DNA of 64,000 bases from assembly GCA_030248195.1 (NCBI GenBank), contig JASAND010000582.1:41351-105350 (forward strand). The letters run 5' to 3'. A program made the translations under genes and the position numbers. Source of the DNA: Trissonchulus latispiculum (lineage: Eukaryota; Nematoda; Enoplea; Enoplida; Ironidae). Numbering within the stretch: position 1 is the first letter of the stretch; every line of letters begins with the position of its first letter. Positions 1-64,000 of this stretch are shown here, piece by piece. The notes under the pieces were generated by a model. That model saw nothing but the letters and a program-made list of their open reading frames with translations. It did not search any database and was not told where the DNA came from.

Positions 1-984
1 TTTTAAAAAGTTTTAAAACTGTAGCAACAGAAATAAGTAACGAAAATTAGCCGAGTTTGATATTAAATAAAAAAACCCGTTCAGGAAAACGCTAATGTGT
101 TTACTTCACTATTCATTTCAGGCTAGTGTATTTTTCAATGGCTGCGGTAGGACATTTCCCTTTTTCTCTGTGTCGGCTCATTTTTATCATTCCTCACCTT
201 TGGTTTTTATGTTGTATCAGTTCAACTCTTTTAAACTGTCTTAGCTCCAAGGTGACCCTGTAGAGCCTTTTCATTTACATAAAAATGTATTGCGTTATGC
301 TTTTTACTTTTAATGTCAATTAATGTTCTGTTTCTCTATTTTAGGGTGACGTCAGAAGTTACGGCTTAGGGACGTTTTCTGGCTGTTCTGGTTCTAAGTC
401 GAGATTGAGGGCTTTTGATGCTATTTTAATTGCTTATAAAAGTTGGCAATCCATTTGCTTTTGTGAAAATACCCGTACTTTTTAGTTGGGTGTAATTTAT
501 GATTTGCTGTATCTACTGTACTGTTTGTAAAAATTTATGCTACTTAATTTTCGGAGTCTCTTCTTTTCTACTGTCACAGTAAGTCCGGTCGCATTTTTGA
601 GCCGTCTTTATTTTAATTTAGATCTTTGTATTAGCCTTGTTTTCGGTAGGTCGGGTATGTTTTTACTGGACTGGTATAAATAGTTTCTGAGAATTTTTAA
701 GTGCGTATATTTTAGTAAAAATTATCATACTATCTTAAGTTCATTCTATCATTCTATTCTTTAAAGTATTTGCCCTTCATCGGCGGTTCGACTAAGTTCA
801 GTAGGTTTCACTAGGACATGTTGGCAAGATCCAGCTCAGGTCGACTGGAACTACATCTCCGTTTGTATCCTTGGCCTGTTCCCACTCCGTAAAGTTTGGT
901 CATAGTATGCTTCCAGCTTTACACAAATCTAGACATTCAGTTGAAGTTCCATGCGGCCAAGAAATCAATCAAGCATTGAGCAGC
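1..984. other. No gene recognised
   Basis: This AT-rich stretch has no open frame that looks coding and no element end that I could pair with another copy in the window. Confidence 0.5.
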
Positions 985-1029
985 TAGGAGTTAAATATCA
1001 CTGTAACAGTGGCCAGTGTACAGAGAGCA

Positions 1030-1185
1030 CCAGTGATATACAAACATGCGTTCTACTCTACTCTCCTGCCTACATGGTGCAGTGAGTGAAAGCCTGATTG
1101 CAGTACGAGAGGTCCATGGTTCGATTCCCGACGAAGCCAAATCTTTACACCAAGGTGGAAGTTGCCAAGCACAGACGCACTTTTT
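1030..1185 (+). repeat. tRNA-Cys-like SINE or tRNA pseudogene
   Basis: A tRNA-like domain runs from about 1074 to 1140. It has an A-box-like TGGTGCAGTGAGTG, an anticodon-loop-like TTGCAGT (GCA, cysteine) and a clear B box GGTTCGATTCC at 1118-1128. The acceptor ends do not pair well, so it is not an intact tRNA gene. It is followed by a non-tRNA tail and a T run at 1181-1185, as in a Pol III-transcribed SINE. The outer limits are uncertain. Confidence 0.5.
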
Positions 1186-1930
1186 AGACATGGTATATTA
1201 GTACTAACAGACAACTCTTTAGATATGGTGTATTAGTACTAACTGACAACGTTTTAGACATGGTATATTGGTACTAACAGACAACTCTTTAGACATGGTA
1301 TATTGGTACTAACAGACAACTCTTTAGACATGGTGTATTAGTACTAACTGACAACGTTTTAGACATGGTGCTTTGGTACTAACAGACAACTCTTTAGACA
1401 TGGTATATTGGTACTAACAGACAACACATTAGAAATGGTGTATTAGTACTAACTGACAACGTTTTAGACATGGTGCTTTGGTACTAACAGACAACTCTTT
1501 AGACATGGTATATTGGTACTAACAGACAACTCTTTAGATATGGTGTATTAGTACTAACTGACAACGTTTTAGACATGGTATATTGGTACTGACAGACAAC
1601 TCTTTAGACATGGTATATTGGTACTAACAGACAACTCTTTAGATATGGTGTATTAGTACTAAATGACAACTTTTTAGGCATGGTATATTGGTACTAACAG
1701 ACAACTCTTTAGACATGGTATACTGGTACTAACAGACAACTCTTTAGACATGGTGTATTAGTACTAACTGACAACGTTTTAGACATGGTGCTTTGGTACT
1801 AACAGACAACTTTTTAGACATGATGTATTAGTACCAATAGACAATTTTATAGATATGGTGTATTAGTACTAGCAGACAACGTTTCAGATATGGTGTATTA
1901 GTACTAACAGACAAAGTTTTAGATATGGTG
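1186..1930. repeat. 35-bp tandem repeat, about 21 copies
   Basis: The unit, beginning AGACATGGTATATT, recurs every 35 bp. Variants alternate (agacatggtatattggtact against agatatggtgtattagtact; ACAACTCTTT against ACAACGTTTT), which suggests higher-order amplification of two or three unit types. The array ends where the 3'-flank unit shared with gene D begins. Confidence 0.9.
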
Positions 1931-3609
1931 TAATCTGGTGCTAAATTCCTACGGCCTGGAAAATTTACCAAACGCTTGGCCAAGTTTTTGCATTTAATTT
2001 TATCGAATTCAGCGAACCATCGGCAACGATGCCTTTTAGCTTTCAGACTTTAGCTGTTATAAGCAGCCTTAGCTGACTGATTTTCTGATTAACTTATTCC
2101 GTCTCACAATAATTTGTTTTGTTTGAGATGTTTCATTGTACGTCCGAGCAAATTCCGGCATGAGTAGTTAAACACTATATTGGCAAGTAACTTCTACCAA
2201 TCATTCAGGAAGGGAACGTGTGTTGATAATAATGTGTTTTGTGGACTCAAAATAATTTATTTTTCCAGATGTCTGAGCGACATTTATTAGGTTCATCACC
2301 AAATAACATAGCTTCACTCAACCCTGGAGCCTTAATGTGCGTTCACAGATTTAAGGTGGTGATTCCCTTTGGTCACATAAAGTTTGCACCATTATTACTC
2401 ATTCATTACTTGGAGTTGAGAAACCATTTTTATATCAAAATGTAGCTTGACATTTTCTCTTTTTAATGCATTCCACGAAACTAATGTTGCTTTTCTGAAA
2501 TATTTTTAACACATTTTAGAAGAAGTATAATTTTCCAGAATTTTTGCAGACTCAAGTAAATTTTTTCGCGAGACATCGGTTATATCATTCGATACTTCCA
2601 CCAAATAGCTGGGGACGATTTTTTATTTATTGTAAAGTCGCTCTTTGTTATAGAGAAATAAGCTGAAATGAGTGCGTAACCTGTATTTTGCCTAGTTTTT
2701 CCAAATTTGCCAAACGATTACTTTAGTTAGAAAGCAGCAATCGGGGCAACTAAAAAATCGTCCCTGGGTATATTAGTGCTGAACACATTTGTTCAGTAGC
2801 AGCCCTCCAGCTTGCATGATGAATGCTCCACAATCTTTGGAAACAAATTGGCCGTGTTTTTGCAAAAACTACATTTTTCATGATAGCAGCCTACAGGATA
2901 GCAGTTGGAAGACGATCATGCGTCAGATTATTTGTCCCTGTGAGACCTTCAGAGCGACGCCCTTAGTTTGATTTTACGGCTTGCGTAGTTCAAGAAATGT
3001 TGGATTATTTGATTTCTGCAAAAATGACAAGTTTTCGACACCAAAACAAGAAACTCGGCTATATCTCACGGTAGAGAAAAGCTAGAAACTTGCTTTAAAA
3101 GGCAAAAATGTGAAGCTCAATGAGATCTTTCGAATGAATATAGTCATAACTGTATAGCAGCTGCCAAACGTTCAGAATTTTGGAAAAACCACTCTGACCG
3201 GAAATCTCGAATTTTTGAATCGGGATTGCGCGGAGGGTGTTAGAATGCTAGCAGAACTTATCTCGGAAAGTTTCATCAAATTTCATCTTGATTTACGCCG
3301 CCAAACAACAATATGTGCCCAAAAGCAATCACCACCTTAAGTGTAGACTTCCTACAACGAAAAATGTGCTAAACTTTTAAGAGTAAGCTCTTTTCCCAGT
3401 GCTAAACACAAAAACTTAAGGAAAAAAAGAACATTTAGAGGGCGATAAGAACAATACTAAAATAGTGTTGGAATTGCCTCGCGTACACTGGGAACTACAA
3501 AAAATTAAAGTCGGAGAGGTAAAACAGTCTGAAGCAAACGACGCCTACCCTTATGTAAAGATACAAAACAATATAAGATACATTAGCTAACCAAATGGAA
3601 TGCGGATAA
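1931..3609 (-). other. 3' flank of gene A, homologous to 3' flank of gene D
   Basis: From the words taatctggtgctaaatt onward this DNA matches 49028-49700 downstream of gene D, with shared blocks around gagcaaattccggca, aagttcatcaccaaataa-like words and ggagccttaatgtgc. The copy here is interrupted by the TTAA element at 2351-3340. No gene is seen in it, so the duplicated unit extends well past the poly(A) signal. Confidence 0.75.
2351..3340. mobile_element. TTAA-flanked terminal-inverted-repeat element (990 bp)
   Basis: The left end TTAAGGTGGTGATTCC and the right end, read inverted, TTAAGGTGGTGATTGC form terminal inverted repeats bounded by TTAA, as in piggyBac/Kolobok-type insertions. No transposase frame is visible, so it is non-autonomous. 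Paralogous DNA near gene D (around 49441) lacks the element and carries a single TTAA, which marks this as an insertion. Confidence 0.85.
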
Positions 3610-3615
3610 TTTATT
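3610..3615 (-). terminator. Poly(A) signal of gene A
   Basis: AATAAA on the minus strand lies about 80 bp after the stop codon. It sits in a 3' UTR block (ATGATTGATCAATAAA) shared with genes C and D, which supports it as the true transcript end. Confidence 0.8.
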
Positions 3616-3694
3616 GATCAATCATGATTGTATCATTTAGACTTGTCATTGTATCATTTCAATAAGTTTACTTTTTGAAGTTGTATGATTTCAC

Positions 3695-6149
<2,455 letters not shown>

Positions 6150-6204
6150 TGTTGGATAGATTCTGAAACAAACAGACGACTTTGAAAAGTTAAATATCTA
6201 TCGA

Positions 6205-6748
6205 ACATCGTCTGACTAAAGGCTCAAGGCTCAAACTCTCCAAGGTCAGTGAAACGTGATGATTACATTTCCTTCAGCAGTTATCCCGTTTTTTGAACCA
6301 ACGAAACTGATAAACCCTTCAGCTTTATATTATTATGTTTGCTGAGAAATAGCTCTTTCTAGGCATATAAAATTATCTAGTTCTATTCAGATAATGTCTT
6401 CAAAAGTTGCCAACTATAGGAACCCTGATCAAAAATGCAAGTGTTTCATTAGTTCTACAGAATACCTTACATTGTTGTCTGATTTTAACAGATTAGGTGA
6501 ACGGAACTAGATAATTATTATACGGTTAAAAAGTGCTATTTTTCGGTAATGTAGGAACAAAACAATCATTGCTTTGCGTTGTATCTGGCTCAAGTCAAAG
6601 TAATTAGTTTGCCGAAAACGCCTAACTTAGTAAAATGTCGTATGCGGTCATGCTGAGAAGAGCACATCCCTTGAGCTTTCCCCAAGATTTCGAATTTAAT
6701 GTTTCGATCATAGTGCAGGCTTAATACTTAGAAACAGTCAGTGTCTTA
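6205..6748. repeat. Degenerate foldback element in intron 1 of gene A
   Basis: The two halves are weakly inverted around 6440: aattatctagttctattc at about 6370 and its inverse near 6505-6520. The right part (catgctgagaag, ccaagatttcg, tcagtgtctta) resembles the right arm of the foldbacks at 51408-52034 and 57418-57997. It appears to be an old copy, shared with gene B. Confidence 0.5.
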
Positions 6749-7110
6749 AGCCTAATTCACACTGGTGTCTTATGTCTTTTGTCTTATGTCTTACTCATGT
6801 CATATGTTTTATGTCTTAAGACAGACAGAACTGTCTTATGTCTTCACTGCACTGCACATATGAACACTGCTGTCTTATGTCTTTTGTCTAGGCACCACAT
6901 TTGATCCTTTCAACCAATCAACTTGACAATGGCTAGACTATCTGCAATGTGATTGGTATATCCCTTAAAACATAAGACAAAAGTTGAGCCTAGCTCAAGT
7001 CTGCCTTAAGACAAAAAGACATAAGACATAAGACATAAGACGTGAACGCCTTAAGACATAAGACACAAGACAAAAGACATAAGATATAAGACATCAGTGT
7101 GAACCAGGCT
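6749..7110. mobile_element. Harbinger-like miniature element with TTA duplication
   Basis: Terminal repeats AGCCTAATTCACACTGG and (inverted) AGCCTGGTTCACACTGA are flanked by TTA at 6746-6748 and 7111-7113. Inside, arms built of the words GTCTTATGTCTT and AAGACATAAGAC can fold back. The 3-bp TTA duplication fits PIF/Harbinger-type elements. The copy in gene B is at 21000-21348. Confidence 0.75.
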
Positions 7111-7519
7111 TTACTCTTAAACATTGTATACCATGGGTGAGACGTACTCTTCACATGCTATTCAATAACGTGGGCCTTTCTATTGTCATCTGATACCTAC
7201 CATATCCTTGCGCATTACAGATCCACTTAGGAGAACGTGCTAGAATTTTAGGGGTTTTATGCATTCGAAGTTGTTCATGATTGCAATCATGATTTGTATG
7301 CTGAAGTATCCCTTCCTTAATACCCAACCGACAGAGACCCACCCCCCTGTTAAGGTATGCAAGTATGCCAGTCAGTGAGGCAATACTAATTTTGAACTGC
7401 ATAAGTATGCACTGAGCGCAATGTTTCGAACGAAACGCTCTCTTATAGCAGCAGTGACGTAAACTAAACAATAAACAAATATAATGTCATATGAAGCATG
7501 AAACGATTGTAAAACATAC

Positions 7520-7576
7520 CTGGTATCGCCTTGGATGGAAAATCCTAACCGTTGCCCTGGTGCGGCAGCTTATATA
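7520..7576 (-). promoter_or_regulatory. Gene A core promoter and 5' UTR exon
   Basis: On the minus strand TATATAA (7576-7570) is followed 50 bp later by a splice donor, CCAG then GTATGT, with exon 1 ending at 7520. Transcription probably starts near 7543, giving a first exon of about 24 nt. The sequence TTTTCCATCCAAGGCGATAC between them is nearly the same in B and recognisable in C and D, with the same 50-51 bp spacing in all four. Confidence 0.8.
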
Positions 7577-8480
7577 GGATGCTAGCAGACCAGGTTCATT
7601 TTTCAATTCTATGATCAATTCTGGATTAATAATGATTCAAATAGTAGTAATAATAATGAATAATGATAATAGTAGATTGAAAGTTTTACAATATTTACAC
7701 TGTGTAAAGCTCCAATAATGGTAATGCTGTATTGGAATTTTACAAAATTAACAATTTATAAAGCTTTACATTTCGTACAAATTCATTTATCACTACAAAT
7801 GCTTGCATCAGAGTGGTCAAAAATGCTTGTTTTGCATTTACAAGCGTTTGCACCAGTTTGCTTTTTAGCTTAAATTATGAGTAGCAAGCAAGCCATATGA
7901 TTTTCGAAGCTGTTTAATGTGCCCGATTTATCAGGGATAGGTAGGTATTCAGACTAGAATCATAATTGCATTCCATACCTGGCTTAAAGTAAATAAATTA
8001 TGTAACTCTTTTCTATGCACTTTATAATACTACATACCTGGTAAATAAATTTTAAACAAATACTAGGCTTGCTTATGGTAGCATATATTTGTTTGGAATA
8101 TACATGCTAAGTATTTGTCATTTGCGAGTTTGTAAGTATCCATTATTTTGTAAAATTTTGTTGTAAACAGAACCATCTCTCAAAAATATAAATGGTAGAA
8201 TTCAATAGATCCAACTGATTCAGTACTGAAAACAAGATCAGAATTTACAGTTCGTAGAGTCGGAATAAACGTTACATAATGGTTTCTCCATGTAGTGGGG
8301 CATCAACATGATGACAGCTCTGTGGAGCGATTTCAGAAAAATAAAATGTTGTGGAATCTCGAGTTTTGAAATGAAGGGTTGTCTGAAATGGGCAGATAAT
8401 ACTGAGAACTACAGGTCTAAAGCTTTTAGTTTACAAACACATGTAAATGATTCCATTACTAGCTTATTTTTTTCATGTCA
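7577..8480 (-). promoter_or_regulatory. Conserved upstream region of gene A
   Basis: Blocks here occur in the same order upstream of B, C and D: catttttcaatt, aatgaataatg, aaaatgcttgttttg, catatgattttcgaagc, cttttctatgcactttataa and attcagtac. Conservation across about 750 bp in four paralogs could be enhancer constraint or merely duplication. No other gene is seen in it. Confidence 0.6.
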
Positions 8481-8559
8481 TTCCCTGCGGTTTTGAAAAC
8501 CTGTCAGGTTGTCATTCCATGCGATACTGGTCAAAACAAGGCGGCCAATGACAAGTAGA

Positions 8560-9125
8560 CCGAGAATTATAGAAAACTGATCGCAATGTGCCCAGTGCGG
8601 AAAAACAGTAACAAACACTTCTTGGTTGTAATATGATCCTCCAAACAAGCAGAGCTGATCGGTCCTAGCGAGAGGTATAAATAGTTGATGGATAGGTTTT
8701 ACAGAAATGTGCGCAGCAGCAGGGCATTGAGAAATATTTTTTGACACGAAATATGCGAGATATGCTCAGCATATATACAGGAGACTTAAATCGAAGGAAA
8801 AACTTGTGGCAAGTTTACTGTCGTGAATGATCAAACAGGCAAATTTCTTTTTGACTTCGCTATCCCGCTAGTTTCACTGAATCCCGCTACTTTCACTGAA
8901 GTATAAGGAAAGGCTACGGTCAGTTCGGGGAAGACGGTAATTAACAAGTCCAAGACTTATAGACCACGGAAAGCAATGTGCCCCCACCTGCGGAAATGTA
9001 AATAACGAACACTTGCTGGGTTGTAATATGGACCGTGACGTATGCTGATCCGGGCCTAGTGTGGAATATATTACACAGTGACATGGATTTCATAGACAAG
9101 TGCGGAACACTGCACATCAGACTTC
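8560..9125 (+). repeat. Diverged direct duplication with plus-strand TATA motif
   Basis: The block gcaatgtgcccagtgcgg ... cttggttgtaatatg (8580-8635) recurs diverged at 8973-9035. The first copy carries GGTATAAATAG at about 8673 on the plus strand, which is also kept in the gene B unit (22843). The B unit lacks the second copy. A divergent transcript is possible, but I see no exon to go with it. Confidence 0.4.
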
Positions 9126-9245
9126 ACGTCAGTGCAACTTTGCCGCAGGATATAAGAACGGTGCGGCGCAGCAGCACCTTTAATAGAATTACTTAAAGTG
9201 TCACTGCTGAAGAGAACTTTTGGAGAGTATTTCAGTTGGAGTCAG

Positions 9246-9649
9246 CTTGTGGTGGTTAGTGTTTTAGAACGGCCGGGTTGGACCGGCCGACCAGCCAAGA
9301 AATATTACCGACCGGCCGTTGGCCGTTCTTGGCCGGCGGCTAACCAGACACATTTCCAGTGCCTGAAGGATGTCTGAGCTAACAAATTGTAAAATATTTA
9401 CACTAAGCATTACAAAGATAATGCAAATGGTTTTTACTGTATATATTTGGATAAAGTGTCACACTCAGCCTTGGATTGCTTTTGTAAACATTTACTACTC
9501 TGATCAAGTTGCAATCTTAACTACAAATGTTTGAGTTAGACCGGCGGTCATCCAGGCGCCCGCCGGCCAACGGTCGGCCGTTGGCCGATCGGGCATACAG
9601 TTAGACGGGCCGGGCGCCTGCTTTCCGGCCGTTCTAAAAAACTTGTGGT
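9246..9649. mobile_element. hAT-like miniature element with GC-rich ends
   Basis: Inverted ends containing TTTTAGAACGGCCGG flank an AT-rich centre, and internal GGCCG palindromes fill both ends. The direct repeats CTTGTGGT at 9246-9253 and 9642-9649 look like an 8-bp target duplication, as hAT elements make. A nearly identical copy is at 23177-23581. Confidence 0.6.
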
Positions 9650-12600
9650 AGCATTAAAGCTGTTCGCTCTTTCGCTTGTCTTGTTATGGGATTACTTGGA
9701 ATATTGTTAAATTGGAATTTAGTCCCGTCCTTTTGATTTCTTTATTTTGTAATTTCTGTTATTCTAATCTAAGCAATTTTATCCTTTTCCGTAGACAAGA
9801 CCCAATTCCAACATACGTTTCTTTCTCTGTTCCTTCTAAATGATGCAATGGACTACATGAGCGAATTGTTTTAAACCGTCCAATTAGAGACATGTTTTCC
9901 CTTTTAGTCTGTTGCTTACTGAAACCTACATATGTTAGGACTGATACCAACTAAAGTAGTAAAGTACCACTATTTCCGAAAGTGTTGGTTTTTGTTCGCA
10001 AAAAGAAAGCAGTATAACTTTCAAGGCGTACACAATCGGCTTTAAGAGGAAAAGGTTTTAACCTGCCAAAGAACGTTCAGTGGTTTACGTTCACCTTCAG
10101 GTTTTGTGTCAAGCACGCCCGTTTGCTTATCAGAAGTTCTTCCAGTGGGGTCAACGCTTAACACACTCACCTTCTGTTACTTCCTGCGTTTTTCCAGGTT
10201 CTGATTTCGACGATAACTGACACCACGGCTCGTCCCATCAGTTTTACAGATTCACATTTGTTTTCTCCATTCAAGTATCACAGGGACATCCGTTAAACCA
10301 AATGCACCCACACCATACAGGATGCAGCATCACTTAGCCGGATTGGTTTATGTATTTTCAGGTCAATTCAATTGACAACCAAACAGTAGTCAATTATTTC
10401 TCTTTCAACTTTTGTTTTTATATTCTGTCTGTGAGCTAGTTTCAGATTAAATCTTTTAGATTGGTTTCCGATCGAGGGGAGCAACCAGCTTGCGTACTCA
10501 AATCTCTTAAATGTTTTGTCCCCAGACCTAACTTTTGATTTATTTGAAAAATAGCTTTTGGTCGGGAGCAGTCATGAACTCTTAATGAAAACTTCATAAA
10601 ATTGAAAACCTTTTATGAACCAATTTCGCCACTCCTGCTTCTTTGGCACTTCCGTTGCCCTACCAGTTTACTGAAATAAACTTAAATTAGTAAGTGAAAG
10701 ACACTCCGCCAATAAATGGACATTGAATTTGTAAATAAAATGAAACAATTAGGAAGAACTTTAGCCACTTTTCGAGACCAATTCGTTGTCGGTCAATATA
10801 ACCTTTGAGTCTCTCATCAGATATTGATTGAAAGAGCATATTCAAAAGATGTGGGGAAACTAATTTCTAGAGAAGTTTGGAGGAAAGTTAGCACCAAATC
10901 ACCAGGTTTCATGGACTGATAGTTGTGATAGTAAAGTCTCATTTTGTAATTGTACTGAAAACCATAAGTATATGTAGGGCGGTATTGGAGGATATGGGAA
11001 ATAGTTGTTCAGGAGGCTTCAGTCCGTATTTAGTCTACCGGCCAGAATTATAGACAGCCCTGGTGTTGCTGACTGAGTTCGCAGAAGCAGAGGCTGACTT
11101 TAGTGCAAGTAGTCAGAATAAGTTTTGATACAGGGACGGACGCTAAGATTGTGAGAGTTATATTGGTAAATAAAGAAAAGTTCTACGTTTTGGGAAATAC
11201 ATCCTTAGAAGAATCTGTCGAAAACACTGTTCAGGTTCTACTTAAATAATAGACTTGTTTATCGTTTTCGGCTTTAACGAGGTCTGTGAGTAATCTAGTG
11301 TAGCAGTCATAATAAGTTTTGATTCAGTGAATCTAAAATTGTAAGAGTTATAGTGGTAAACAGAGGAAGGCCCAAAGTTAAGGGAAACAAAAAACTTACT
11401 AGTACATTTTCAGAAAACTTCGCCTAAGAGCTAAACCGAAATTGAGCTCTAAAGTGGACGTTCATCTCTCCCAAACATTCGTCAACTTGTTTATGTTCTG
11501 GATTTGTAAAGTTTGTAACTAAACTGTTTGTAATTGTGAAACACTGCCTAATATTAATTGTGTGCGTACCTATAACATGTAGTTTAATCCGTAATTGTTG
11601 TTTCGTATATAAATAATTGTTCAGAGGTTAGTTATTGTGGGCTTAGGGAGGAAATTGTATTTTTCACAGCAGAATTGAACGGATCGTTTTATGACAAAAG
11701 CGAATCCTGTATTACACTAGTCTAGAGTTGCGTCATCATTGCCTGTACTTGTCGTACCTGAATTAAATATGTGTGCTAACGAATCCGTTCACCATTAATT
11801 TGAGTCTGAGCTTAGTTGGTTTTAGCCGTTAGAAGTAGGGGGCTTGTTCACAGGTGGTGCTCTTGGTCCTCTTTATTGTGTGAATGTGTAAATGTCCGGC
11901 CTGTATGTCTGTGAATGTGTGTAAACGTGTGTGAGGTTCGGCTATGCCTTTCGACGTCATTAGAGTGACGTTAGTTCTTCCTCACTGAAAAGTGACACGC
12001 CTAGGCCAGACAGAGGAGATCCCCCACTGCAATTAATGCACAAGTCACCCATAAGATGAAGAATGAAAGAAAGTCGATTAATCTTAATAATTAGGATTCT
12101 TAACTAATCATTAAGCTACCTAGAAGGTAGTTCACCTAGGTACAGCTTATTTCATCGTGGGCTTCTTGGCCCACCTGTTAGTATTACAAATCTTCCTCTT
12201 TGCACCCTTGTTTCTTCGGCTTGCCTTGCTTGCTTGCCTTCGCGACTGTTTACAAAGGATATTAAAACTTTATAGAAATGGATTTCAGGACAGAGGTCCT
12301 CAGGAACAAAAACGTCAGAAATTTTTTGGCCACGGCTGCTAGGATACTCTGTAGAGATCGGACCCAAGGCCCTAAAACGTAGCGCAATTGAAGTGATAAA
12401 TTGCTCAGGTGCTAATTCAAAGGAAAACGAAGGAAAACATTCGAAAGGGGGCTAGGTCCTCCAGTTTAAATTAACCAATGACAAACCGCAATCAAGAAAG
12501 CGACCAATCATCGTCAGATGACGGCAAAGAAACGAAAAGTTAACCTGAAAGCAAATTCGCAAGTTTTAGTCTTTTTAGGTTTGGTCTGGGTTGCTGGCGA

Positions 12601-13079
12601 ACGTCCGCCTTTTTCTTTCTTGGGAAAACCTCTTGGGGAGAAATCACAGAAGCCCCTTGAGATTTTCTGCCCCATCTAGGGTACTTCCCTTCAAACGTTT
12701 CCTCCAACCTTGAACCTCAGTTTGGGATTGTGGGTCCTCCGGGGGAGACGGCTTGCCTAAAAAACCTGAGATTGGCTTCAGACGCATGTTTTCAAGTTTC
12801 CCCTCTAGGTTGAGTAGACCTTTCCCCGTTAGGATTTTCTATGATACTTGTAAGTGCGAACTAAAACTACCTAATTGGACTTCGAGTCCCTCTGTCGAAA
12901 TTGTCGCACTAAAATTGGGTTTTCTTCGCCCTAATGCATTTGATTTCATTTCTGGTTTTATAATCGCTTTCATGTTGTGTGCTAATATCAGCGGATAGTA
13001 GCCGGATTTTCCTGGATTTCCTGTGAAGGAAATTTATTTCGTTTTTTTGGTTTATGGACCTTTACTCCTTTATTAGTTC
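9650..13079. other. No gene recognised; first part shared with gene B unit
   Basis: 9650-10100 matches 23585-25050 except for the TTAA insertion there; the empty TTAA site is at 9871-9874. The remainder to 13079 contains only short frames with no recognisable product and no element ends I could pair. Confidence 0.5.
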
Positions 13080-13320
13080 CAAAAATATAGACAAACACCA
13101 CTTTTATTCAGGGTTTATTCTGGGTTAACTATTCTGGATTTTAGAATTAATTCAGGGTTAATCCCAATAAAATGGGGTTTATTAAACCCAACCCATAAAT
13201 TGTTTGATAACATTGGGTTAACCCCAGGTCAACCCAACCCTATGATTTAAGGGTTTAACGTTAAAAACGGCGAGACCCGGGTGTCAGAAAACCCAAGTTT
13301 GATAACATCGGCCCCTGGAC
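13080..13320. repeat. GGGTTAA/TTAACCC motif cluster
   Basis: Words such as GGGTTAAC, GGGTTTATT, TTAAACCC and GGTTAACCCC are scattered in both orientations, with imperfect inverted symmetry around 13190. It looks like a decayed inverted-repeat element; it is not a regular telomere array. Confidence 0.5.
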
Positions 13321-13653
13321 TCTCTCAGTCCCTGCAGTGGGTTCTTTTTGGACGGACTTTGTGCGGACTGCCTGGAATTCAGCTGTCAAACGTCAGTTTG
13401 CTTAGCTGTCGATTCTGTCTGAGAGCCTAACCTTGCCTTAGGGACACACAATCCAATTTAGGACTGTCATTCTTGGGTTTGTAGCGTGGGTTGGATGTTA
13501 GTCATGTTCTGCTGAAGAAACGAAGACTCGCACTACCCTTTTGATTTAATGTTTACGGTAGAGAAGAACTATTAACGGCCTGTTGTTGAATAAATTTGCT
13601 GAGCTCATTGCTTTCAATACTGATCCCATAATAATGAGATAATTGATAAAAGA

Positions 13654-14368
13654 TCGGCTTTTGTGTACGATGTGGGGACCACACCCATGTGCACGGCCCA
13701 TTGCATTCAATTAAGACAAGTCGAATTTGAGTTTCTTTAAACTGCCTTGCAAAAAGGTCAAACAAATGTACTTCCATTTTCGTCTCCACAAAATTCCAAA
13801 CGTCACCGTAACAGGTACAAATGTCCGACTTACTTTAACAATTAAGAAAATGACTTACTCTTAACATCCAATTGCAATTTGCTGAAATACTATAGCTTAG
13901 GCTCATGAAAAGAGCTGTTGATTTTCCGTCCATAATCGGATTTTAAGCTTTCAATCAACATAAGTAAATGCATGAAACGGATTCAATCCGCCCTCGGACA
14001 GATGAGATTCGAATTCACGAAGACATCTGAGAAATGCTATTCTCTACTGCACTGATTTGCAAAATATATTTTACTTTACTTTGTCAGAAATTAGTGTTTT
14101 TGTAAATAAGATTGGTGTCGAAAGCAATACTTGATATAAGTCATTTCTTTATTGTTAATTGTTAAAGTAAGTCGACATTTGTACCTGTTACGGTAACGTT
14201 TGGAATTCTGTGGGGACCAAAATGGAAGTACATTTGTTTGACCTATTAAGATTGACCTTTTCTACAAGGCAGTTTAAAGAAACTCAAATTGGACTTGTCT
14301 TAATTGAGTGCAATGGGCCGTGAAAAGGTCAAATTTATATCGTGGTCCCCACACCGTACACAAAAGCC
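13654..14368. repeat. Long inverted repeat, arms about 200 bp
   Basis: 13657-13846 matches the reverse complement of about 14153-14366, for example GACAAGT.GAATTTGAGTTTC and CCGTAACAGGTACAAATGTC in the left arm. A spacer of about 300 bp separates the arms. Arms differ by a few percent plus small indels, which suggests a foldback element or inverted duplication. No transposase is visible. Confidence 0.8.
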
Positions 14369-15720
14369 AAAAGAACAAACTAGTAGATGATCAGTGTATG
14401 GAACCACTAGATGCGTATAAAATCGCTGTTGAGAAGAACAAAGCATCGATGAAAACGTTCTCACCCATAGCGACGAGCTTGTGGATGATGATGGCGAATT
14501 AGAAAGTCTTTCATCACAAATTAAAGCAACTATTACAAGACAGCTAAGGCTGACTCTTCAGCCGTACCTTGGGACTGAGGCAGTAATCATTAATTATAAG
14601 CAACTTGGCTATATTTACCCTAATCGTGTAGCTTATTTTAATAAGCAAAATAAGTCAACGGCAATTCTGGTGAAAGCCTTTTTTGGTGATTATCAATCAA
14701 TGAATTGCCAAGCCACGGCAATGTTATTTGCCACCAGATAATGTTGAATTTATGGTTTCTAGAAAGAAAGGCGTTGTATATGATCCGTTTCAACAATTTT
14801 TTTTTTACAAAATCGGGTGATTGGTAAACTGAGAATATTCGAATTCCCAAAGTTTATATCAGATATTTATTTACCCAGATCGAGTCTTCAACAGACGGCT
14901 GACTTTAGTCAAAAGTTATTTTCTATCCTTAGGGTAGATGAGGCAGATGGAGGTGCTGTCTGACTCCAGCAGATCAGCAAACGTTTTGACCTTTTCCTTC
15001 AAATTCCGACAATTCACTATTTTCCAAGAATACCAAAGTATGCAACATTTTTGCTAAGGTTGTTACAAACATTTCCACTTCCTTTGGTGCCTCCAAATAA
15101 GATTCATAATACTTAAAATTTGTGAAATGGAAAAACTTTCATTGCTGGATTTCAGGAAGTGGTCGAAATCAAAGTCGTTTCAGATTAGTCAATTTTAGTC
15201 ACTTTGAGCAAGCACAAACAGGTGGCCGAAATAAAACATTTTGTCCATTCTATAAAAGTATTAGTTGTTATTTGATAAAATTAACAAAACCACGCATGTG
15301 GTAACTGCTTTCATTTGATCAAGCGAAAGTCATACTATAACTGATAAAGTCAAGCAGAGGTTTGCCCCCTTTATGTAGCTTTCAGGGAAAGACCACGGTT
15401 GTGACAGCGACAACGACGGCAGCAGTTATCTTGGTACATTTTCTATGGTTGGATGAGGCTGTATCGAGACTTATTTATCACACGGTGACGTAAAGTAGTA
15501 ACTGCTCCAGAGGTTCCGAAGGAGCGGATGTCATCGCTAATGAAAACCGGGCTGTGTGCACTGAGGTGTAGCATTCTGAATTAGCTCAATTCAATTCACT
15601 CAGCTTGCTTGTCTTGCTTTAGGCATTAATATGTGCGACAACGTACAAAGATAAGGTCAGAGAAAGTCAAAATTTCTGAAGCCAGTGACTACTTCTACTA
15701 TCCTACATAAGCTTATATCT
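14369..15720. other. No gene recognised
   Basis: One open plus-strand frame (about 14436-14741) has an acidic start but no family I recognise and no clear splice context. The rest is AT-rich unique sequence leading to the 3' end of gene B. Confidence 0.4.
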
Positions 15721-15760
15721 AATTGATGCGACATTATCCGACAAAGTGTAATGCACATAA

Positions 15761-15766
15761 TTTATT
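15761..15766 (-). terminator. Poly(A) signal of gene B
   Basis: AATAAA on the minus strand lies about 47 bp after the stop codon, in GGTCAATAAATTAT, which is related to the AATAAA context of the other three genes. Confidence 0.75.
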
Positions 15767-15812
15767 GACCACTTATCTTTATGTAACCATCATTGTATCA
15801 TTTAATTTATAT

Positions 15813-18800
15813 CTAAGCTTCCTCTGCACTTCGCTTTGGCATGCCAGACCTTATAACAAGAGCCCGCTTTGGATTGCCCCGCCGTGTAGGACCTTGCTTT
15901 GGATAACCTCTCTTATTCAAGGATTCGTCGTCGGTGTCACAGTAGTCATAGTAGTATTGCTCACTGTAGTCGTCGTAGTATTTACAGCAGATGTCGTGGT
16001 AGTTGTCATGATCATCCCCATGTTCGTGGTCGTGATAGTAGTAGTCATCGCATGGGTGGTAGTACTCGTCATTGCATTTTGCCAAGCCTATAACAGTAAA
16101 GACGAGGAAAATTTCATGCTTGCTAACTATTTGGTGGATGCTAGCAGCAACAGCCCAATATAGGCAATGCATCAGCACTCACAAGCTAAAACAGGATGGC
16201 CTAAATCGGTGTAAAATAAACTTTAACATCAGCAGAATGTCGTCAAACTGTCGAAGAAATATTTAGCAACAATTCTTAATGCAAACCTTTCCATAAGCTT
16301 TTCTAGAGCCCCTAACACTTTCTGCGCAATATTATAGCTGAAATGAAGTCGCGAAAAAGGGGCTTCAGTTGTTTAATATAGGTATCAAACGATTCAATCG
16401 ATGGCCCGCGGAAAATGCAAAAAATTAAAACATTGCTTCATTAAAACATTGTAAAAATGTTCCAGAAAACCAGCTTTAGGATCATCCCATCCATTAGAAA
16501 GAAAAACGTTAAACTTTGATGTAAAAATGGGAAACTCAAAACAATACATAAGTATTGTTAACAGTCGTTGATGTCTCCATAACGAATCACCAGCTTAATG
16601 TGCTGCTAGCCTTTGTTCTTATTGGGCTGCAAGCTTTTGTATTTTTGTGCCCTAACTAAATGTGCCCTAAATAGTAAGAATTGGCTGACATGTACAGCAT
16701 CTGAAATGATTCTGGATTCCTGAGCACACAAAAATTAATCGTGGAATATTGTGTGAAAGTTTGAAAAGTTGTATTTTTGCCCAAGTTGCTTCAAATTAAT
16801 TAGACCGATTTTGATATTCAATCGAAAGAGCTTATCAAACTTAATAAAGAAATTAATTCGCGGTAGTAATAACTAAATTTATTATGCACTAATTTATTGT
16901 TCAAAGTGGACGTCTCCAAAACATTTACCACCTTAATGTGCTGAGTAGTAAGTGTGGTCACTTCCGCCGCCACTTTCACTATTTCTACCGTAATATATAC
17001 CTATTAATCTGGCATTAAGCCAATCTTTTAATGTTAGCTAAGTGCACCTCAAGCGCACAGCTGTTAGCGATTATTCTCTGCTTGAGGATAAAATCCGTTT
17101 TGATGACGTAACTAAAATTGATTATTCTACATCAGCTAAATGCACAGGCTTTAAATATCATTATTTTATTTTCCAAAAACAACTGACTATTACGTCATTT
17201 TATAATACTATGTAAAGAACTGCCTTATCAGCCTAAGCATCCACCGTAATACCTTTTATTCTGGCATTGACCCCATCTTTTAATGGTAGCTAAAGTGCAC
17301 CACTTGCGCGCGCCTCTTTGCGACTATTCTCTTTTTCACCAAACTTCTGTACTCCTTCCAAACTTAACAACTGTTATTATTTGCTTGCTGTACTTAACAC
17401 CCTTCTAACCCTGATTTTCCATGATGTCTGCCTTTCTATTTTTCTCCCTTTCTTTTACTTCTACTTAACCCCAACACTTTCTCATTAGTCTTCCAGTTTT
17501 TAATCCTGCTATTTTGCCTTCAACTCTAACAGCTTTGCCCCACCCCACCCGTCTTCTTGCTGGGTTTAAGGAACTATTTTACTTTTGGTTCTCTTTTGTC
17601 TCACTCGTCCCTCTTAATTCCAGGAATTTCCTATCTTCTTCATAAATTACCTCCTAAATTTAACCCAAACCGCCGCGCCACTTGTTCGCTTAAATGTACC
17701 TCCCTTTTCTCCTCTTCTATAGTACCAGCTCATCCTCTCCTCAGAAAAGTCCGTCTTCGTTCTTCCACCTGCCGTGTAATTTATCAAAGTTCGCATCTTT
17801 GGTAGCAAATCCCTGAATCAACATCCTTGTTATTTCTAGGCCTTCCATCTCAACAAGTTGGAACGTTTAGATTTAAATCCACAACTGTTGTTCAATTCTC
17901 ATTAACGAACAAGTATTCCACTAATCTATTTCGACAATTTGGTTGTTATCTCTGCTCCCCCCTCCCTTCTCCTCTACCTTAAGTATTTCTCAAACAATTC
18001 AAAGTCCTACCCTCTTGTTTGTTGTTGTCCCAACTTTTCTCCCTTTCCCCTTGTATTAACACAATCATAGCTTACAATTTTCAAAGTTTTAGAAGTTAGC
18101 TCTGTGCAGTATTTTTAAATATTGTTCTGTTCTTCGAAATTTTATTTTTCTTTTCGTTTCTTTAAATTAAAACTGAATTGTTTTTATTTCAACCATCTAT
18201 AGGTTACAAGATTTCTGTAGATTTGCGAACGTTTTGCCCGTATGAAAAAAATTTAACTGATTTTTGAATAACTGCAATTTTTCAGATTTTTTGCAGACTG
18301 AAGTAATTTTTTTCGGGGGACATCGGTTATACCATTCAATACCCCTATCCAACATCCGGAGACACTTTTTCCAAAAACGACATTTTCTAATAGTTACTAA
18401 GAAATCACGCTTCGTTATGGGGAAATTAGCTAAAATGCATGAGCAACCTTGATTTGGCCTATATTATCCCAACTGTTGCAAGCGACCACATTAGTTAGAA
18501 AGCAACAATCGGGTCAACTACAAAAGATCTATATTTCCGTGTAAAACGCAACAGCTAAATGGTAGTCCTCCATTTTGCATAGTGTTTGCTTCACAATCTC
18601 GGAAAAACATTGGTCGCGTTTTTGAAAAATTACATGTTTAAAACTTCGGTCTAGAGGATAGCAATTGGATAACGACCATGCCTGGGATAATTGAACTCTG
18701 CAGGGCCTTTAAACTGATACTTTTGACTTAATCTTGCGGCATGTGTTGCTCAAGAAATATTATCTTATTTCGCAAAAATGATAAGGTTTGATGACAAAAT

Positions 18801-20248
18801 CATAAAGTTGGCTACATCGAAAAAATAGAAGGTTGCTTCAGAAAGCAAAAATGTAGAGCACAGCGAAAGTGTCCAAATGAACATAATTATAGCACTACAG
18901 CTGCTGGGCAAATGACAGAAACGGTTTAAAACTGTCCTGAACGCAAATATAGAATTTTTGAAGCGGGATTGCACGGAGGGTGTTAGCAAGCTGAAATAAC
19001 TGTTTTTTTTAAATCTCGTGAAATTTTAAATTGGGTTTTGCCGTAAACTAACAATATGATACTAAATGGAAGCACCACCTTAATGGACGTTAACAGTAAA
19101 AAACAATAAAAGTTTAGCAAAAAATGCATGCTTTGCTTCTAACATTTTGATTGCGTCGGAGACCTTTCAATGCTTGAGCTCGATAGGGAGAGCAATTAAT
19201 TATCTATCGATTAGTGGCGGTTCTGAGAAAACTCAATCTTGATAGCGCTATGCATTGGAAAGTAAAATTTTCGACTTAGAACAGTTTTCTGCGTTTTTAA
19301 AATATTTATAATGATACCCATATGAGCCCAATTTGATACTTGCAATTCTGACCATTTCCCAAAACCACCATTTCGAGTACTTCGACTACCCTGTCATAGT
19401 GGGTCGACACTATCAAATGCAAATCTGTGAGTCGAGCCCTTCAAAATGAGGCATCACCATCGGTTAACGGGGGGGGGAGGTCTGGGGGAGTTTAAGCCAA
19501 GCCAAGGGGTAAGCAAAAATAGCTGGAAAATAGTTTTTACACTAAACTTTTAGGGTTCGGCTACGGCTTCGCCGGAATTTTTAGCTAAAATTTCTAATAC
19601 TCCAGGAAAATCGGACGAAATTTGGAAATTTTTTCTAAACATTGAAGATTTTGTGGTAAGTTTTTAAAAAACCGCTAATCTTAATAAAATTAGCACTGAT
19701 TTTTCGAAAAGTTTCACAAATTTCTTTTTGAGGTGCAAGACCCTCTGAAAATTTCAGTTCAAACTTCAAGCTACAAGCCCCGTCAAAATTTTCTGGGGAC
19801 AAGCCCCCCAGGATCCGACGCTATGTTAATGTATTGGCTTCACCCATCCCTGTACCTCTTTTTATTTTCGAGATTTAGGGAGTACAGAAATCTGGAGAAA
19901 GAAAGAATAATAATAACAACGGACATACCCAAACTAAAGGGTTGCCTCTTTTCCAGAAAAAGTGGCACCGCAATAAATATTGACTGCAATTTTCAGAGCA
20001 CACCATTTTGGTAGAACTTGCACTACAAAGATTCCCAAAAGTTTCAAGCACGTCTGGAAATTTTTGCTTTGCCACCTAACCCTCCTCAGAGGGCTGCTTT
20101 AATTAGCTGAAGCAATGTTAACCGAAAGACTTCGTTTAAACGTTCAGAGCTTCTGAGTTCTGAACAGAGCTTTCGTAACACTTTCCATATCTTCAACAGT
20201 CCGCGAGATAAGTGAGAAGGAGTCATTATGCATTGTTATGTTATTATT

Positions 20249-20335
<87 letters not shown>

Positions 20336-20401
20336 TCTAGTCTCTTTACCTGCCAGCATGACCACCAAAAAGAATACGCCAATAATTGTTACTTGCTTCA
20401 T
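15813..20401 (-). CDS. Gene B: secreted Tyr/Asp/His-rich, Lys/Arg-rich protein, 108 aa
   Basis: The coding sequence joins 20401-20350 to 16087-15813 across a 4.3-kb phase-1 intron (donor GTAAAG, acceptor TGTTATAG). Exon 2 gives MKQVTIIGVFFLVVMLA, identical to gene A. Residues 21-75 form an acidic block rich in Tyr, Asp and, unlike its paralogs, His. The cluster HDHEHGDDHD spans 36-45, with six histidines at 28, 36, 38, 40, 44 and 48, which could bind divalent metal (inference). Cysteines are at 22, 30, 51, 52 and 67. Residues 76-87 are the family motif KRGYPKQGPTRR, and the basic tail is shorter and ends SAEEA. Upstream DNA is nearly identical to gene A, yet the mature exon is very different from A's. 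Function is unrecognised; secretion is strongly implied. Confidence 0.86.
16500..17340. repeat. Repeat debris in intron 2 of gene B
   Basis: Two diverged direct copies of a block containing CTGGCATT, ATCTTTTAATG and TAGCTAA.GTGCACC lie at 16989-17085 and 17243-17335. Two CTTAATGTGCTG ends lie at about 16597 and 16927. This part of the intron has no counterpart in gene A. The following 17340-18260 is pyrimidine-rich, without a recognised gene. Confidence 0.45.
18270..19084. mobile_element. TTAA element in intron 2 of gene B, left end lost
   Basis: The body matches the element at 4070-4894. The right end, read inverted, is TTAAGGTGGTGCTTCC with TTAA at 19081-19084. The proper left end is not present; homology starts at gaataactgcaatttttcag. 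It is complementary in its damage to the copy in gene A, which keeps the left end and lacks the right. Confidence 0.7.
19470..19835. repeat. Dispersed repeat with G/C runs (copy 2)
   Basis: This is the counterpart of 5205-5560 within the duplicated unit. It starts at a G run (19471-19478) and ends in the conserved CGACGCTATGTTAATGTAT tail. A small extra inverted word, ggctacggcttcgcc, is present here near 19560. Confidence 0.55.
20240..20332. repeat. (TTA)n microsatellite in intron 2 of gene B
   Basis: About 30 TTA units, interrupted once by GTA near 20249, lie in the same position beside the exon 2 donor as in gene A, with a different length. Confidence 0.97.
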
Positions 20402-20999
20402 TGTTGGATAGATTCTGAAACAAACAGACGACTTTGAAAAGTTAAATATCTATCGGACATCGGCTGACTAAAGGCTCAAGGCTCAAACTCTCCAAGGTCA
20501 GTGAAACGTGATGATTACATTTCCTTCAGCAGTTATCCCATTTTTTGAACCAACGAAACTGATAAACCCTTCAGCTTTATATAATTATGTTACTGAGAAA
20601 TAGTTCTTTCTAAGTATATAAAAATTATCTAGTTCTATTCAGACAATGTCTTAAAAAGTTGTCAACTATAGGAACCCTGATCAAAAATGCAAGGTCTTCA
20701 TTAATCCTACAAAATACCTTACATTGTTGTCTTATGTTAAGAGATTACTTGAACGGAACTAGATAATTATTATACGGTTAAAAGGTGCTATTTTTCGGTA
20801 ATGTAGGAATAAAAAATCATTACTGTGCGTTGTATCTGGCTCAAGTCAAAGTAATTAGTTTGCCGAAAACGCCTAACTTAGTAAAATGTCGTATGCGGTC
20901 ATGCTGAGAAGCTCACATCCCTTGAGCTTTCCCCAAGATTTCGAATTTAATGTTTCGATCATAGTGCAGGCTTAATACTTAGAAACAGTCAGTGTCTTA

Positions 21000-21348
21000 A
21001 GCCTGATTCACACTGGTGTCTTATGTCTTATGTCTTTTGTCTTATATCTTACTCATGTCTTATGTTTTATGTCTTAAGACAGACAGAACCGTTCACACTG
21101 CTGTCTTATGTCTTTTGTCTTAGGCAGCACATTTGATCCTTTCATCCAATCAACTTGACAATGGCTAGACTAGCTGCAATGTGATTGGTTTATCCCTCAA
21201 AACATAAGACAAAAGTTGAGCCTAGCTCAAGTCTACCTTAAGACAAAAAGACATAAGACATAAGACATAAAACACCAGTGTGAACGCCTTAAGACATAAG
21301 ACACAAGACAAAATACATAAGATATAAGACATCAGTGTGAACCAGGCT
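21000..21348. mobile_element. Harbinger-like miniature element in intron 1 of gene B
   Basis: Ends AGCCTGATTCACACTGG and inverted AGCCTGGTTCACACTGA are flanked by TTA on both sides (20997-20999, 21349-21351). It is orthologous in position to 6749-7110, so the insertion predates the A/B duplication. Confidence 0.75.
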
Positions 21349-21739
21349 TTACTCTTAAACATTGTATACCATGGGCGAGACGTACTCTTTACATGCTATT
21401 TAATAACGTGGGCCTTTCTAATGTCATCTGATACCTACCATATCCTTGCGCATTACAGATCCACTTAGGAGAACGTGCTAGAGTTTTAGTGGTTTTAAGC
21501 ATTCGAAGTTGTTCATGATTGCAATCATGCTTATATGCTGAAGTATCCCATCTTCACCGAACCGACAGGGACCCCCCTGTTAAGGTATGCAAGTATGCCA
21601 AACAGTGAGGCAATGCGAATTTTGAACTGCATAAGTATTAGTGTTTCGACCAAAACGCTCTCTCATAGCAGCAGTAACGTAAACTAAACAATAAACAAAT
21701 ATAACGTCATATGAAGTATGAAATGATTGTAAAACATAC

Positions 21740-21796
21740 CTGGTATCGTCTTGGATGGAAAATCCTAACCATTGCCGTGGTGCGGCAGCTTATATA
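21740..21796 (-). promoter_or_regulatory. Gene B core promoter and 5' UTR exon
   Basis: TATATAA (21796-21790) is followed by the donor CCAG/GTATGT with exon 1 ending at 21740, 50 bp downstream. The sequence is nearly the same as in gene A, with a probable start near 21763. Confidence 0.8.
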
Positions 21797-23176
21797 GAAT
21801 GCAAGCAGACCAGGCTCATTTTTCAATTTTATGATCAATTCTGTATTCGCAATGGTTCCAATAGTAATAATAATGAATAATGATAATAGTAGATTGAAAG
21901 TTTTACAATATTTACACTGTGTAAAGCTCCAATAATGGTAAGGCTGTATTGGAATTTTACAAAATTAACAATTTATAAAGCTTTACATTTCATGCAAATT
22001 CATTTATCACTACAAATGCTTGCATCTGAGTGGTCAAAAATGCTTGTTTTGCATTTAGTTTGCTATTTAGCGTAAATTATGAGTAGCAAGCAAGCCATAT
22101 GATTTTCGAAGCTGTTTAATGTGCCCGATTTATCAGCGATAGGTAGGTATTCAGACAAGAATCATAATTGCATTCCATGCCTGACTTAAAGTAAATAAAT
22201 TATGTAACTCTTTTCTATGCACTTTATAATACTACATACCTGGTAAATAAATTTTAAACAAATACTAGGCTTGCTTATGGTAGCATATATTTGTTTGGTG
22301 CATGCTACGTATTTGTCAATTGAGAGTAAGTAGTCAGTATTTTGTAAAATTTTGTTGTAAACAAAACCATCTCTCAAAAATATAAATGGTAGAATTCAAT
22401 AGATCCAACTGATTCAGTACTGAAAACATGATCAGAATTTACAGTACGTAGAGTCGGAATAAACGTTACATAATGGTTTCTCCATATAGTGGGGCATCAA
22501 CATAATGACAGCTCTGTGGAGCGATTTCAGAAAAATAAAATGCTGTGGAATCTCGAGTTTTGAAATGAAGGGTTGTCTGAAATGGGCAGATAATACTGAG
22601 CAATACAGGGTCTAAAGCTTTTAGTTTACAAACACATGTAAATAATTGCATGATTAGCTTATTGTTTCAAAACCGCAGAGGGTTTTACCAAGCGATACTG
22701 GTCAAAACAAGGCGGCCAATGACATCTAGACCGATAATTATGGCAACTGATCGCAATGTGCCCAGTGCGGGAAAACAGTAACAAACACTTCTTGGTTGTA
22801 ATATGATCCTCCAAACAAGCAGAGCTGATTGGTCCTAGCGAAAGGTATAAATAGTTGATGGATAGGTTTTACAGAGGGCATTGCGAAATATTTTTTGAAA
22901 TGAAATATGCGAGATATGCTCAACATATATACAGGAAACTTAAATCGAAGGAAAACTTGTGGCAAGTTTACTGTCGTGAATGATCAAACAAGCAAATTTC
23001 TTTTTGACTTCGCTATCCCGCTAGTTTCACTGAAGTATAAGGGAACATCAGACTTAACGTCAGTGCAACAGTGCCGCAGGATATAAGAACGGTGCGGCGC
23101 AGCAGCACCTTTAATAGAATTACTTAAAGTGCCACTGCTGAAGAGAACTTTTGGAGAGTAATTCAGTTGGAGTCAG
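21797..23176 (-). promoter_or_regulatory. Upstream region of gene B, shared with gene A
   Basis: The first 750 bp carries the four-gene conserved blocks. The remainder matches 8500-9245 but lacks the second diverged copy found there at about 8913-9108. The plus-strand GGTATAAATAG motif at about 22843 is kept. Confidence 0.55.
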
Positions 23177-23581
23177 CTTGTGGTGGTTAGTGTTTTAGAA
23201 CGGCTAGGTTGGACCGGCCGACCAGCCAAGAAATATTACCGACCGGCCGTTGGCCGTTCTTGGCCGGCGGCTAACCAGACACATTTCCAGTGCCTGAAGG
23301 ATGTCTGAGCTAACAAATTGTAAAATATTTACACTAAGCATTACAAAGACAATGAAAACGGTTTTTACTGTATATATTTGGATAAAGTGTCACACTCAGC
23401 CTTGGATTGCTTTTGTAAACATTTACTACTCTGATCAAGTTGCAATCTTAACTACAAATGTTTGAGTTAGACCGGCGGTCATCCAGGCGCCCGCCGGCCA
23501 ACGGTCGGCCGTCGGCCGATCGGGCATACAGTTAGGCGGGCCCGGGCGCCTGCTTTCCGGCCGTTCTAAAAAACTTGTGGT
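23177..23581. mobile_element. hAT-like miniature element (second copy)
   Basis: It has the same GC-rich inverted ends and the same CTTGTGGT direct repeats (23177-23184, 23574-23581) as 9246-9649, so it was present before the unit duplicated. Confidence 0.6.
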
Positions 23582-23804
23582 GGCATTAAAGCTGTTCGCT
23601 CTTTGGCTTGTCTTGTAATGGGATTACTTGGAATATTGTTAAATTGGAATTTAGTCCCGTCCTTTTGATTTCTTTATTTTGTAATTTCTGTTATTCTAAT
23701 CTAAGCTATTTTATTCTTTTCTGTAGACAAGATCCAATTCCAACATACGTTTCTTTCTCTGTTCCTTCTAAGTAATGTTATGTTGGACTGCATGAGTGAA
23801 TTGT

Positions 23805-24811
23805 TTAAGGTGGTGGTATCCTATTGTGCAGTGCTTTTGTGGTGATTTTTTGAAACGCTATAACTTTCGCAATTTTGGGAGTTAGAAAGAGCTTTTACAT
23901 CGTTTTAAAGCTTATAATCAACGCATTCCCATGAGCTTACGAAACCAGCAAAGTTATTACAAAGCTAGCACAACTTTTCTGGCATACTGGCATCCGATAG
24001 GCTGAATACATACCAAAAATTTTTGAACATCGATTTCTCAAAGCTGTAGAATCGGCCAAAATTTTTTGTTGTGCAGTGATATGAAGGACATATGGGCCGA
24101 GGGACATTTTTTGAATTTGGCTCAACAAGCCTGAATACTCCAGAAAATTCGTCAAATGTGCGGTGACTCGAAATTCCGCAACTTTGTATTCAGTTTTCTC
24201 GCAACTGGAGATATTTTAGCTCAAACCAATAAAAATTTCCCTCCGCAATAGTGCGAATTTTCATCCAACCTAAAATCAGGCAAATCAATTGGGTAGTTTT
24301 TGAGAAATCTGTTCAAAACAAAATAATCGCAGTTTTGCCAAAATGGTTTTTCGGCCAAATCTCTAGCTTAAACCAACGAATCCCAGCTAATAAGTATTTA
24401 CAAAATGGGCAATGAGACCGCGTATCGATTGAGTATAAATAAACGAAAATTGTCCGTACGATTTGGCAGTAATTTTGAAAAACTGATTTCTTCGAAAATA
24501 GCCGTTTTGACCCCAAATTTGTTTTTGGCCTATACTGACTTAACCACTAGAGATAGCTCGAAGGTTGTAAAAGCAAAAATGTTCGTTTTGTACGCTCTTT
24601 CCATCCGTAACAGCCAATCTGACGCATTTACTATCTAATGAGAGTATAATGCCAAAAACCGAAACTTTCTTATCTATTCACCTAAAAATGTGGGACTGGT
24701 CCCAGAATGTTAAGGAGTACCAAAATAACATATTTGGAAAGTTTCAACTACTTTCATAAAGAATTGGAGCCTATAGGTCCAAATTTACACAAAAGGAAAC
24801 CACCACCTTAA
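23805..24811. mobile_element. TTAA-flanked inverted-repeat element (about 1.0 kb)
   Basis: Ends TTAAGGTGGTGGTATCCT and inverted TTAAGGTGGTGGTTTCCT are bounded by TTAA at 23805-23808 and 24808-24811. The gene A unit has the uninterrupted site (gaattgttttaaaccgt at 9864-9880). The insertion is therefore younger than the A/B duplication. No transposase is seen. Confidence 0.88.
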
Positions 24812-25049
24812 AACCCGTGCAATTACAGACATGTTTTCCTCTTTGTCTGTTGCTTACTGAAACCTATGTTAGGACTTAAACCAACTAAAAGTACCACCGT
24901 TTCCGAAAGTGTTGCTTTTTGTTCGCAAAAAGAAAGTAGCATAGCTTTCAAAGCGTGCACCGCAATAGGCTTTAAGAGGAAAAGTTTTCTAACCGGCCAA
25001 AGAACGTTCAGTGGTGGACCTTCAGGTTTTGTGTCAAGCACAGCCATAG

Positions 25050-25412
25050 GATAACGTGGGGGGGGGAATGGGGGGTGCAGACCCCCCCCAGACCGACAAA
25101 AAACGGGTAGACCCCCTCAGCAAAAAGGAAAAAAGGGCAGACCCTCTCGTCCAGAAAGAAAAAAAGGGTAGACCCCTTAGCGATTTTTACCAAAAATAGG
25201 TAATTTTTTAGCAAATTTTAGCGATTTTTTTTAAAAAATTTCTTAAAATTCGCTAAAAATTGTCATTTTTCATTAATTTTTTGTCGTAAACGTTAAAAAT
25301 TCTCAATTTTTACTAATTTCGGGGCAGACCCCCATAAAATTTTGGAATTTTTCAGGGGTAGACCCTTCGCCGAGGTCGGGGTAGACCCCCCCCAGAATCG
25401 GACCCCGTGTTA
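25050..25412. repeat. Repeat rich in G and C runs (diverged copy 3)
   Basis: Recurrent words cagaccccc/ggtagacccc and G8-C8 tracts flank an AT-rich middle. The right end carries the cggaccccgtgttaatgtatg tail related to 5540 and 19820. It lies within 9 kb of the other copies. Confidence 0.5.
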
Positions 25413-26493
25413 ATGTATGCACACCCGTTTGCATATCAGAAGTTCGCCCAGCGGGGGCCAACGCTTAGAACCACTTTCACCTTTTGCCCACTGCCTGCAG
25501 TTTTTAGGTTCTCATTTCAACTATAACTGATACCACGGCTCCTCCTTGCGTGATGTAGTCCTTACTCCCAGCAGTTTCACAGATTCCCCTCATTACAATT
25601 ATTCTCTTTCAAGTCGCACACGAACCACCTGCACAATTAAATGTTTGTTGAGCAAGAGAAACAAACAGCCGAGGGTCCACCAGTACTGACGCCGTACATC
25701 TGCTTGGGTGGTTCACACTCTCCCCCATCTGAAGTTCACCTCCCCCCGGCTCTCTCCTGTTCGGACTAAGGCTCCGGCCTTAGTGACTGCAGGCAGGCGT
25801 TTTTCATTATTTCTCTATGATTAATGCCTTGTATCCTTCGTGGATCCGCCTGCTGGCCAGCGTTTACCTCATTTTCTTGATGGAATTTGGATGTTTAAGA
25901 AGAAGAACATTTAAATTGAACAGGACTTGTTTAATTTTTGGCCTCAGGAATGTGAATTAGGAAACAAATAAAAACAAAGCTTTACTTTTTAAGGTTAGAT
26001 CACACAACTCTTGAAATTATAGACACCCCAATCCTCCAGAGGAAAGGGAAATCAAGTGCCATAAGGAGGATATACTAAAGCAAAAGAAAAAAAGGAGAGT
26101 TAGAAATGGGTGTCGCCAGTAGATCCGACACAAATTTACTTTTAATAGTGTATACTTAAAAAAAGAGCTTAGACATTAAAAACAAAAAAGCTGAGGAGTA
26201 TTAGTCATGCCTGCATTTGGTGTTTTTGGATGCTACTCGACAAGGCTGGGGGGTTTCTATAGACAACAAAGATGAAAGGATTCATTACGATATGTTACAG
26301 ACACAACAAGTTAGGTGCGTTCATTCACTGACCACTCTGCCAGACTGATAGTAATATTCGGCGGGCGTCGTCACCGACATATAGTTGCAGCTTAGGTTTT
26401 TAGAACCCACGGATTAAATATTAATTGAAATGCGTTTCTGCCCTGCGGTCCCATTCACACGTGTTATTTAGTATATGCATGCAAACAAAAAAG

Positions 26494-26735
26494 GTGATCC
26501 AATGTATTAAACGGGCCGAAGCCATATTAGACTGGAGGGTGTTAAACCTAGGTATTAGACGTGGGCGAAGTGCAAATTAGACTGTAGCATTTGTTTGTAT
26601 AGGTATATTTTCGGTTTTTAATTCTGAGATGAGACTGCAGGTAATGATCTATTGTATTAGACGAGCCGAAGCCATATTAGACGGTAGGGTGTTAAACCTT
26701 GGTATAAGACGTGGTTGGGCTAAGCCCAAATTAAG
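26494..26735. repeat. Direct duplication, unit about 95 bp
   Basis: 26494-26590 and 26643-26735 share words such as gccgaagccatattagac and agggtgttaaacct, with several substitutions. They are separated by about 55 bp. Confidence 0.75.
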
Positions 26736-26989
26736 GTCGCAGCAGGAAGAATGCCAGAATTGCTTCTGATTACTCGAAAAACTAAAAATCCGGCTAAAAC
26801 TCGGGTGAACCCAAGAATATTTTATTGTGAAGCACATTTTTGGGGCCACTCTTAGGCCATGGCCCTCTTACCCCTTGTCCCCGACGGCAGCAGGTCTTGT
26901 ACATTGTCCGGACTGAGGCTTAGTTCCGCCCCCCCACGCTAACCTCTCCGCTTAAACTTATGAATCTGAGCTAACTTTTAGATTAAATT

Positions 26990-27455
26990 ATGACCAAAAT
27001 GTTAACTGCGGAATTTTCAAATGAGCACTTTAATTTTAGGCATTTAGGCATTTGCGATTTTTAATCAATCAGCAAGATTCAAAATTTAACACCATTCTAG
27101 CATTTGTCCGATTTTAAATCTTTAAAAATAAATTTAAAATATTTGAAGCCTTAATTGAAATTTAAATTTCAAGATCCAAAGTTATGATTTTGGGGATAAT
27201 TCAATATAAAAATTGCTCTGATTCAAAACCTTTTGTCAACAGATTTTCTTGGCGCAAGCGAAAAAATGCAACTTTCTTCACTGGCTATGTTATGTTTAAA
27301 CTGATGTGACATTACTCGACAACCGCAAGGTTTACGTTTTTAACTTCAAGAACTCGTTATATATACCGTTTGGACAATAAAATACACAAACAACAGCGAG
27401 ATCAGAGAAAGAAGAAACAATGACCCAAAAATGAACCCTCCACTAAATGATTAGA
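26990..27455. mobile_element. Decayed copy of the TTAAGGGG element family
   Basis: The right part (aactcgttatatataccgtt, ggacaataaaatac, cagcgagatcagagaaag, atgacccaaaaatg) matches the ends of the element at 59150-62506. The terminal TTAA has decayed to ctaaat and no left end is evident. Confidence 0.5.
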
Positions 27456-28252
27456 GTGAATAAACCACCAAGGCTGACTAAGCTTTTATTTTATATTTTA
27501 AACTGAAATCTTTGAAGTGGATTAGAGTATCTTAAAACATTTGTGTTCATACATTAAAAGGGGGGGGGTTGAATTGGAAAATTTTAAAATTTTAAAAATT
27601 TTTTTATTGTTTTAAAAATTTTAGAAAATTAGTTTTTAAAATTTAGATTTTTTATTTGGAAAATTTTTTGTTTTCGTTTTTTTTTTGGGGGGTTTTTGGG
27701 TTGGGGGGGGGGGCTTTTTGTGTTAGTCATTCGTAAGTACATTGAAATTGTTTTTGTTTACCATGTTTAATTTGTTGGAAACAAAAAATTTTGTCAACGT
27801 AAATTATTAAAATCAGTATTATTGCAACTTTTTTACAGTGCCGGGAACGGGAACATATTGGTGAGAAATATGTATAGGTTTTATTGATGCTGTGGAGTAT
27901 CTAAATATGTTTTAGAGTGATTTTAGAAAGGTGATTTAATCGTTGTGAATCAAAATAAAATAGTCTCTATGTGAATGCAATAGCGAACTCATACTTATCC
28001 TTATAACGTTTAGAAGCAATAATTATGGCATTCTGTGTTAACTGCCATTTGTACGTCGCTATACGACAGTGTTATGCGAATTTTTAACAAACTCAATTTT
28101 GTCTCAAATTAATCCTCGATAAATAGTGTTGGTTTGTGGCACAACAAATATTGAGACTAGCTTTATCTATCGGTGTCAAAGTAATATCGGGTCTATTTTC
28201 TGTTCTGTTTGAGATTCCATGCACTATTATAGCCGGCTGGCCTGTCAGTTAA

Positions 28253-28303
28253 ATTAATTAATTAATTAACTAATTAATTAATTAATTAATTAATTAATTA
28301 ATC
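28253..28303. repeat. (TTAA)n tetranucleotide array
   Basis: About twelve TTAA-type units occur, with one TTAAC interruption. Confidence 0.95.
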
Positions 28304-28933
28304 GTTAAAATGGCATTTGGTCTATGTGAGACAGGTCACTACCTCAATCTGCTTCATATCTGCAGTCAGGGGCGCACCTAGGAGGGGGCGGCCGACCCTC
28401 CCCCGAAACCAGATGTAAAGAAAAAATTGTATAGTCCGTGCTAAGATTTCAAAAATTTTAGCTACTTCGGCGCGAAATTGACTTAATTTTTGCTTAATTT
28501 ACCCTTATTTCATCGTTTTGAACATTTCAACAGCAGCTTTTCTGAAGATTCTCAAAATTGGTTGCGTTTTTGCTTTAATTTATGGTAATTTTTTGCTTTT
28601 CAAACCTTAGTTTGAAAAATTTATTAACTTCTGGGGGGGAGGAAAGCCACCAAGACCCAAACTTTTCTGAGGTCCCTCCCCCGCGAAAAAAGTTTCTATG
28701 TTCACCACTGTTTGCAGTAATTAGTAACTGACAGTGCAGCTCTTCTCTTTTTGTGTAACTGTAAAACCTTGAAACTAAATGGACGGGAAGATGAGATGCA
28801 ACATGACATACGGGAACTACAAAATTGTAAAGATCAGAGGGGGGTCAAGACTCTGAAGTAAATGACTCCTACCCTTGTGTAAATGCATACCTACTAGATG
28901 ATACGTTAACTAGCAAAATGGGAATGCTGATAC

Positions 28934-28939
28934 TTTATT
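28934..28939 (-). terminator. Poly(A) signal of gene C
   Basis: AATAAA on the minus strand lies about 50 bp past the stop. It is preceded by ATCATGATTGATC, as in genes A and D. Confidence 0.8.
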
Positions 28940-28988
28940 GATCAATCATGATTGTATCATTTAGAAAAATGCCACTGTACGATTGCAC

Positions 28989-30246
28989 TTATTCCAGACT
29001 TTCTTTCTCACTGCGCTCTGGTTTGCCACGCTTCGTAGCCCGCTTTAGTAGACTACTTCGCTTTGCCGGGCCCCGCTTCGGACGACCTCTCTTGTAGTCG
29101 TAATCGTAGTAGTAGTATTCGCCACACAAGCCACTGTAGTCGTAGCCGCCAGAGTAGTACAATTCCTCACAGCACGAGTAGTAGCAGTCGTCCCCATAGT
29201 ACTCGCAGTAGTCGCAGGGATGGTAGTAATCGTCATCGCAGTCTGCCAAACCTAAAACTAAATACCAGGAAAATATCTCCTTTGTTTTGTTTTGAAAGAA
29301 AGGTTTGGAAGAAAATTTGGCTGATTGCTTTAGTATTGGCTTTAGAGTTTAGAAATTGGAAGCTTACAGAAGCTTGCCTTCTAATAAGCTTTAACGAATG
29401 ACTATTTACTAAATAGATATTAATAGCAAAAGTCCTCTATACTTCAGCCCTCATAAGTCAGAACAGATTAAACGAGTGAACTAAGTAGTACTCCCTATTG
29501 AAGAAATATGTAGTGTTTAAAATTTTAGTGTTGAAACCAAGGTTTCATTTTGCCTAATACCAACATTTCCAAAATACGTTCTTTTAGTCTTCTAACATCT
29601 TTTGAGCAATCCAAAAACGATACTAAACTAGACATTTTTGGCATATTTTGTTTTTGTGACAGCTGAGGAGTCACTGATTGTTATCTACATTTTTGATTCT
29701 GAAAAGGTTTCCTAGCTTCTCTATTAAGTCATCAGCGCACAAAATAGACTCGTTGACTTTTTACTTAAAAGTTTGAAAATTTTTTCCTGTTAACCTCATT
29801 GGATTAGCTTCGAATTAATTAAACCGAATTAATTAAATTAAATTAATTAAATTAAATTAATCAATCCAAACAGATTGTTCAACTAAATAAGCTTAATTTT
29901 GAGACGACTTCCTTGTCTTTAAAATTCCGCTAGATAAAGCTTAAGCTAGAACCAAAAGTTTAGGCTACTAAACCAGGCATTTTCCCATTTTCGGATGATA
30001 GCTAATTGCAGCAAGCAACGATGAAATATATCTAAATTTGGAAATGTATACTTAACTACGTATTCTGTGTAAACTTTAGCTTAATTGCTTGAGCCTATCT
30101 GAAGAACTCCTAAGCAGGGACTTGTCCGATTTGTCTTTCAATCAAATGGGCAGCCTATTCTATAGAATCGCTTTTGGCTATTCTTTTCTTTTACCTGCGA
30201 ACATTACCACCAAAAAAAGTGCGCCAGTGATCATTACTTGCTTCAT
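28989..30246 (-). CDS. Gene C: secreted Cys/Tyr/Asp-rich, Lys/Arg-rich protein, 104 aa
   Basis: The coding sequence joins 30246-30195 to 29251-28989 across a 943-bp phase-1 intron (donor GTAAAA, acceptor TTAGTTTTAG). Exon 2 reads MKQVMITGALFLVVMFA, diverged from A and B mainly at residues 5-10. Residues 21-70 form the acidic Tyr block with seven cysteines (22, 30, 33, 40, 44, 45, 60), the most in the family, so disulfide-linked folding is more likely here. Four consecutive tyrosines lie at 63-66. The motif KRGRPKRGPAKR spans 71-82, and the basic tail keeps KRGKPERSE near the C-terminus, as gene A keeps KRGKPEHS. Function is unrecognised; a small secreted protein is predicted. This is the most compact gene body of the four apart from its long intron 1. 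Confidence 0.88.
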
Positions 30247-30427
30247 TGTTGGATAGATTCTAAAAAGAAAGAATCGGCTTTGAACAATTAAATATCTATA
30301 GGTGGTCTGACAACAGGCTCTGTCTTTTTCAGACCACAGAAATTCGTTGACCTTTTTTGGTAACCGTTAGCCCGTTTTTATAAACAATGAAAAGGACAGA
30401 GCATTCCGTAAAGTTATCATCTTTTAG

Positions 30428-30480
30428 CAAGAGTACATAATGCTACGATTTTATCATACTTTTATCTTTACGTACTCTTG
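30428..30480. repeat. Minimal foldback of the CAAGAGTACATAAT family
   Basis: CAAGAGTACATAAT on the left and TACTCTTG on the right enclose only about 30 bp. It looks like the bare termini of the 7-bp-duplication foldback family; no clear target duplication is seen at this copy. Confidence 0.5.
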
Positions 30481-30819
30481 TCATTAATTTACGAGCAAAC
30501 AGTAAGTTTTTATGTTTTGTGGTGTTGCCAGATACGTTGATGTGCACAGGAGAGACGTGAATACCAAAAAACAGGCCCGTTTGGCAACAAAACGAAAATC
30601 AACAAAAAACAAAGAAACGTCAGTTCAAGTAACTAGGCATAACAAACATAACGACCCAGTTTCTAGAAGGTCTTTCTAGGCTACTCGACATCAAAATGTT
30701 CATCTATTCCATTTCAAAAACATTATCCATCGGAATATTTCGATGCTATTGCTAATGTTGCTGTATCTGAAAGCTTGCGCGCAAAGAGCAGCATTCTACA
30801 CTAGTCTTCAGTGCAACAC

Positions 30820-32752
30820 GTACGGATTTTTCGGCGACGGGCCGGCCGGCCCTTTCCCGCAAGATTACAATTAGGCGGCCCGCAACCGGCCCGCGGGTCG
30901 GGCCGGTTTTTTACACGGCAAACGCCAATTTTTCAATAAATTTCGATGCAATTTCAAGTCTACAAGCAAAAATTCGTTCACGGATTTTTCATTGGCTTTG
31001 TTTTAAGATGATTAATTAAACATAATGGAATTTAGAATTGAGCTGTGCCGGTATCTCGGGGTTTAAGTTTGTTATATGGTGGCTACTTATTAGATATATC
31101 TAATCCCTTTTAAGTTACATCTATGAGAAGGGTGTAGAAGCTTTTTATAAGTGAACAGTTGTCGCAAAACAGTTGGAATGAAAACATTCGCGAAATTAGG
31201 TTTGATGGTTTTGGTGTTGATGTAGGGGGTATCGTTCGCAGTTTAAGACGCAGTGCTCTTGCTTGCGATTGTAATTGCTAATTTCCAACATCCAAAACTT
31301 GAATTGGAGTTTTGATCATGCGATGCGGCTGCACATTTGCTGAATTACTAACATAAGTTTTTAGAATAATTTGATATAATCTGATTTAAAAATGTCTGTA
31401 AATTATTAAAATTGTGATTTCTAACGATCAAACCACCATTTGAGTCTATCAGTATTTGTCAGTTTCAGTCAGTAGTATGTATTGAGTCATAAATTATTAT
31501 ATCATCCAGTTTTGAATCTGCCAACAACGTCATACTACATATGGTATAGCGCAGTCTATATGAATTATTAGTCGCTACCATTGCTTACCTTATGGTTATG
31601 GTTAATCCTTACTTTAGCAACTTACGATTTATCATTAATAGTTTTGTTTGTGGTTCTAGTATAGTCTTCACAACAAAGTAGTTTGCCGAAAGTAAATGCG
31701 GACCGAACTATACAGACAGCGGACTGAAAGGCTGATGCTGACAATCACACACAAGAGCACCTGGATAACCTAAGTTGTTCTGGTTAATTTTACTTACTGA
31801 TTGTTGAAATTTTACTTTATGAATTAGTGCAGCTATTTACGCTTCTATGTACATGGAAGACGGCTTTCCTATCTTTCCTATTTGAGAGCTGGCCCCCTTT
31901 TCTGCAGCCAACTTTTCCAATAAAGCTTTGCGAGCAAGCTATTAATAGGTTTCTGCCATCTTAGTCACTGTTGATAGCCGGGGGGCAGCTACTGTCGGCT
32001 TGACGACGGTAGCTGCCTTGAGGGTGACTGAGGCTACTTCAGCTGTGCTGACCCTGGCCAATAACCGCACGTCAATCTGGCTTGGGGGCCATGTTTTCTG
32101 TACTTGGCCTTCGGTTCTCCGCTCCTTTGACTGCCTTTCTGTCGGGTCTGCTATTGAACCCATCGATGTTGAGCCAAATACAAAATACAAAAAACTACAT
32201 CCAAAACCTTGTCAGAAAAACTTAAATGAAATTTGGATTAGTTCATTCCCTGCTATTGGTCATGTAAATTAGACATTTATGTCAAAATCAAGCACGTGGA
32301 CAAACTCAACACAAGAAACATTTAGATTTGAGGAAGTGAAAAGCTTCAGAAAAAGTGGTACAGCATCTGTGAAAAATAATGGAATCGGAATTGTAACATA
32401 AGCTTAAGAGTGGAGTAGGAGCGACAGCTTGGATTTGTATATGGATAATGTGCGAAATTCTGCATAACAATGTAATATCTACCAAACACGTAATCGGCTG
32501 ACCAGTGGCCACTTGTTATTGCTATTTGTTGTTTGTGAAAAATGGAAGACATAAAAATAGCCGTAGAATAAGTTGAAATTAGACGTAAAACCAGTTGAAA
32601 TCAGATACCTAACAGTTCGGGCCGCTTTTTGCGACGTCGGGCCGTTCGGCCCGTAGAAATTTGCTGCCCCGGGCCGGCCCACGTGGCCCGACCCCCTCCG
32701 GCCTGTGGGCCGGCCCGTAGGACCACATCGGCCCGGCCCGCAAAATTTTCTT
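30820..32752. repeat. Intron 1 of gene C with two GC-rich GGCCCG segments
   Basis: 30825-30915 and 32612-32752 are very GC-rich (CGGGCCGG, GGCCCG words) inside AT-rich DNA and may be the ends of one element or two insertions. Between them 31940-32170 is a GC-richer patch open on both strands without a product I recognise. Confidence 0.4.
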
Positions 32753-33008
32753 ATTTTCTAACACTACTAATACCTAAGAGCGATTGGGCTTTTAGACTTC
32801 TCGGTCCTTCCACAGAGTCACGGTGACAGCATTATCCATCTGAATTGACAAGAAACGGTACAATTATTCTAAATTTGCAATTCTTTTAGCCTCAATGTGT
32901 AGTGATTTTAGTCATTCGAAATTGTTCATGTTGTATACAGGCCCCCCTTTTACCGTCGATACCGAACCGACCATCCCCTCAATATACGTATCCTAAACAG
33001 TGGGGCAG

Positions 33009-33176
33009 TGTAGCGCTTCTACCAGGGCTGGTGGACCAAGAAGAAAGCAAGGACAAGCCCGAACGGGAGGGGCCCTTCTGACTCCAGAGCAGACATGCTA
33101 ACCAGTACACCACAGGGCCATCAGCTGAACTCCCGTTACAGGCTTATCAATCTTTCCTATGTCTGCTTCCCTTACA
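33009..33176 (-). mobile_element. Solo LTR of tRNA-bearing LTR element, internally deleted
   Basis: On the minus strand it begins TGTAAGGGAAGCAG and ends GAAGCGCTACA, the limits of the LTRs at 48.2-49.0 kb. CTGC flanks both ends (33005-33008 and 33177-33180). About 120 bp in the middle, including the B box, is missing. It lies in intron 1 of gene C and is absent from the matching introns of A, B and D. Confidence 0.82.
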
Positions 33177-33289
33177 GCAGTACTGGTGGGCAATCGCATG
33201 ACTTCCAAACAAACTGTGCTACTTATAAATAGAAATCTGAACTAAAGTAATATAATGCCAGATAAGGTAAAGCTTAGCTGTAAACGTAC

Positions 33290-33347
33290 CAGGTATAGTC
33301 TTGGATGAGAACTGCTAGCCCATTGCCCTGGTGCAGCTACTTATATA
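33290..33347 (-). promoter_or_regulatory. Gene C core promoter and 5' UTR exon
   Basis: TATATAA (33347-33341) lies 51 bp before the donor CCTG/GTACGT, with exon 1 ending at 33290. The exon keeps CATCCAAGACTATACCTG, parallel to the other genes. Confidence 0.78.
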
Positions 33348-34093
33348 GGATGTTTGCAAATTATGTTCATTTTTCAATTTTATGATTTATTCCTGATTAA
33401 TAATAGTTTTAATAATATTAAAAATGAATAATGGTAACAGTGCATTGGAATTTTGGAATTTATTTATAAAATTTTGCATGTTTGCAGTTTCTATTAACAT
33501 AATGTCTGCTGCAGAGTGGATCAAAATGCTTGTTTTGGATTTATTTTGGTTAATAGCTTATGCAAGCTGAAATCATTGAGTTGAGTAAAGCATGCCATAT
33601 GATGTTCGAAGCATTTTAATGGGTTTCATTTTTCAACGGTAAGCATTCAATCATGCTACACTCATTTTGCATACCATACTTGACTTGAAGTAAATAACTA
33701 ATGCAATTCTTTTCTATGCGTTTTATAATACAACATACGAATCTGGTACAATAAATTTCACATAAATTCTAGTTCTGCTTATGATAGCATGTATTTATTT
33801 GAAACTAGAAATGCTTCGTATTTGTCATTTGCGTATAAATAGAACTTAATGATTTTATCTCTCAAAGTATGAATGGTTGGATTCAATAGATCAAATCGAT
33901 TCAGTATTCAAAATAAAGCCAGAATATGCAGTTCGTAGAATTAAAGTAAACTGTAACGAAAGAGGCTGACTAACGGTCAACCTTTTCGTCAAACATATTC
34001 CCAATTTTCGTTGGAAATTGCAGGAAACTTTTCTATCCAACGGTTGGCAATCAATTCCACTGTCGAGATTGGACTGAGTAAACTGGTCTCTGA
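33348..34093 (-). promoter_or_regulatory. Conserved upstream region of gene C
   Basis: It carries the same ordered blocks as upstream of A, B and D (catttttcaatttta, aatgaataatgg, aaaatgcttgttttgg, catatgatgttcgaagc, attcagtattcaaaat). It stops where the foldback at 34101 is inserted. No gene is seen. Confidence 0.55.
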
Positions 34094-34100
34094 CTAAAAT

Positions 34101-34478
34101 CAAGAGTACATAATATAAGAGTGTGCCACTAGGCACACTCTATGTTATCAGAGCAAAAACTATGCTCTGCTCGCTAACGGCCAACCCCCCCCCCCGCAAG
34201 TCAGATCCTAGTGATCCCCCCCCCCCGCAAATCAGTACCTAGTCGAAACGGGGGTACGCTCACTCGCTCTATGTTTATGTGCTTAAGCTCGAAAACACAA
34301 GCAGTGCGTGCGCGAATTTTGTGCCTGCTTCGAGCTTTAGTACACAAACATAGCGCACAAACTTCTTTGAAGTGATGGGTCTAATTTGCGGAGGGGGGGA
34401 GGTGGGCCGTTAGCTAGAAGAGCATAGTTTTTGCTCTGATAACAGAGAGTGTGCAGAGTCTTACATTATGTACTCCTG
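34101..34478. mobile_element. Foldback element with 7-bp target duplication
   Basis: It begins CAAGAGTACATAATA and ends, read inverted, CAGGAGTACATAATG. Arms pair through TTATCAGAGCAAAAACTATGC and inner C-run/G-run tracts. CTAAAAT flanks both sides (34094-34100, 34479-34485). No coding capacity. Confidence 0.88.
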
Positions 34479-34788
34479 CTAAAATTCACTAAAATCTACA
34501 GGTCCGTCCGGTGTGTTTGGGCAATGAATCCCTAATTACAATAGCCGGCTAAAACACGCGATAGAACGACTGAATTCTTCTGCAAAGGTGTAGAGAAATT
34601 ATGGTTGATGTGAACGATCTAAATATGTTATAAAATTAGTCAGAAGTAAACTTTCTGCCAGACTATCTGTCGGACGGCTCGCCAGTCTGCGAATAGGCTC
34701 AGGAAGAGACATATAGAGCGTCGTTGCCCCCTAACATAGCAGTCTCGACGCAGGGTAAAAGTGAGCGGGCAAGGCAAAAAACCCATGC

Positions 34789-36309
34789 TTAAGGGGGGTC
34801 GCTTTGGGTCAAAATCGATAGTCACGGATTTCGCTCATTTTCACACACAATATAGGTACATAATATGTTCTCAAAAACAAGACAAAACATTAGAGTTCGA
34901 AGTCAAACTGAGGCAGAGATATTCAGTTATAAATGAAAGAACAAACGAAACCAAGATTGTCACTGCAGCACCTCCGACCCGAAAATTTTTCAGATTCTGC
35001 TCGAACTTTCAGATACTACATTTCAGACACATAGTTCTATTAGAAAAGTTGTTCAGCTCATCAGTAGCTATAGAATGATGCCCAATTTGTCTATATTTTG
35101 GAAATTTCAAACATTGCCTTTTGTGACCTATAAGAGATCAAAGGAGTCGATGCGACAGAAAAGTTCTACCTTGAAGCGTTTGCCTTTACCATAATGTCCG
35201 GCAGGCATTGAGAGTTTTATGTGCCAATTTTCGTGACTTTCGAGTGAGTATTGAGTGAGAAATTATTAAAAGAACGTGAAAATTGAGAAAAATGATGATT
35301 GTTTGCAAAATTAGCAGATTTTGTGTCAAGTTTTTTGAGAGCACTACAAACGGTAGAAATTTGCAACTACTGTCATAAGAATTCTGTGTATGCGTAGAGT
35401 GCAACTATCTATAAGCGATTTACAGCCACGTCGGAATTTTAGGGGAAAGAAAAAGAAAGAAAATGGAAAGAATTCTTGAAATAAAGAAAAAGAAAAATAA
35501 ATTCCACTTCAATTTTCTTTAATTTAAATAAGAAGAGAAAGAAAAGCGGTTCCTTTTAATTGCTTGCTTCTTTACTTTGTGACTTCCCAATTTCCTTGCC
35601 TTCTTAAATTCGCTAAGACTCCAATTGAAATTGACAGGTGCTACGCTTCTAACATGGACGTGTATAACAGGTCGCATATATTAAAGCTAGCAGGACTTCT
35701 TAGCAAGAGGTCATTTGGTTGGACTGCTTGCGCAAGTTGACTGACAGCTGAAACCTGAGACAGCCTAATTGACCTTTTCTTCTTTAAATAAAGAAAAAGA
35801 AAAAGAAAATTGTGCCCCAATTTCTTCTTTTGCAAGAAAAAGAAAAAGAAAAAGAAAAGAAAATTTAAAGAAAATTTTTCCCCTAAAATAACGGCGTGGC
35901 TGTATGTAGCGTTCGCCAATCGTGCAGAAGAGGCGAAAATGTTTTGCTGGTCCTGTTTTTCGTGGTACAAAAAGCACCAATTTTCCGAAATTTTGACTTT
36001 AAAAATCGCCAGAAATCCGACATTCAACAGAATTGTTCCAGAAGGGTTATTTGCACTCTCTGGTATGTCTTTAACATGTACAACAAGGTTGCAGCGATGT
36101 ATCTTGCATACAGCGAAAAAGTTTTCTGCCACAAACTTTTTAACCTAACTTTTTCATTTTGTAATGTTTAACACATGTCGAGGTCACCTTTCTACAGAAC
36201 GGTTGAAACAATATTACGCAAAACGCACCTGTCTTGTTTTGAGGACCCATTAGGACTACAAAATATGTGAAAATGAGCAAAATCGGTCAAAAAGAGACCC
36301 GCCCCTTAA
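34789..36309. mobile_element. TTAAGGGG inverted-repeat element (1.5 kb) inserted in retroelement
   Basis: Left TTAAGGGGGGTCGC and right (inverted) TTAAGGGGCGGGTCTC ends continue as diverged inverted repeats for about 60 bp (GCTCATTTTCACA shared) and are bounded by TTAA. Purine-rich AAAGAA tracts fill 35440-35870. It cuts the retroelement frame that runs in from 36310. Confidence 0.75.
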
Positions 36310-39300
36310 GCTGCTGACCCCTCTTTTTCCAAGCATCTTGAACGTCACCAATTGGCGCTGTAAAACGTCGCATATTTGGATAGCAGCGAATTGATGGAAA
36401 AATGCGCAAAAGAGCATCTGCGAAAGCGGCTGAGCAGTACGGCACATATCCCAAAATTTCCATAGACTCAAAAACAAGAATTCCATCTCGTTTTAACCCC
36501 GGAAAAACAATAGTACAATCCCAAAATTCAGAGTCAAACCCCGCAAACAGACAATTTGCATCCAGCGCAGCAGGTTGACGCTCAAAAACAATATCAACTT
36601 GGGCCCCTGGAATCAATTCTTGCAAATAGCCCAGATACTTTCTATGACTTTGAGATTTAAGCGCAAAAGGAATTTGTACACGACCCAAATAATTATCCCA
36701 ATATTTCCAAGTAGCTATAAAATAGGGATTTAAGTGTGCGATTCTTGTTTCGCGCAAAATCCGGAATATAAGCAATTTGCTACTGAGGCTCCGTATACAT
36801 TCGGAAAGGGACAGCAATAAGAGACTGTTGCACCACCGACCACACCGCTGGCCAATAGGGCAAGTCAACCACCTGCTGAGCACGATACGGACGTATACAG
36901 TAAGCCTGGTCCGTCTGGGGATCAAAGCGGCCCAAATGTACAACGTCCAACGAGGGACGATAATCGCGCAGTGACAAGTCAAAAACTTTAAACGGGCCTT
37001 CATTAACTGCGCCCAAATTTTGAGGATCCCAATCCACCCGAACAGTTCCTCTGGGCGGATCAGAAACAAAAGGCTCAGGTATCAAATGTTCCAAAACAAC
37101 ATTCAAATTGTTTTCATGCAGAAAGTGATCCGGAGGCCAGACAATAACCGGCGACTGCGGGACCTGGCCCAACTCAGGCACATCTGAATTTTCGGAATTT
37201 GGATGGGCAGATCTGCAGGCGGAATTTTGCGAATAGGGCCCCTTATAGGTACGCGCGGAGGAGGAAGCCGGGGCTCAGGAAAAACAGGATTCTCGACATC
37301 CATGTCCTCAACGGCCGCAGGTAGAGTGCCCGACAGCCCGGAAGACTCCACACCGGACACAGCATCCGAAGCCATGTCGGGCGAGGGCTTCAGGGCCGCC
37401 GAACCCCACTGCTCCGTGAAGATAATAGCAAAAATTTGTGACAGGTCGACTTCCTGCATACGCGTCATACCCCAGACAAACTCCTGCGCGGTCCAAGGGG
37501 GTTCCTTGCCTAAAGCTTCGGTAGAAATTGTGGCATCCAAGTCTAATTTACGAATCATGTCAACTTGCGCCGTAGATTCAACTGGCGGTAGCAACGATCA
37601 AATTTTATCAGCGAAATCTAACCTATACGCAGTGACCAAGCGGCCTAAATTTCGCACAAAAGTTGTTTGGTAATAGATATCAGGAGGCGAAGCCTGCTCG
37701 AAATGTCTGCGTGCAGCCTCAATTTCTTATTTTGTGGGCAACTCGATGGACCGGCGCCGCTATTTGCGCGTTTGAAAAACGAATGGCCTCAGCCATTAAC
37801 GTAAAAGATGTCGTGGTTCACCACTACTGCTGGCTCCTTTGCCTCGTACGCCCCCACTGGAGCTCTCGGCGGAGACACCTCCACTTCATCCAGCACTCGA
37901 GACTCAGGGTTCGGCGGGGGAGTTGTTGCCGGCGGAGGCATATCAGGCTGAGGGTAGTAGCCCATAGGTGTACTCATGAAATTGATCTGATATGGTGACC
38001 CAAAAGTCTGCACCACTGGGGTCGACGTGGCCGAAGGGTCCGCAAGGTGCGACGCCTCAGGCGAAACCGCCAAACCGGCCGCTACTGGAAAGGTAGTACC
38101 CGCCGCCAAACCAGGGTCGACCCCCGATTTTTCAGCAGGAACCACACCCTCCGGACCAGCCGATTTCGAAACCACCAAGGACGCCGACCCGCTGAAAAAA
38201 TTGGACAAACTAACGTCCATCTGATATGCAACAGCCGGCTCCACAGCATCCTGAAGCGGAGGCTGAGTCAACACGCCGGAAGCCACGTCTGCAGCACCCG
38301 ACTCCGAGTGATCCATAGGATCCGACTGTTCATCCGACTGAGAATTTGGTGGAGTCTGGGGCACATCCCCGACCACGTCGACTACCCGAGCAGCCGCTTC
38401 CGGTCTCACCACATCCATTGGGTCCTGACTGTCATCCTGTAACGAGTTATCCTGAACCTCCGCCTGCTCCACCGCAGATACATCCAGTAGGAGATCCGCT
38501 TCTAGGGCCGGTCTCCGAGGCGCAGGGGCAAACGAGGTTCGCCGGTGGTGGCCACACGCAGGGGCGGGTCCACCCTCTGAGTAGCCTCAACAAAAATTTG
38601 CTTAGACAAAATTTCAATTGACGGGAGCGCGTCAGGGCGGTGAGTTTGCGCGTCAGCAATAAACGTAAATTTGATACGAATATATTCCCTCGAGGGGTGG
38701 TCGGAGGATCCCGCCACGCCACAATCTCAGCATACTCCCACGTCAAATCTTGCAAAATCTGAAGTTTCAGCGAACTTTCCCACAATTTATCAATGCACTT
38801 CTGATCCCCATATTGAGCACACGCTTTTGTCTTCAAAAGAAACTGAAAATCGAAATTTCGAGAGGATCAATCAAATTTGTGACCTGAATCACAGCTATCG
38901 TATCACGAGCCCCGTCAACCGCCCACTTTATTTCGTCCCGCTGTGGAAACGGAGAAAAAACCTTTTGGAGTCGACTCGAAAGAGCGAAACAATTTAGGTG
39001 GAAAGTGCAACACGTTTTCTTCAAACCAAGGAAAACCCCGTTCCGCCCTTCCCGACACAGGCGGACCGCACGGACCACTCGCATTGGCCCAGAGTTGTGG
39101 GCCAGCTATATCCATTTCGTCCCGATTTGCAAAAATTTTCTTTTCAGAACGAACTGCCATCCAATTTATGTATTTAGACAAATCAACAATGCAATTCCGA
39201 GCATCAACCCCCACCCCCGCCAATACCTTACGGGTAGTCTCCAACCCCTGAACTGCAAACACAGAGTAAGGTGCATTGAACAACAAGGGCTGAAACGCAT

Positions 39301-39565
39301 AGCGGATCACCGACCAAGGCGGGACGTCCAGATAGATAGCATGAATCAGAAAAACAAAAATTTTGATATTGGGAGGATTGGGATGATTTGGTGGCAAGGT
39401 TGGAAAATTGCCGTCAATCGCATGCGTAAAGGCTTGCAAGTCCTCCGGCACTGCAATCGAAGGGGCTGAGACAGAGGCACCGCCGGCAACGCCGGGATTA
39501 CACGGTGGCATAGCCAGATTACATAAAAAGGCCGGCAAAGCCGGGATTCCGAATAGGTGAATCAA
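36310..39565 (-). pseudogene. Retroelement frames, probable gag region, decayed
   Basis: A run of minus-strand frames (starting ATG near 39565, then about 38836, 38472, 37594, 37181 and 37069) shares one direction and a higher GC than its surroundings but shifts frame repeatedly. The middle part (37789-38472) is acidic and proline-rich, as gag linkers can be. I see no zinc knuckle, protease or membrane segment. It follows an LTR-like stretch and precedes a TTAA insertion. It could be gag of a second element copy or an extra 3' ORF of the pol above it; I cannot decide firmly. Confidence 0.45.
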
Positions 39566-40680
39566 TTTGGTTTTATATTTGAATTTACTTGTATTAGTTG
39601 TTTAACATTGTTCCATTTTTGATTGTTTTTATCTGGTTTAATTTGTATTTTCCGATGATATTTGTGTCACTGCATATAGTATTAAATAGTACATCTTTTA
39701 TAAACCTATTAGAATATCCTCTTATATGTAACATACTAGTAGCAGCTCGAGTGCATTGTATAAAGTCTTTTTCGTACAAAACCCCAACAAGAAAATTCGA
39801 AAAAATATTCAGGAAAATCAAACTTCAAATGAAATTACGAATCACAAACAAAATTTCAATTGCTCATGCTATCTACCAGGCGTTCCGGTATATGTACGTA
39901 GAACAATCACATAAAATAGAAACAAGGTGAAAAAAGTACGTACGTAACCAACACTTTATACTACAATTTTTGCGAAAGGATCCAGGTAACCGTAACACTC
40001 CTGGGAATCCTGACAGGAGACATGGAAAATACCCGTTTTCGAGGTGGTACCGGCCAACGAATGCCCAGAACCAACACTGACCCACGCACCCAAAACAGAG
40101 CCCACAAGGCAGAAAATCAGACGAAATAGAAGTAGCTCGCCTAAAACATAAAAAGTAAGTGAAACACAAAACACAAAAGTGAGATCAGACACACATGTTA
40201 CGTACGTATAATGTGCTAAAAGATCAAAAGAAGGGTAAAATGCTAAAATAAACAAAAATATCAGGACGCTAAAACAAGAAAAGAACAAGTCACAGCATAT
40301 ATAGCAATGTTAAAAAGGGGTACAAAAATAGAGAGAAATAAGAAAAACAAAAATTTTCCTTATCAAAATATTTTAAAAATTCAAAGAGAAAAGTTTTTTG
40401 ACAAAATTCAAGAAAATAATACATCTTGAACTAAAATTTGCACACAAAAAAAAATTTTTTTACTCGAAAATTCAAGAAATCAGGTTACAATTCATTTCCT
40501 CAACTGACAGAAAAAGTCGATATAATTTAAACAACAAGAGAAAGTAATAAGTTTAAAAATACATAACAAGAAAATGATGATCAAAAGTAAAAAGAGAAGT
40601 TTATAGACAAAAATTTAGTATAAATTCATAGGTAGAGAGACAAAATACAACACATATGACACAATTGGGGGAGGGGGCAA
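39566..40680 (-). other. AT-rich LTR-like stretch between pol and gag-like frames
   Basis: It has no open frames and lies immediately after the pol end (40681) and before the gag-like ATG (39565). A minus-strand CTATATATG TATA motif sits at 40296-40304 and a possible TGT start near 40643. No polypurine tract is seen on the sense strand and no second copy is in the window, so LTR identity is inferred from position. Confidence 0.4.
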
Positions 40681-41732
40681 CTACTTGTCTGGGTAGAAAG
40701 GTTTCAGCCGGTTCACATGAACATTCTCAACCGGGGGATCGGTACGAAGGGTCGATTGGATTTCACAATTTGTAGGAGATATCATGTTAGTAACCCGAAA
40801 AGGTCCCTCAAAGACAGGCAGGTACTTGCGGCTTGTACCTTTCGGGATATTCGCCTGAGATACATCCTTACATATTAACATTCCCGCCTTGTACTCGACC
40901 ACTCGGACTTTGTTATCGTACGCAGCTTTTCTTTTCTGCAAAACTTGTCTCATATGCTCCGTAACTAACTCTCTAGTATATTTCAGACGAACTCACAAAT
41001 CTTGAACATAACTAGGGTTGAAATCTCGAACTCGCGGAGCAGGAGTAGTCAGAAAATTATCAGGTAGTATGGAGATTCCCCAGTGGAGGGGCTGCCCTAT
41101 ACGCAAAAGGAACCCAAGGCAATAACTCATCCCACTCCTTCTGAAAAGTATACATCGATTTCCGCAACATACGTTTTATAGTCCCATTAAGCCGTTCGCA
41201 CGCCCCGTTGGATTGGGGGCGGTAGGCGGTCGTCCGAACCTTTTTGGTACCCATAAGTTGACATAAATCAGTTAGCAGAGCAGAACAAAACGGGTACCTC
41301 TGTCTGTCAGAATCTCACGCGGTGGCCCATGTACTGCCACAATATTTTCAGCGTAAATCTTTGCAATTGTCGAAGTTTGCTCGTTCTTCATGGGAAATGC
41401 CCAACTCCATCTAGTGAAGAAGTCAACAATCACCAGGACTCTACAATTGCCCTCCCGGGTAATAGGGGCGTGCATCACATCTATGAACAGCCTCTCAAAT
41501 GGTGCCTCCACTGGGGCAAAATTTTTGAGATAAGCCTGGGGCTTCATCGGACCCGGGTTACAAGCCGCACATACCGGACGCGCCTGCACATATTTTGCAC
41601 AACCAGTAGCCAACGTTTTCCAATAGTGTTTTCTGGCGGCAACCCCAAACATCTTATCTTTCCCATTATGACAACCTCCCAAAAGCTCGACATGACATTC
41701 CTTCAAAACATGATGATAACACCCTTTGCGTC
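40681..41732 (-). pseudogene. Ty3/gypsy integrase region, broken
   Basis: The minus-strand frame from about 41732 has the integrase His/Cys zinc region (GCHNGKDK, then CAKYVQARPVCAAC) and catalytic Asp motifs (FIDVM, ILTDRGT). The next frame (41060-41254) has the Glu motif GACERLNGT. The last (40681-40953) has a C-terminal domain with GPFRV. Frameshifts separate the three parts, so no integrase can be made. Confidence 0.85.
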
Positions 41733-42257
41733 TATCAAAAGATATTGAGCACACAAACCTAGCAGGATTCCGTGGATTCGTTCAAGCCAGGTATTGCCTC
41801 AAAATGATTCCACGAAATTGAGCTGGCATGGTCGGAATTGCGCTGTCCAGTTTTTGTCAAAACCAGATTCCAGTTTCGTAGATGGAATCCTGCTGACTGA
41901 GATAAGGCTCGTAAACCTTTTGCTGAATTAAGCTATGTTTTTGGTAATCAAGCTTCGATATGTCTTGAACTGGGTAAGACACGTAAGTTTTAAACTTAAT
42001 TGAACCAACGTTTTTGGATTTGAGCTTAAATGTTTCTTTGACTGGGCTAAACCTTAAACTTATTTTACGCTGGAACAGCTGGAAACCTGCTGCCAAGAAT
42101 TACCTTTAACCAAATTCCACGGTATTGAGCTGGATTGGTAGGAATGCAGCTGGCTGGTTTTTGCCTCAAAAAGATTCCGTGGAATAAAGCAAGCATAATT
42201 TTGATGCGCCCCATCCGCGGAATCTTGCTTGGTTTGTGTACTCAATATCTTTTGATA
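41733..42257. mobile_element. Inverted-repeat element inserted between RNase H and integrase
   Basis: Its ends TATCAAAAGATATTGAG (left) and the same sequence inverted (CTCAATATCTTTTGATA, right) continue as repeats containing GATTCCG.GGA. Internal words attcca/tggaat recur in both orientations. It separates retroelement coding sequence on either side. Confidence 0.75.
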
Positions 42258-43775
42258 GGTGCACTTTGGGGACAAAAACTAGACGAGGGGGATTTTTCGC
42301 TTTTCCCCCTTATGTGAGAGCCAGAACCTATACAATAACCCATTTTCGACCTCGTAATTACCCGAATGTTTACGTATATAATTGAACAACTTTTGGTCCT
42401 GCGGCACCGTCTTGTCCACCAAAAATTTCATCATAGCTGAAGCAAATTCGTCCGCAGCCAGGGCTTGTTTCCAAATTTCCTGGGGGGCATTTCGAGGCAG
42501 GAGCGGAGGAGGGTTACCCTCCCCTTCCGTCTCCCCTTCCGGAGCCTCCCCCACAGAGTCATCGGATTCTTCGAGTTCTTCAATAGCCAAAACAACTAAG
42601 GAGCCCACAAAATCCGGAATTTGGGGATGATCTGAAAAAGCACCCCAAAGTGGAGGATTTCGCGACAAAGCATCAGGAGCCCCATTCGTTATTCCCGGAC
42701 GCTGGATTACTCGAAAACGAAAAGATGCCAGAAAAATCGCCCCTGGGCCGTACGCGGGATAGCCTGGTCCCCCCACATGTATTCCAAAGCCTTGTGATCG
42801 GTAATAACGTCAAATTCATTCAAAATGAGGTAATGCTGGAAATATGAAATTCCGAAATAGATTGCGAGGTCCTCCAATTCGGTGACATGGTAATTCTTTT
42901 CCGGTGCTTGTAAAGCCCTGGCTGCATAAACGACCGGATGAAATTTTTCGGCCTCGTCCTGCTGCTGCAGTACAGCAGCAATGCCTTGATAACTGGCATC
43001 CGTAGCTAGAGTAAACTTTTTAGCAAAATCAGGGTAGACAAGAACAGGTGCCGTCACTAGTTTTTGCTTTAAAGTTTCGAAAGCTGCTTGACACGCCCCG
43101 TCCCACACAAAATCGGCATCCTTCCGCGAAAGGCGGTTGAGAGAATGAGCAGTTTTCGAAAAATTTGATACAAAGCGACGATAGTACCCGGCCAATCCCA
43201 AAAAAACTCTGTACGTTCTTGACATTTTGAGGTACCGGGAACTGTTGGACAACCCGAATTTTTTCAGGATCAGTAGGAATTCCCGTTTTTAACAAGACGT
43301 GACCCAAAAATGGCATTGACGATTTTCTAAATTCACATTTTGAGAGTTTCAAAATAACGTGCTCTCTCGAACATCGAAGAAAAACTTCTAAAAGTCTTGT
43401 CAAATGTTCTAGCTGCGTAGCACTGGTTACTAGAACATCATCAATATAAACAATAAATCCGCCCATGATGCTGTCAATAATGTGTTAGAACGTGCTAGGG
43501 GCATTACACAACCCGAAAGGCAAGACTTTAAATTCAAGTAGCCCCGCATGGGTGATGAAAGCGGTTTTTTCGCGATCAGGTGGATAAATCGGAATTTGGT
43601 GGAAACCCGAAGCCAAGTCTAGTTTTGACAAAATACAATGCCCCAGAATAGCTTCAAAAAGACCATGAATATATGGAATTGGGTAACAGTCCTTTTTCGT
43701 AACTGAATTCAATTTCCTATAATCGACACACAACCGCCAATCCGACGTTGCCTCATTAGAAATTTTTGGAAGCCG
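42258..43775 (-). pseudogene. Ty3/gypsy reverse transcriptase C-part and RNase H, broken
   Basis: 43485-43775 encodes fingers/palm motifs (LCVDYRKLNSVTKKD, LDLASGFHQIP, LPFGLCNAPSTF). 43029-43466 encodes the catalytic YIDD box and the following thumb, and 42707-43252 encodes an RNase H-like segment (LATDASYQGIAAVLQQ). 42279-42776 continues toward integrase. Stops and shifts divide the frames. Confidence 0.9.
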
Positions 43776-45064
43776 TAAATATTTGAATCTGCACGATCCT
43801 ACATGACGTCTCTGCCTTCCTCCAATGATCTCAGCTGCCTGCCCTGGATCTCAGCCTCCCTCCAATGATCTCAGCTGCCTGCCCTGGATGTCAGCATCCC
43901 TCCAATGATCTCAGCTGCCTGCCCTGGATCTCAGCATCCTTCTAATGGTCTCAGCTGCCTGCCCTGGATTTCAGCCTCCCTCTAATGATCTCAGCAGCCT
44001 GCCCTGGATCTCAGCCTACCTCCAATAATCTCAGCTGCCTGCCCTGGATCTCAGCCCCCCTCCAATGATCTCAGCTGTTTGTCATAGATAGGACCAAATG
44101 AGGAGATTGCCTTCCAATTTTATTACAACCAACAAATGTTAACGTCAACCATCAAAACAGGCTAAGTTTTGCATAACTGTCAATGCTGTTAGAGTTGTTC
44201 AATATTGTGGGTAACGAATGAAAGTATAATTTGGTAGGCAAATTTTATATATCCAAGGACAATCACGCGTTTTGTAAATACAAATTTGCTGATACCCACT
44301 AAGGGATTTAGGAAGTCTGAATCGTATTCACATCTGTGGTGTTGTGCAGTAGACTACGAACATCGACTTTGTACTAAGTAGTTGCTATGCTCTAAGGATT
44401 GTTCAATATCTATAACCAAGCCAAAAGCACTGTTAATTCACAACTGCATTTAGGTAAACCGAATATGGTCAGTTGAAATACATAAATTTTTGTTTTGACA
44501 GAATTTGAGGTACAAAAGTAAATAAAGGCTAGTATTTTAGACTAGATAAACAGAAACGAAGATGTTGCAAATCAAGTCTACCCTGAGCCTGAATAAAACG
44601 ACAGTGCACCTGTTACTACAACCAGAAGACTCGTTCTGCCACCGTCCAAGAAACTCCGCCCAAACAAATACGATTATGAGATGAATCTATATGTACCATT
44701 ATGTTGGTATTCATCATGTTCTGTTATGTATTTGATACGCCCCCTATCAAACTTTGTGGTCCATGAGGACCAGCCTTTTCGATCACCAATCTGGCGCCAG
44801 CTGACGCCATCTTTAGGAATCCGTCCCCCCTCCTTGTCATCAATTAACCGAGAGTTAAGGGGAGGCCGCCTTCGGGTGGAGCTGCCGAGGTGCGTTCATC
44901 CATAGCCGGTGATGGGCAAATCTCCATCCTTGCGAAACGCATCGGGTAATTGTTAAAGACAATTATTCGGTGTCAGCTAATCCCCAGTTAAATTTATAAA
45001 ATCAACATCAAGCTGGCACTACTCCTAACCGGTGTAAGACCAACTGGAGTGGGGCGTACAGAAA
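43776..45064. mobile_element. Insertion splitting the reverse transcriptase
   Basis: RT coding stops near 43775 and resumes near 45065, so this 1.29-kb segment is foreign. It holds a 40-bp tandem array, AT-rich DNA (44090-44750) and a GC-richer end (44760-44960). I could not identify its termini or class. Confidence 0.6.
43811..44083. repeat. 40-bp tandem repeat, nearly 7 copies
   Basis: The unit built of CAATGATCTCAGCTGCCTGC and CCTGGATCTCAGCCTCC recurs exactly every 40 bp with one to three substitutions per copy. Confidence 0.95.
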
Positions 45065-45290
45065 AAAACGCCAATCCCCATCCTTTTTGCAACCAAAATA
45101 ATGGAGTAGGCCCATGGGCTTCGGGAGGGTTGTATAAGCCCTTGTTCCAACCAAGCATTTAATTTGTCGTCAATGATGTGCTTTTGCGCCGGGTTGACCT
45201 TGTATGCCCGCGCTTTTATGGGGCGTTTTCCTGGCTCAATCTCGATATAATGATAGTCTATGTCAGTCTTTCCAAAACCCCCTGCCGATT
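45065..45290 (-). pseudogene. Ty3/gypsy reverse transcriptase N-part
   Basis: Translation of the minus strand gives the classical entry to the gypsy RT (IEPGKRPIKARAYKVN, LNAWLEQGLIQPS, SPWAYSIILV). It is separated from the rest of the RT by the insertion at 43776-45064. Confidence 0.82.
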
Positions 45291-47126
45291 ACCAAATTTC
45301 GGGAAAATTTAAAATCATAAGGCGTAGCCGCCTCTGATTCCTAAGCAGCAGGCAACAATCTTTGAATTTGATCTTTTAATTCAAGAGAGCACGTTTCTGA
45401 AGAGCCGACAAAGTGGGAGTGGAACCCATGTCCAAAACTTATAAAGGTTCTATCAATTGGTCGTCCAAGTCAGTACGTACAATTTCGCCGTTTTCCGGAA
45501 CACGATTTTCGAAAAAATTTTTCCAAACAGGGCGTTCATACCTTTTTCCCCAGGGTGAATTTTCCTAACTAAAGATTTTCTTATCCACGAACGAACTTGA
45601 GGGGAGTAGTGGCAGTTCCTACCGGCTACTCAGGCGATTCAGTCGTCGCCCCTTCCGCACACACCGGTGAACCAGAGTCCACCTCCGGTTCTGCGGCAGT
45701 CAGCCCTTCAGGGAGTCATCCCTCGGACAGACCGGAATCCTGATCCGATCCTCCTTGGGACAACCTCCCATGAAGGGCCTCCGGCAGAGATTCTGACCGG
45801 ACCCCCGCTGGGAGGAGAGAGGACTGCCCTTCCTGCGTATCCTGGACCCAGAAATTCACTTCTTCGGCAAACACCACTGGAACCAGCGGTAAACGAGTAG
45901 AAAAGCCCGAGGGGAGAGGCACAAGGTCGCCCCGCTCGAACAAGCATGATTTGAGAGGCTGGTGTGTCTCAAGCACAGGGGGGTTTTCCCCTCTTTAGAG
46001 GAAGCCACCTCCTCCTTTAGACACTCGTCTGGATCAGGAGGAGACGAAAAACCCTTGATCAAGGCAGATTTTCCCGAAATCACCTCCAGAGGCTGTTCCT
46101 CCAACTCTACTTCACCCTCCTCGCCTACCCCTTCTTTTAGAGGAGATAGGGAGTCCGAAGAAAAAGTCCCACTTTCGTCAGCCTAACTCCGTCGTGAAAA
46201 CATATTAGAATCATGAACTACATCTTCGGGTTCTTCACAGTGAAAAACAATGTCATTTTCAAGTGTATCTTCTCGTACGTACATATCAAAAGGTAACTCC
46301 ACCCGAGGTGGGGCCCCCCCATACGTACATCTACAGCAAGCAACATTTCCTGTCCCAAGGGGTACAAATTTGCACGTGCTTGAGACACCACAAGCGGGAC
46401 CGAGAATTGGATATCCTGAGCCCAGTAGTCAGCCGCAGGTTCGACTGAGCCAACAATTGTAGCCTTCGGAAGACGTACCGCTGTCGAGGTGGGATTTGCC
46501 ACCAAAATTTGAAATTTATTACCCGTAGGCTCTACTACCCCCGCATATGGTAAAACTCTACTTGCTTGAATAAACGACTCAAGAGGCTCAAAAAATACAA
46601 GCTTTCAAAATTTTGAGAGGCTATAAGAGCCGAAGCCCATACCTCCGACGTCGGGGGCACGACAGTATCTATGGTTATAACCGCCGCCGATTGCGCTTTT
46701 GGACTTGAAAACCATTCGGCACAGATCTCTTCAGGTGACAATAATGGCTGAAAAACCCCTGCACCCGTCGGATCCGGAAAATAAAGCGATTTTTTGGAAG
46801 AAAACCAGATCCCAGTTGTAATGTTTCATCATATCCGTGCCGATCAAACTTTCCCTGTAAAAATCCGGGCCAACGTAAAAAGACCATTCAAAAACATGTC
46901 GTGGCCCCTGACCCATTCCCACCACAAATTTAGCGCACAATTTTGAAGTCAATTTAAGTGGAGCATTTGCTGAAGTTACCGCAGAAATAGGATCGAGTTC
47001 CTGCAGCCGAACCGTGACACCACTCCGGGCAAATCTTTCCTACACTCGTGGGCCAATAATAGAAATAGAGGCCCCCGAGTCAATGATTGCCAGAAAACTC
47101 TGGCCACCCATTTCGACTTTTATAGC
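45291..47126 (-). pseudogene. Ty3/gypsy protease and protease-RT linker, broken
   Basis: About 47037-47126 encodes the retropepsin active-site region with AIIDSGASISIIG, followed by a stop. 46731-46952 encodes the later protease segment SLIGTDMMKHYNWDLVF in another frame. The linker down to 45291 has many short frames. No gag is found above the protease, so the element is 5'-truncated here. Confidence 0.75.
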
Positions 47127-47611
47127 ATGGAGTATTATCCCCAGCAGCTAGGATTACTTCTGTGTCCCAATCAGTGGAACTTCTGGGAGCCAGAGTCACT
47201 GAATGGAAAGATTTGTCCGGGCCGAATATTTCACACATGGTTGACCCTAGGTCAAATGTTAGAATTGACCATGTTCGTTGGAAAAACTTTGTCTAGGGGA
47301 AATTTGATGTCGTAGAATTCAAAGGGCTAATACTGGCTCAAATCGTCTGGCCGCAAAAGTTAGGCAGGCGCTAAACAATGCCTAATACTGAAATACCCGC
47401 TGAGGGTGCCTCCCAATCAAAGCCTATTTTATCTTTAGACTTGATAATGGACAGGTACGGATCCTAAAAAATTAACATGCTCAGAACAGCAAATACTGAT
47501 CATTATGTATCTGTGCTTAATTGAATACTACGTTAGATTATTAAATGTAGTAGCAATAAATAACTCATAATAAATAACATTAGTGAGTCATTCCACTATA
47601 AGTTTCAAAAC

Positions 47612-47686
47612 TCAACTGAGAATCGAACCACCACTTGAATTAATCTAGGCTAAAAAGAGCGCCTTAGCTCACTCGACCACCGCAGC
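47612..47686 (-). repeat. tRNA-Leu-like pseudogene or SINE head
   Basis: On the minus strand GGTGGTCGAGTGAGCTAAGG resembles the A-box region of a type II (Leu/Ser) tRNA and GGTTCGATTCT is a B box. The acceptor arms do not pair and the anticodon stem is weak, so it is not a working tRNA gene. Confidence 0.5.
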
Positions 47687-47728
47687 TTAGAATTTATATA
47701 GCAAAAGCAGCTATATATAAGCTTCCAG

Positions 47729-47890
47729 CTATCAGCAAATATTCTGAATGTTCAGAAGCTCTTCAGATTTTCAGAGGAATACCATAAATTATATAAGTTC
47801 CATTTCCTATGGTACATACATTCAAACACCTCTTCAACAGCTTGGATGATTTAAAGAGCTTCTGAACATTCAGAATATTTGCCAATAATC
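47729..47890. repeat. Palindromic element (about 160 bp)
   Basis: The left arm AGCAAATATTCTGAATGTTC, continuing AGAAGCTCTT, is matched by its inverse at 47854-47885. The centre contains smaller hairpins. Confidence 0.75.
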
Positions 47891-48207
47891 TTAACAATTG
47901 TTAATAACACTTATTAACTTAACAAACTTAATACATATTTGGCTGCAATCACGTTTGTAATGACAAAACTGCACCTATATGTTCAACATATAAATTGCTT
48001 CTGAAAAAGTTTAAAATTCTAGTCATCAGAGTCCTATCTTTATCACGTATTCGGCTGCTGCATCAGAACGCCCATTTTCTAGCTACTGAAATCTGTAGTC
48101 ATACGCCCTTAACCCTACACCGCTAGGGAGACAGCTTCCTGTCTTCCTCAGGCTTAATCATGTCTTCCATGTCTTCTTTTCGGAAATATCGCATAGTCTG
48201 TTATCTT

Positions 48208-48491
48208 TGTAGCGCTTCTACCAGGGCTGGTGGACCAAGACGTAACCAGGGACAAGCCCGAACGGGAGGCGTCAGGCACCCTCGTACCCACGAAACCAGG
48301 ACCTAGAAGAGAGAAGGGAAGAGGGAGGTTCAGCTTTTCTCACACCATTGAAAGTAAAGAATTGGCCCAGCCGGGGATCGAACCACGGCCCTTCTAATCC
48401 GGAATCACACATGCTACCGCTACACCACAGGGCTATCTGCTGAACTCCCGTTACAGGCTTATCAATCTTTCCTATGCCTGCTTCCCTTACA
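48208..48491 (-). repeat. 3' LTR with tRNA-like domain
   Basis: This 284-bp copy carries the A-box-like TGGTGTAGCGGTAGCATG and the B box GGTTCGATCCC on the minus strand, between acceptor-like GCCCTG and CCGGCTGGGCC sequences. The anticodon region has diverged. Confidence 0.8.
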
Positions 48492-48702
48492 TCTCCCCCG
48501 GGTTTCAATTAAGACGCGTCCCGCGGCTTACTCAACTCGGAATAGAACCGAGAGCGCATCCAGCGCAGGGCATTCTGAGCCCAAGGGATCCGTGCTCCCC
48601 CGACACACGTTCCAGACCCCTTTAGATCCAACCAATCAGAAGCAACTACGGGGGGATCAGAGACAGGAGTCCAATCCGGGCCATCCTGGCAGCCTCGCCA
48701 CA
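48492..48702 (-). pseudogene. Internal remnant of the miniature LTR element
   Basis: A GC-rich minus-strand frame of 64 codons (to a stop at 48509) runs from just inside the 5' LTR end. Its C-terminal part (WAQNALRWMRSRFYSE) looks like genuine coding sequence, perhaps the end of a former polyprotein. I recognise no domain. It ends just before the polypurine tract. Confidence 0.5.
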
Positions 48703-48971
48703 TGTAGCGCTTCTACCAGGGCTGGTGGATCAAGAAGATACCAAGGACAAGCCCGAACGAGAGGCGTCAGGCACTCTTGTGCCCACGAAACCAGGACTTA
48801 GAAGAGAGAAGGCAAGAGGGAGGTTCAGCTTTTCACTCACCATTGAAAGTGGCCCAGCCGTGGATCCAACCACGGCCCTTCGGATCCGGAAACAGACATG
48901 CTAACCGCTGCACCACAGGGCCATCAGCTGAACTCCCGTTATCAATTTTTCCTGTGCCTGCTTCCCTTACA
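48703..48971 (-). repeat. 5' LTR with tRNA-like domain
   Basis: This 269-bp copy ends in TGT...ACA and carries TGGTGCAGCGGTTAGCATG on the minus strand. Its B-box position reads GGTTGGATCCA, a degraded form of the GGTTCGATCCC seen in the other two copies. The differences from the 3' LTR show it is not a recent insertion. Confidence 0.8.
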
Positions 48972-49027
48972 TCTTAGCTAATTTTCATGCGAATGAAAAT
49001 TTTGCAATCGTTAACACTGACGGAAAA

Positions 49028-49700
49028 CCTGTCATGCATGGCGTAATCTGGTGCTAAATTTCTAGGACCTGGAGAATCCACCAAATTCTGGTCCAGGTAT
49101 TGGCATTTAACTCTATTGAATACAACGCTGCATGGTGTAAACAGCCCTCCCTGACTGGTTCTCTGATTAGCTTATTTCGTCTCACAATTTGTTTTGTAAG
49201 AAATATATGGTTGTACGTCCCGAGCAAATTCCGGCAGGAGCGATTAAGCACCATATCGGCCAGCAACTTTTGGCAATCATTCAGCAATGGAGCTGGTGTA
49301 TTGCCAAAAATATGTTTCGTGGGTTCAAAATGATCTATTTTCCAGAAGTCTGAACTTCATTTATTAAGTTCATCACCAAATAAATAGCTGCACGCTAGCC
49401 TGGAGCCTTAATGTGCTCGCAAATCTCGGCGCAGACTGCATCTTAATGTGTAAAAAAATGTGTCCGCTAAACTTCTAAACGTAGCTTTTTCGATGTGCTA
49501 AACACAAGAAAAATTGCCGAATATTGAAAAATCAGTTGTGATAAAAACAGTACTACGATAGTGGTGTTTCGCGGACAAATGGGCGCTGCTAAGCAATAAA
49601 ATAGGAGAAGGTCAAGCAATCTAAACCAAATAACTCCCACCCTTATGTGAGGATACATCTAGCATAGGATATATTAGTAGACAAAGTTGAATGCAGATAA
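49028..49700 (-). other. 3' flank of gene D, homologous to that of gene A
   Basis: It matches 1931-2350 plus 3341-3609, with a single TTAA at 49442-49445 where gene A's flank carries the 990-bp insertion. Near the gene, cccttatgtgaggatac parallels A and C. No gene is seen. Confidence 0.7.
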
Positions 49701-49706
49701 TTTATT
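49701..49706 (-). terminator. Poly(A) signal of gene D
   Basis: AATAAA on the minus strand within ATCATGATTGATCAATAAA lies about 90 bp after the stop; the same block is found in gene A. Confidence 0.8.
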
Positions 49707-49791
49707 GATCAATCATGATTATTTCATTTAGACATGTCATTCTATCACTAAATTCATTTAATCAGTATTGCATTTTCGCTCATTCCTGCTT

Positions 49792-50737
49792 TTACTGCTC
49801 ACTGCGCCTGGGTTTGCCAGGCTTCAGGTTAGCCCGCTTTGGATTGCGTCGCCTTGTAGGACCTTGCTTTGGACTACCTCTCTTGTACTCGTCGTCGTAG
49901 TAGTAACAGTCGCCGTAGTAGTAGTTGCCTTCTTCGTCGTAGTATATGCAGTCGTAGTAGTCGTAATCGTCTTGGCAATTAACGAATCCTAAAACAATGC
50001 AATCAGGTGAAGTTGGTGGTAAGGAGTATAATGCTATGTAGGGTTCACAGCTGGTAAATAGCAGGAGTTTACTTTAAAACAAACTTGCAGGCGGTTGATG
50101 TTTATGAAATGGATGCTAGCAATAAAAACAATATGTATATAAATAAATGGAGCTAATTTGTACTAACGGACTGCCGCTGCGGTTTTCTTATAATCATAAC
50201 TCCATTTTGTCTACAGTAGGATGCGTTTGCCGTATGACAACCTTTTAGCTACTCAAGGATCACTATGCAAGATCTAAAACTAGTATTGCCACAATTTTGC
50301 TTTCAAACAAACTTGCACGTTGATAGTTTATTAAATGGATGCTAAACAATGAAAACAGTAAATGAAACAAGCCAATTTGAATGAACGGGGGCTCTCGCTG
50401 CAATTATATGGTACCACACACAACCAATTTTAGTTTAATTGATTGTGTCAAGGTAAAAATGTGATCTTAAAAACGTTTTCATAAAAACAACTGCTACCAA
50501 TTTGTTTTGAACACGGGTTTTCTCGGAACCGCCTCAGTAAAATGTCCAATTATTCTACAAAACTGTTGTTTAAGTTAGTAAATTCCACTTAACTCTAAAT
50601 CTTTTCTGTATCCAGTTTTTTTCCATAAAGATAAAATAAGACTAAAGCTTTTGGAACTGATATTTTTGTTTTTGATTCTCCTTACCTGTCAGCATGACCA
50701 CAAGAAAGAGTACGCCAATGATTGTTACTGGCTTCAT
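49792..50737 (-). CDS. Gene D: secreted Tyr/Asp-rich, Lys/Arg-rich protein, 82 aa
   Basis: The coding sequence joins 50737-50686 to 49988-49792 across a 697-bp phase-1 intron (donor GTAAGG, acceptor TTGTTTTAG). Exon 2 gives MKPVTIIGVLFLVVMLT. The third exon has no ATG in frame, so it is invisible to a simple ORF search. Residues 21-52 are almost the same as in gene A (QDDYDYYDCIYYDEEGN, then YYY, GDC, YYYDDEY), with cysteines at 22, 31 and 45. Residues 53-64 are KRGSPKQGPTRR, followed by RNPKRANLKPG and an early end, KPRRSEQ. Compared with A it has one NLKPG unit and none of the extra NLKRG repeats, so it may resemble the ancestral, unexpanded form. Secreted; function unrecognised. Confidence 0.87.
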
Positions 50738-50841
50738 TGTTGAACAGATTCTGAAACAAACCGACGACTTTTCTAACAATTAAATATCTACGGACTATCT
50801 ATGTCCGAGTACAGACTGAGACACTTCAAGGTCAGTTAAAT

Positions 50842-52034
50842 CAAGAGTTTATAATACCAAGAGTAGATGATAGGAAGAGTACGACACCGTACCCTTGCTA
50901 GTGTAATTGGCCTGTCAGATGTCGGAGGTACGTCGCCGGAGGAACTAAAATGAATTTGATTGGCTAATCCACCTGTGAAATTGTGTATTTCGTGAGAAAG
51001 CGGATTCGGGGGGCTCAACCTTGGAACGTTGTTAAGGCTGGTAGGCGTGACTGAAATACATTTGATTGGTTACTTAGCTATAGTAACCGTCCACAGTGCA
51101 TGGCAATAGCAGCAGCGAAGCAGCCCATCCAATGCATTTCAGTTCAACAGCATATAAACACACGCTTAACAACGTTAAGCTGAGCCCCCCGAGATCTCGG
51201 GGGTCACCTTATACACGTAATTTTGACATAAGGTAGGATTAGCCAATCAGATTCATTTTAGTTCAAACGCATATAAACACATGGTTAACTGTGTTAACCG
51301 TGACCCCCCCCCCGAGATTTCGGCATTAATGTTCCGAGCATATGACAGGCCAATTACACTAGCAAGGGTACGGTGTCGTACTCTTGCTATTATTAACTCT
51401 TGATAATACCAAGAGTAAGACACTCAGCTCTTCCTAATAGAATAAGCTTGCAAGATGCTCGAAACATTAAAGCCGAAATCTCGGGGGGGCTTCTCAGCAT
51501 GTAAACATACAACACTGACATTTTTCAAAAACCGGCGTTTTCAACAAATTAAATACTATAACTTGAGCTAGGAAAGTCGTACAGCAATGATTTTTATATC
51601 ATTATGTTGCGTAGAACAAGATCTTTTTAACGATGTAAAAATTATATAGTTAGGTTCAGGCAATCTCTTACAGAACCGGCAATAAAACATCCTTTCCGTG
51701 CAAATTATAGGAATTTCATTATTTCTTCAAAATGATGTACATTGTTGCCGGATTTGTAAGAGATTGCCTGAACCAAACTACATAATTTTTAGATGGTTAA
51801 AAAGATCTTGTTCTACGCAACATAATGATATAAGAATTATTGCTGTACGGCTTTCCTAGCTCAAGTTATAGTATTTAATTTGTTGAAAATGCCGGTTTTT
51901 GAAAAATGTCAGCGTTGCATGTTTACACGCTGAGAAGCCCCCCCCGAGATTTCGGCCTTAATGTGTCGAGCATCTTGCAAGCTTATTCTATTAGGAACTG
52001 CTGAGTGTCTTACTCTTGGTATTATAAACTCTTG
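50842..52034. mobile_element. Foldback element in intron 1 of gene D, with a second one nested in it
   Basis: The outer ends CAAGAGTTTATAATACC and inverted CAAGAGTTTATAATACC are flanked by GTTAAAT on both sides (50835-50841, 52035-52041). The arms pair around 51700 (agatctttttaacgat against its inverse). It carries the nested element near its left end. The family member at 57418-57997 shows the uninterrupted form. Confidence 0.87.
50875..51385. mobile_element. Nested foldback element (511 bp)
   Basis: The left arm AAGAGTACGACACCGTACCC and the exact inverse at the right end, GGGTACGGTGTCGTACTCTT, extend through TTGCTAGTGTAATTGGCCTG. Inner C runs and GAGATCTC words sit near the middle. It splits the left terminus of the outer foldback. 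Confidence 0.8.
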
Positions 52035-52482
52035 GTTAAATGTAGTAATCACATTTTCTTCCTCCGTTAACTCGATTTCTTGAATCAAGGAGCCGATAAA
52101 TCCTTCAGTTTTCTATGAATGTTGCCGAGACATTAGCTCTTTCTAAGCATATAAAAATTATCTGGCTCTATTTAGGTAATGTCGTAAATATCCGTCAACG
52201 ATAGAAATCATATTCGAAAACACAAGGAATTTCTTTCAAATCCTACAATATACCGTTGTTGCCTGACTTTTGCAGAGGTTACCTGAACCAAGAGTACATA
52301 ATGGAATAAGAGTAGGAAACGCTTGCACTACCATGTACTAAACATGCTAGACAAGACAAGGACCCGACCGTATGTTAATGCATGCGCATAAAGGTGTGAA
52401 CTGAGCGCATTGTTCCGAACAAAACGCTCTAGGTAGGAAACTAAACTAACATATGTTAGGTATAGCTCAGATGAAAACGTAC

Positions 52483-52539
52483 CAGATTTAGTCTGGGATG
52501 GGAACTGCTAGTCATTGCCCTATTGCAGCTGCTTATATA
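52483..52539 (-). promoter_or_regulatory. Gene D core promoter and 5' UTR exon
   Basis: TATATAA (52539-52533) lies 50 bp before the donor TCTG/GTACGT (exon 1 ends at 52483). The exon keeps CATCCCAGACTAAATCTG, parallel to gene C. Confidence 0.78.
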
Positions 52540-53385
52540 GGATGCAAGCAAATTGTGTACATTTTTCAATTTTACGATTTATTCTAGATTAATAGTTCAA
52601 ATATATAGTGATAATAATGAATAACGATAATAGGACATTTGAATTTTACAATTTTACAACAATTTTACAACAGTGTATAAGGTTCTATAATATTGTATTG
52701 GAATTTTACGGAACTAACAATTTAAAAAATTTTCATTTTAAACAAATTTATTTTTCATTTGTTTGCATGAGAGTGATCAAAATGCTTGTTTTGGATTTAT
52801 TTTGCTTAATAGCTTATGCAAGCTGAAGCTCATTGAGTTTGGTAAATCAAGGCATCTGATTTTCGAAGCTTTATGATGTGCTCCATTTTCAACAGTAAGC
52901 ATTCAGGCTACAGTAATACGATTGCATACCATACCTGACTTGAAGTAAATATATAATGTAATTCTTTCACATACATTTTATAATACTACATACGAATACG
53001 GTCAATAAATTTTACTTTATTGCTAGTTCTGCTTGCGCTAGCATATATTTGTTTGGTAGCATGTTTAGTATTTGCCATTTGTGAATAAATAGAGATTATT
53101 TCTGTACTATTTTGCTGTAAACAAAACCATCACTCAAAGTACGAATGGTAGGATTCAATACATCAATTTGATTCAGTATTCAAAATATATAATGCCTGAA
53201 TATGCAGATCGTAGAAGTAAAATAAATGTTAGTGAGAACTATCTAATCGTTTCTCCGTGTAGTGAAGCATCAACCTATACGAATTTTATTAAGCGGTTTT
53301 AGAAAAGTACATTGCCTTGCAATTCAGAGTTTGAAATGGACGGTTGCCTGAAATGACTACTATTATGCAAACAGTTTAATCTAGA
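52540..53385 (-). promoter_or_regulatory. Conserved upstream region of gene D
   Basis: It has the same ordered blocks as the other three genes (catttttcaatttta, aatgaataacg, aaaatgcttgttttgg, attttcgaagc, attcagtattcaaaat and a gtttctccgtgtagtg word also seen near 8285). Nothing recognised follows to 53840. Confidence 0.55.
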
Positions 53386-53849
53386 CAACATATTAATGTA
53401 ATAGTAGACAAGTATGCAAAGTCAACTGTAATAAAACAAAGCATTTTTAACATTAGTACAAACAATTATCATAATTCGCAATTTAGGACTTAGGAGACAC
53501 ATTCCCAAAGTGAGAAAACTGTTTTAAAATCTTTTATTGTTAGAGTTCCATAGTTATTAATTTCATAAATTCCGAAGTAGCCCACCAACTTTCTATGTAT
53601 ATACTAAGCTATGATAGTGCGTTTCTAGCAATTATTCCAAGAAATTTAATGAACACGTTTAGCGTTGGCCTATATATGTAGGAAGGACTGAATTCTTCTG
53701 CAAAGGTCTGAAGAAATTTATGGTTGCTGTGAACGATCTAAATATGTCATAAAATAGGTCAGAAACGGGATAAACTTTCTGCCAAAAGAGGACGAGTAGT
53801 AGACATAAGCCGGGTCTAGGCCACTTGAGGAATGCAGCTATACTACATT

Positions 53850-53945
53850 CCTCAAATGCCATAAATTCCTCAAATGCCATAAATTCCTCAAATGCCATAC
53901 ATTTCTCAAATGCCATAAATTCCTCAAATGCCATACATTTCTCAA
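53850..53945. repeat. 18-bp tandem repeat
   Basis: About five copies of TTCCTCAAATGCCATAAA (variant ATTTCTCAAATGCCATAC) occur; isolated extra copies lie at 54105-54130. Confidence 0.92.
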
Positions 53946-54398
53946 AGATAAGAAAAGGAGGAAAAACCCACTAATCCCAATAGGAGAGTCAAAGAATCCG
54001 ACCAATGAAATCTAGAAAAACCACAGAATGAGGAAGAATAAAGAAGATTCGAGATATAATGAGGAGTTTCTATCCCCAATGGTAAGACGATCTCTAACAA
54101 AAATTTCTCAAATGCCATACATTCCTCGAATACAGCCCTGAGGAATACAACCCTACTACATTCCTCATGGATGGCAGTTCGTTTCCTTCCGTCCTTCTTT
54201 ATCTGGTATGTACGTTCTTGTTTTCGTAATATATCTCTTTTCAGTCCACGTGGGGAGGACGAGCAGTGTGTGGTATGAGGGGGTTTCTTTCCCTCTTTTG
54301 GGTTTCTAGTGTTGGGTATCTTTTAAAAAAATGTGTAAACAGAGCTTGAACGCGTACTAATAAAACGGAAAGAAGAGCATCTTGTGTTCGAAGTCTAC

Positions 54399-54685
54399 TG
54401 TAAGGGAAGCAGGCATAGGAAAGATTGATAAGCCTGCAATGGGAGTTCAGCTGATGGCCCTCTGGTGTAGTGGGTTAGCATGTCTGACTCCAGAGCAGAA
54501 GGGCCGTGGTTCGATCCCCGACTGGGCCAATTCTTTACTTTCAATGGTGAGTGAAAAAGCTGAACCTCCCTCTTCCCTTCTCTTTTCTAGGTCCTGGTTT
54601 CGTAGGTACAAGGGTGCATGACGCTTCCCGTTTGGGCTTGTCCTCGGTTTCTTCTTGGTCCACCAGCCCTGGTAGAAGCGCTACA
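54399..54685 (+). mobile_element. Solo LTR of the tRNA-bearing LTR element
   Basis: This complete 287-bp LTR, TGTAAGGG...GCGCTACA, is flanked by CTAC on both sides (54395-54398, 54686-54689). The best-preserved tRNA-like domain is at about 54456-54532: TGGTGTAGTGGGTTAGC, then CTGACTCCAGAGCAG (anticodon CCA, tryptophan), and B box GGTTCGATCCC at 54509-54519. GGCCC and GGGCC at its ends can pair as an acceptor stem. Confidence 0.85.
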
Positions 54686-54689
54686 CTAC

Positions 54690-55646
54690 CCCGCAAAGGA
54701 CAAAATGCCTCAGATATGAATTCATACTGAGAAAATTACATACTTCTGAACAACTGCTGTACCCAATTCAGCTGTAGATTCAACATTCAACGACATCATG
54801 GCAAATATACAAAATACGTAGAAGTGCGACAACAAACACCAAACCAAGCTTAGTAGTGCGGACATAGACAGAAACTTCTGCAACAAAGCTCTGACCAAAC
54901 ACAAATTTCTCCAAAACAACTAAACAAAAACACATATGTACATACAAATATATAACAATTATTTAGCAGAATAAGTAGGACGGAATTCCTCACCCTGCTA
55001 ATGACGAGCAATATTACTATAATGTGCTTGCAAATGAATTCGTCAGAAACCCTTTAAAACCACCAGCAAAGTACAATCAGTATGCGCGGATAAACCCAGA
55101 GGATGCTATTGGCCCTAAAAAGTTAAAGTAATAGGACATGCCCAAAAGTAGCAGGCATTTGAAACCAGCGATAAAGTCTATTAATTTTTGGATATTCAAG
55201 AGGAATATCTAGCCTCAAGAATGGTGGGACGTTCTGGGGAGAGAGGTAAGGGATAGTTAGGAGACTTAACTGCCACATTAAATATCGAAACGGAATCAGT
55301 AATACAGGGTGCCCCCACAATCTACACGAAACCGAGATGTTGGTGGAGAAGGCATCATATCCCAAAAAGGGGTTAAAAGAAAATCAAGAGCGCGATTGCA
55401 ATACATGAGATGCAAGTATCGTTATTGTGAAAAGAAGATCTGAAACAATCCAGTAGAAATAAGGAAGCAAACACTGAACCCACTGGCAAACGTAACCGCA
55501 TTTCCAGTAGATGGCAGATTAGCTAGCTTAAATTAGACAGTTTAAATATCTGGTTTCAATTTTTTAACTATTTATTCTGTTCTATGTTCAGTACAAAATA
55601 CGTCTCATTTTGTTGAAAATTGGTTTGATCGATTAATCAGTGTTAG
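54690..55646. other. No gene recognised
   Basis: AT-rich sequence with only short frames and no paired element ends. Confidence 0.45.
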
Positions 55647-56311
55647 CAAAAGTACATAATATAAGAGTATGACACTCTTAGTAGCATGTACAAATCATGC
55701 TAGGTATGCTCGGTTCATTAACTAGGGACCCCCCCCCCCCGGAACTTCCGGGGGGGTCCCACTTTGCACTAATTACACGCTTTCATATAAGCGTGTGTTT
55801 GCTCGCTGATTGGCCCACTAGCCTAGGGCTTATGGTAGATAATTTATTAGTTATTTTAATTAATTAATTATAACTTTACTTAGGTTAGTACAATCAAAAA
55901 ACTAATTCGACAGCTTCATAGCATTTTTTCTGCTCTTTCCAATAATATAAAAATTGTTGCAAAATACAAGAATTCGCAGGAATGTAGCGTGCAACAATTT
56001 TTATTATATCATTGGAAAGAGCAGAAAAATGCTACAAAGTTGTGGAATTAGTTTTTTGATTGTACTAACCTAATTAAAGTTATAATTAATTAATTAAAAT
56101 TACTAATAAATTAAATACAGTAAGCGTCAGGCTAATGGGCGAATCAGCGAGCAGACACAAGCTTATATGAAAGCGTGTAATTAGTGCAAAGTGGGACCCC
56201 CCCCCCCGGAAGTTACAGGGGGGGGGGGTCCCGAGTTAATGAACCGAGCATACCTAGCATGCTTTGTACATGCTAGTGTAAGAGTTTCATACTCTTTATT
56301 ATGTACTCTTG
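55647..56311. mobile_element. Foldback element (665 bp) with 7-bp target duplication
   Basis: Ends CAAAAGTACATAATA and inverted CAAGAGTACATAATA are flanked by GTGTTAG (55640-55646, 56312-56318). The arms are long and nearly complementary, with paired C9/G9-type runs and an inner tract GAATTAGTTTTTTGATTG. There is almost no unpaired loop. Confidence 0.9.
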
Positions 56312-56877
56312 GTGTTAGCGATTAATACCAGTGCGGGTATCTGTGTGTGTACTAGAACATTCTTTTGCATGACTTTGCCCATGTGATACTGTTTCAAACT
56401 TCATTTGTCAAATTCCGCTTTCATCTAGCATTTCAGATACCAACATACCAATCGGACAGTAAGCGTGTAGTTGATACACTGAATTCTCATTTGAAGTAAA
56501 TGTGTCCTGTTGTTGTATTGTGTGCATTAAGTAGGTGCGCTAAATTGATCTAGTTCCCATTACATTTAGGTATAGTGTATGACCAGTAAAGTACCTATGA
56601 TCATAGTCCTAACTATTTTATCCTAGATAGTCGGTTCATTGGTTTTCGTAACCATGGTAAGAGGAAACTACGTCTATTAGAGCAGGCTGTACTAGCAGTC
56701 TAGTAGTTCATCCCATTATCTCTGCTTTAGTCTATACTTAGGGCTCCTGCTTCCCTCGGCTAGTCTGATGTGAGTTACACTTAAGCTTGGACAAAAATGT
56801 GTTTATTGTTGTGTTCAATCTTAAATTTTAAAGTTTACCCTTTAGATGAGATTATAGGTAGGGCATATACGTTTTAG
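56312..56877. other. No gene recognised
   Basis: Unique AT-rich sequence between two foldback elements; nothing identified. Confidence 0.45.
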
Positions 56878-57093
56878 CAAGAGCACATGGTAGTAGACGC
56901 ACATTGAACCAACTGAGTAGTTGTGTTTACCAGCTTTAACACGTAAAGATAGCGTGCAAATTTCTATGAAGTGAACATACACATTTGTGGGGGGGGTCAG
57001 CCGTTAGCGAACACAGCATGTACCTAGAGTTGATAACAGAGTGCTTGCCTGCTGTCACACTTTTACCTATTATGTACCTATTATTACCTCTTA
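56878..57093. mobile_element. Short foldback relative with 7-bp target duplication
   Basis: It starts CAAGAGCACATGG and ends near TTATGTACC...CTCTTA; GTTTTAG flanks both sides (56871-56877, 57094-57100). The inner words GTCAGCCGTTAGCGAACA and gataacagag resemble the element at 34101-34478. The arms are eroded. Confidence 0.7.
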
Positions 57094-57342
57094 GTTTTAG
57101 CATCAAAACTGATTTTTGATCAACTTAAGGTCTGAATAGAAATTTTACAGGTCTTGATTTCCAGGTCGTAAATGAAGTCGTTTGCTGATATAATTGTTAC
57201 ACAGGTCACTTTTGAATCAAGACAGACGAAGTAATTAATGTTTAGCATTAAATTTATTCCTGATTTATAAAACTTAAATTCAATAAAAAACCGCAGTCAG
57301 TTTGCGAGTGCGTCACAGTCCAGCAGTAATCCTTTAGTAAAA

Positions 57343-57417
<75 letters not shown>
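57343..57417. repeat. (TTA)n microsatellite, split by a foldback
   Basis: About 25 TTA units are interrupted on the right by the foldback at 57418. TTATTATTA resumes after it at 57998. Confidence 0.95.
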
Positions 57418-57997
57418 CAAGAGTTTATAATACCAAGAGTAAGACACTCAGCTCTTCCTAATAGAATAAGCTTGCGAGATGCTCGACACATTAAGGCCGA
57501 AATCTCGGGGGGAGGGGGGCTTCTCAGCGTGTAAACATACAACGCTGACATTTTTCGAAAGCATTTGTTTTTGATAAATTAAATACAATAACATGAGCTA
57601 GGAAAGTCGTACAGCGATAATTTTTATATTATCATGTTCATTATCATTATCATTTTCAAGAAATGATGGAATTCCTAAAATTTTCGTGGAAAAGATGTTT
57701 CATTGGCGGATTTGTAAGAGATTGCCTGAACCGAACTATATAATTTTTATATCGTTAAAAAGATCTCGTTCTACGCAACATTATGATATAAAAATTATTG
57801 CTGTACGATTTTTCTAGTTCAAGTTAAAGTATTTAATTTGGCGAAAACGCCCGTTTTTGAAAAATGCCAGCGTTGTATGTTTACACGCTGAGAAGCCCCC
57901 CCCCTACCGAGATTTCGGCCTTAATGTGTCGAGCATCTCGCAAGCTTGTTCTATTAGGAAGAGCTGAGTGTCTTACTCTTGGTATTATAAACTCTTG
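57418..57997. mobile_element. Foldback element (580 bp) inserted in a TTA microsatellite
   Basis: Ends CAAGAGTTTATAATACC and the exact inverse are flanked by TTATTAT (57411-57417, 57998-58004). Arms carry AAGACACTCAGCTCTTCC, AATCTCGGGG and GAGCATCTCGC words in mirror order. It is the same subfamily as the outer element in gene D. Confidence 0.88.
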
Positions 57998-58004
57998 TTA
58001 TTAT

Positions 58005-58794
58005 TAAGCTTAATATTACGAATTTTCCAACAAAGCTGGGAAGTTTAACATACCGTCATCGCAAAACTTGCAAAAAAGCTTGCAAAAAAACTAGAAAAGG
58101 AAAGAATAATAGCTTAGACAAGAAAAATATAACTGAGTGATACCGTAAAATTAAGAGGTTCGAATAGTTTAAGAAATTCAAAACGAAACTATTACTATAC
58201 CACATGAATTTGTATTCCTTCTGACTACTCATTACGAATAAACAGGCAACCTTCCTAAATAAAATACTTTTCACACAAAATATATGCATTTACAATTCAA
58301 AAAATTAAAGTTTTCCAACATTTTCAAAATATTTCTAATAATAATTTCTCTTTCTGGCATGAAACTGATGAAAGCAACAACCTTTGTGATAGCTCTACCA
58401 GTTGTTTGAAAATTTGTTAAACAAACGAGCCAATTGGCGCTAAGATTAGCTTAAAATTCGTTTGCAAAAGAGTCCGTGAATTTTGACCTCCCGTGTACAG
58501 GTAGTTCGACTTGACCAGACGCATAAATCAAGAAGATTTAAGCGGTGCCCAAGGAACACAAGCGGATTAGATTTCATTTTACTGGCGCTTTTATGGGTAT
58601 TTTCTAGTCTATGTATATTTTGTATCCCATCTATCACTTACTTTGTTGCCTACCTCAAGAAAATTAAGTAAACGCTGGCCAGCAGGCGGATCCACGAAGG
58701 ATACGAGGCATTAATCATAAAGAAATAATGAAAAACGTGTTCTGTGGTCCAGAAAGAGTGCAGTTACGGTAGAGTTAGGCAGCAGTCGCTCTTT
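58005..58794. other. No gene recognised
   Basis: AT-rich sequence. 58671-58740 (ggccagcaggcggatccacg) is an inverted match to 25791-25875, so a dispersed repeat end lies here. Confidence 0.45.
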
Positions 58795-60054
58795 AGTGGC
58801 TTTTCAAGGAAGGATAGAGTAGAATCAAAATTAACCGTTTTAACTCGCTTTAACTCCACTCAAGCTTGAGTTTCCCTCTTTTAACTCATTCATGAAAACG
58901 ATGGAGTTAATTTTAGATCTGGTCCCCCTTTTTTGAAAAAGCCCTTAGGGTCTTTTCGTTTAGCGAGTTACAAGAGTTAAAATTAACGCAATCCTCTTCA
59001 GGCACGTGGCTAAAATAGTTAAAGTTCATTTTAACTCCTTTGCAGAGTCAAAATTTTTAATCTTACATTTTCATTTACATTTAAGTTAATGTTAACTCGA
59101 ATGTTAAAAAGGGCCTTTTATTGAAATAGGATTCGCTGTATCAACTTGTTTAAGGGGGGGGTCCATTTTTTGGTCATTTTTTCCGACTTTCTCCGATCTC
59201 GCTGATTTTTACATATTTTATTGTCCAAACGGTATATTTTAACGAGTTTTTAAAATTAAAGTTGTAAGCCTTACGGTTATTGAGTAATTTCACCTCAAAG
59301 TTGGGATTTCATGTGTTAAACATAGGAAATTAGAAAAGTTGTCACTTTTTCATGTGCGCCAGAGGAATCTCACGCATGGCAAAATGGATCCGTTCAAGCT
59401 TTATATCATATTAATTCCATGTTTCCGAACTGTGATTTGTAGGAATCAGAATTTTAAATTAGGTCTTTAAAAAATTTTAATGAATTTTTGAAGTATTAAA
59501 ATTTCGCGTCAGTTCAAATACTCTTCTTCTAATATATAGAAGAAAATCATGGACTCTTGGTAAGACTTAAGTAAGACGTAAGACGTAAGACGTAACGTAA
59601 CGTAAGACTTACAACTTTAATTTTAAAAACTCGTTAAAATATACCGTTTGGACAATAAAATATGTAACAAGCAGAAGTGTCTGCAAAAGGTAAGTAGACG
59701 CAGTAACATTTAGACTAAGGCCTGCTGCGCAGTAGAATTTTCTACATTCTGCTTATTATTAGTTTATAAGGTTTGTCCGAAAAGCTGTTTGTCGCTGATA
59801 TACTTTCGCCACTTTAGCTTAACATTTTCAGTTCCATTATATATTTTCCACTAAAGCTAATTGTTTTTGAGGTGAGTGGTGGTGAGAGAAGGTGAGAGTA
59901 AGTCACAACAAGTAGACCCCTAAAAGGGGTGAAGTTCTGCAACCGAGACTTCAAATTCAATACTTTATTGAAAAGCAAACATTAATGATTCAGACACAGC
60001 GACACCGGATATTGGTTCTTACTCCGTTAAGCAGTTATAGGTCCTCTCATCTTC

Positions 60055-60799
60055 ACTCTTAGAAATGTTCCAGTAGAAACTATAGGAATCACTTTTGTAG
60101 ATGATAAATACAAAAGCTTTTGTAGAAAATACAGGATAACTCTTGTAATTTCTACAGGTCATCCTTGGTAGTACGGATATACTTTGGTAGAATAGATTAC
60201 AAGTTAGACTAGTATTCAACACAAATGAAACCTGTAGTTTTCACTGGTTTACAGGTTTACTCTACAGAAAAGTACTCGATACGCTGATACCGCAAACTGA
60301 GTATATAAGGGGGACAGTGGTCAGAATTTTTGAAGACTGAAATTTTTTGAATATTTTCAAATTTTCAGTCTTCCAACACTCCGTGGGCGATTTTTTTTGT
60401 AACGGCCGCTCCCTGCCGAAAATATTTTGGGTGCGGCCGCCCCCCTGCACCTGCCCCCCCCTTTTTGAAATAACAGGTCGCTCCAGTAAAATTTACAGGT
60501 TTCGTCTTGTAAAAACTACAGGTTTGGTATCTGATTTAGGATAGTCAAAACAAGTCGAACAAAACTACAGGTTTCTTAAGTATTTTCTACTGGAAACTCC
60601 GGTAATAAAAACTACAGGTTTCCTTAGTATTTTCTACAGGAAATTCCTTTAATTTTTACTATTCGAGAGGCCGGTAGAAAATACAAAACCTACTTTTATG
60701 GAAAATACAGGAAGCTCCGCTAGTGACTGACCGCACAGGAGCACTTTTGTAGAAAACTACAAGAATTTCTGTAGTTTCTACAGGAGTCTTTTTAAGAGT
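60055..60799. repeat. Element built of CTACAGG/CCTGTAG modules
   Basis: Ends ACTCTTAGAAATG and inverted ACTCTTAAAAAGA enclose more than a dozen copies, in both orientations, of a module like TTTTGTAGAAAACTACAGG. A G/C-richer core lies at 60385-60470. Confidence 0.65.
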
Positions 60800-60953
60800 G
60801 TTGCATGAATATTGATCTAACCTTTTCCGATTACTTAGCTACTTTTAGGATCACCTGCCTGTTTTCAGATCTACCATGCAAAATTTGCAAAATACAAATT
60901 ATTTTTATTTGTAACAGTTAGTCAAAACTACAAACCGCAACCCAAAGGAAAAT

Positions 60954-61365
60954 GTTCGGATCTCTTGAACTTTATGACCACAAGGTGTCAACATGGTCCA
61001 CTGCAAAGTTAGTTAGTGATTGCTACGATGAATATTATTCGTTAATATTTATTTCATTGGAAAGCTCTAAACCTGCTCTATTCAACGGTATAAATAGTTT
61101 GTTTTTATTTTGTACTACGAAAAAGTTAAGTTCGAAAATGTTAGTAAAATTTGAAAATTTACAAATTTTCGTCTCCTTTTTAAAATTAACTTATTAATGA
61201 AATAACATACGACGAAATTCTTTATATCATCGGATAGAGCATGTTAAGAGCTTTCGAATGATGTCAATATCGGTTAATAATGGTCATCGTAGCAATCAGT
61301 AACTAAGTTCAAAGGAGACCTTGTTGAGTCCTTGTGGTCATAAAGTTCAAGAGATCCAAATGTTC
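60954..61365. repeat. Inverted repeat, arms about 100 bp
   Basis: GGATCTCTTGAACTTTATGA on the left is matched inverted near 61337-61356, continuing with CCACAAGG, TCAACA.GGTC and GATTGCTACGATGA. The spacer contains related but decayed symmetry. Confidence 0.8.
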
Positions 61366-62591
61366 TGCACAGAAAAACGAAATAGAATTTTTTACAGTAG
61401 TTTTGGCCGAAAGCAGTTTCCAAATTAATTTTCCCGAATCTACAGTATATACATCAATGATGGTCAATATTATATTAATTGCTGGTCTTTCTAAGTCAAT
61501 AATAATACGTCTGGATTTATCTACTTTGTATCCTATTTATGTTTTATTGTCAGAGCTAGCTTTCTTTCTAGTGTAGATCTGGTCAGATACTTAACTAATT
61601 TAGTCTTCAGCTATTATAACATGGTAATCTTATGTGATAAGGTGATAATTTTATCGAGGCAAACATTGTCCTTTTGCTTCAGTCAGTCATAACAATATTA
61701 AAAGCGTAACAGCATTTGTAAGATACAGCCAGTTTGCTAGCCGGCTGCTTGTCAAATGTTCGCAAAATCTGCAGATCTCATTTGCATAAATACTAGATAC
61801 TCTTCAAAACTGTTTTCAGAATTGAAGTTTTAAGGGGGGGGGCGATAAAAATATCCGTGCAATACAAATTCTGGCTCAAGGGGGGGAGGATGGTAAACGG
61901 GCAGTAAAATATTACAAGAACGAGATGTATAATAAGGGTTAACACAAGCACACAAAAATCAAGAAGTAAAATTAATCCAAAAAGGCCAAAATGCGCCATT
62001 ACGACATGCTTTCCCCCCTTTGGTTAAAAAATGAGCTCAACAGTATACGAGACCAGTGTTGAATATAGGGAAAATTTGAATTGAGAATCGTTTCATAGTG
62101 CAATCCCTATCAATTTTCCCTGTAAATAGTTCTGCCTCCAGGCAGAACAAAAATAAGGCAGCATGGTCTGCAAAAGACAGGTAGTTCTAATTTTGCGCAA
62201 TTACAATCTGCAACCAGTTTTTGATGATTCTAGTCTCATTGTTGTAGAGACTAGAGAACTTCTGTTTGTTTAATGAGTCATCCATTTAGAAATCTAATGA
62301 AAATGAAACCTGTGTTATTTATGCTCAGCCATCTTAAAGCACTGGTTACATGCATTTATGCTAAAATCTATCTTTTGAATGGAAAGTCCAGGTGATTTTG
62401 ATGGCTGAGCAAACATAAGAGACCTGCTGCGCTGAGGCGCAGCAGGAAAAATCAGCGAGATCGGAGAAAGTCGAAAAAATGACCAAAAAATGGATCCCCC
62501 CCTTAAGTCCACTCGAGCTTGACTTTCCCTCTTCTAACTCTTTCATGTAAAAGGATCTAGTTAAAATTGACTCGCCCACATCGCTTTACTC

Positions 62592-62863
62592 TAAGGAACT
62601 GTCTCAAAATTCAAGTTGAAATAAATCGCATTTTTAGAAAAAAGTTTGAAATATATGGTTTTGCCTTCAGTAAAAACTTCAGAAACGTCATCATGTCATC
62701 TTCTTTCAAAGGAAAAAAAAAAAAGTAAAGGTTGTGTAGTTTTTGGGAGGAAAAAGGAGTTAAAATTGACTCGCCAACAAAGCATAAGAAATCGTATTTA
62801 TGCTGGTAGAGGAAACGTTTCAGAAAATCGCATTATGCAATTTTAATTTTGAGACAGTTCCTA
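62592..62863. mobile_element. Miniature element with TA flanks (about 270 bp)
   Basis: The terminal repeats AGGAACTGTCTCAAAATT are exact inverses at both ends, flanked by TA, as in Tc1/mariner-type miniature elements. A poly-A tract lies inside at about 62708. Confidence 0.78.
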
Positions 62864-63279
62864 ACGGAAAAAGGCTTCTAGCAGAGTTATATATAACTGT
62901 GTAATAGCCGTACAACTGCTAGTTGTTTCGTACTCATCGTTTAGCTTCACGTCTTGGCCATTTTGCTCAACATCTGTCAAAGTTGTCAAAACTAGGGATT
63001 TTTTCAGAAAACAGTTAAAAGAGGGGAAGTCGACCTTGAGCGAAGTTAAATAAGTCAATCAATCAGTCAGTCAATAAGTTTTAAGTCTACTCTACTCTAT
63101 CTACTCTTTCCTGAAAAGGTCCTGACTATGTTGATATCAATCTACTAAGAGCTATCCAAAATGGTCATCTCAACAAATTGTCTACCAAAAAAATTCCGTT
63201 TTGTGCAGCGTATTCCTTTAAATTCTTAAATCTAAGCTATTTTAAAATTATTTGTTACGTCGTCCAAACTTTTTACATT

Positions 63280-63490
63280 TTAGATTTAGATTCAGATTTG
63301 AGATTTTATTTATTGACTTTAGATTTAGACTTTAGATTCGTATTTTATCTTTAGAATTTAGATTTCGACTTTAGATTTAGATTTTACATATTGATGCTAA
63401 ATTTAGAGTTTTAATTTAGATTTTAGACTTAGATTCTAGTTTTTAGATTTGTATTATAGATTTAGAGTTTCAAATTTAGATTTTAGAAAT
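63280..63490. repeat. Degenerate (TTTAGA)n low-complexity tract
   Basis: Repeated words TTTAGATT and GACTTTAGATTTAGA occur with irregular spacing. Confidence 0.85.
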
Positions 63491-63796
63491 TGGTGAATTT
63501 ATGACAATTGTCAAAGCAAGATTCTCTTCCCCAGAATGATAGTGAGATATCTAGGATATACTGGGATCATTGGACTCTTGGTATGCTTTCATCGTTGGAT
63601 TTAAAATTATAAGGTATGGGGTATGGGGATGCAATTACCCCCCAAAGCAGCCAGCAGCAAGCAAGTAAACCCCCTGAACCATAAGGAGAAAATGGAAAAG
63701 GGAGAGGCTTTAGGAATGCACTTATATATGTAATCTGGCACAATACTCTTGCACTTCTTATTTGTATACCACAGCAGTCTACAATTTTACTGGCTT

Positions 63797-64000
63797 AAGC
63801 CCGGTTCATACTTGTCTCTAAGTCTCTGTCTCTATGTCTCTGTCTCTGGCCGGTTCATACCCGTCTCTGTCCTTTTGTCCTTTTGTCTCTAAGCTGTCCT
63901 TAAGAGTCTCTAAGCGAGGTTGTACAATGCTCAACTTTTCTGCCCGTCCTTAAGAGACAGCCAATCAGAATAACGAATGATATCACGTGAAAAGTCTCTG
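63797..64000. mobile_element. Partial miniature element, cut by window end
   Basis: It begins TTAAGCCCGGTTCATACTTG, like the Harbinger-like element ends at 6749 and 21000 (AGCCTGGTTCACACT). It is followed by GTCTCTAAGTCTCTGTCTCT words and the start of an inverse arm (CTTAAGAGACAG at 63952). The right end lies outside. Confidence 0.6.

Follow-up and report, generated by a model that had tools for sequence, protein, structure and literature searches.

A 64,000-base stretch of DNA raises the question of whether four similar minus-strand genes (A, B, C and D) encode real secreted proteins with an acidic and a basic block, and what such proteins would be for. The window, meaning this whole stretch, runs from position 41351 to the last base, 105350, of contig C391 and has a GC content of 39%; the assembly comprises 733.8 Mb in 21732 contigs. 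The splice pairs proposed in the first-pass annotation (6098/3951, 20350/16087, 30195/29251 and 50686/49988) were all GT..AG in phase 1, and the open proteins of A, B, C and D, with the motifs ascribed to them, had 102, 108, 104 and 82 amino acids, respectively. Together with a fifth gene, E, which lies on C391 outside the window, they form a tandem family (n = 5) that looks real and encodes putative secreted two-block proteins. The parts of genes A-D were located as follows.

7520..7576, minus strand: gene A, TATATAAG and non-coding exon 1, donor GTATGT
6098..6162, minus strand: gene A, exon 2, with TTTCAG acceptor, 13 nt of 5' UTR and ATG at 6149
3610..3951, minus strand: gene A, exon 3, stop at 3697-3695, AATAAA at 3615-3610
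21740..21796, minus strand: gene B, TATATAAG and non-coding exon 1
20350..20414, minus strand: gene B, exon 2, coding part identical with that of A
15761..16087, minus strand: gene B, exon 3, stop ends at 15813, AATAAA from 15766
33290..33347, minus strand: gene C, TATATAAG and non-coding exon 1
30195..30259, minus strand: gene C, exon 2 (signal peptide), acceptor TTTTAG
28934..29251, minus strand: gene C, exon 3, stop ends at 28989, AATAAA from 28939
52483..52539, minus strand: gene D, TATATAAG and non-coding exon 1
50686..50750, minus strand: gene D, exon 2 (signal peptide)
49701..49988, minus strand: gene D, exon 3, stop ends at 49792, AATAAA from 49706

The order of elements in A-D was TATATAAG, non-coding exon 1, intron 1, a 65-base exon 2, intron 2, the last exon and AATAAA. 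The motif TATATAAG began at 7576, 21796, 33347 and 52539 in A, B, C and D, respectively; the last base of exon 1 was the 57th or 58th from its start, with a GTATGT or GTACGT donor next. Introns 1 and 2 were 1.3-3.0 kb and 0.7-4.3 kb long, respectively. Exon 2 opened with AATCTATCCAACAATG (two bases different in D) after a TTTCAG or TTTTAG acceptor. In gene A, its coding part held 17 codons and 1 nt of the signal peptide, and exon 3 encoded the end of the signal peptide, the acidic Tyr/Asp/Cys block and the basic block. The claim of a matching promoter motif, matching splice sites and AATAAA after the stop was borne out for A-D. The signal-peptide exon was likewise present in all four, but it is the second exon rather than the first, a short non-coding exon lying upstream.

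The N-terminus of A-D was hydrophobic by reading, with 17 codons on an exon of its own, and A-E would be secreted via this putative signal peptide, as judged by eye. A first cysteine at residue 22, said to be common to all, was found in A-D, whereas E has Ser at this position, so that Cys22 is not universal. Signal peptidase cleavage is judged by the -3/-1 rule; as the enzyme would accordingly cut after Cys22, this residue is probably the last of the signal peptide and absent from the mature protein. Apart from Cys22, the acidic blocks of A, B, C and D contained 2, 4, 6 and 2 Cys, respectively, and 12-17 Tyr in 30-53 residues, many Tyr being flanked by Asp/Glu. The basic core KRGxPK(Q/R)GP(T/A/S)(R/K)R, with KR in front, was kept in all five genes, and a second dibasic site followed 13-14 residues past the core in each (RPRR in A, NPKR in B, LLKR in C, NPKR in D and NLKR in E). 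Within the mature proteins of A-D, this core was better conserved than the acidic block. The basic tail contained no Cys and did not look amphipathic by eye.

The charges of the acidic and basic blocks were -11/+15, -17/+8, -13/+10, -11/+11 and -48/+13 in A, B, C, D and E, respectively. The charge complementarity originally proposed is seen in A, D and, roughly, C, but is weaker in B and fails in E, and charge balance within each protein therefore cannot be a general family principle. Similar opposite block charges in every member, as expected of a coacervate, were thus not found, with B and E both off. What stands of the first interpretation is the gene structure, the two charge blocks and the absence of relatives in the sources searched, not complementarity as a rule of the family.

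Gene E came to light in the contig sequence that precedes the window (L004-L007, which is C391:1351-41350), on the same strand and contig as A-D.

L007:4587, same strand as A-D: gene E, TATATAAG
end at L007:3471, same strand: gene E, signal-peptide exon
L006:9057-8105, same strand: gene E, last exon
L006:8049, same strand: gene E, AATAAA

The E protein has 334 amino acids, and its reading frame was open even though as many as 166 of these codons stand a single step away from a stop. Its acidic block consists of a short Cys-containing N-terminal part, followed by a run of Tyr/Asp/Cys units of about 31 amino acids, the last full copy of which is CGDEYYHPCDYYGGDYCCEYYDYNGNSYYDY. Our split of the units gave seven pieces of 26-39 residues each, about 219 residues in total. 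The whole block, N-terminal Cys part included, spans 272-273 residues, among which we counted 83 Tyr (30%) and 31 Cys (11%); the basic tail, KRGSPKQGPSKRGNLKRGNRKQGSPKRGKPKGIVEKVQN, has 39 residues and a charge of +13. Differences among the five comparable units fell on the three codon positions as 37/22/42, a slight bias only. As E played no part in defining the family, it confirms the layout independently, although charge balance is not kept in it. The N-terminal Cys part (C-x3-C ... C-x-C) looked CS-alpha-beta-like by eye, and AlphaFold run on it without an alignment predicted a helix followed by two strands (mean pLDDT 54, pTM 0.34); we drew no inference from this likeness.

Protein-level constraint was assessed with 4000 neutral simulations per pair for four of the six pairs among A-D. 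Amino-acid differences were fewer than under neutrality, with P = 0.02 for A with D, <1/4000 for B with C, <1/4000 for A with C and 0.006 for C with D. Absence of stops alone was weak evidence in the same four pairs (P = 0.22, 0.06, 0.07 and 0.08, respectively). The dN/dS values by NG86 were 0.24-0.59 over the six pairs of A-D, and those by YN00 were 0.42 and 0.56 in two of the six. By codon position, the A-D pair differences were 10/8/12, with no marked third-position excess.

The opinion that no described family has such a layout held within the scopes searched (Pfam, NCBIfam, PDB and a large protein set). No Pfam family reached its cut-off for A-E, the best being DUF5904 (E-value 0.022, below its cut-off), and no NCBIfam family was found for A-D, the best being EppA (E-value 0.19, below cut-off). 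The PDB, searched with D and E only, yielded no relative (best E-values 0.16 and 0.2, respectively). In a set of 5.8 billion proteins, alignment A1 gave 1212 candidates with none at an E-value of 0.01 or less, and E gave 6583 candidates with no relative; these negatives are weak, as the set may contain few spliced animal proteins. Among the paper titles listed, none describes the A-E family, and family sequence strings led to no paper. The family looks undescribed, as far as the sources searched go.

Protein D, compared with the 733.8 Mb assembly in all six frames, gave seven matches, six of which were exons of the five genes; in four genes the signal exon escaped this search, which is thus not exhaustive. 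The seventh match (L014 on C12380) was unrelated and rejected as a relative. Searching the whole assembly for the 22 bases around the exon 2 start with up to three mismatches found 11 places (one place with the backwards pattern as a control), including the five genes at 0-2 mismatches. The other six places (L024-L029), with three mismatches, were also unrelated, none reading on from an ATG into a signal peptide; L025 ran into a hydrophobic stretch but lacked the ATG. The paralogues are thus clustered on one contig, with no further copies in two assembly-wide searches, either of which can miss copies. Placement of the exons inside a transposon, one of the two outcomes named in the first-pass annotation as refuting it, was not encountered as far as tested: the lack of copies beyond the five genes argues against transposon parts, and we rejected a transposon origin on the absence of dispersed exon copies in these non-exhaustive searches. 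Between C and D lie pieces of reverse transcriptase/integrase (about 40.7-43.9 kb), which contained none of the exons; the Pfam transposon check covered 10 window ORFs (36.3-47.0 kb).

Similarity among the genes extended upstream of exon 1 and, for A and B, well beyond it.

7511..8390, minus strand: conserved upstream (promoter) block of A, from self-comparison and alignment
21731-22584, 33282-33939 and 52474-53355: counterparts of this block in B, C and D, respectively
4245..10235, minus strand: part of A that takes in the promoter, the first two exons and the greater share of intron 2, matching B 18259-25545 in pieces

Upstream of exon 1, D was 72% identical to A and B and 71% to C (about 800-920 aligned bases), C was 66% identical to A and B, and A was about 91% identical to B. 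The E promoter matched only piecewise, at 73-79% over about 110 bases around the TATA and the first exon; a stretch of 410 bases farther upstream was 66% identical to A. In their upstream region A and B are, by this comparison, recent duplicates. The segment that they share was 90.6-96.2% identical, except for two short pieces at its far end (83% and 80%), and the last exon lies outside it. The last-exon region of A was 72% identical to that of D over 729 aligned bases, and 74% to that of B over only 127. YYHPC, which opens the acidic blocks of B and C, is common to B, C and E. Since the duplication between A and B covers the 5' part and not the last exon, and since YYHPC links B to C and E, one of the two (B, or else A) is probably an exon hybrid formed via duplication or conversion, with the breakpoint within intron 2.

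A mitochondrial insert on another contig bears on the nature of the host. At conserved COX1 positions, ATA was best read as Met, AGA/AGG as Ser and TGA as Trp. This suggests that the insert fits the invertebrate mitochondrial code and speaks against echinoderms, flatworms, cnidarians and ascidians. A component of a tunicate tunic, one of the materials first thought of, is therefore unlikely, AGA/AGG being read best as Ser and not Gly. The cnidarian mitochondrial code differs from AGA/AGG = Ser and ATA = Met, and the insert speaks against Hydra as the host. Pfam confirmed ND3, CYTB, COX1, ND1 and COX2 (five of seven pieces) in the insert, while the ND2 and ND4L pieces had no Pfam match and were assigned by eye. 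In the acoel Symsagittifera roscoffensis these seven genes also lie next to one another, though in a different order and on different strands (PMC2973942), and cox1 adjoins nad4l in Archaphanostoma ylvae in the available part of another (PMC5431833). By our own arithmetic the chance of the same seven-gene set is about 12/792, for a comparison picked after the data were seen and an insert contig that could be foreign. The likeness to an acoel is therefore no more than a lead to the host. An 18S pattern match was, by reading, a fragment of about 30 bases, and Rfam gave no match in the 6501 bases searched.

As to what the proteins do, we tentatively favour a structural or matrix protein that is secreted, disulfide-linked and rich in Tyr and that has a basic tail for its assembly, a reading from composition that we consider plausible though short of probable. 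It is favoured by the gene anatomy, the conserved promoter, the protein-level constraint, the open frame of E and the lack of copies found elsewhere, and also by the acidic block of E, which with expansion as far as this looks like a product and not a mere neutralising propiece. The acidic block would supply the bulk of the material, as a disulfide-linked module rich in Tyr whose length varies from 30 to 273 residues via repeat gain and loss. The basic tail would assemble or anchor the material by charge, or be removed at KR during maturation. The product may be a component of mucus, an adhesive, a cocoon or another extracellular coat, and, from the similar promoters, a single gland cell type may make it. 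Several observations run against this structural reading: the 31 Cys of E are an odd number, the codon-position bias is slight in A-D and in the E units, and the mature net charge ranges from +4 in A to -35 in E, so that there is no single charge rule. Among known materials, the KRMP and shematrin shell proteins of molluscs, mussel foot proteins and trematode eggshell proteins are Tyr-rich and Lys-rich, secreted, structural and lineage-restricted; they differ from A-E, which matched no Pfam family, in block order and motifs. In diatom silaffins, a signal peptide and an acidic domain precede a basic Lys/Arg part that is cleaved where dibasic sites occur. Their long part is the basic repeats, whereas here the acidic Tyr/Cys part is repeated and the host looks like an animal; the likeness is one of description, not sequence. 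Coral SCRiPs are likewise a taxonomically restricted Cys-rich family in the part of the source available (PMC2652719), again a likeness by description and not sequence. Unlike theirs, the mitochondrial code of the present host does not look cnidarian.

The main rival, which we regard as rather unlikely, is an antimicrobial peptide precursor in which the acidic block would silence the cationic tail, and cleavage at the conserved (Y/N)KR-G site would release a Lys/Arg/Pro/Gly-rich peptide for host defence. Since the basic core is the most conserved mature part in A-D, the basic part could be the active product, which tells against the structural reading. Dibasic KR ahead of the basic block and a biased two-part charge distribution were both seen in all five genes. 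According to the available part of PMC10945409, antimicrobial families of Hydra such as periculin and arminin are small secreted precursors that have a signal peptide, two parts of strongly biased charge and cysteines; their paralogues form tandem clusters, with no homologues reported outside the lineage. They resemble A-E, in which the signal peptide is putative, by description and not sequence, and the Tyr-rich repeat expansion of gene E is not among the features described there. In E, a 273-residue block (-48) precedes a 39-residue tail (+13). Propieces of antimicrobial peptides do not usually grow so long. The tail, lacking Cys and not visibly amphipathic, also fits such a peptide poorly.

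A neuropeptide or hormone-like precursor, from which dibasic cleavage would free the 13-14 residue GxPK(Q/R)GPxxRxx(P/L) with the rest as spacer, is unlikely. A conserved peptide does lie between KR and (K/R)R in all five genes, but it has internal dibasics, no amidation Gly and one full occurrence, and the Tyr/Cys-rich acidic block, repeat-built in E, is unlike a spacer. Distinctly unlikely is a secreted Tyr-sulfated or metal-binding effector, for example an inhibitor gripping a basic surface via DY-rich sulfotyrosine: many Tyr stand next to Asp/Glu, an acidic context known for sulfation, but neither a folded partner domain nor a known family of inhibitors was found (Pfam for A-E, PDB for D and E), and the repeat expansion in E does not suit it. 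That the genes are non-functional, decaying simple-sequence ORFs is highly improbable: TAC/GAC-rich DNA yields long open frames on both strands and stop absence alone is weak evidence, but five copies retain the promoter motif, two introns, the frame and the poly(A) signal, and amino-acid changes were below neutral expectation in the four pairs tested.

Returning to the structural reading, we consider it possible, with considerable doubt, that the family is a lineage-restricted secreted two-block material of a little-studied animal, perhaps an acoel, its Tyr/Asp/Cys modules lengthened by in-frame repeat gain on a constant basic tail. Lineage-restricted secreted families are common. If this is true, its members, whose net charges range from +4 to -35, could combine into a secretion of several components, and the family would add to animal genes one with an acidic Tyr/Asp/Cys block of 30 to 273 residues on a conserved basic tail. 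The probable exon hybrid B would show how such families reshuffle, and A-E would be a natural experiment on the growth of secreted charge-block proteins.

Self-comparison of the window revealed a repeat of ~820 bases that was present in intron 2 (between the signal-peptide exon and the last exon) of both gene A and gene B of the secreted Tyr/Asp-rich family, with a further copy downstream of gene A; the identity between distant copies was 68–69%. The repeats and retrotransposon remains of the window were as follows.

1171–1932: tandem array of a 35-base unit, ~22 copies
2350–3164, 4069–4893, 18243–19083: ~820-base repeat
40681–43850, minus strand: broken retrotransposon
48208–48494, 48703–48974, 54399–54685: tRNA-derived repeats
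51307–52034, 55647–56311, 57397–58018, 60955–61360: long self-inverted (palindromic) stretches

The broken retrotransposon, located between genes C and D, was split over separate ORFs, in which Pfam recognised fragments of a reverse transcriptase, of an integrase core and of an integrase C-terminus; the ORFs scanned at 36.3–39.6 kb and 46.7–47.0 kb gave no Pfam match. The tRNA-derived repeats, detected by Rfam (three tRNA matches, 32.6–34.6 bits) and self-comparison, were 84–91% identical to one another, and one was called tRNA-Arg by ARAGORN; they are probably copies of a SINE. The palindromic stretches, also found by self-comparison, are perhaps fold-back or MITE-like elements, and the tandem array showed a higher-order period of 105 bases.

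Elsewhere on the window's own contig (C391), before the window start, an ORF at L005:746–1783 matched HtrL_YibB (E 4e-11). The ORF at L006:2290–3093 (C391 about 23.6–24.4 kb), which lies downstream of fragments of RNase H and integrase located in L005, had a weak NADAR-domain match (E 7e-5, under the gathering score).

A mitochondrial DNA insert was found on another contig of the assembly (G000:C17523), at about 1.7–7.95 kb of the stretch L018. Its reading frame was broken and both strands carried genes, namely nad3, cytb (minus), nad2, cox1, nad4L (minus), nad1 and cox2, with nad2 and nad4L identified by eye; the surrounding contig was longer than the insert and nuclear-looking.
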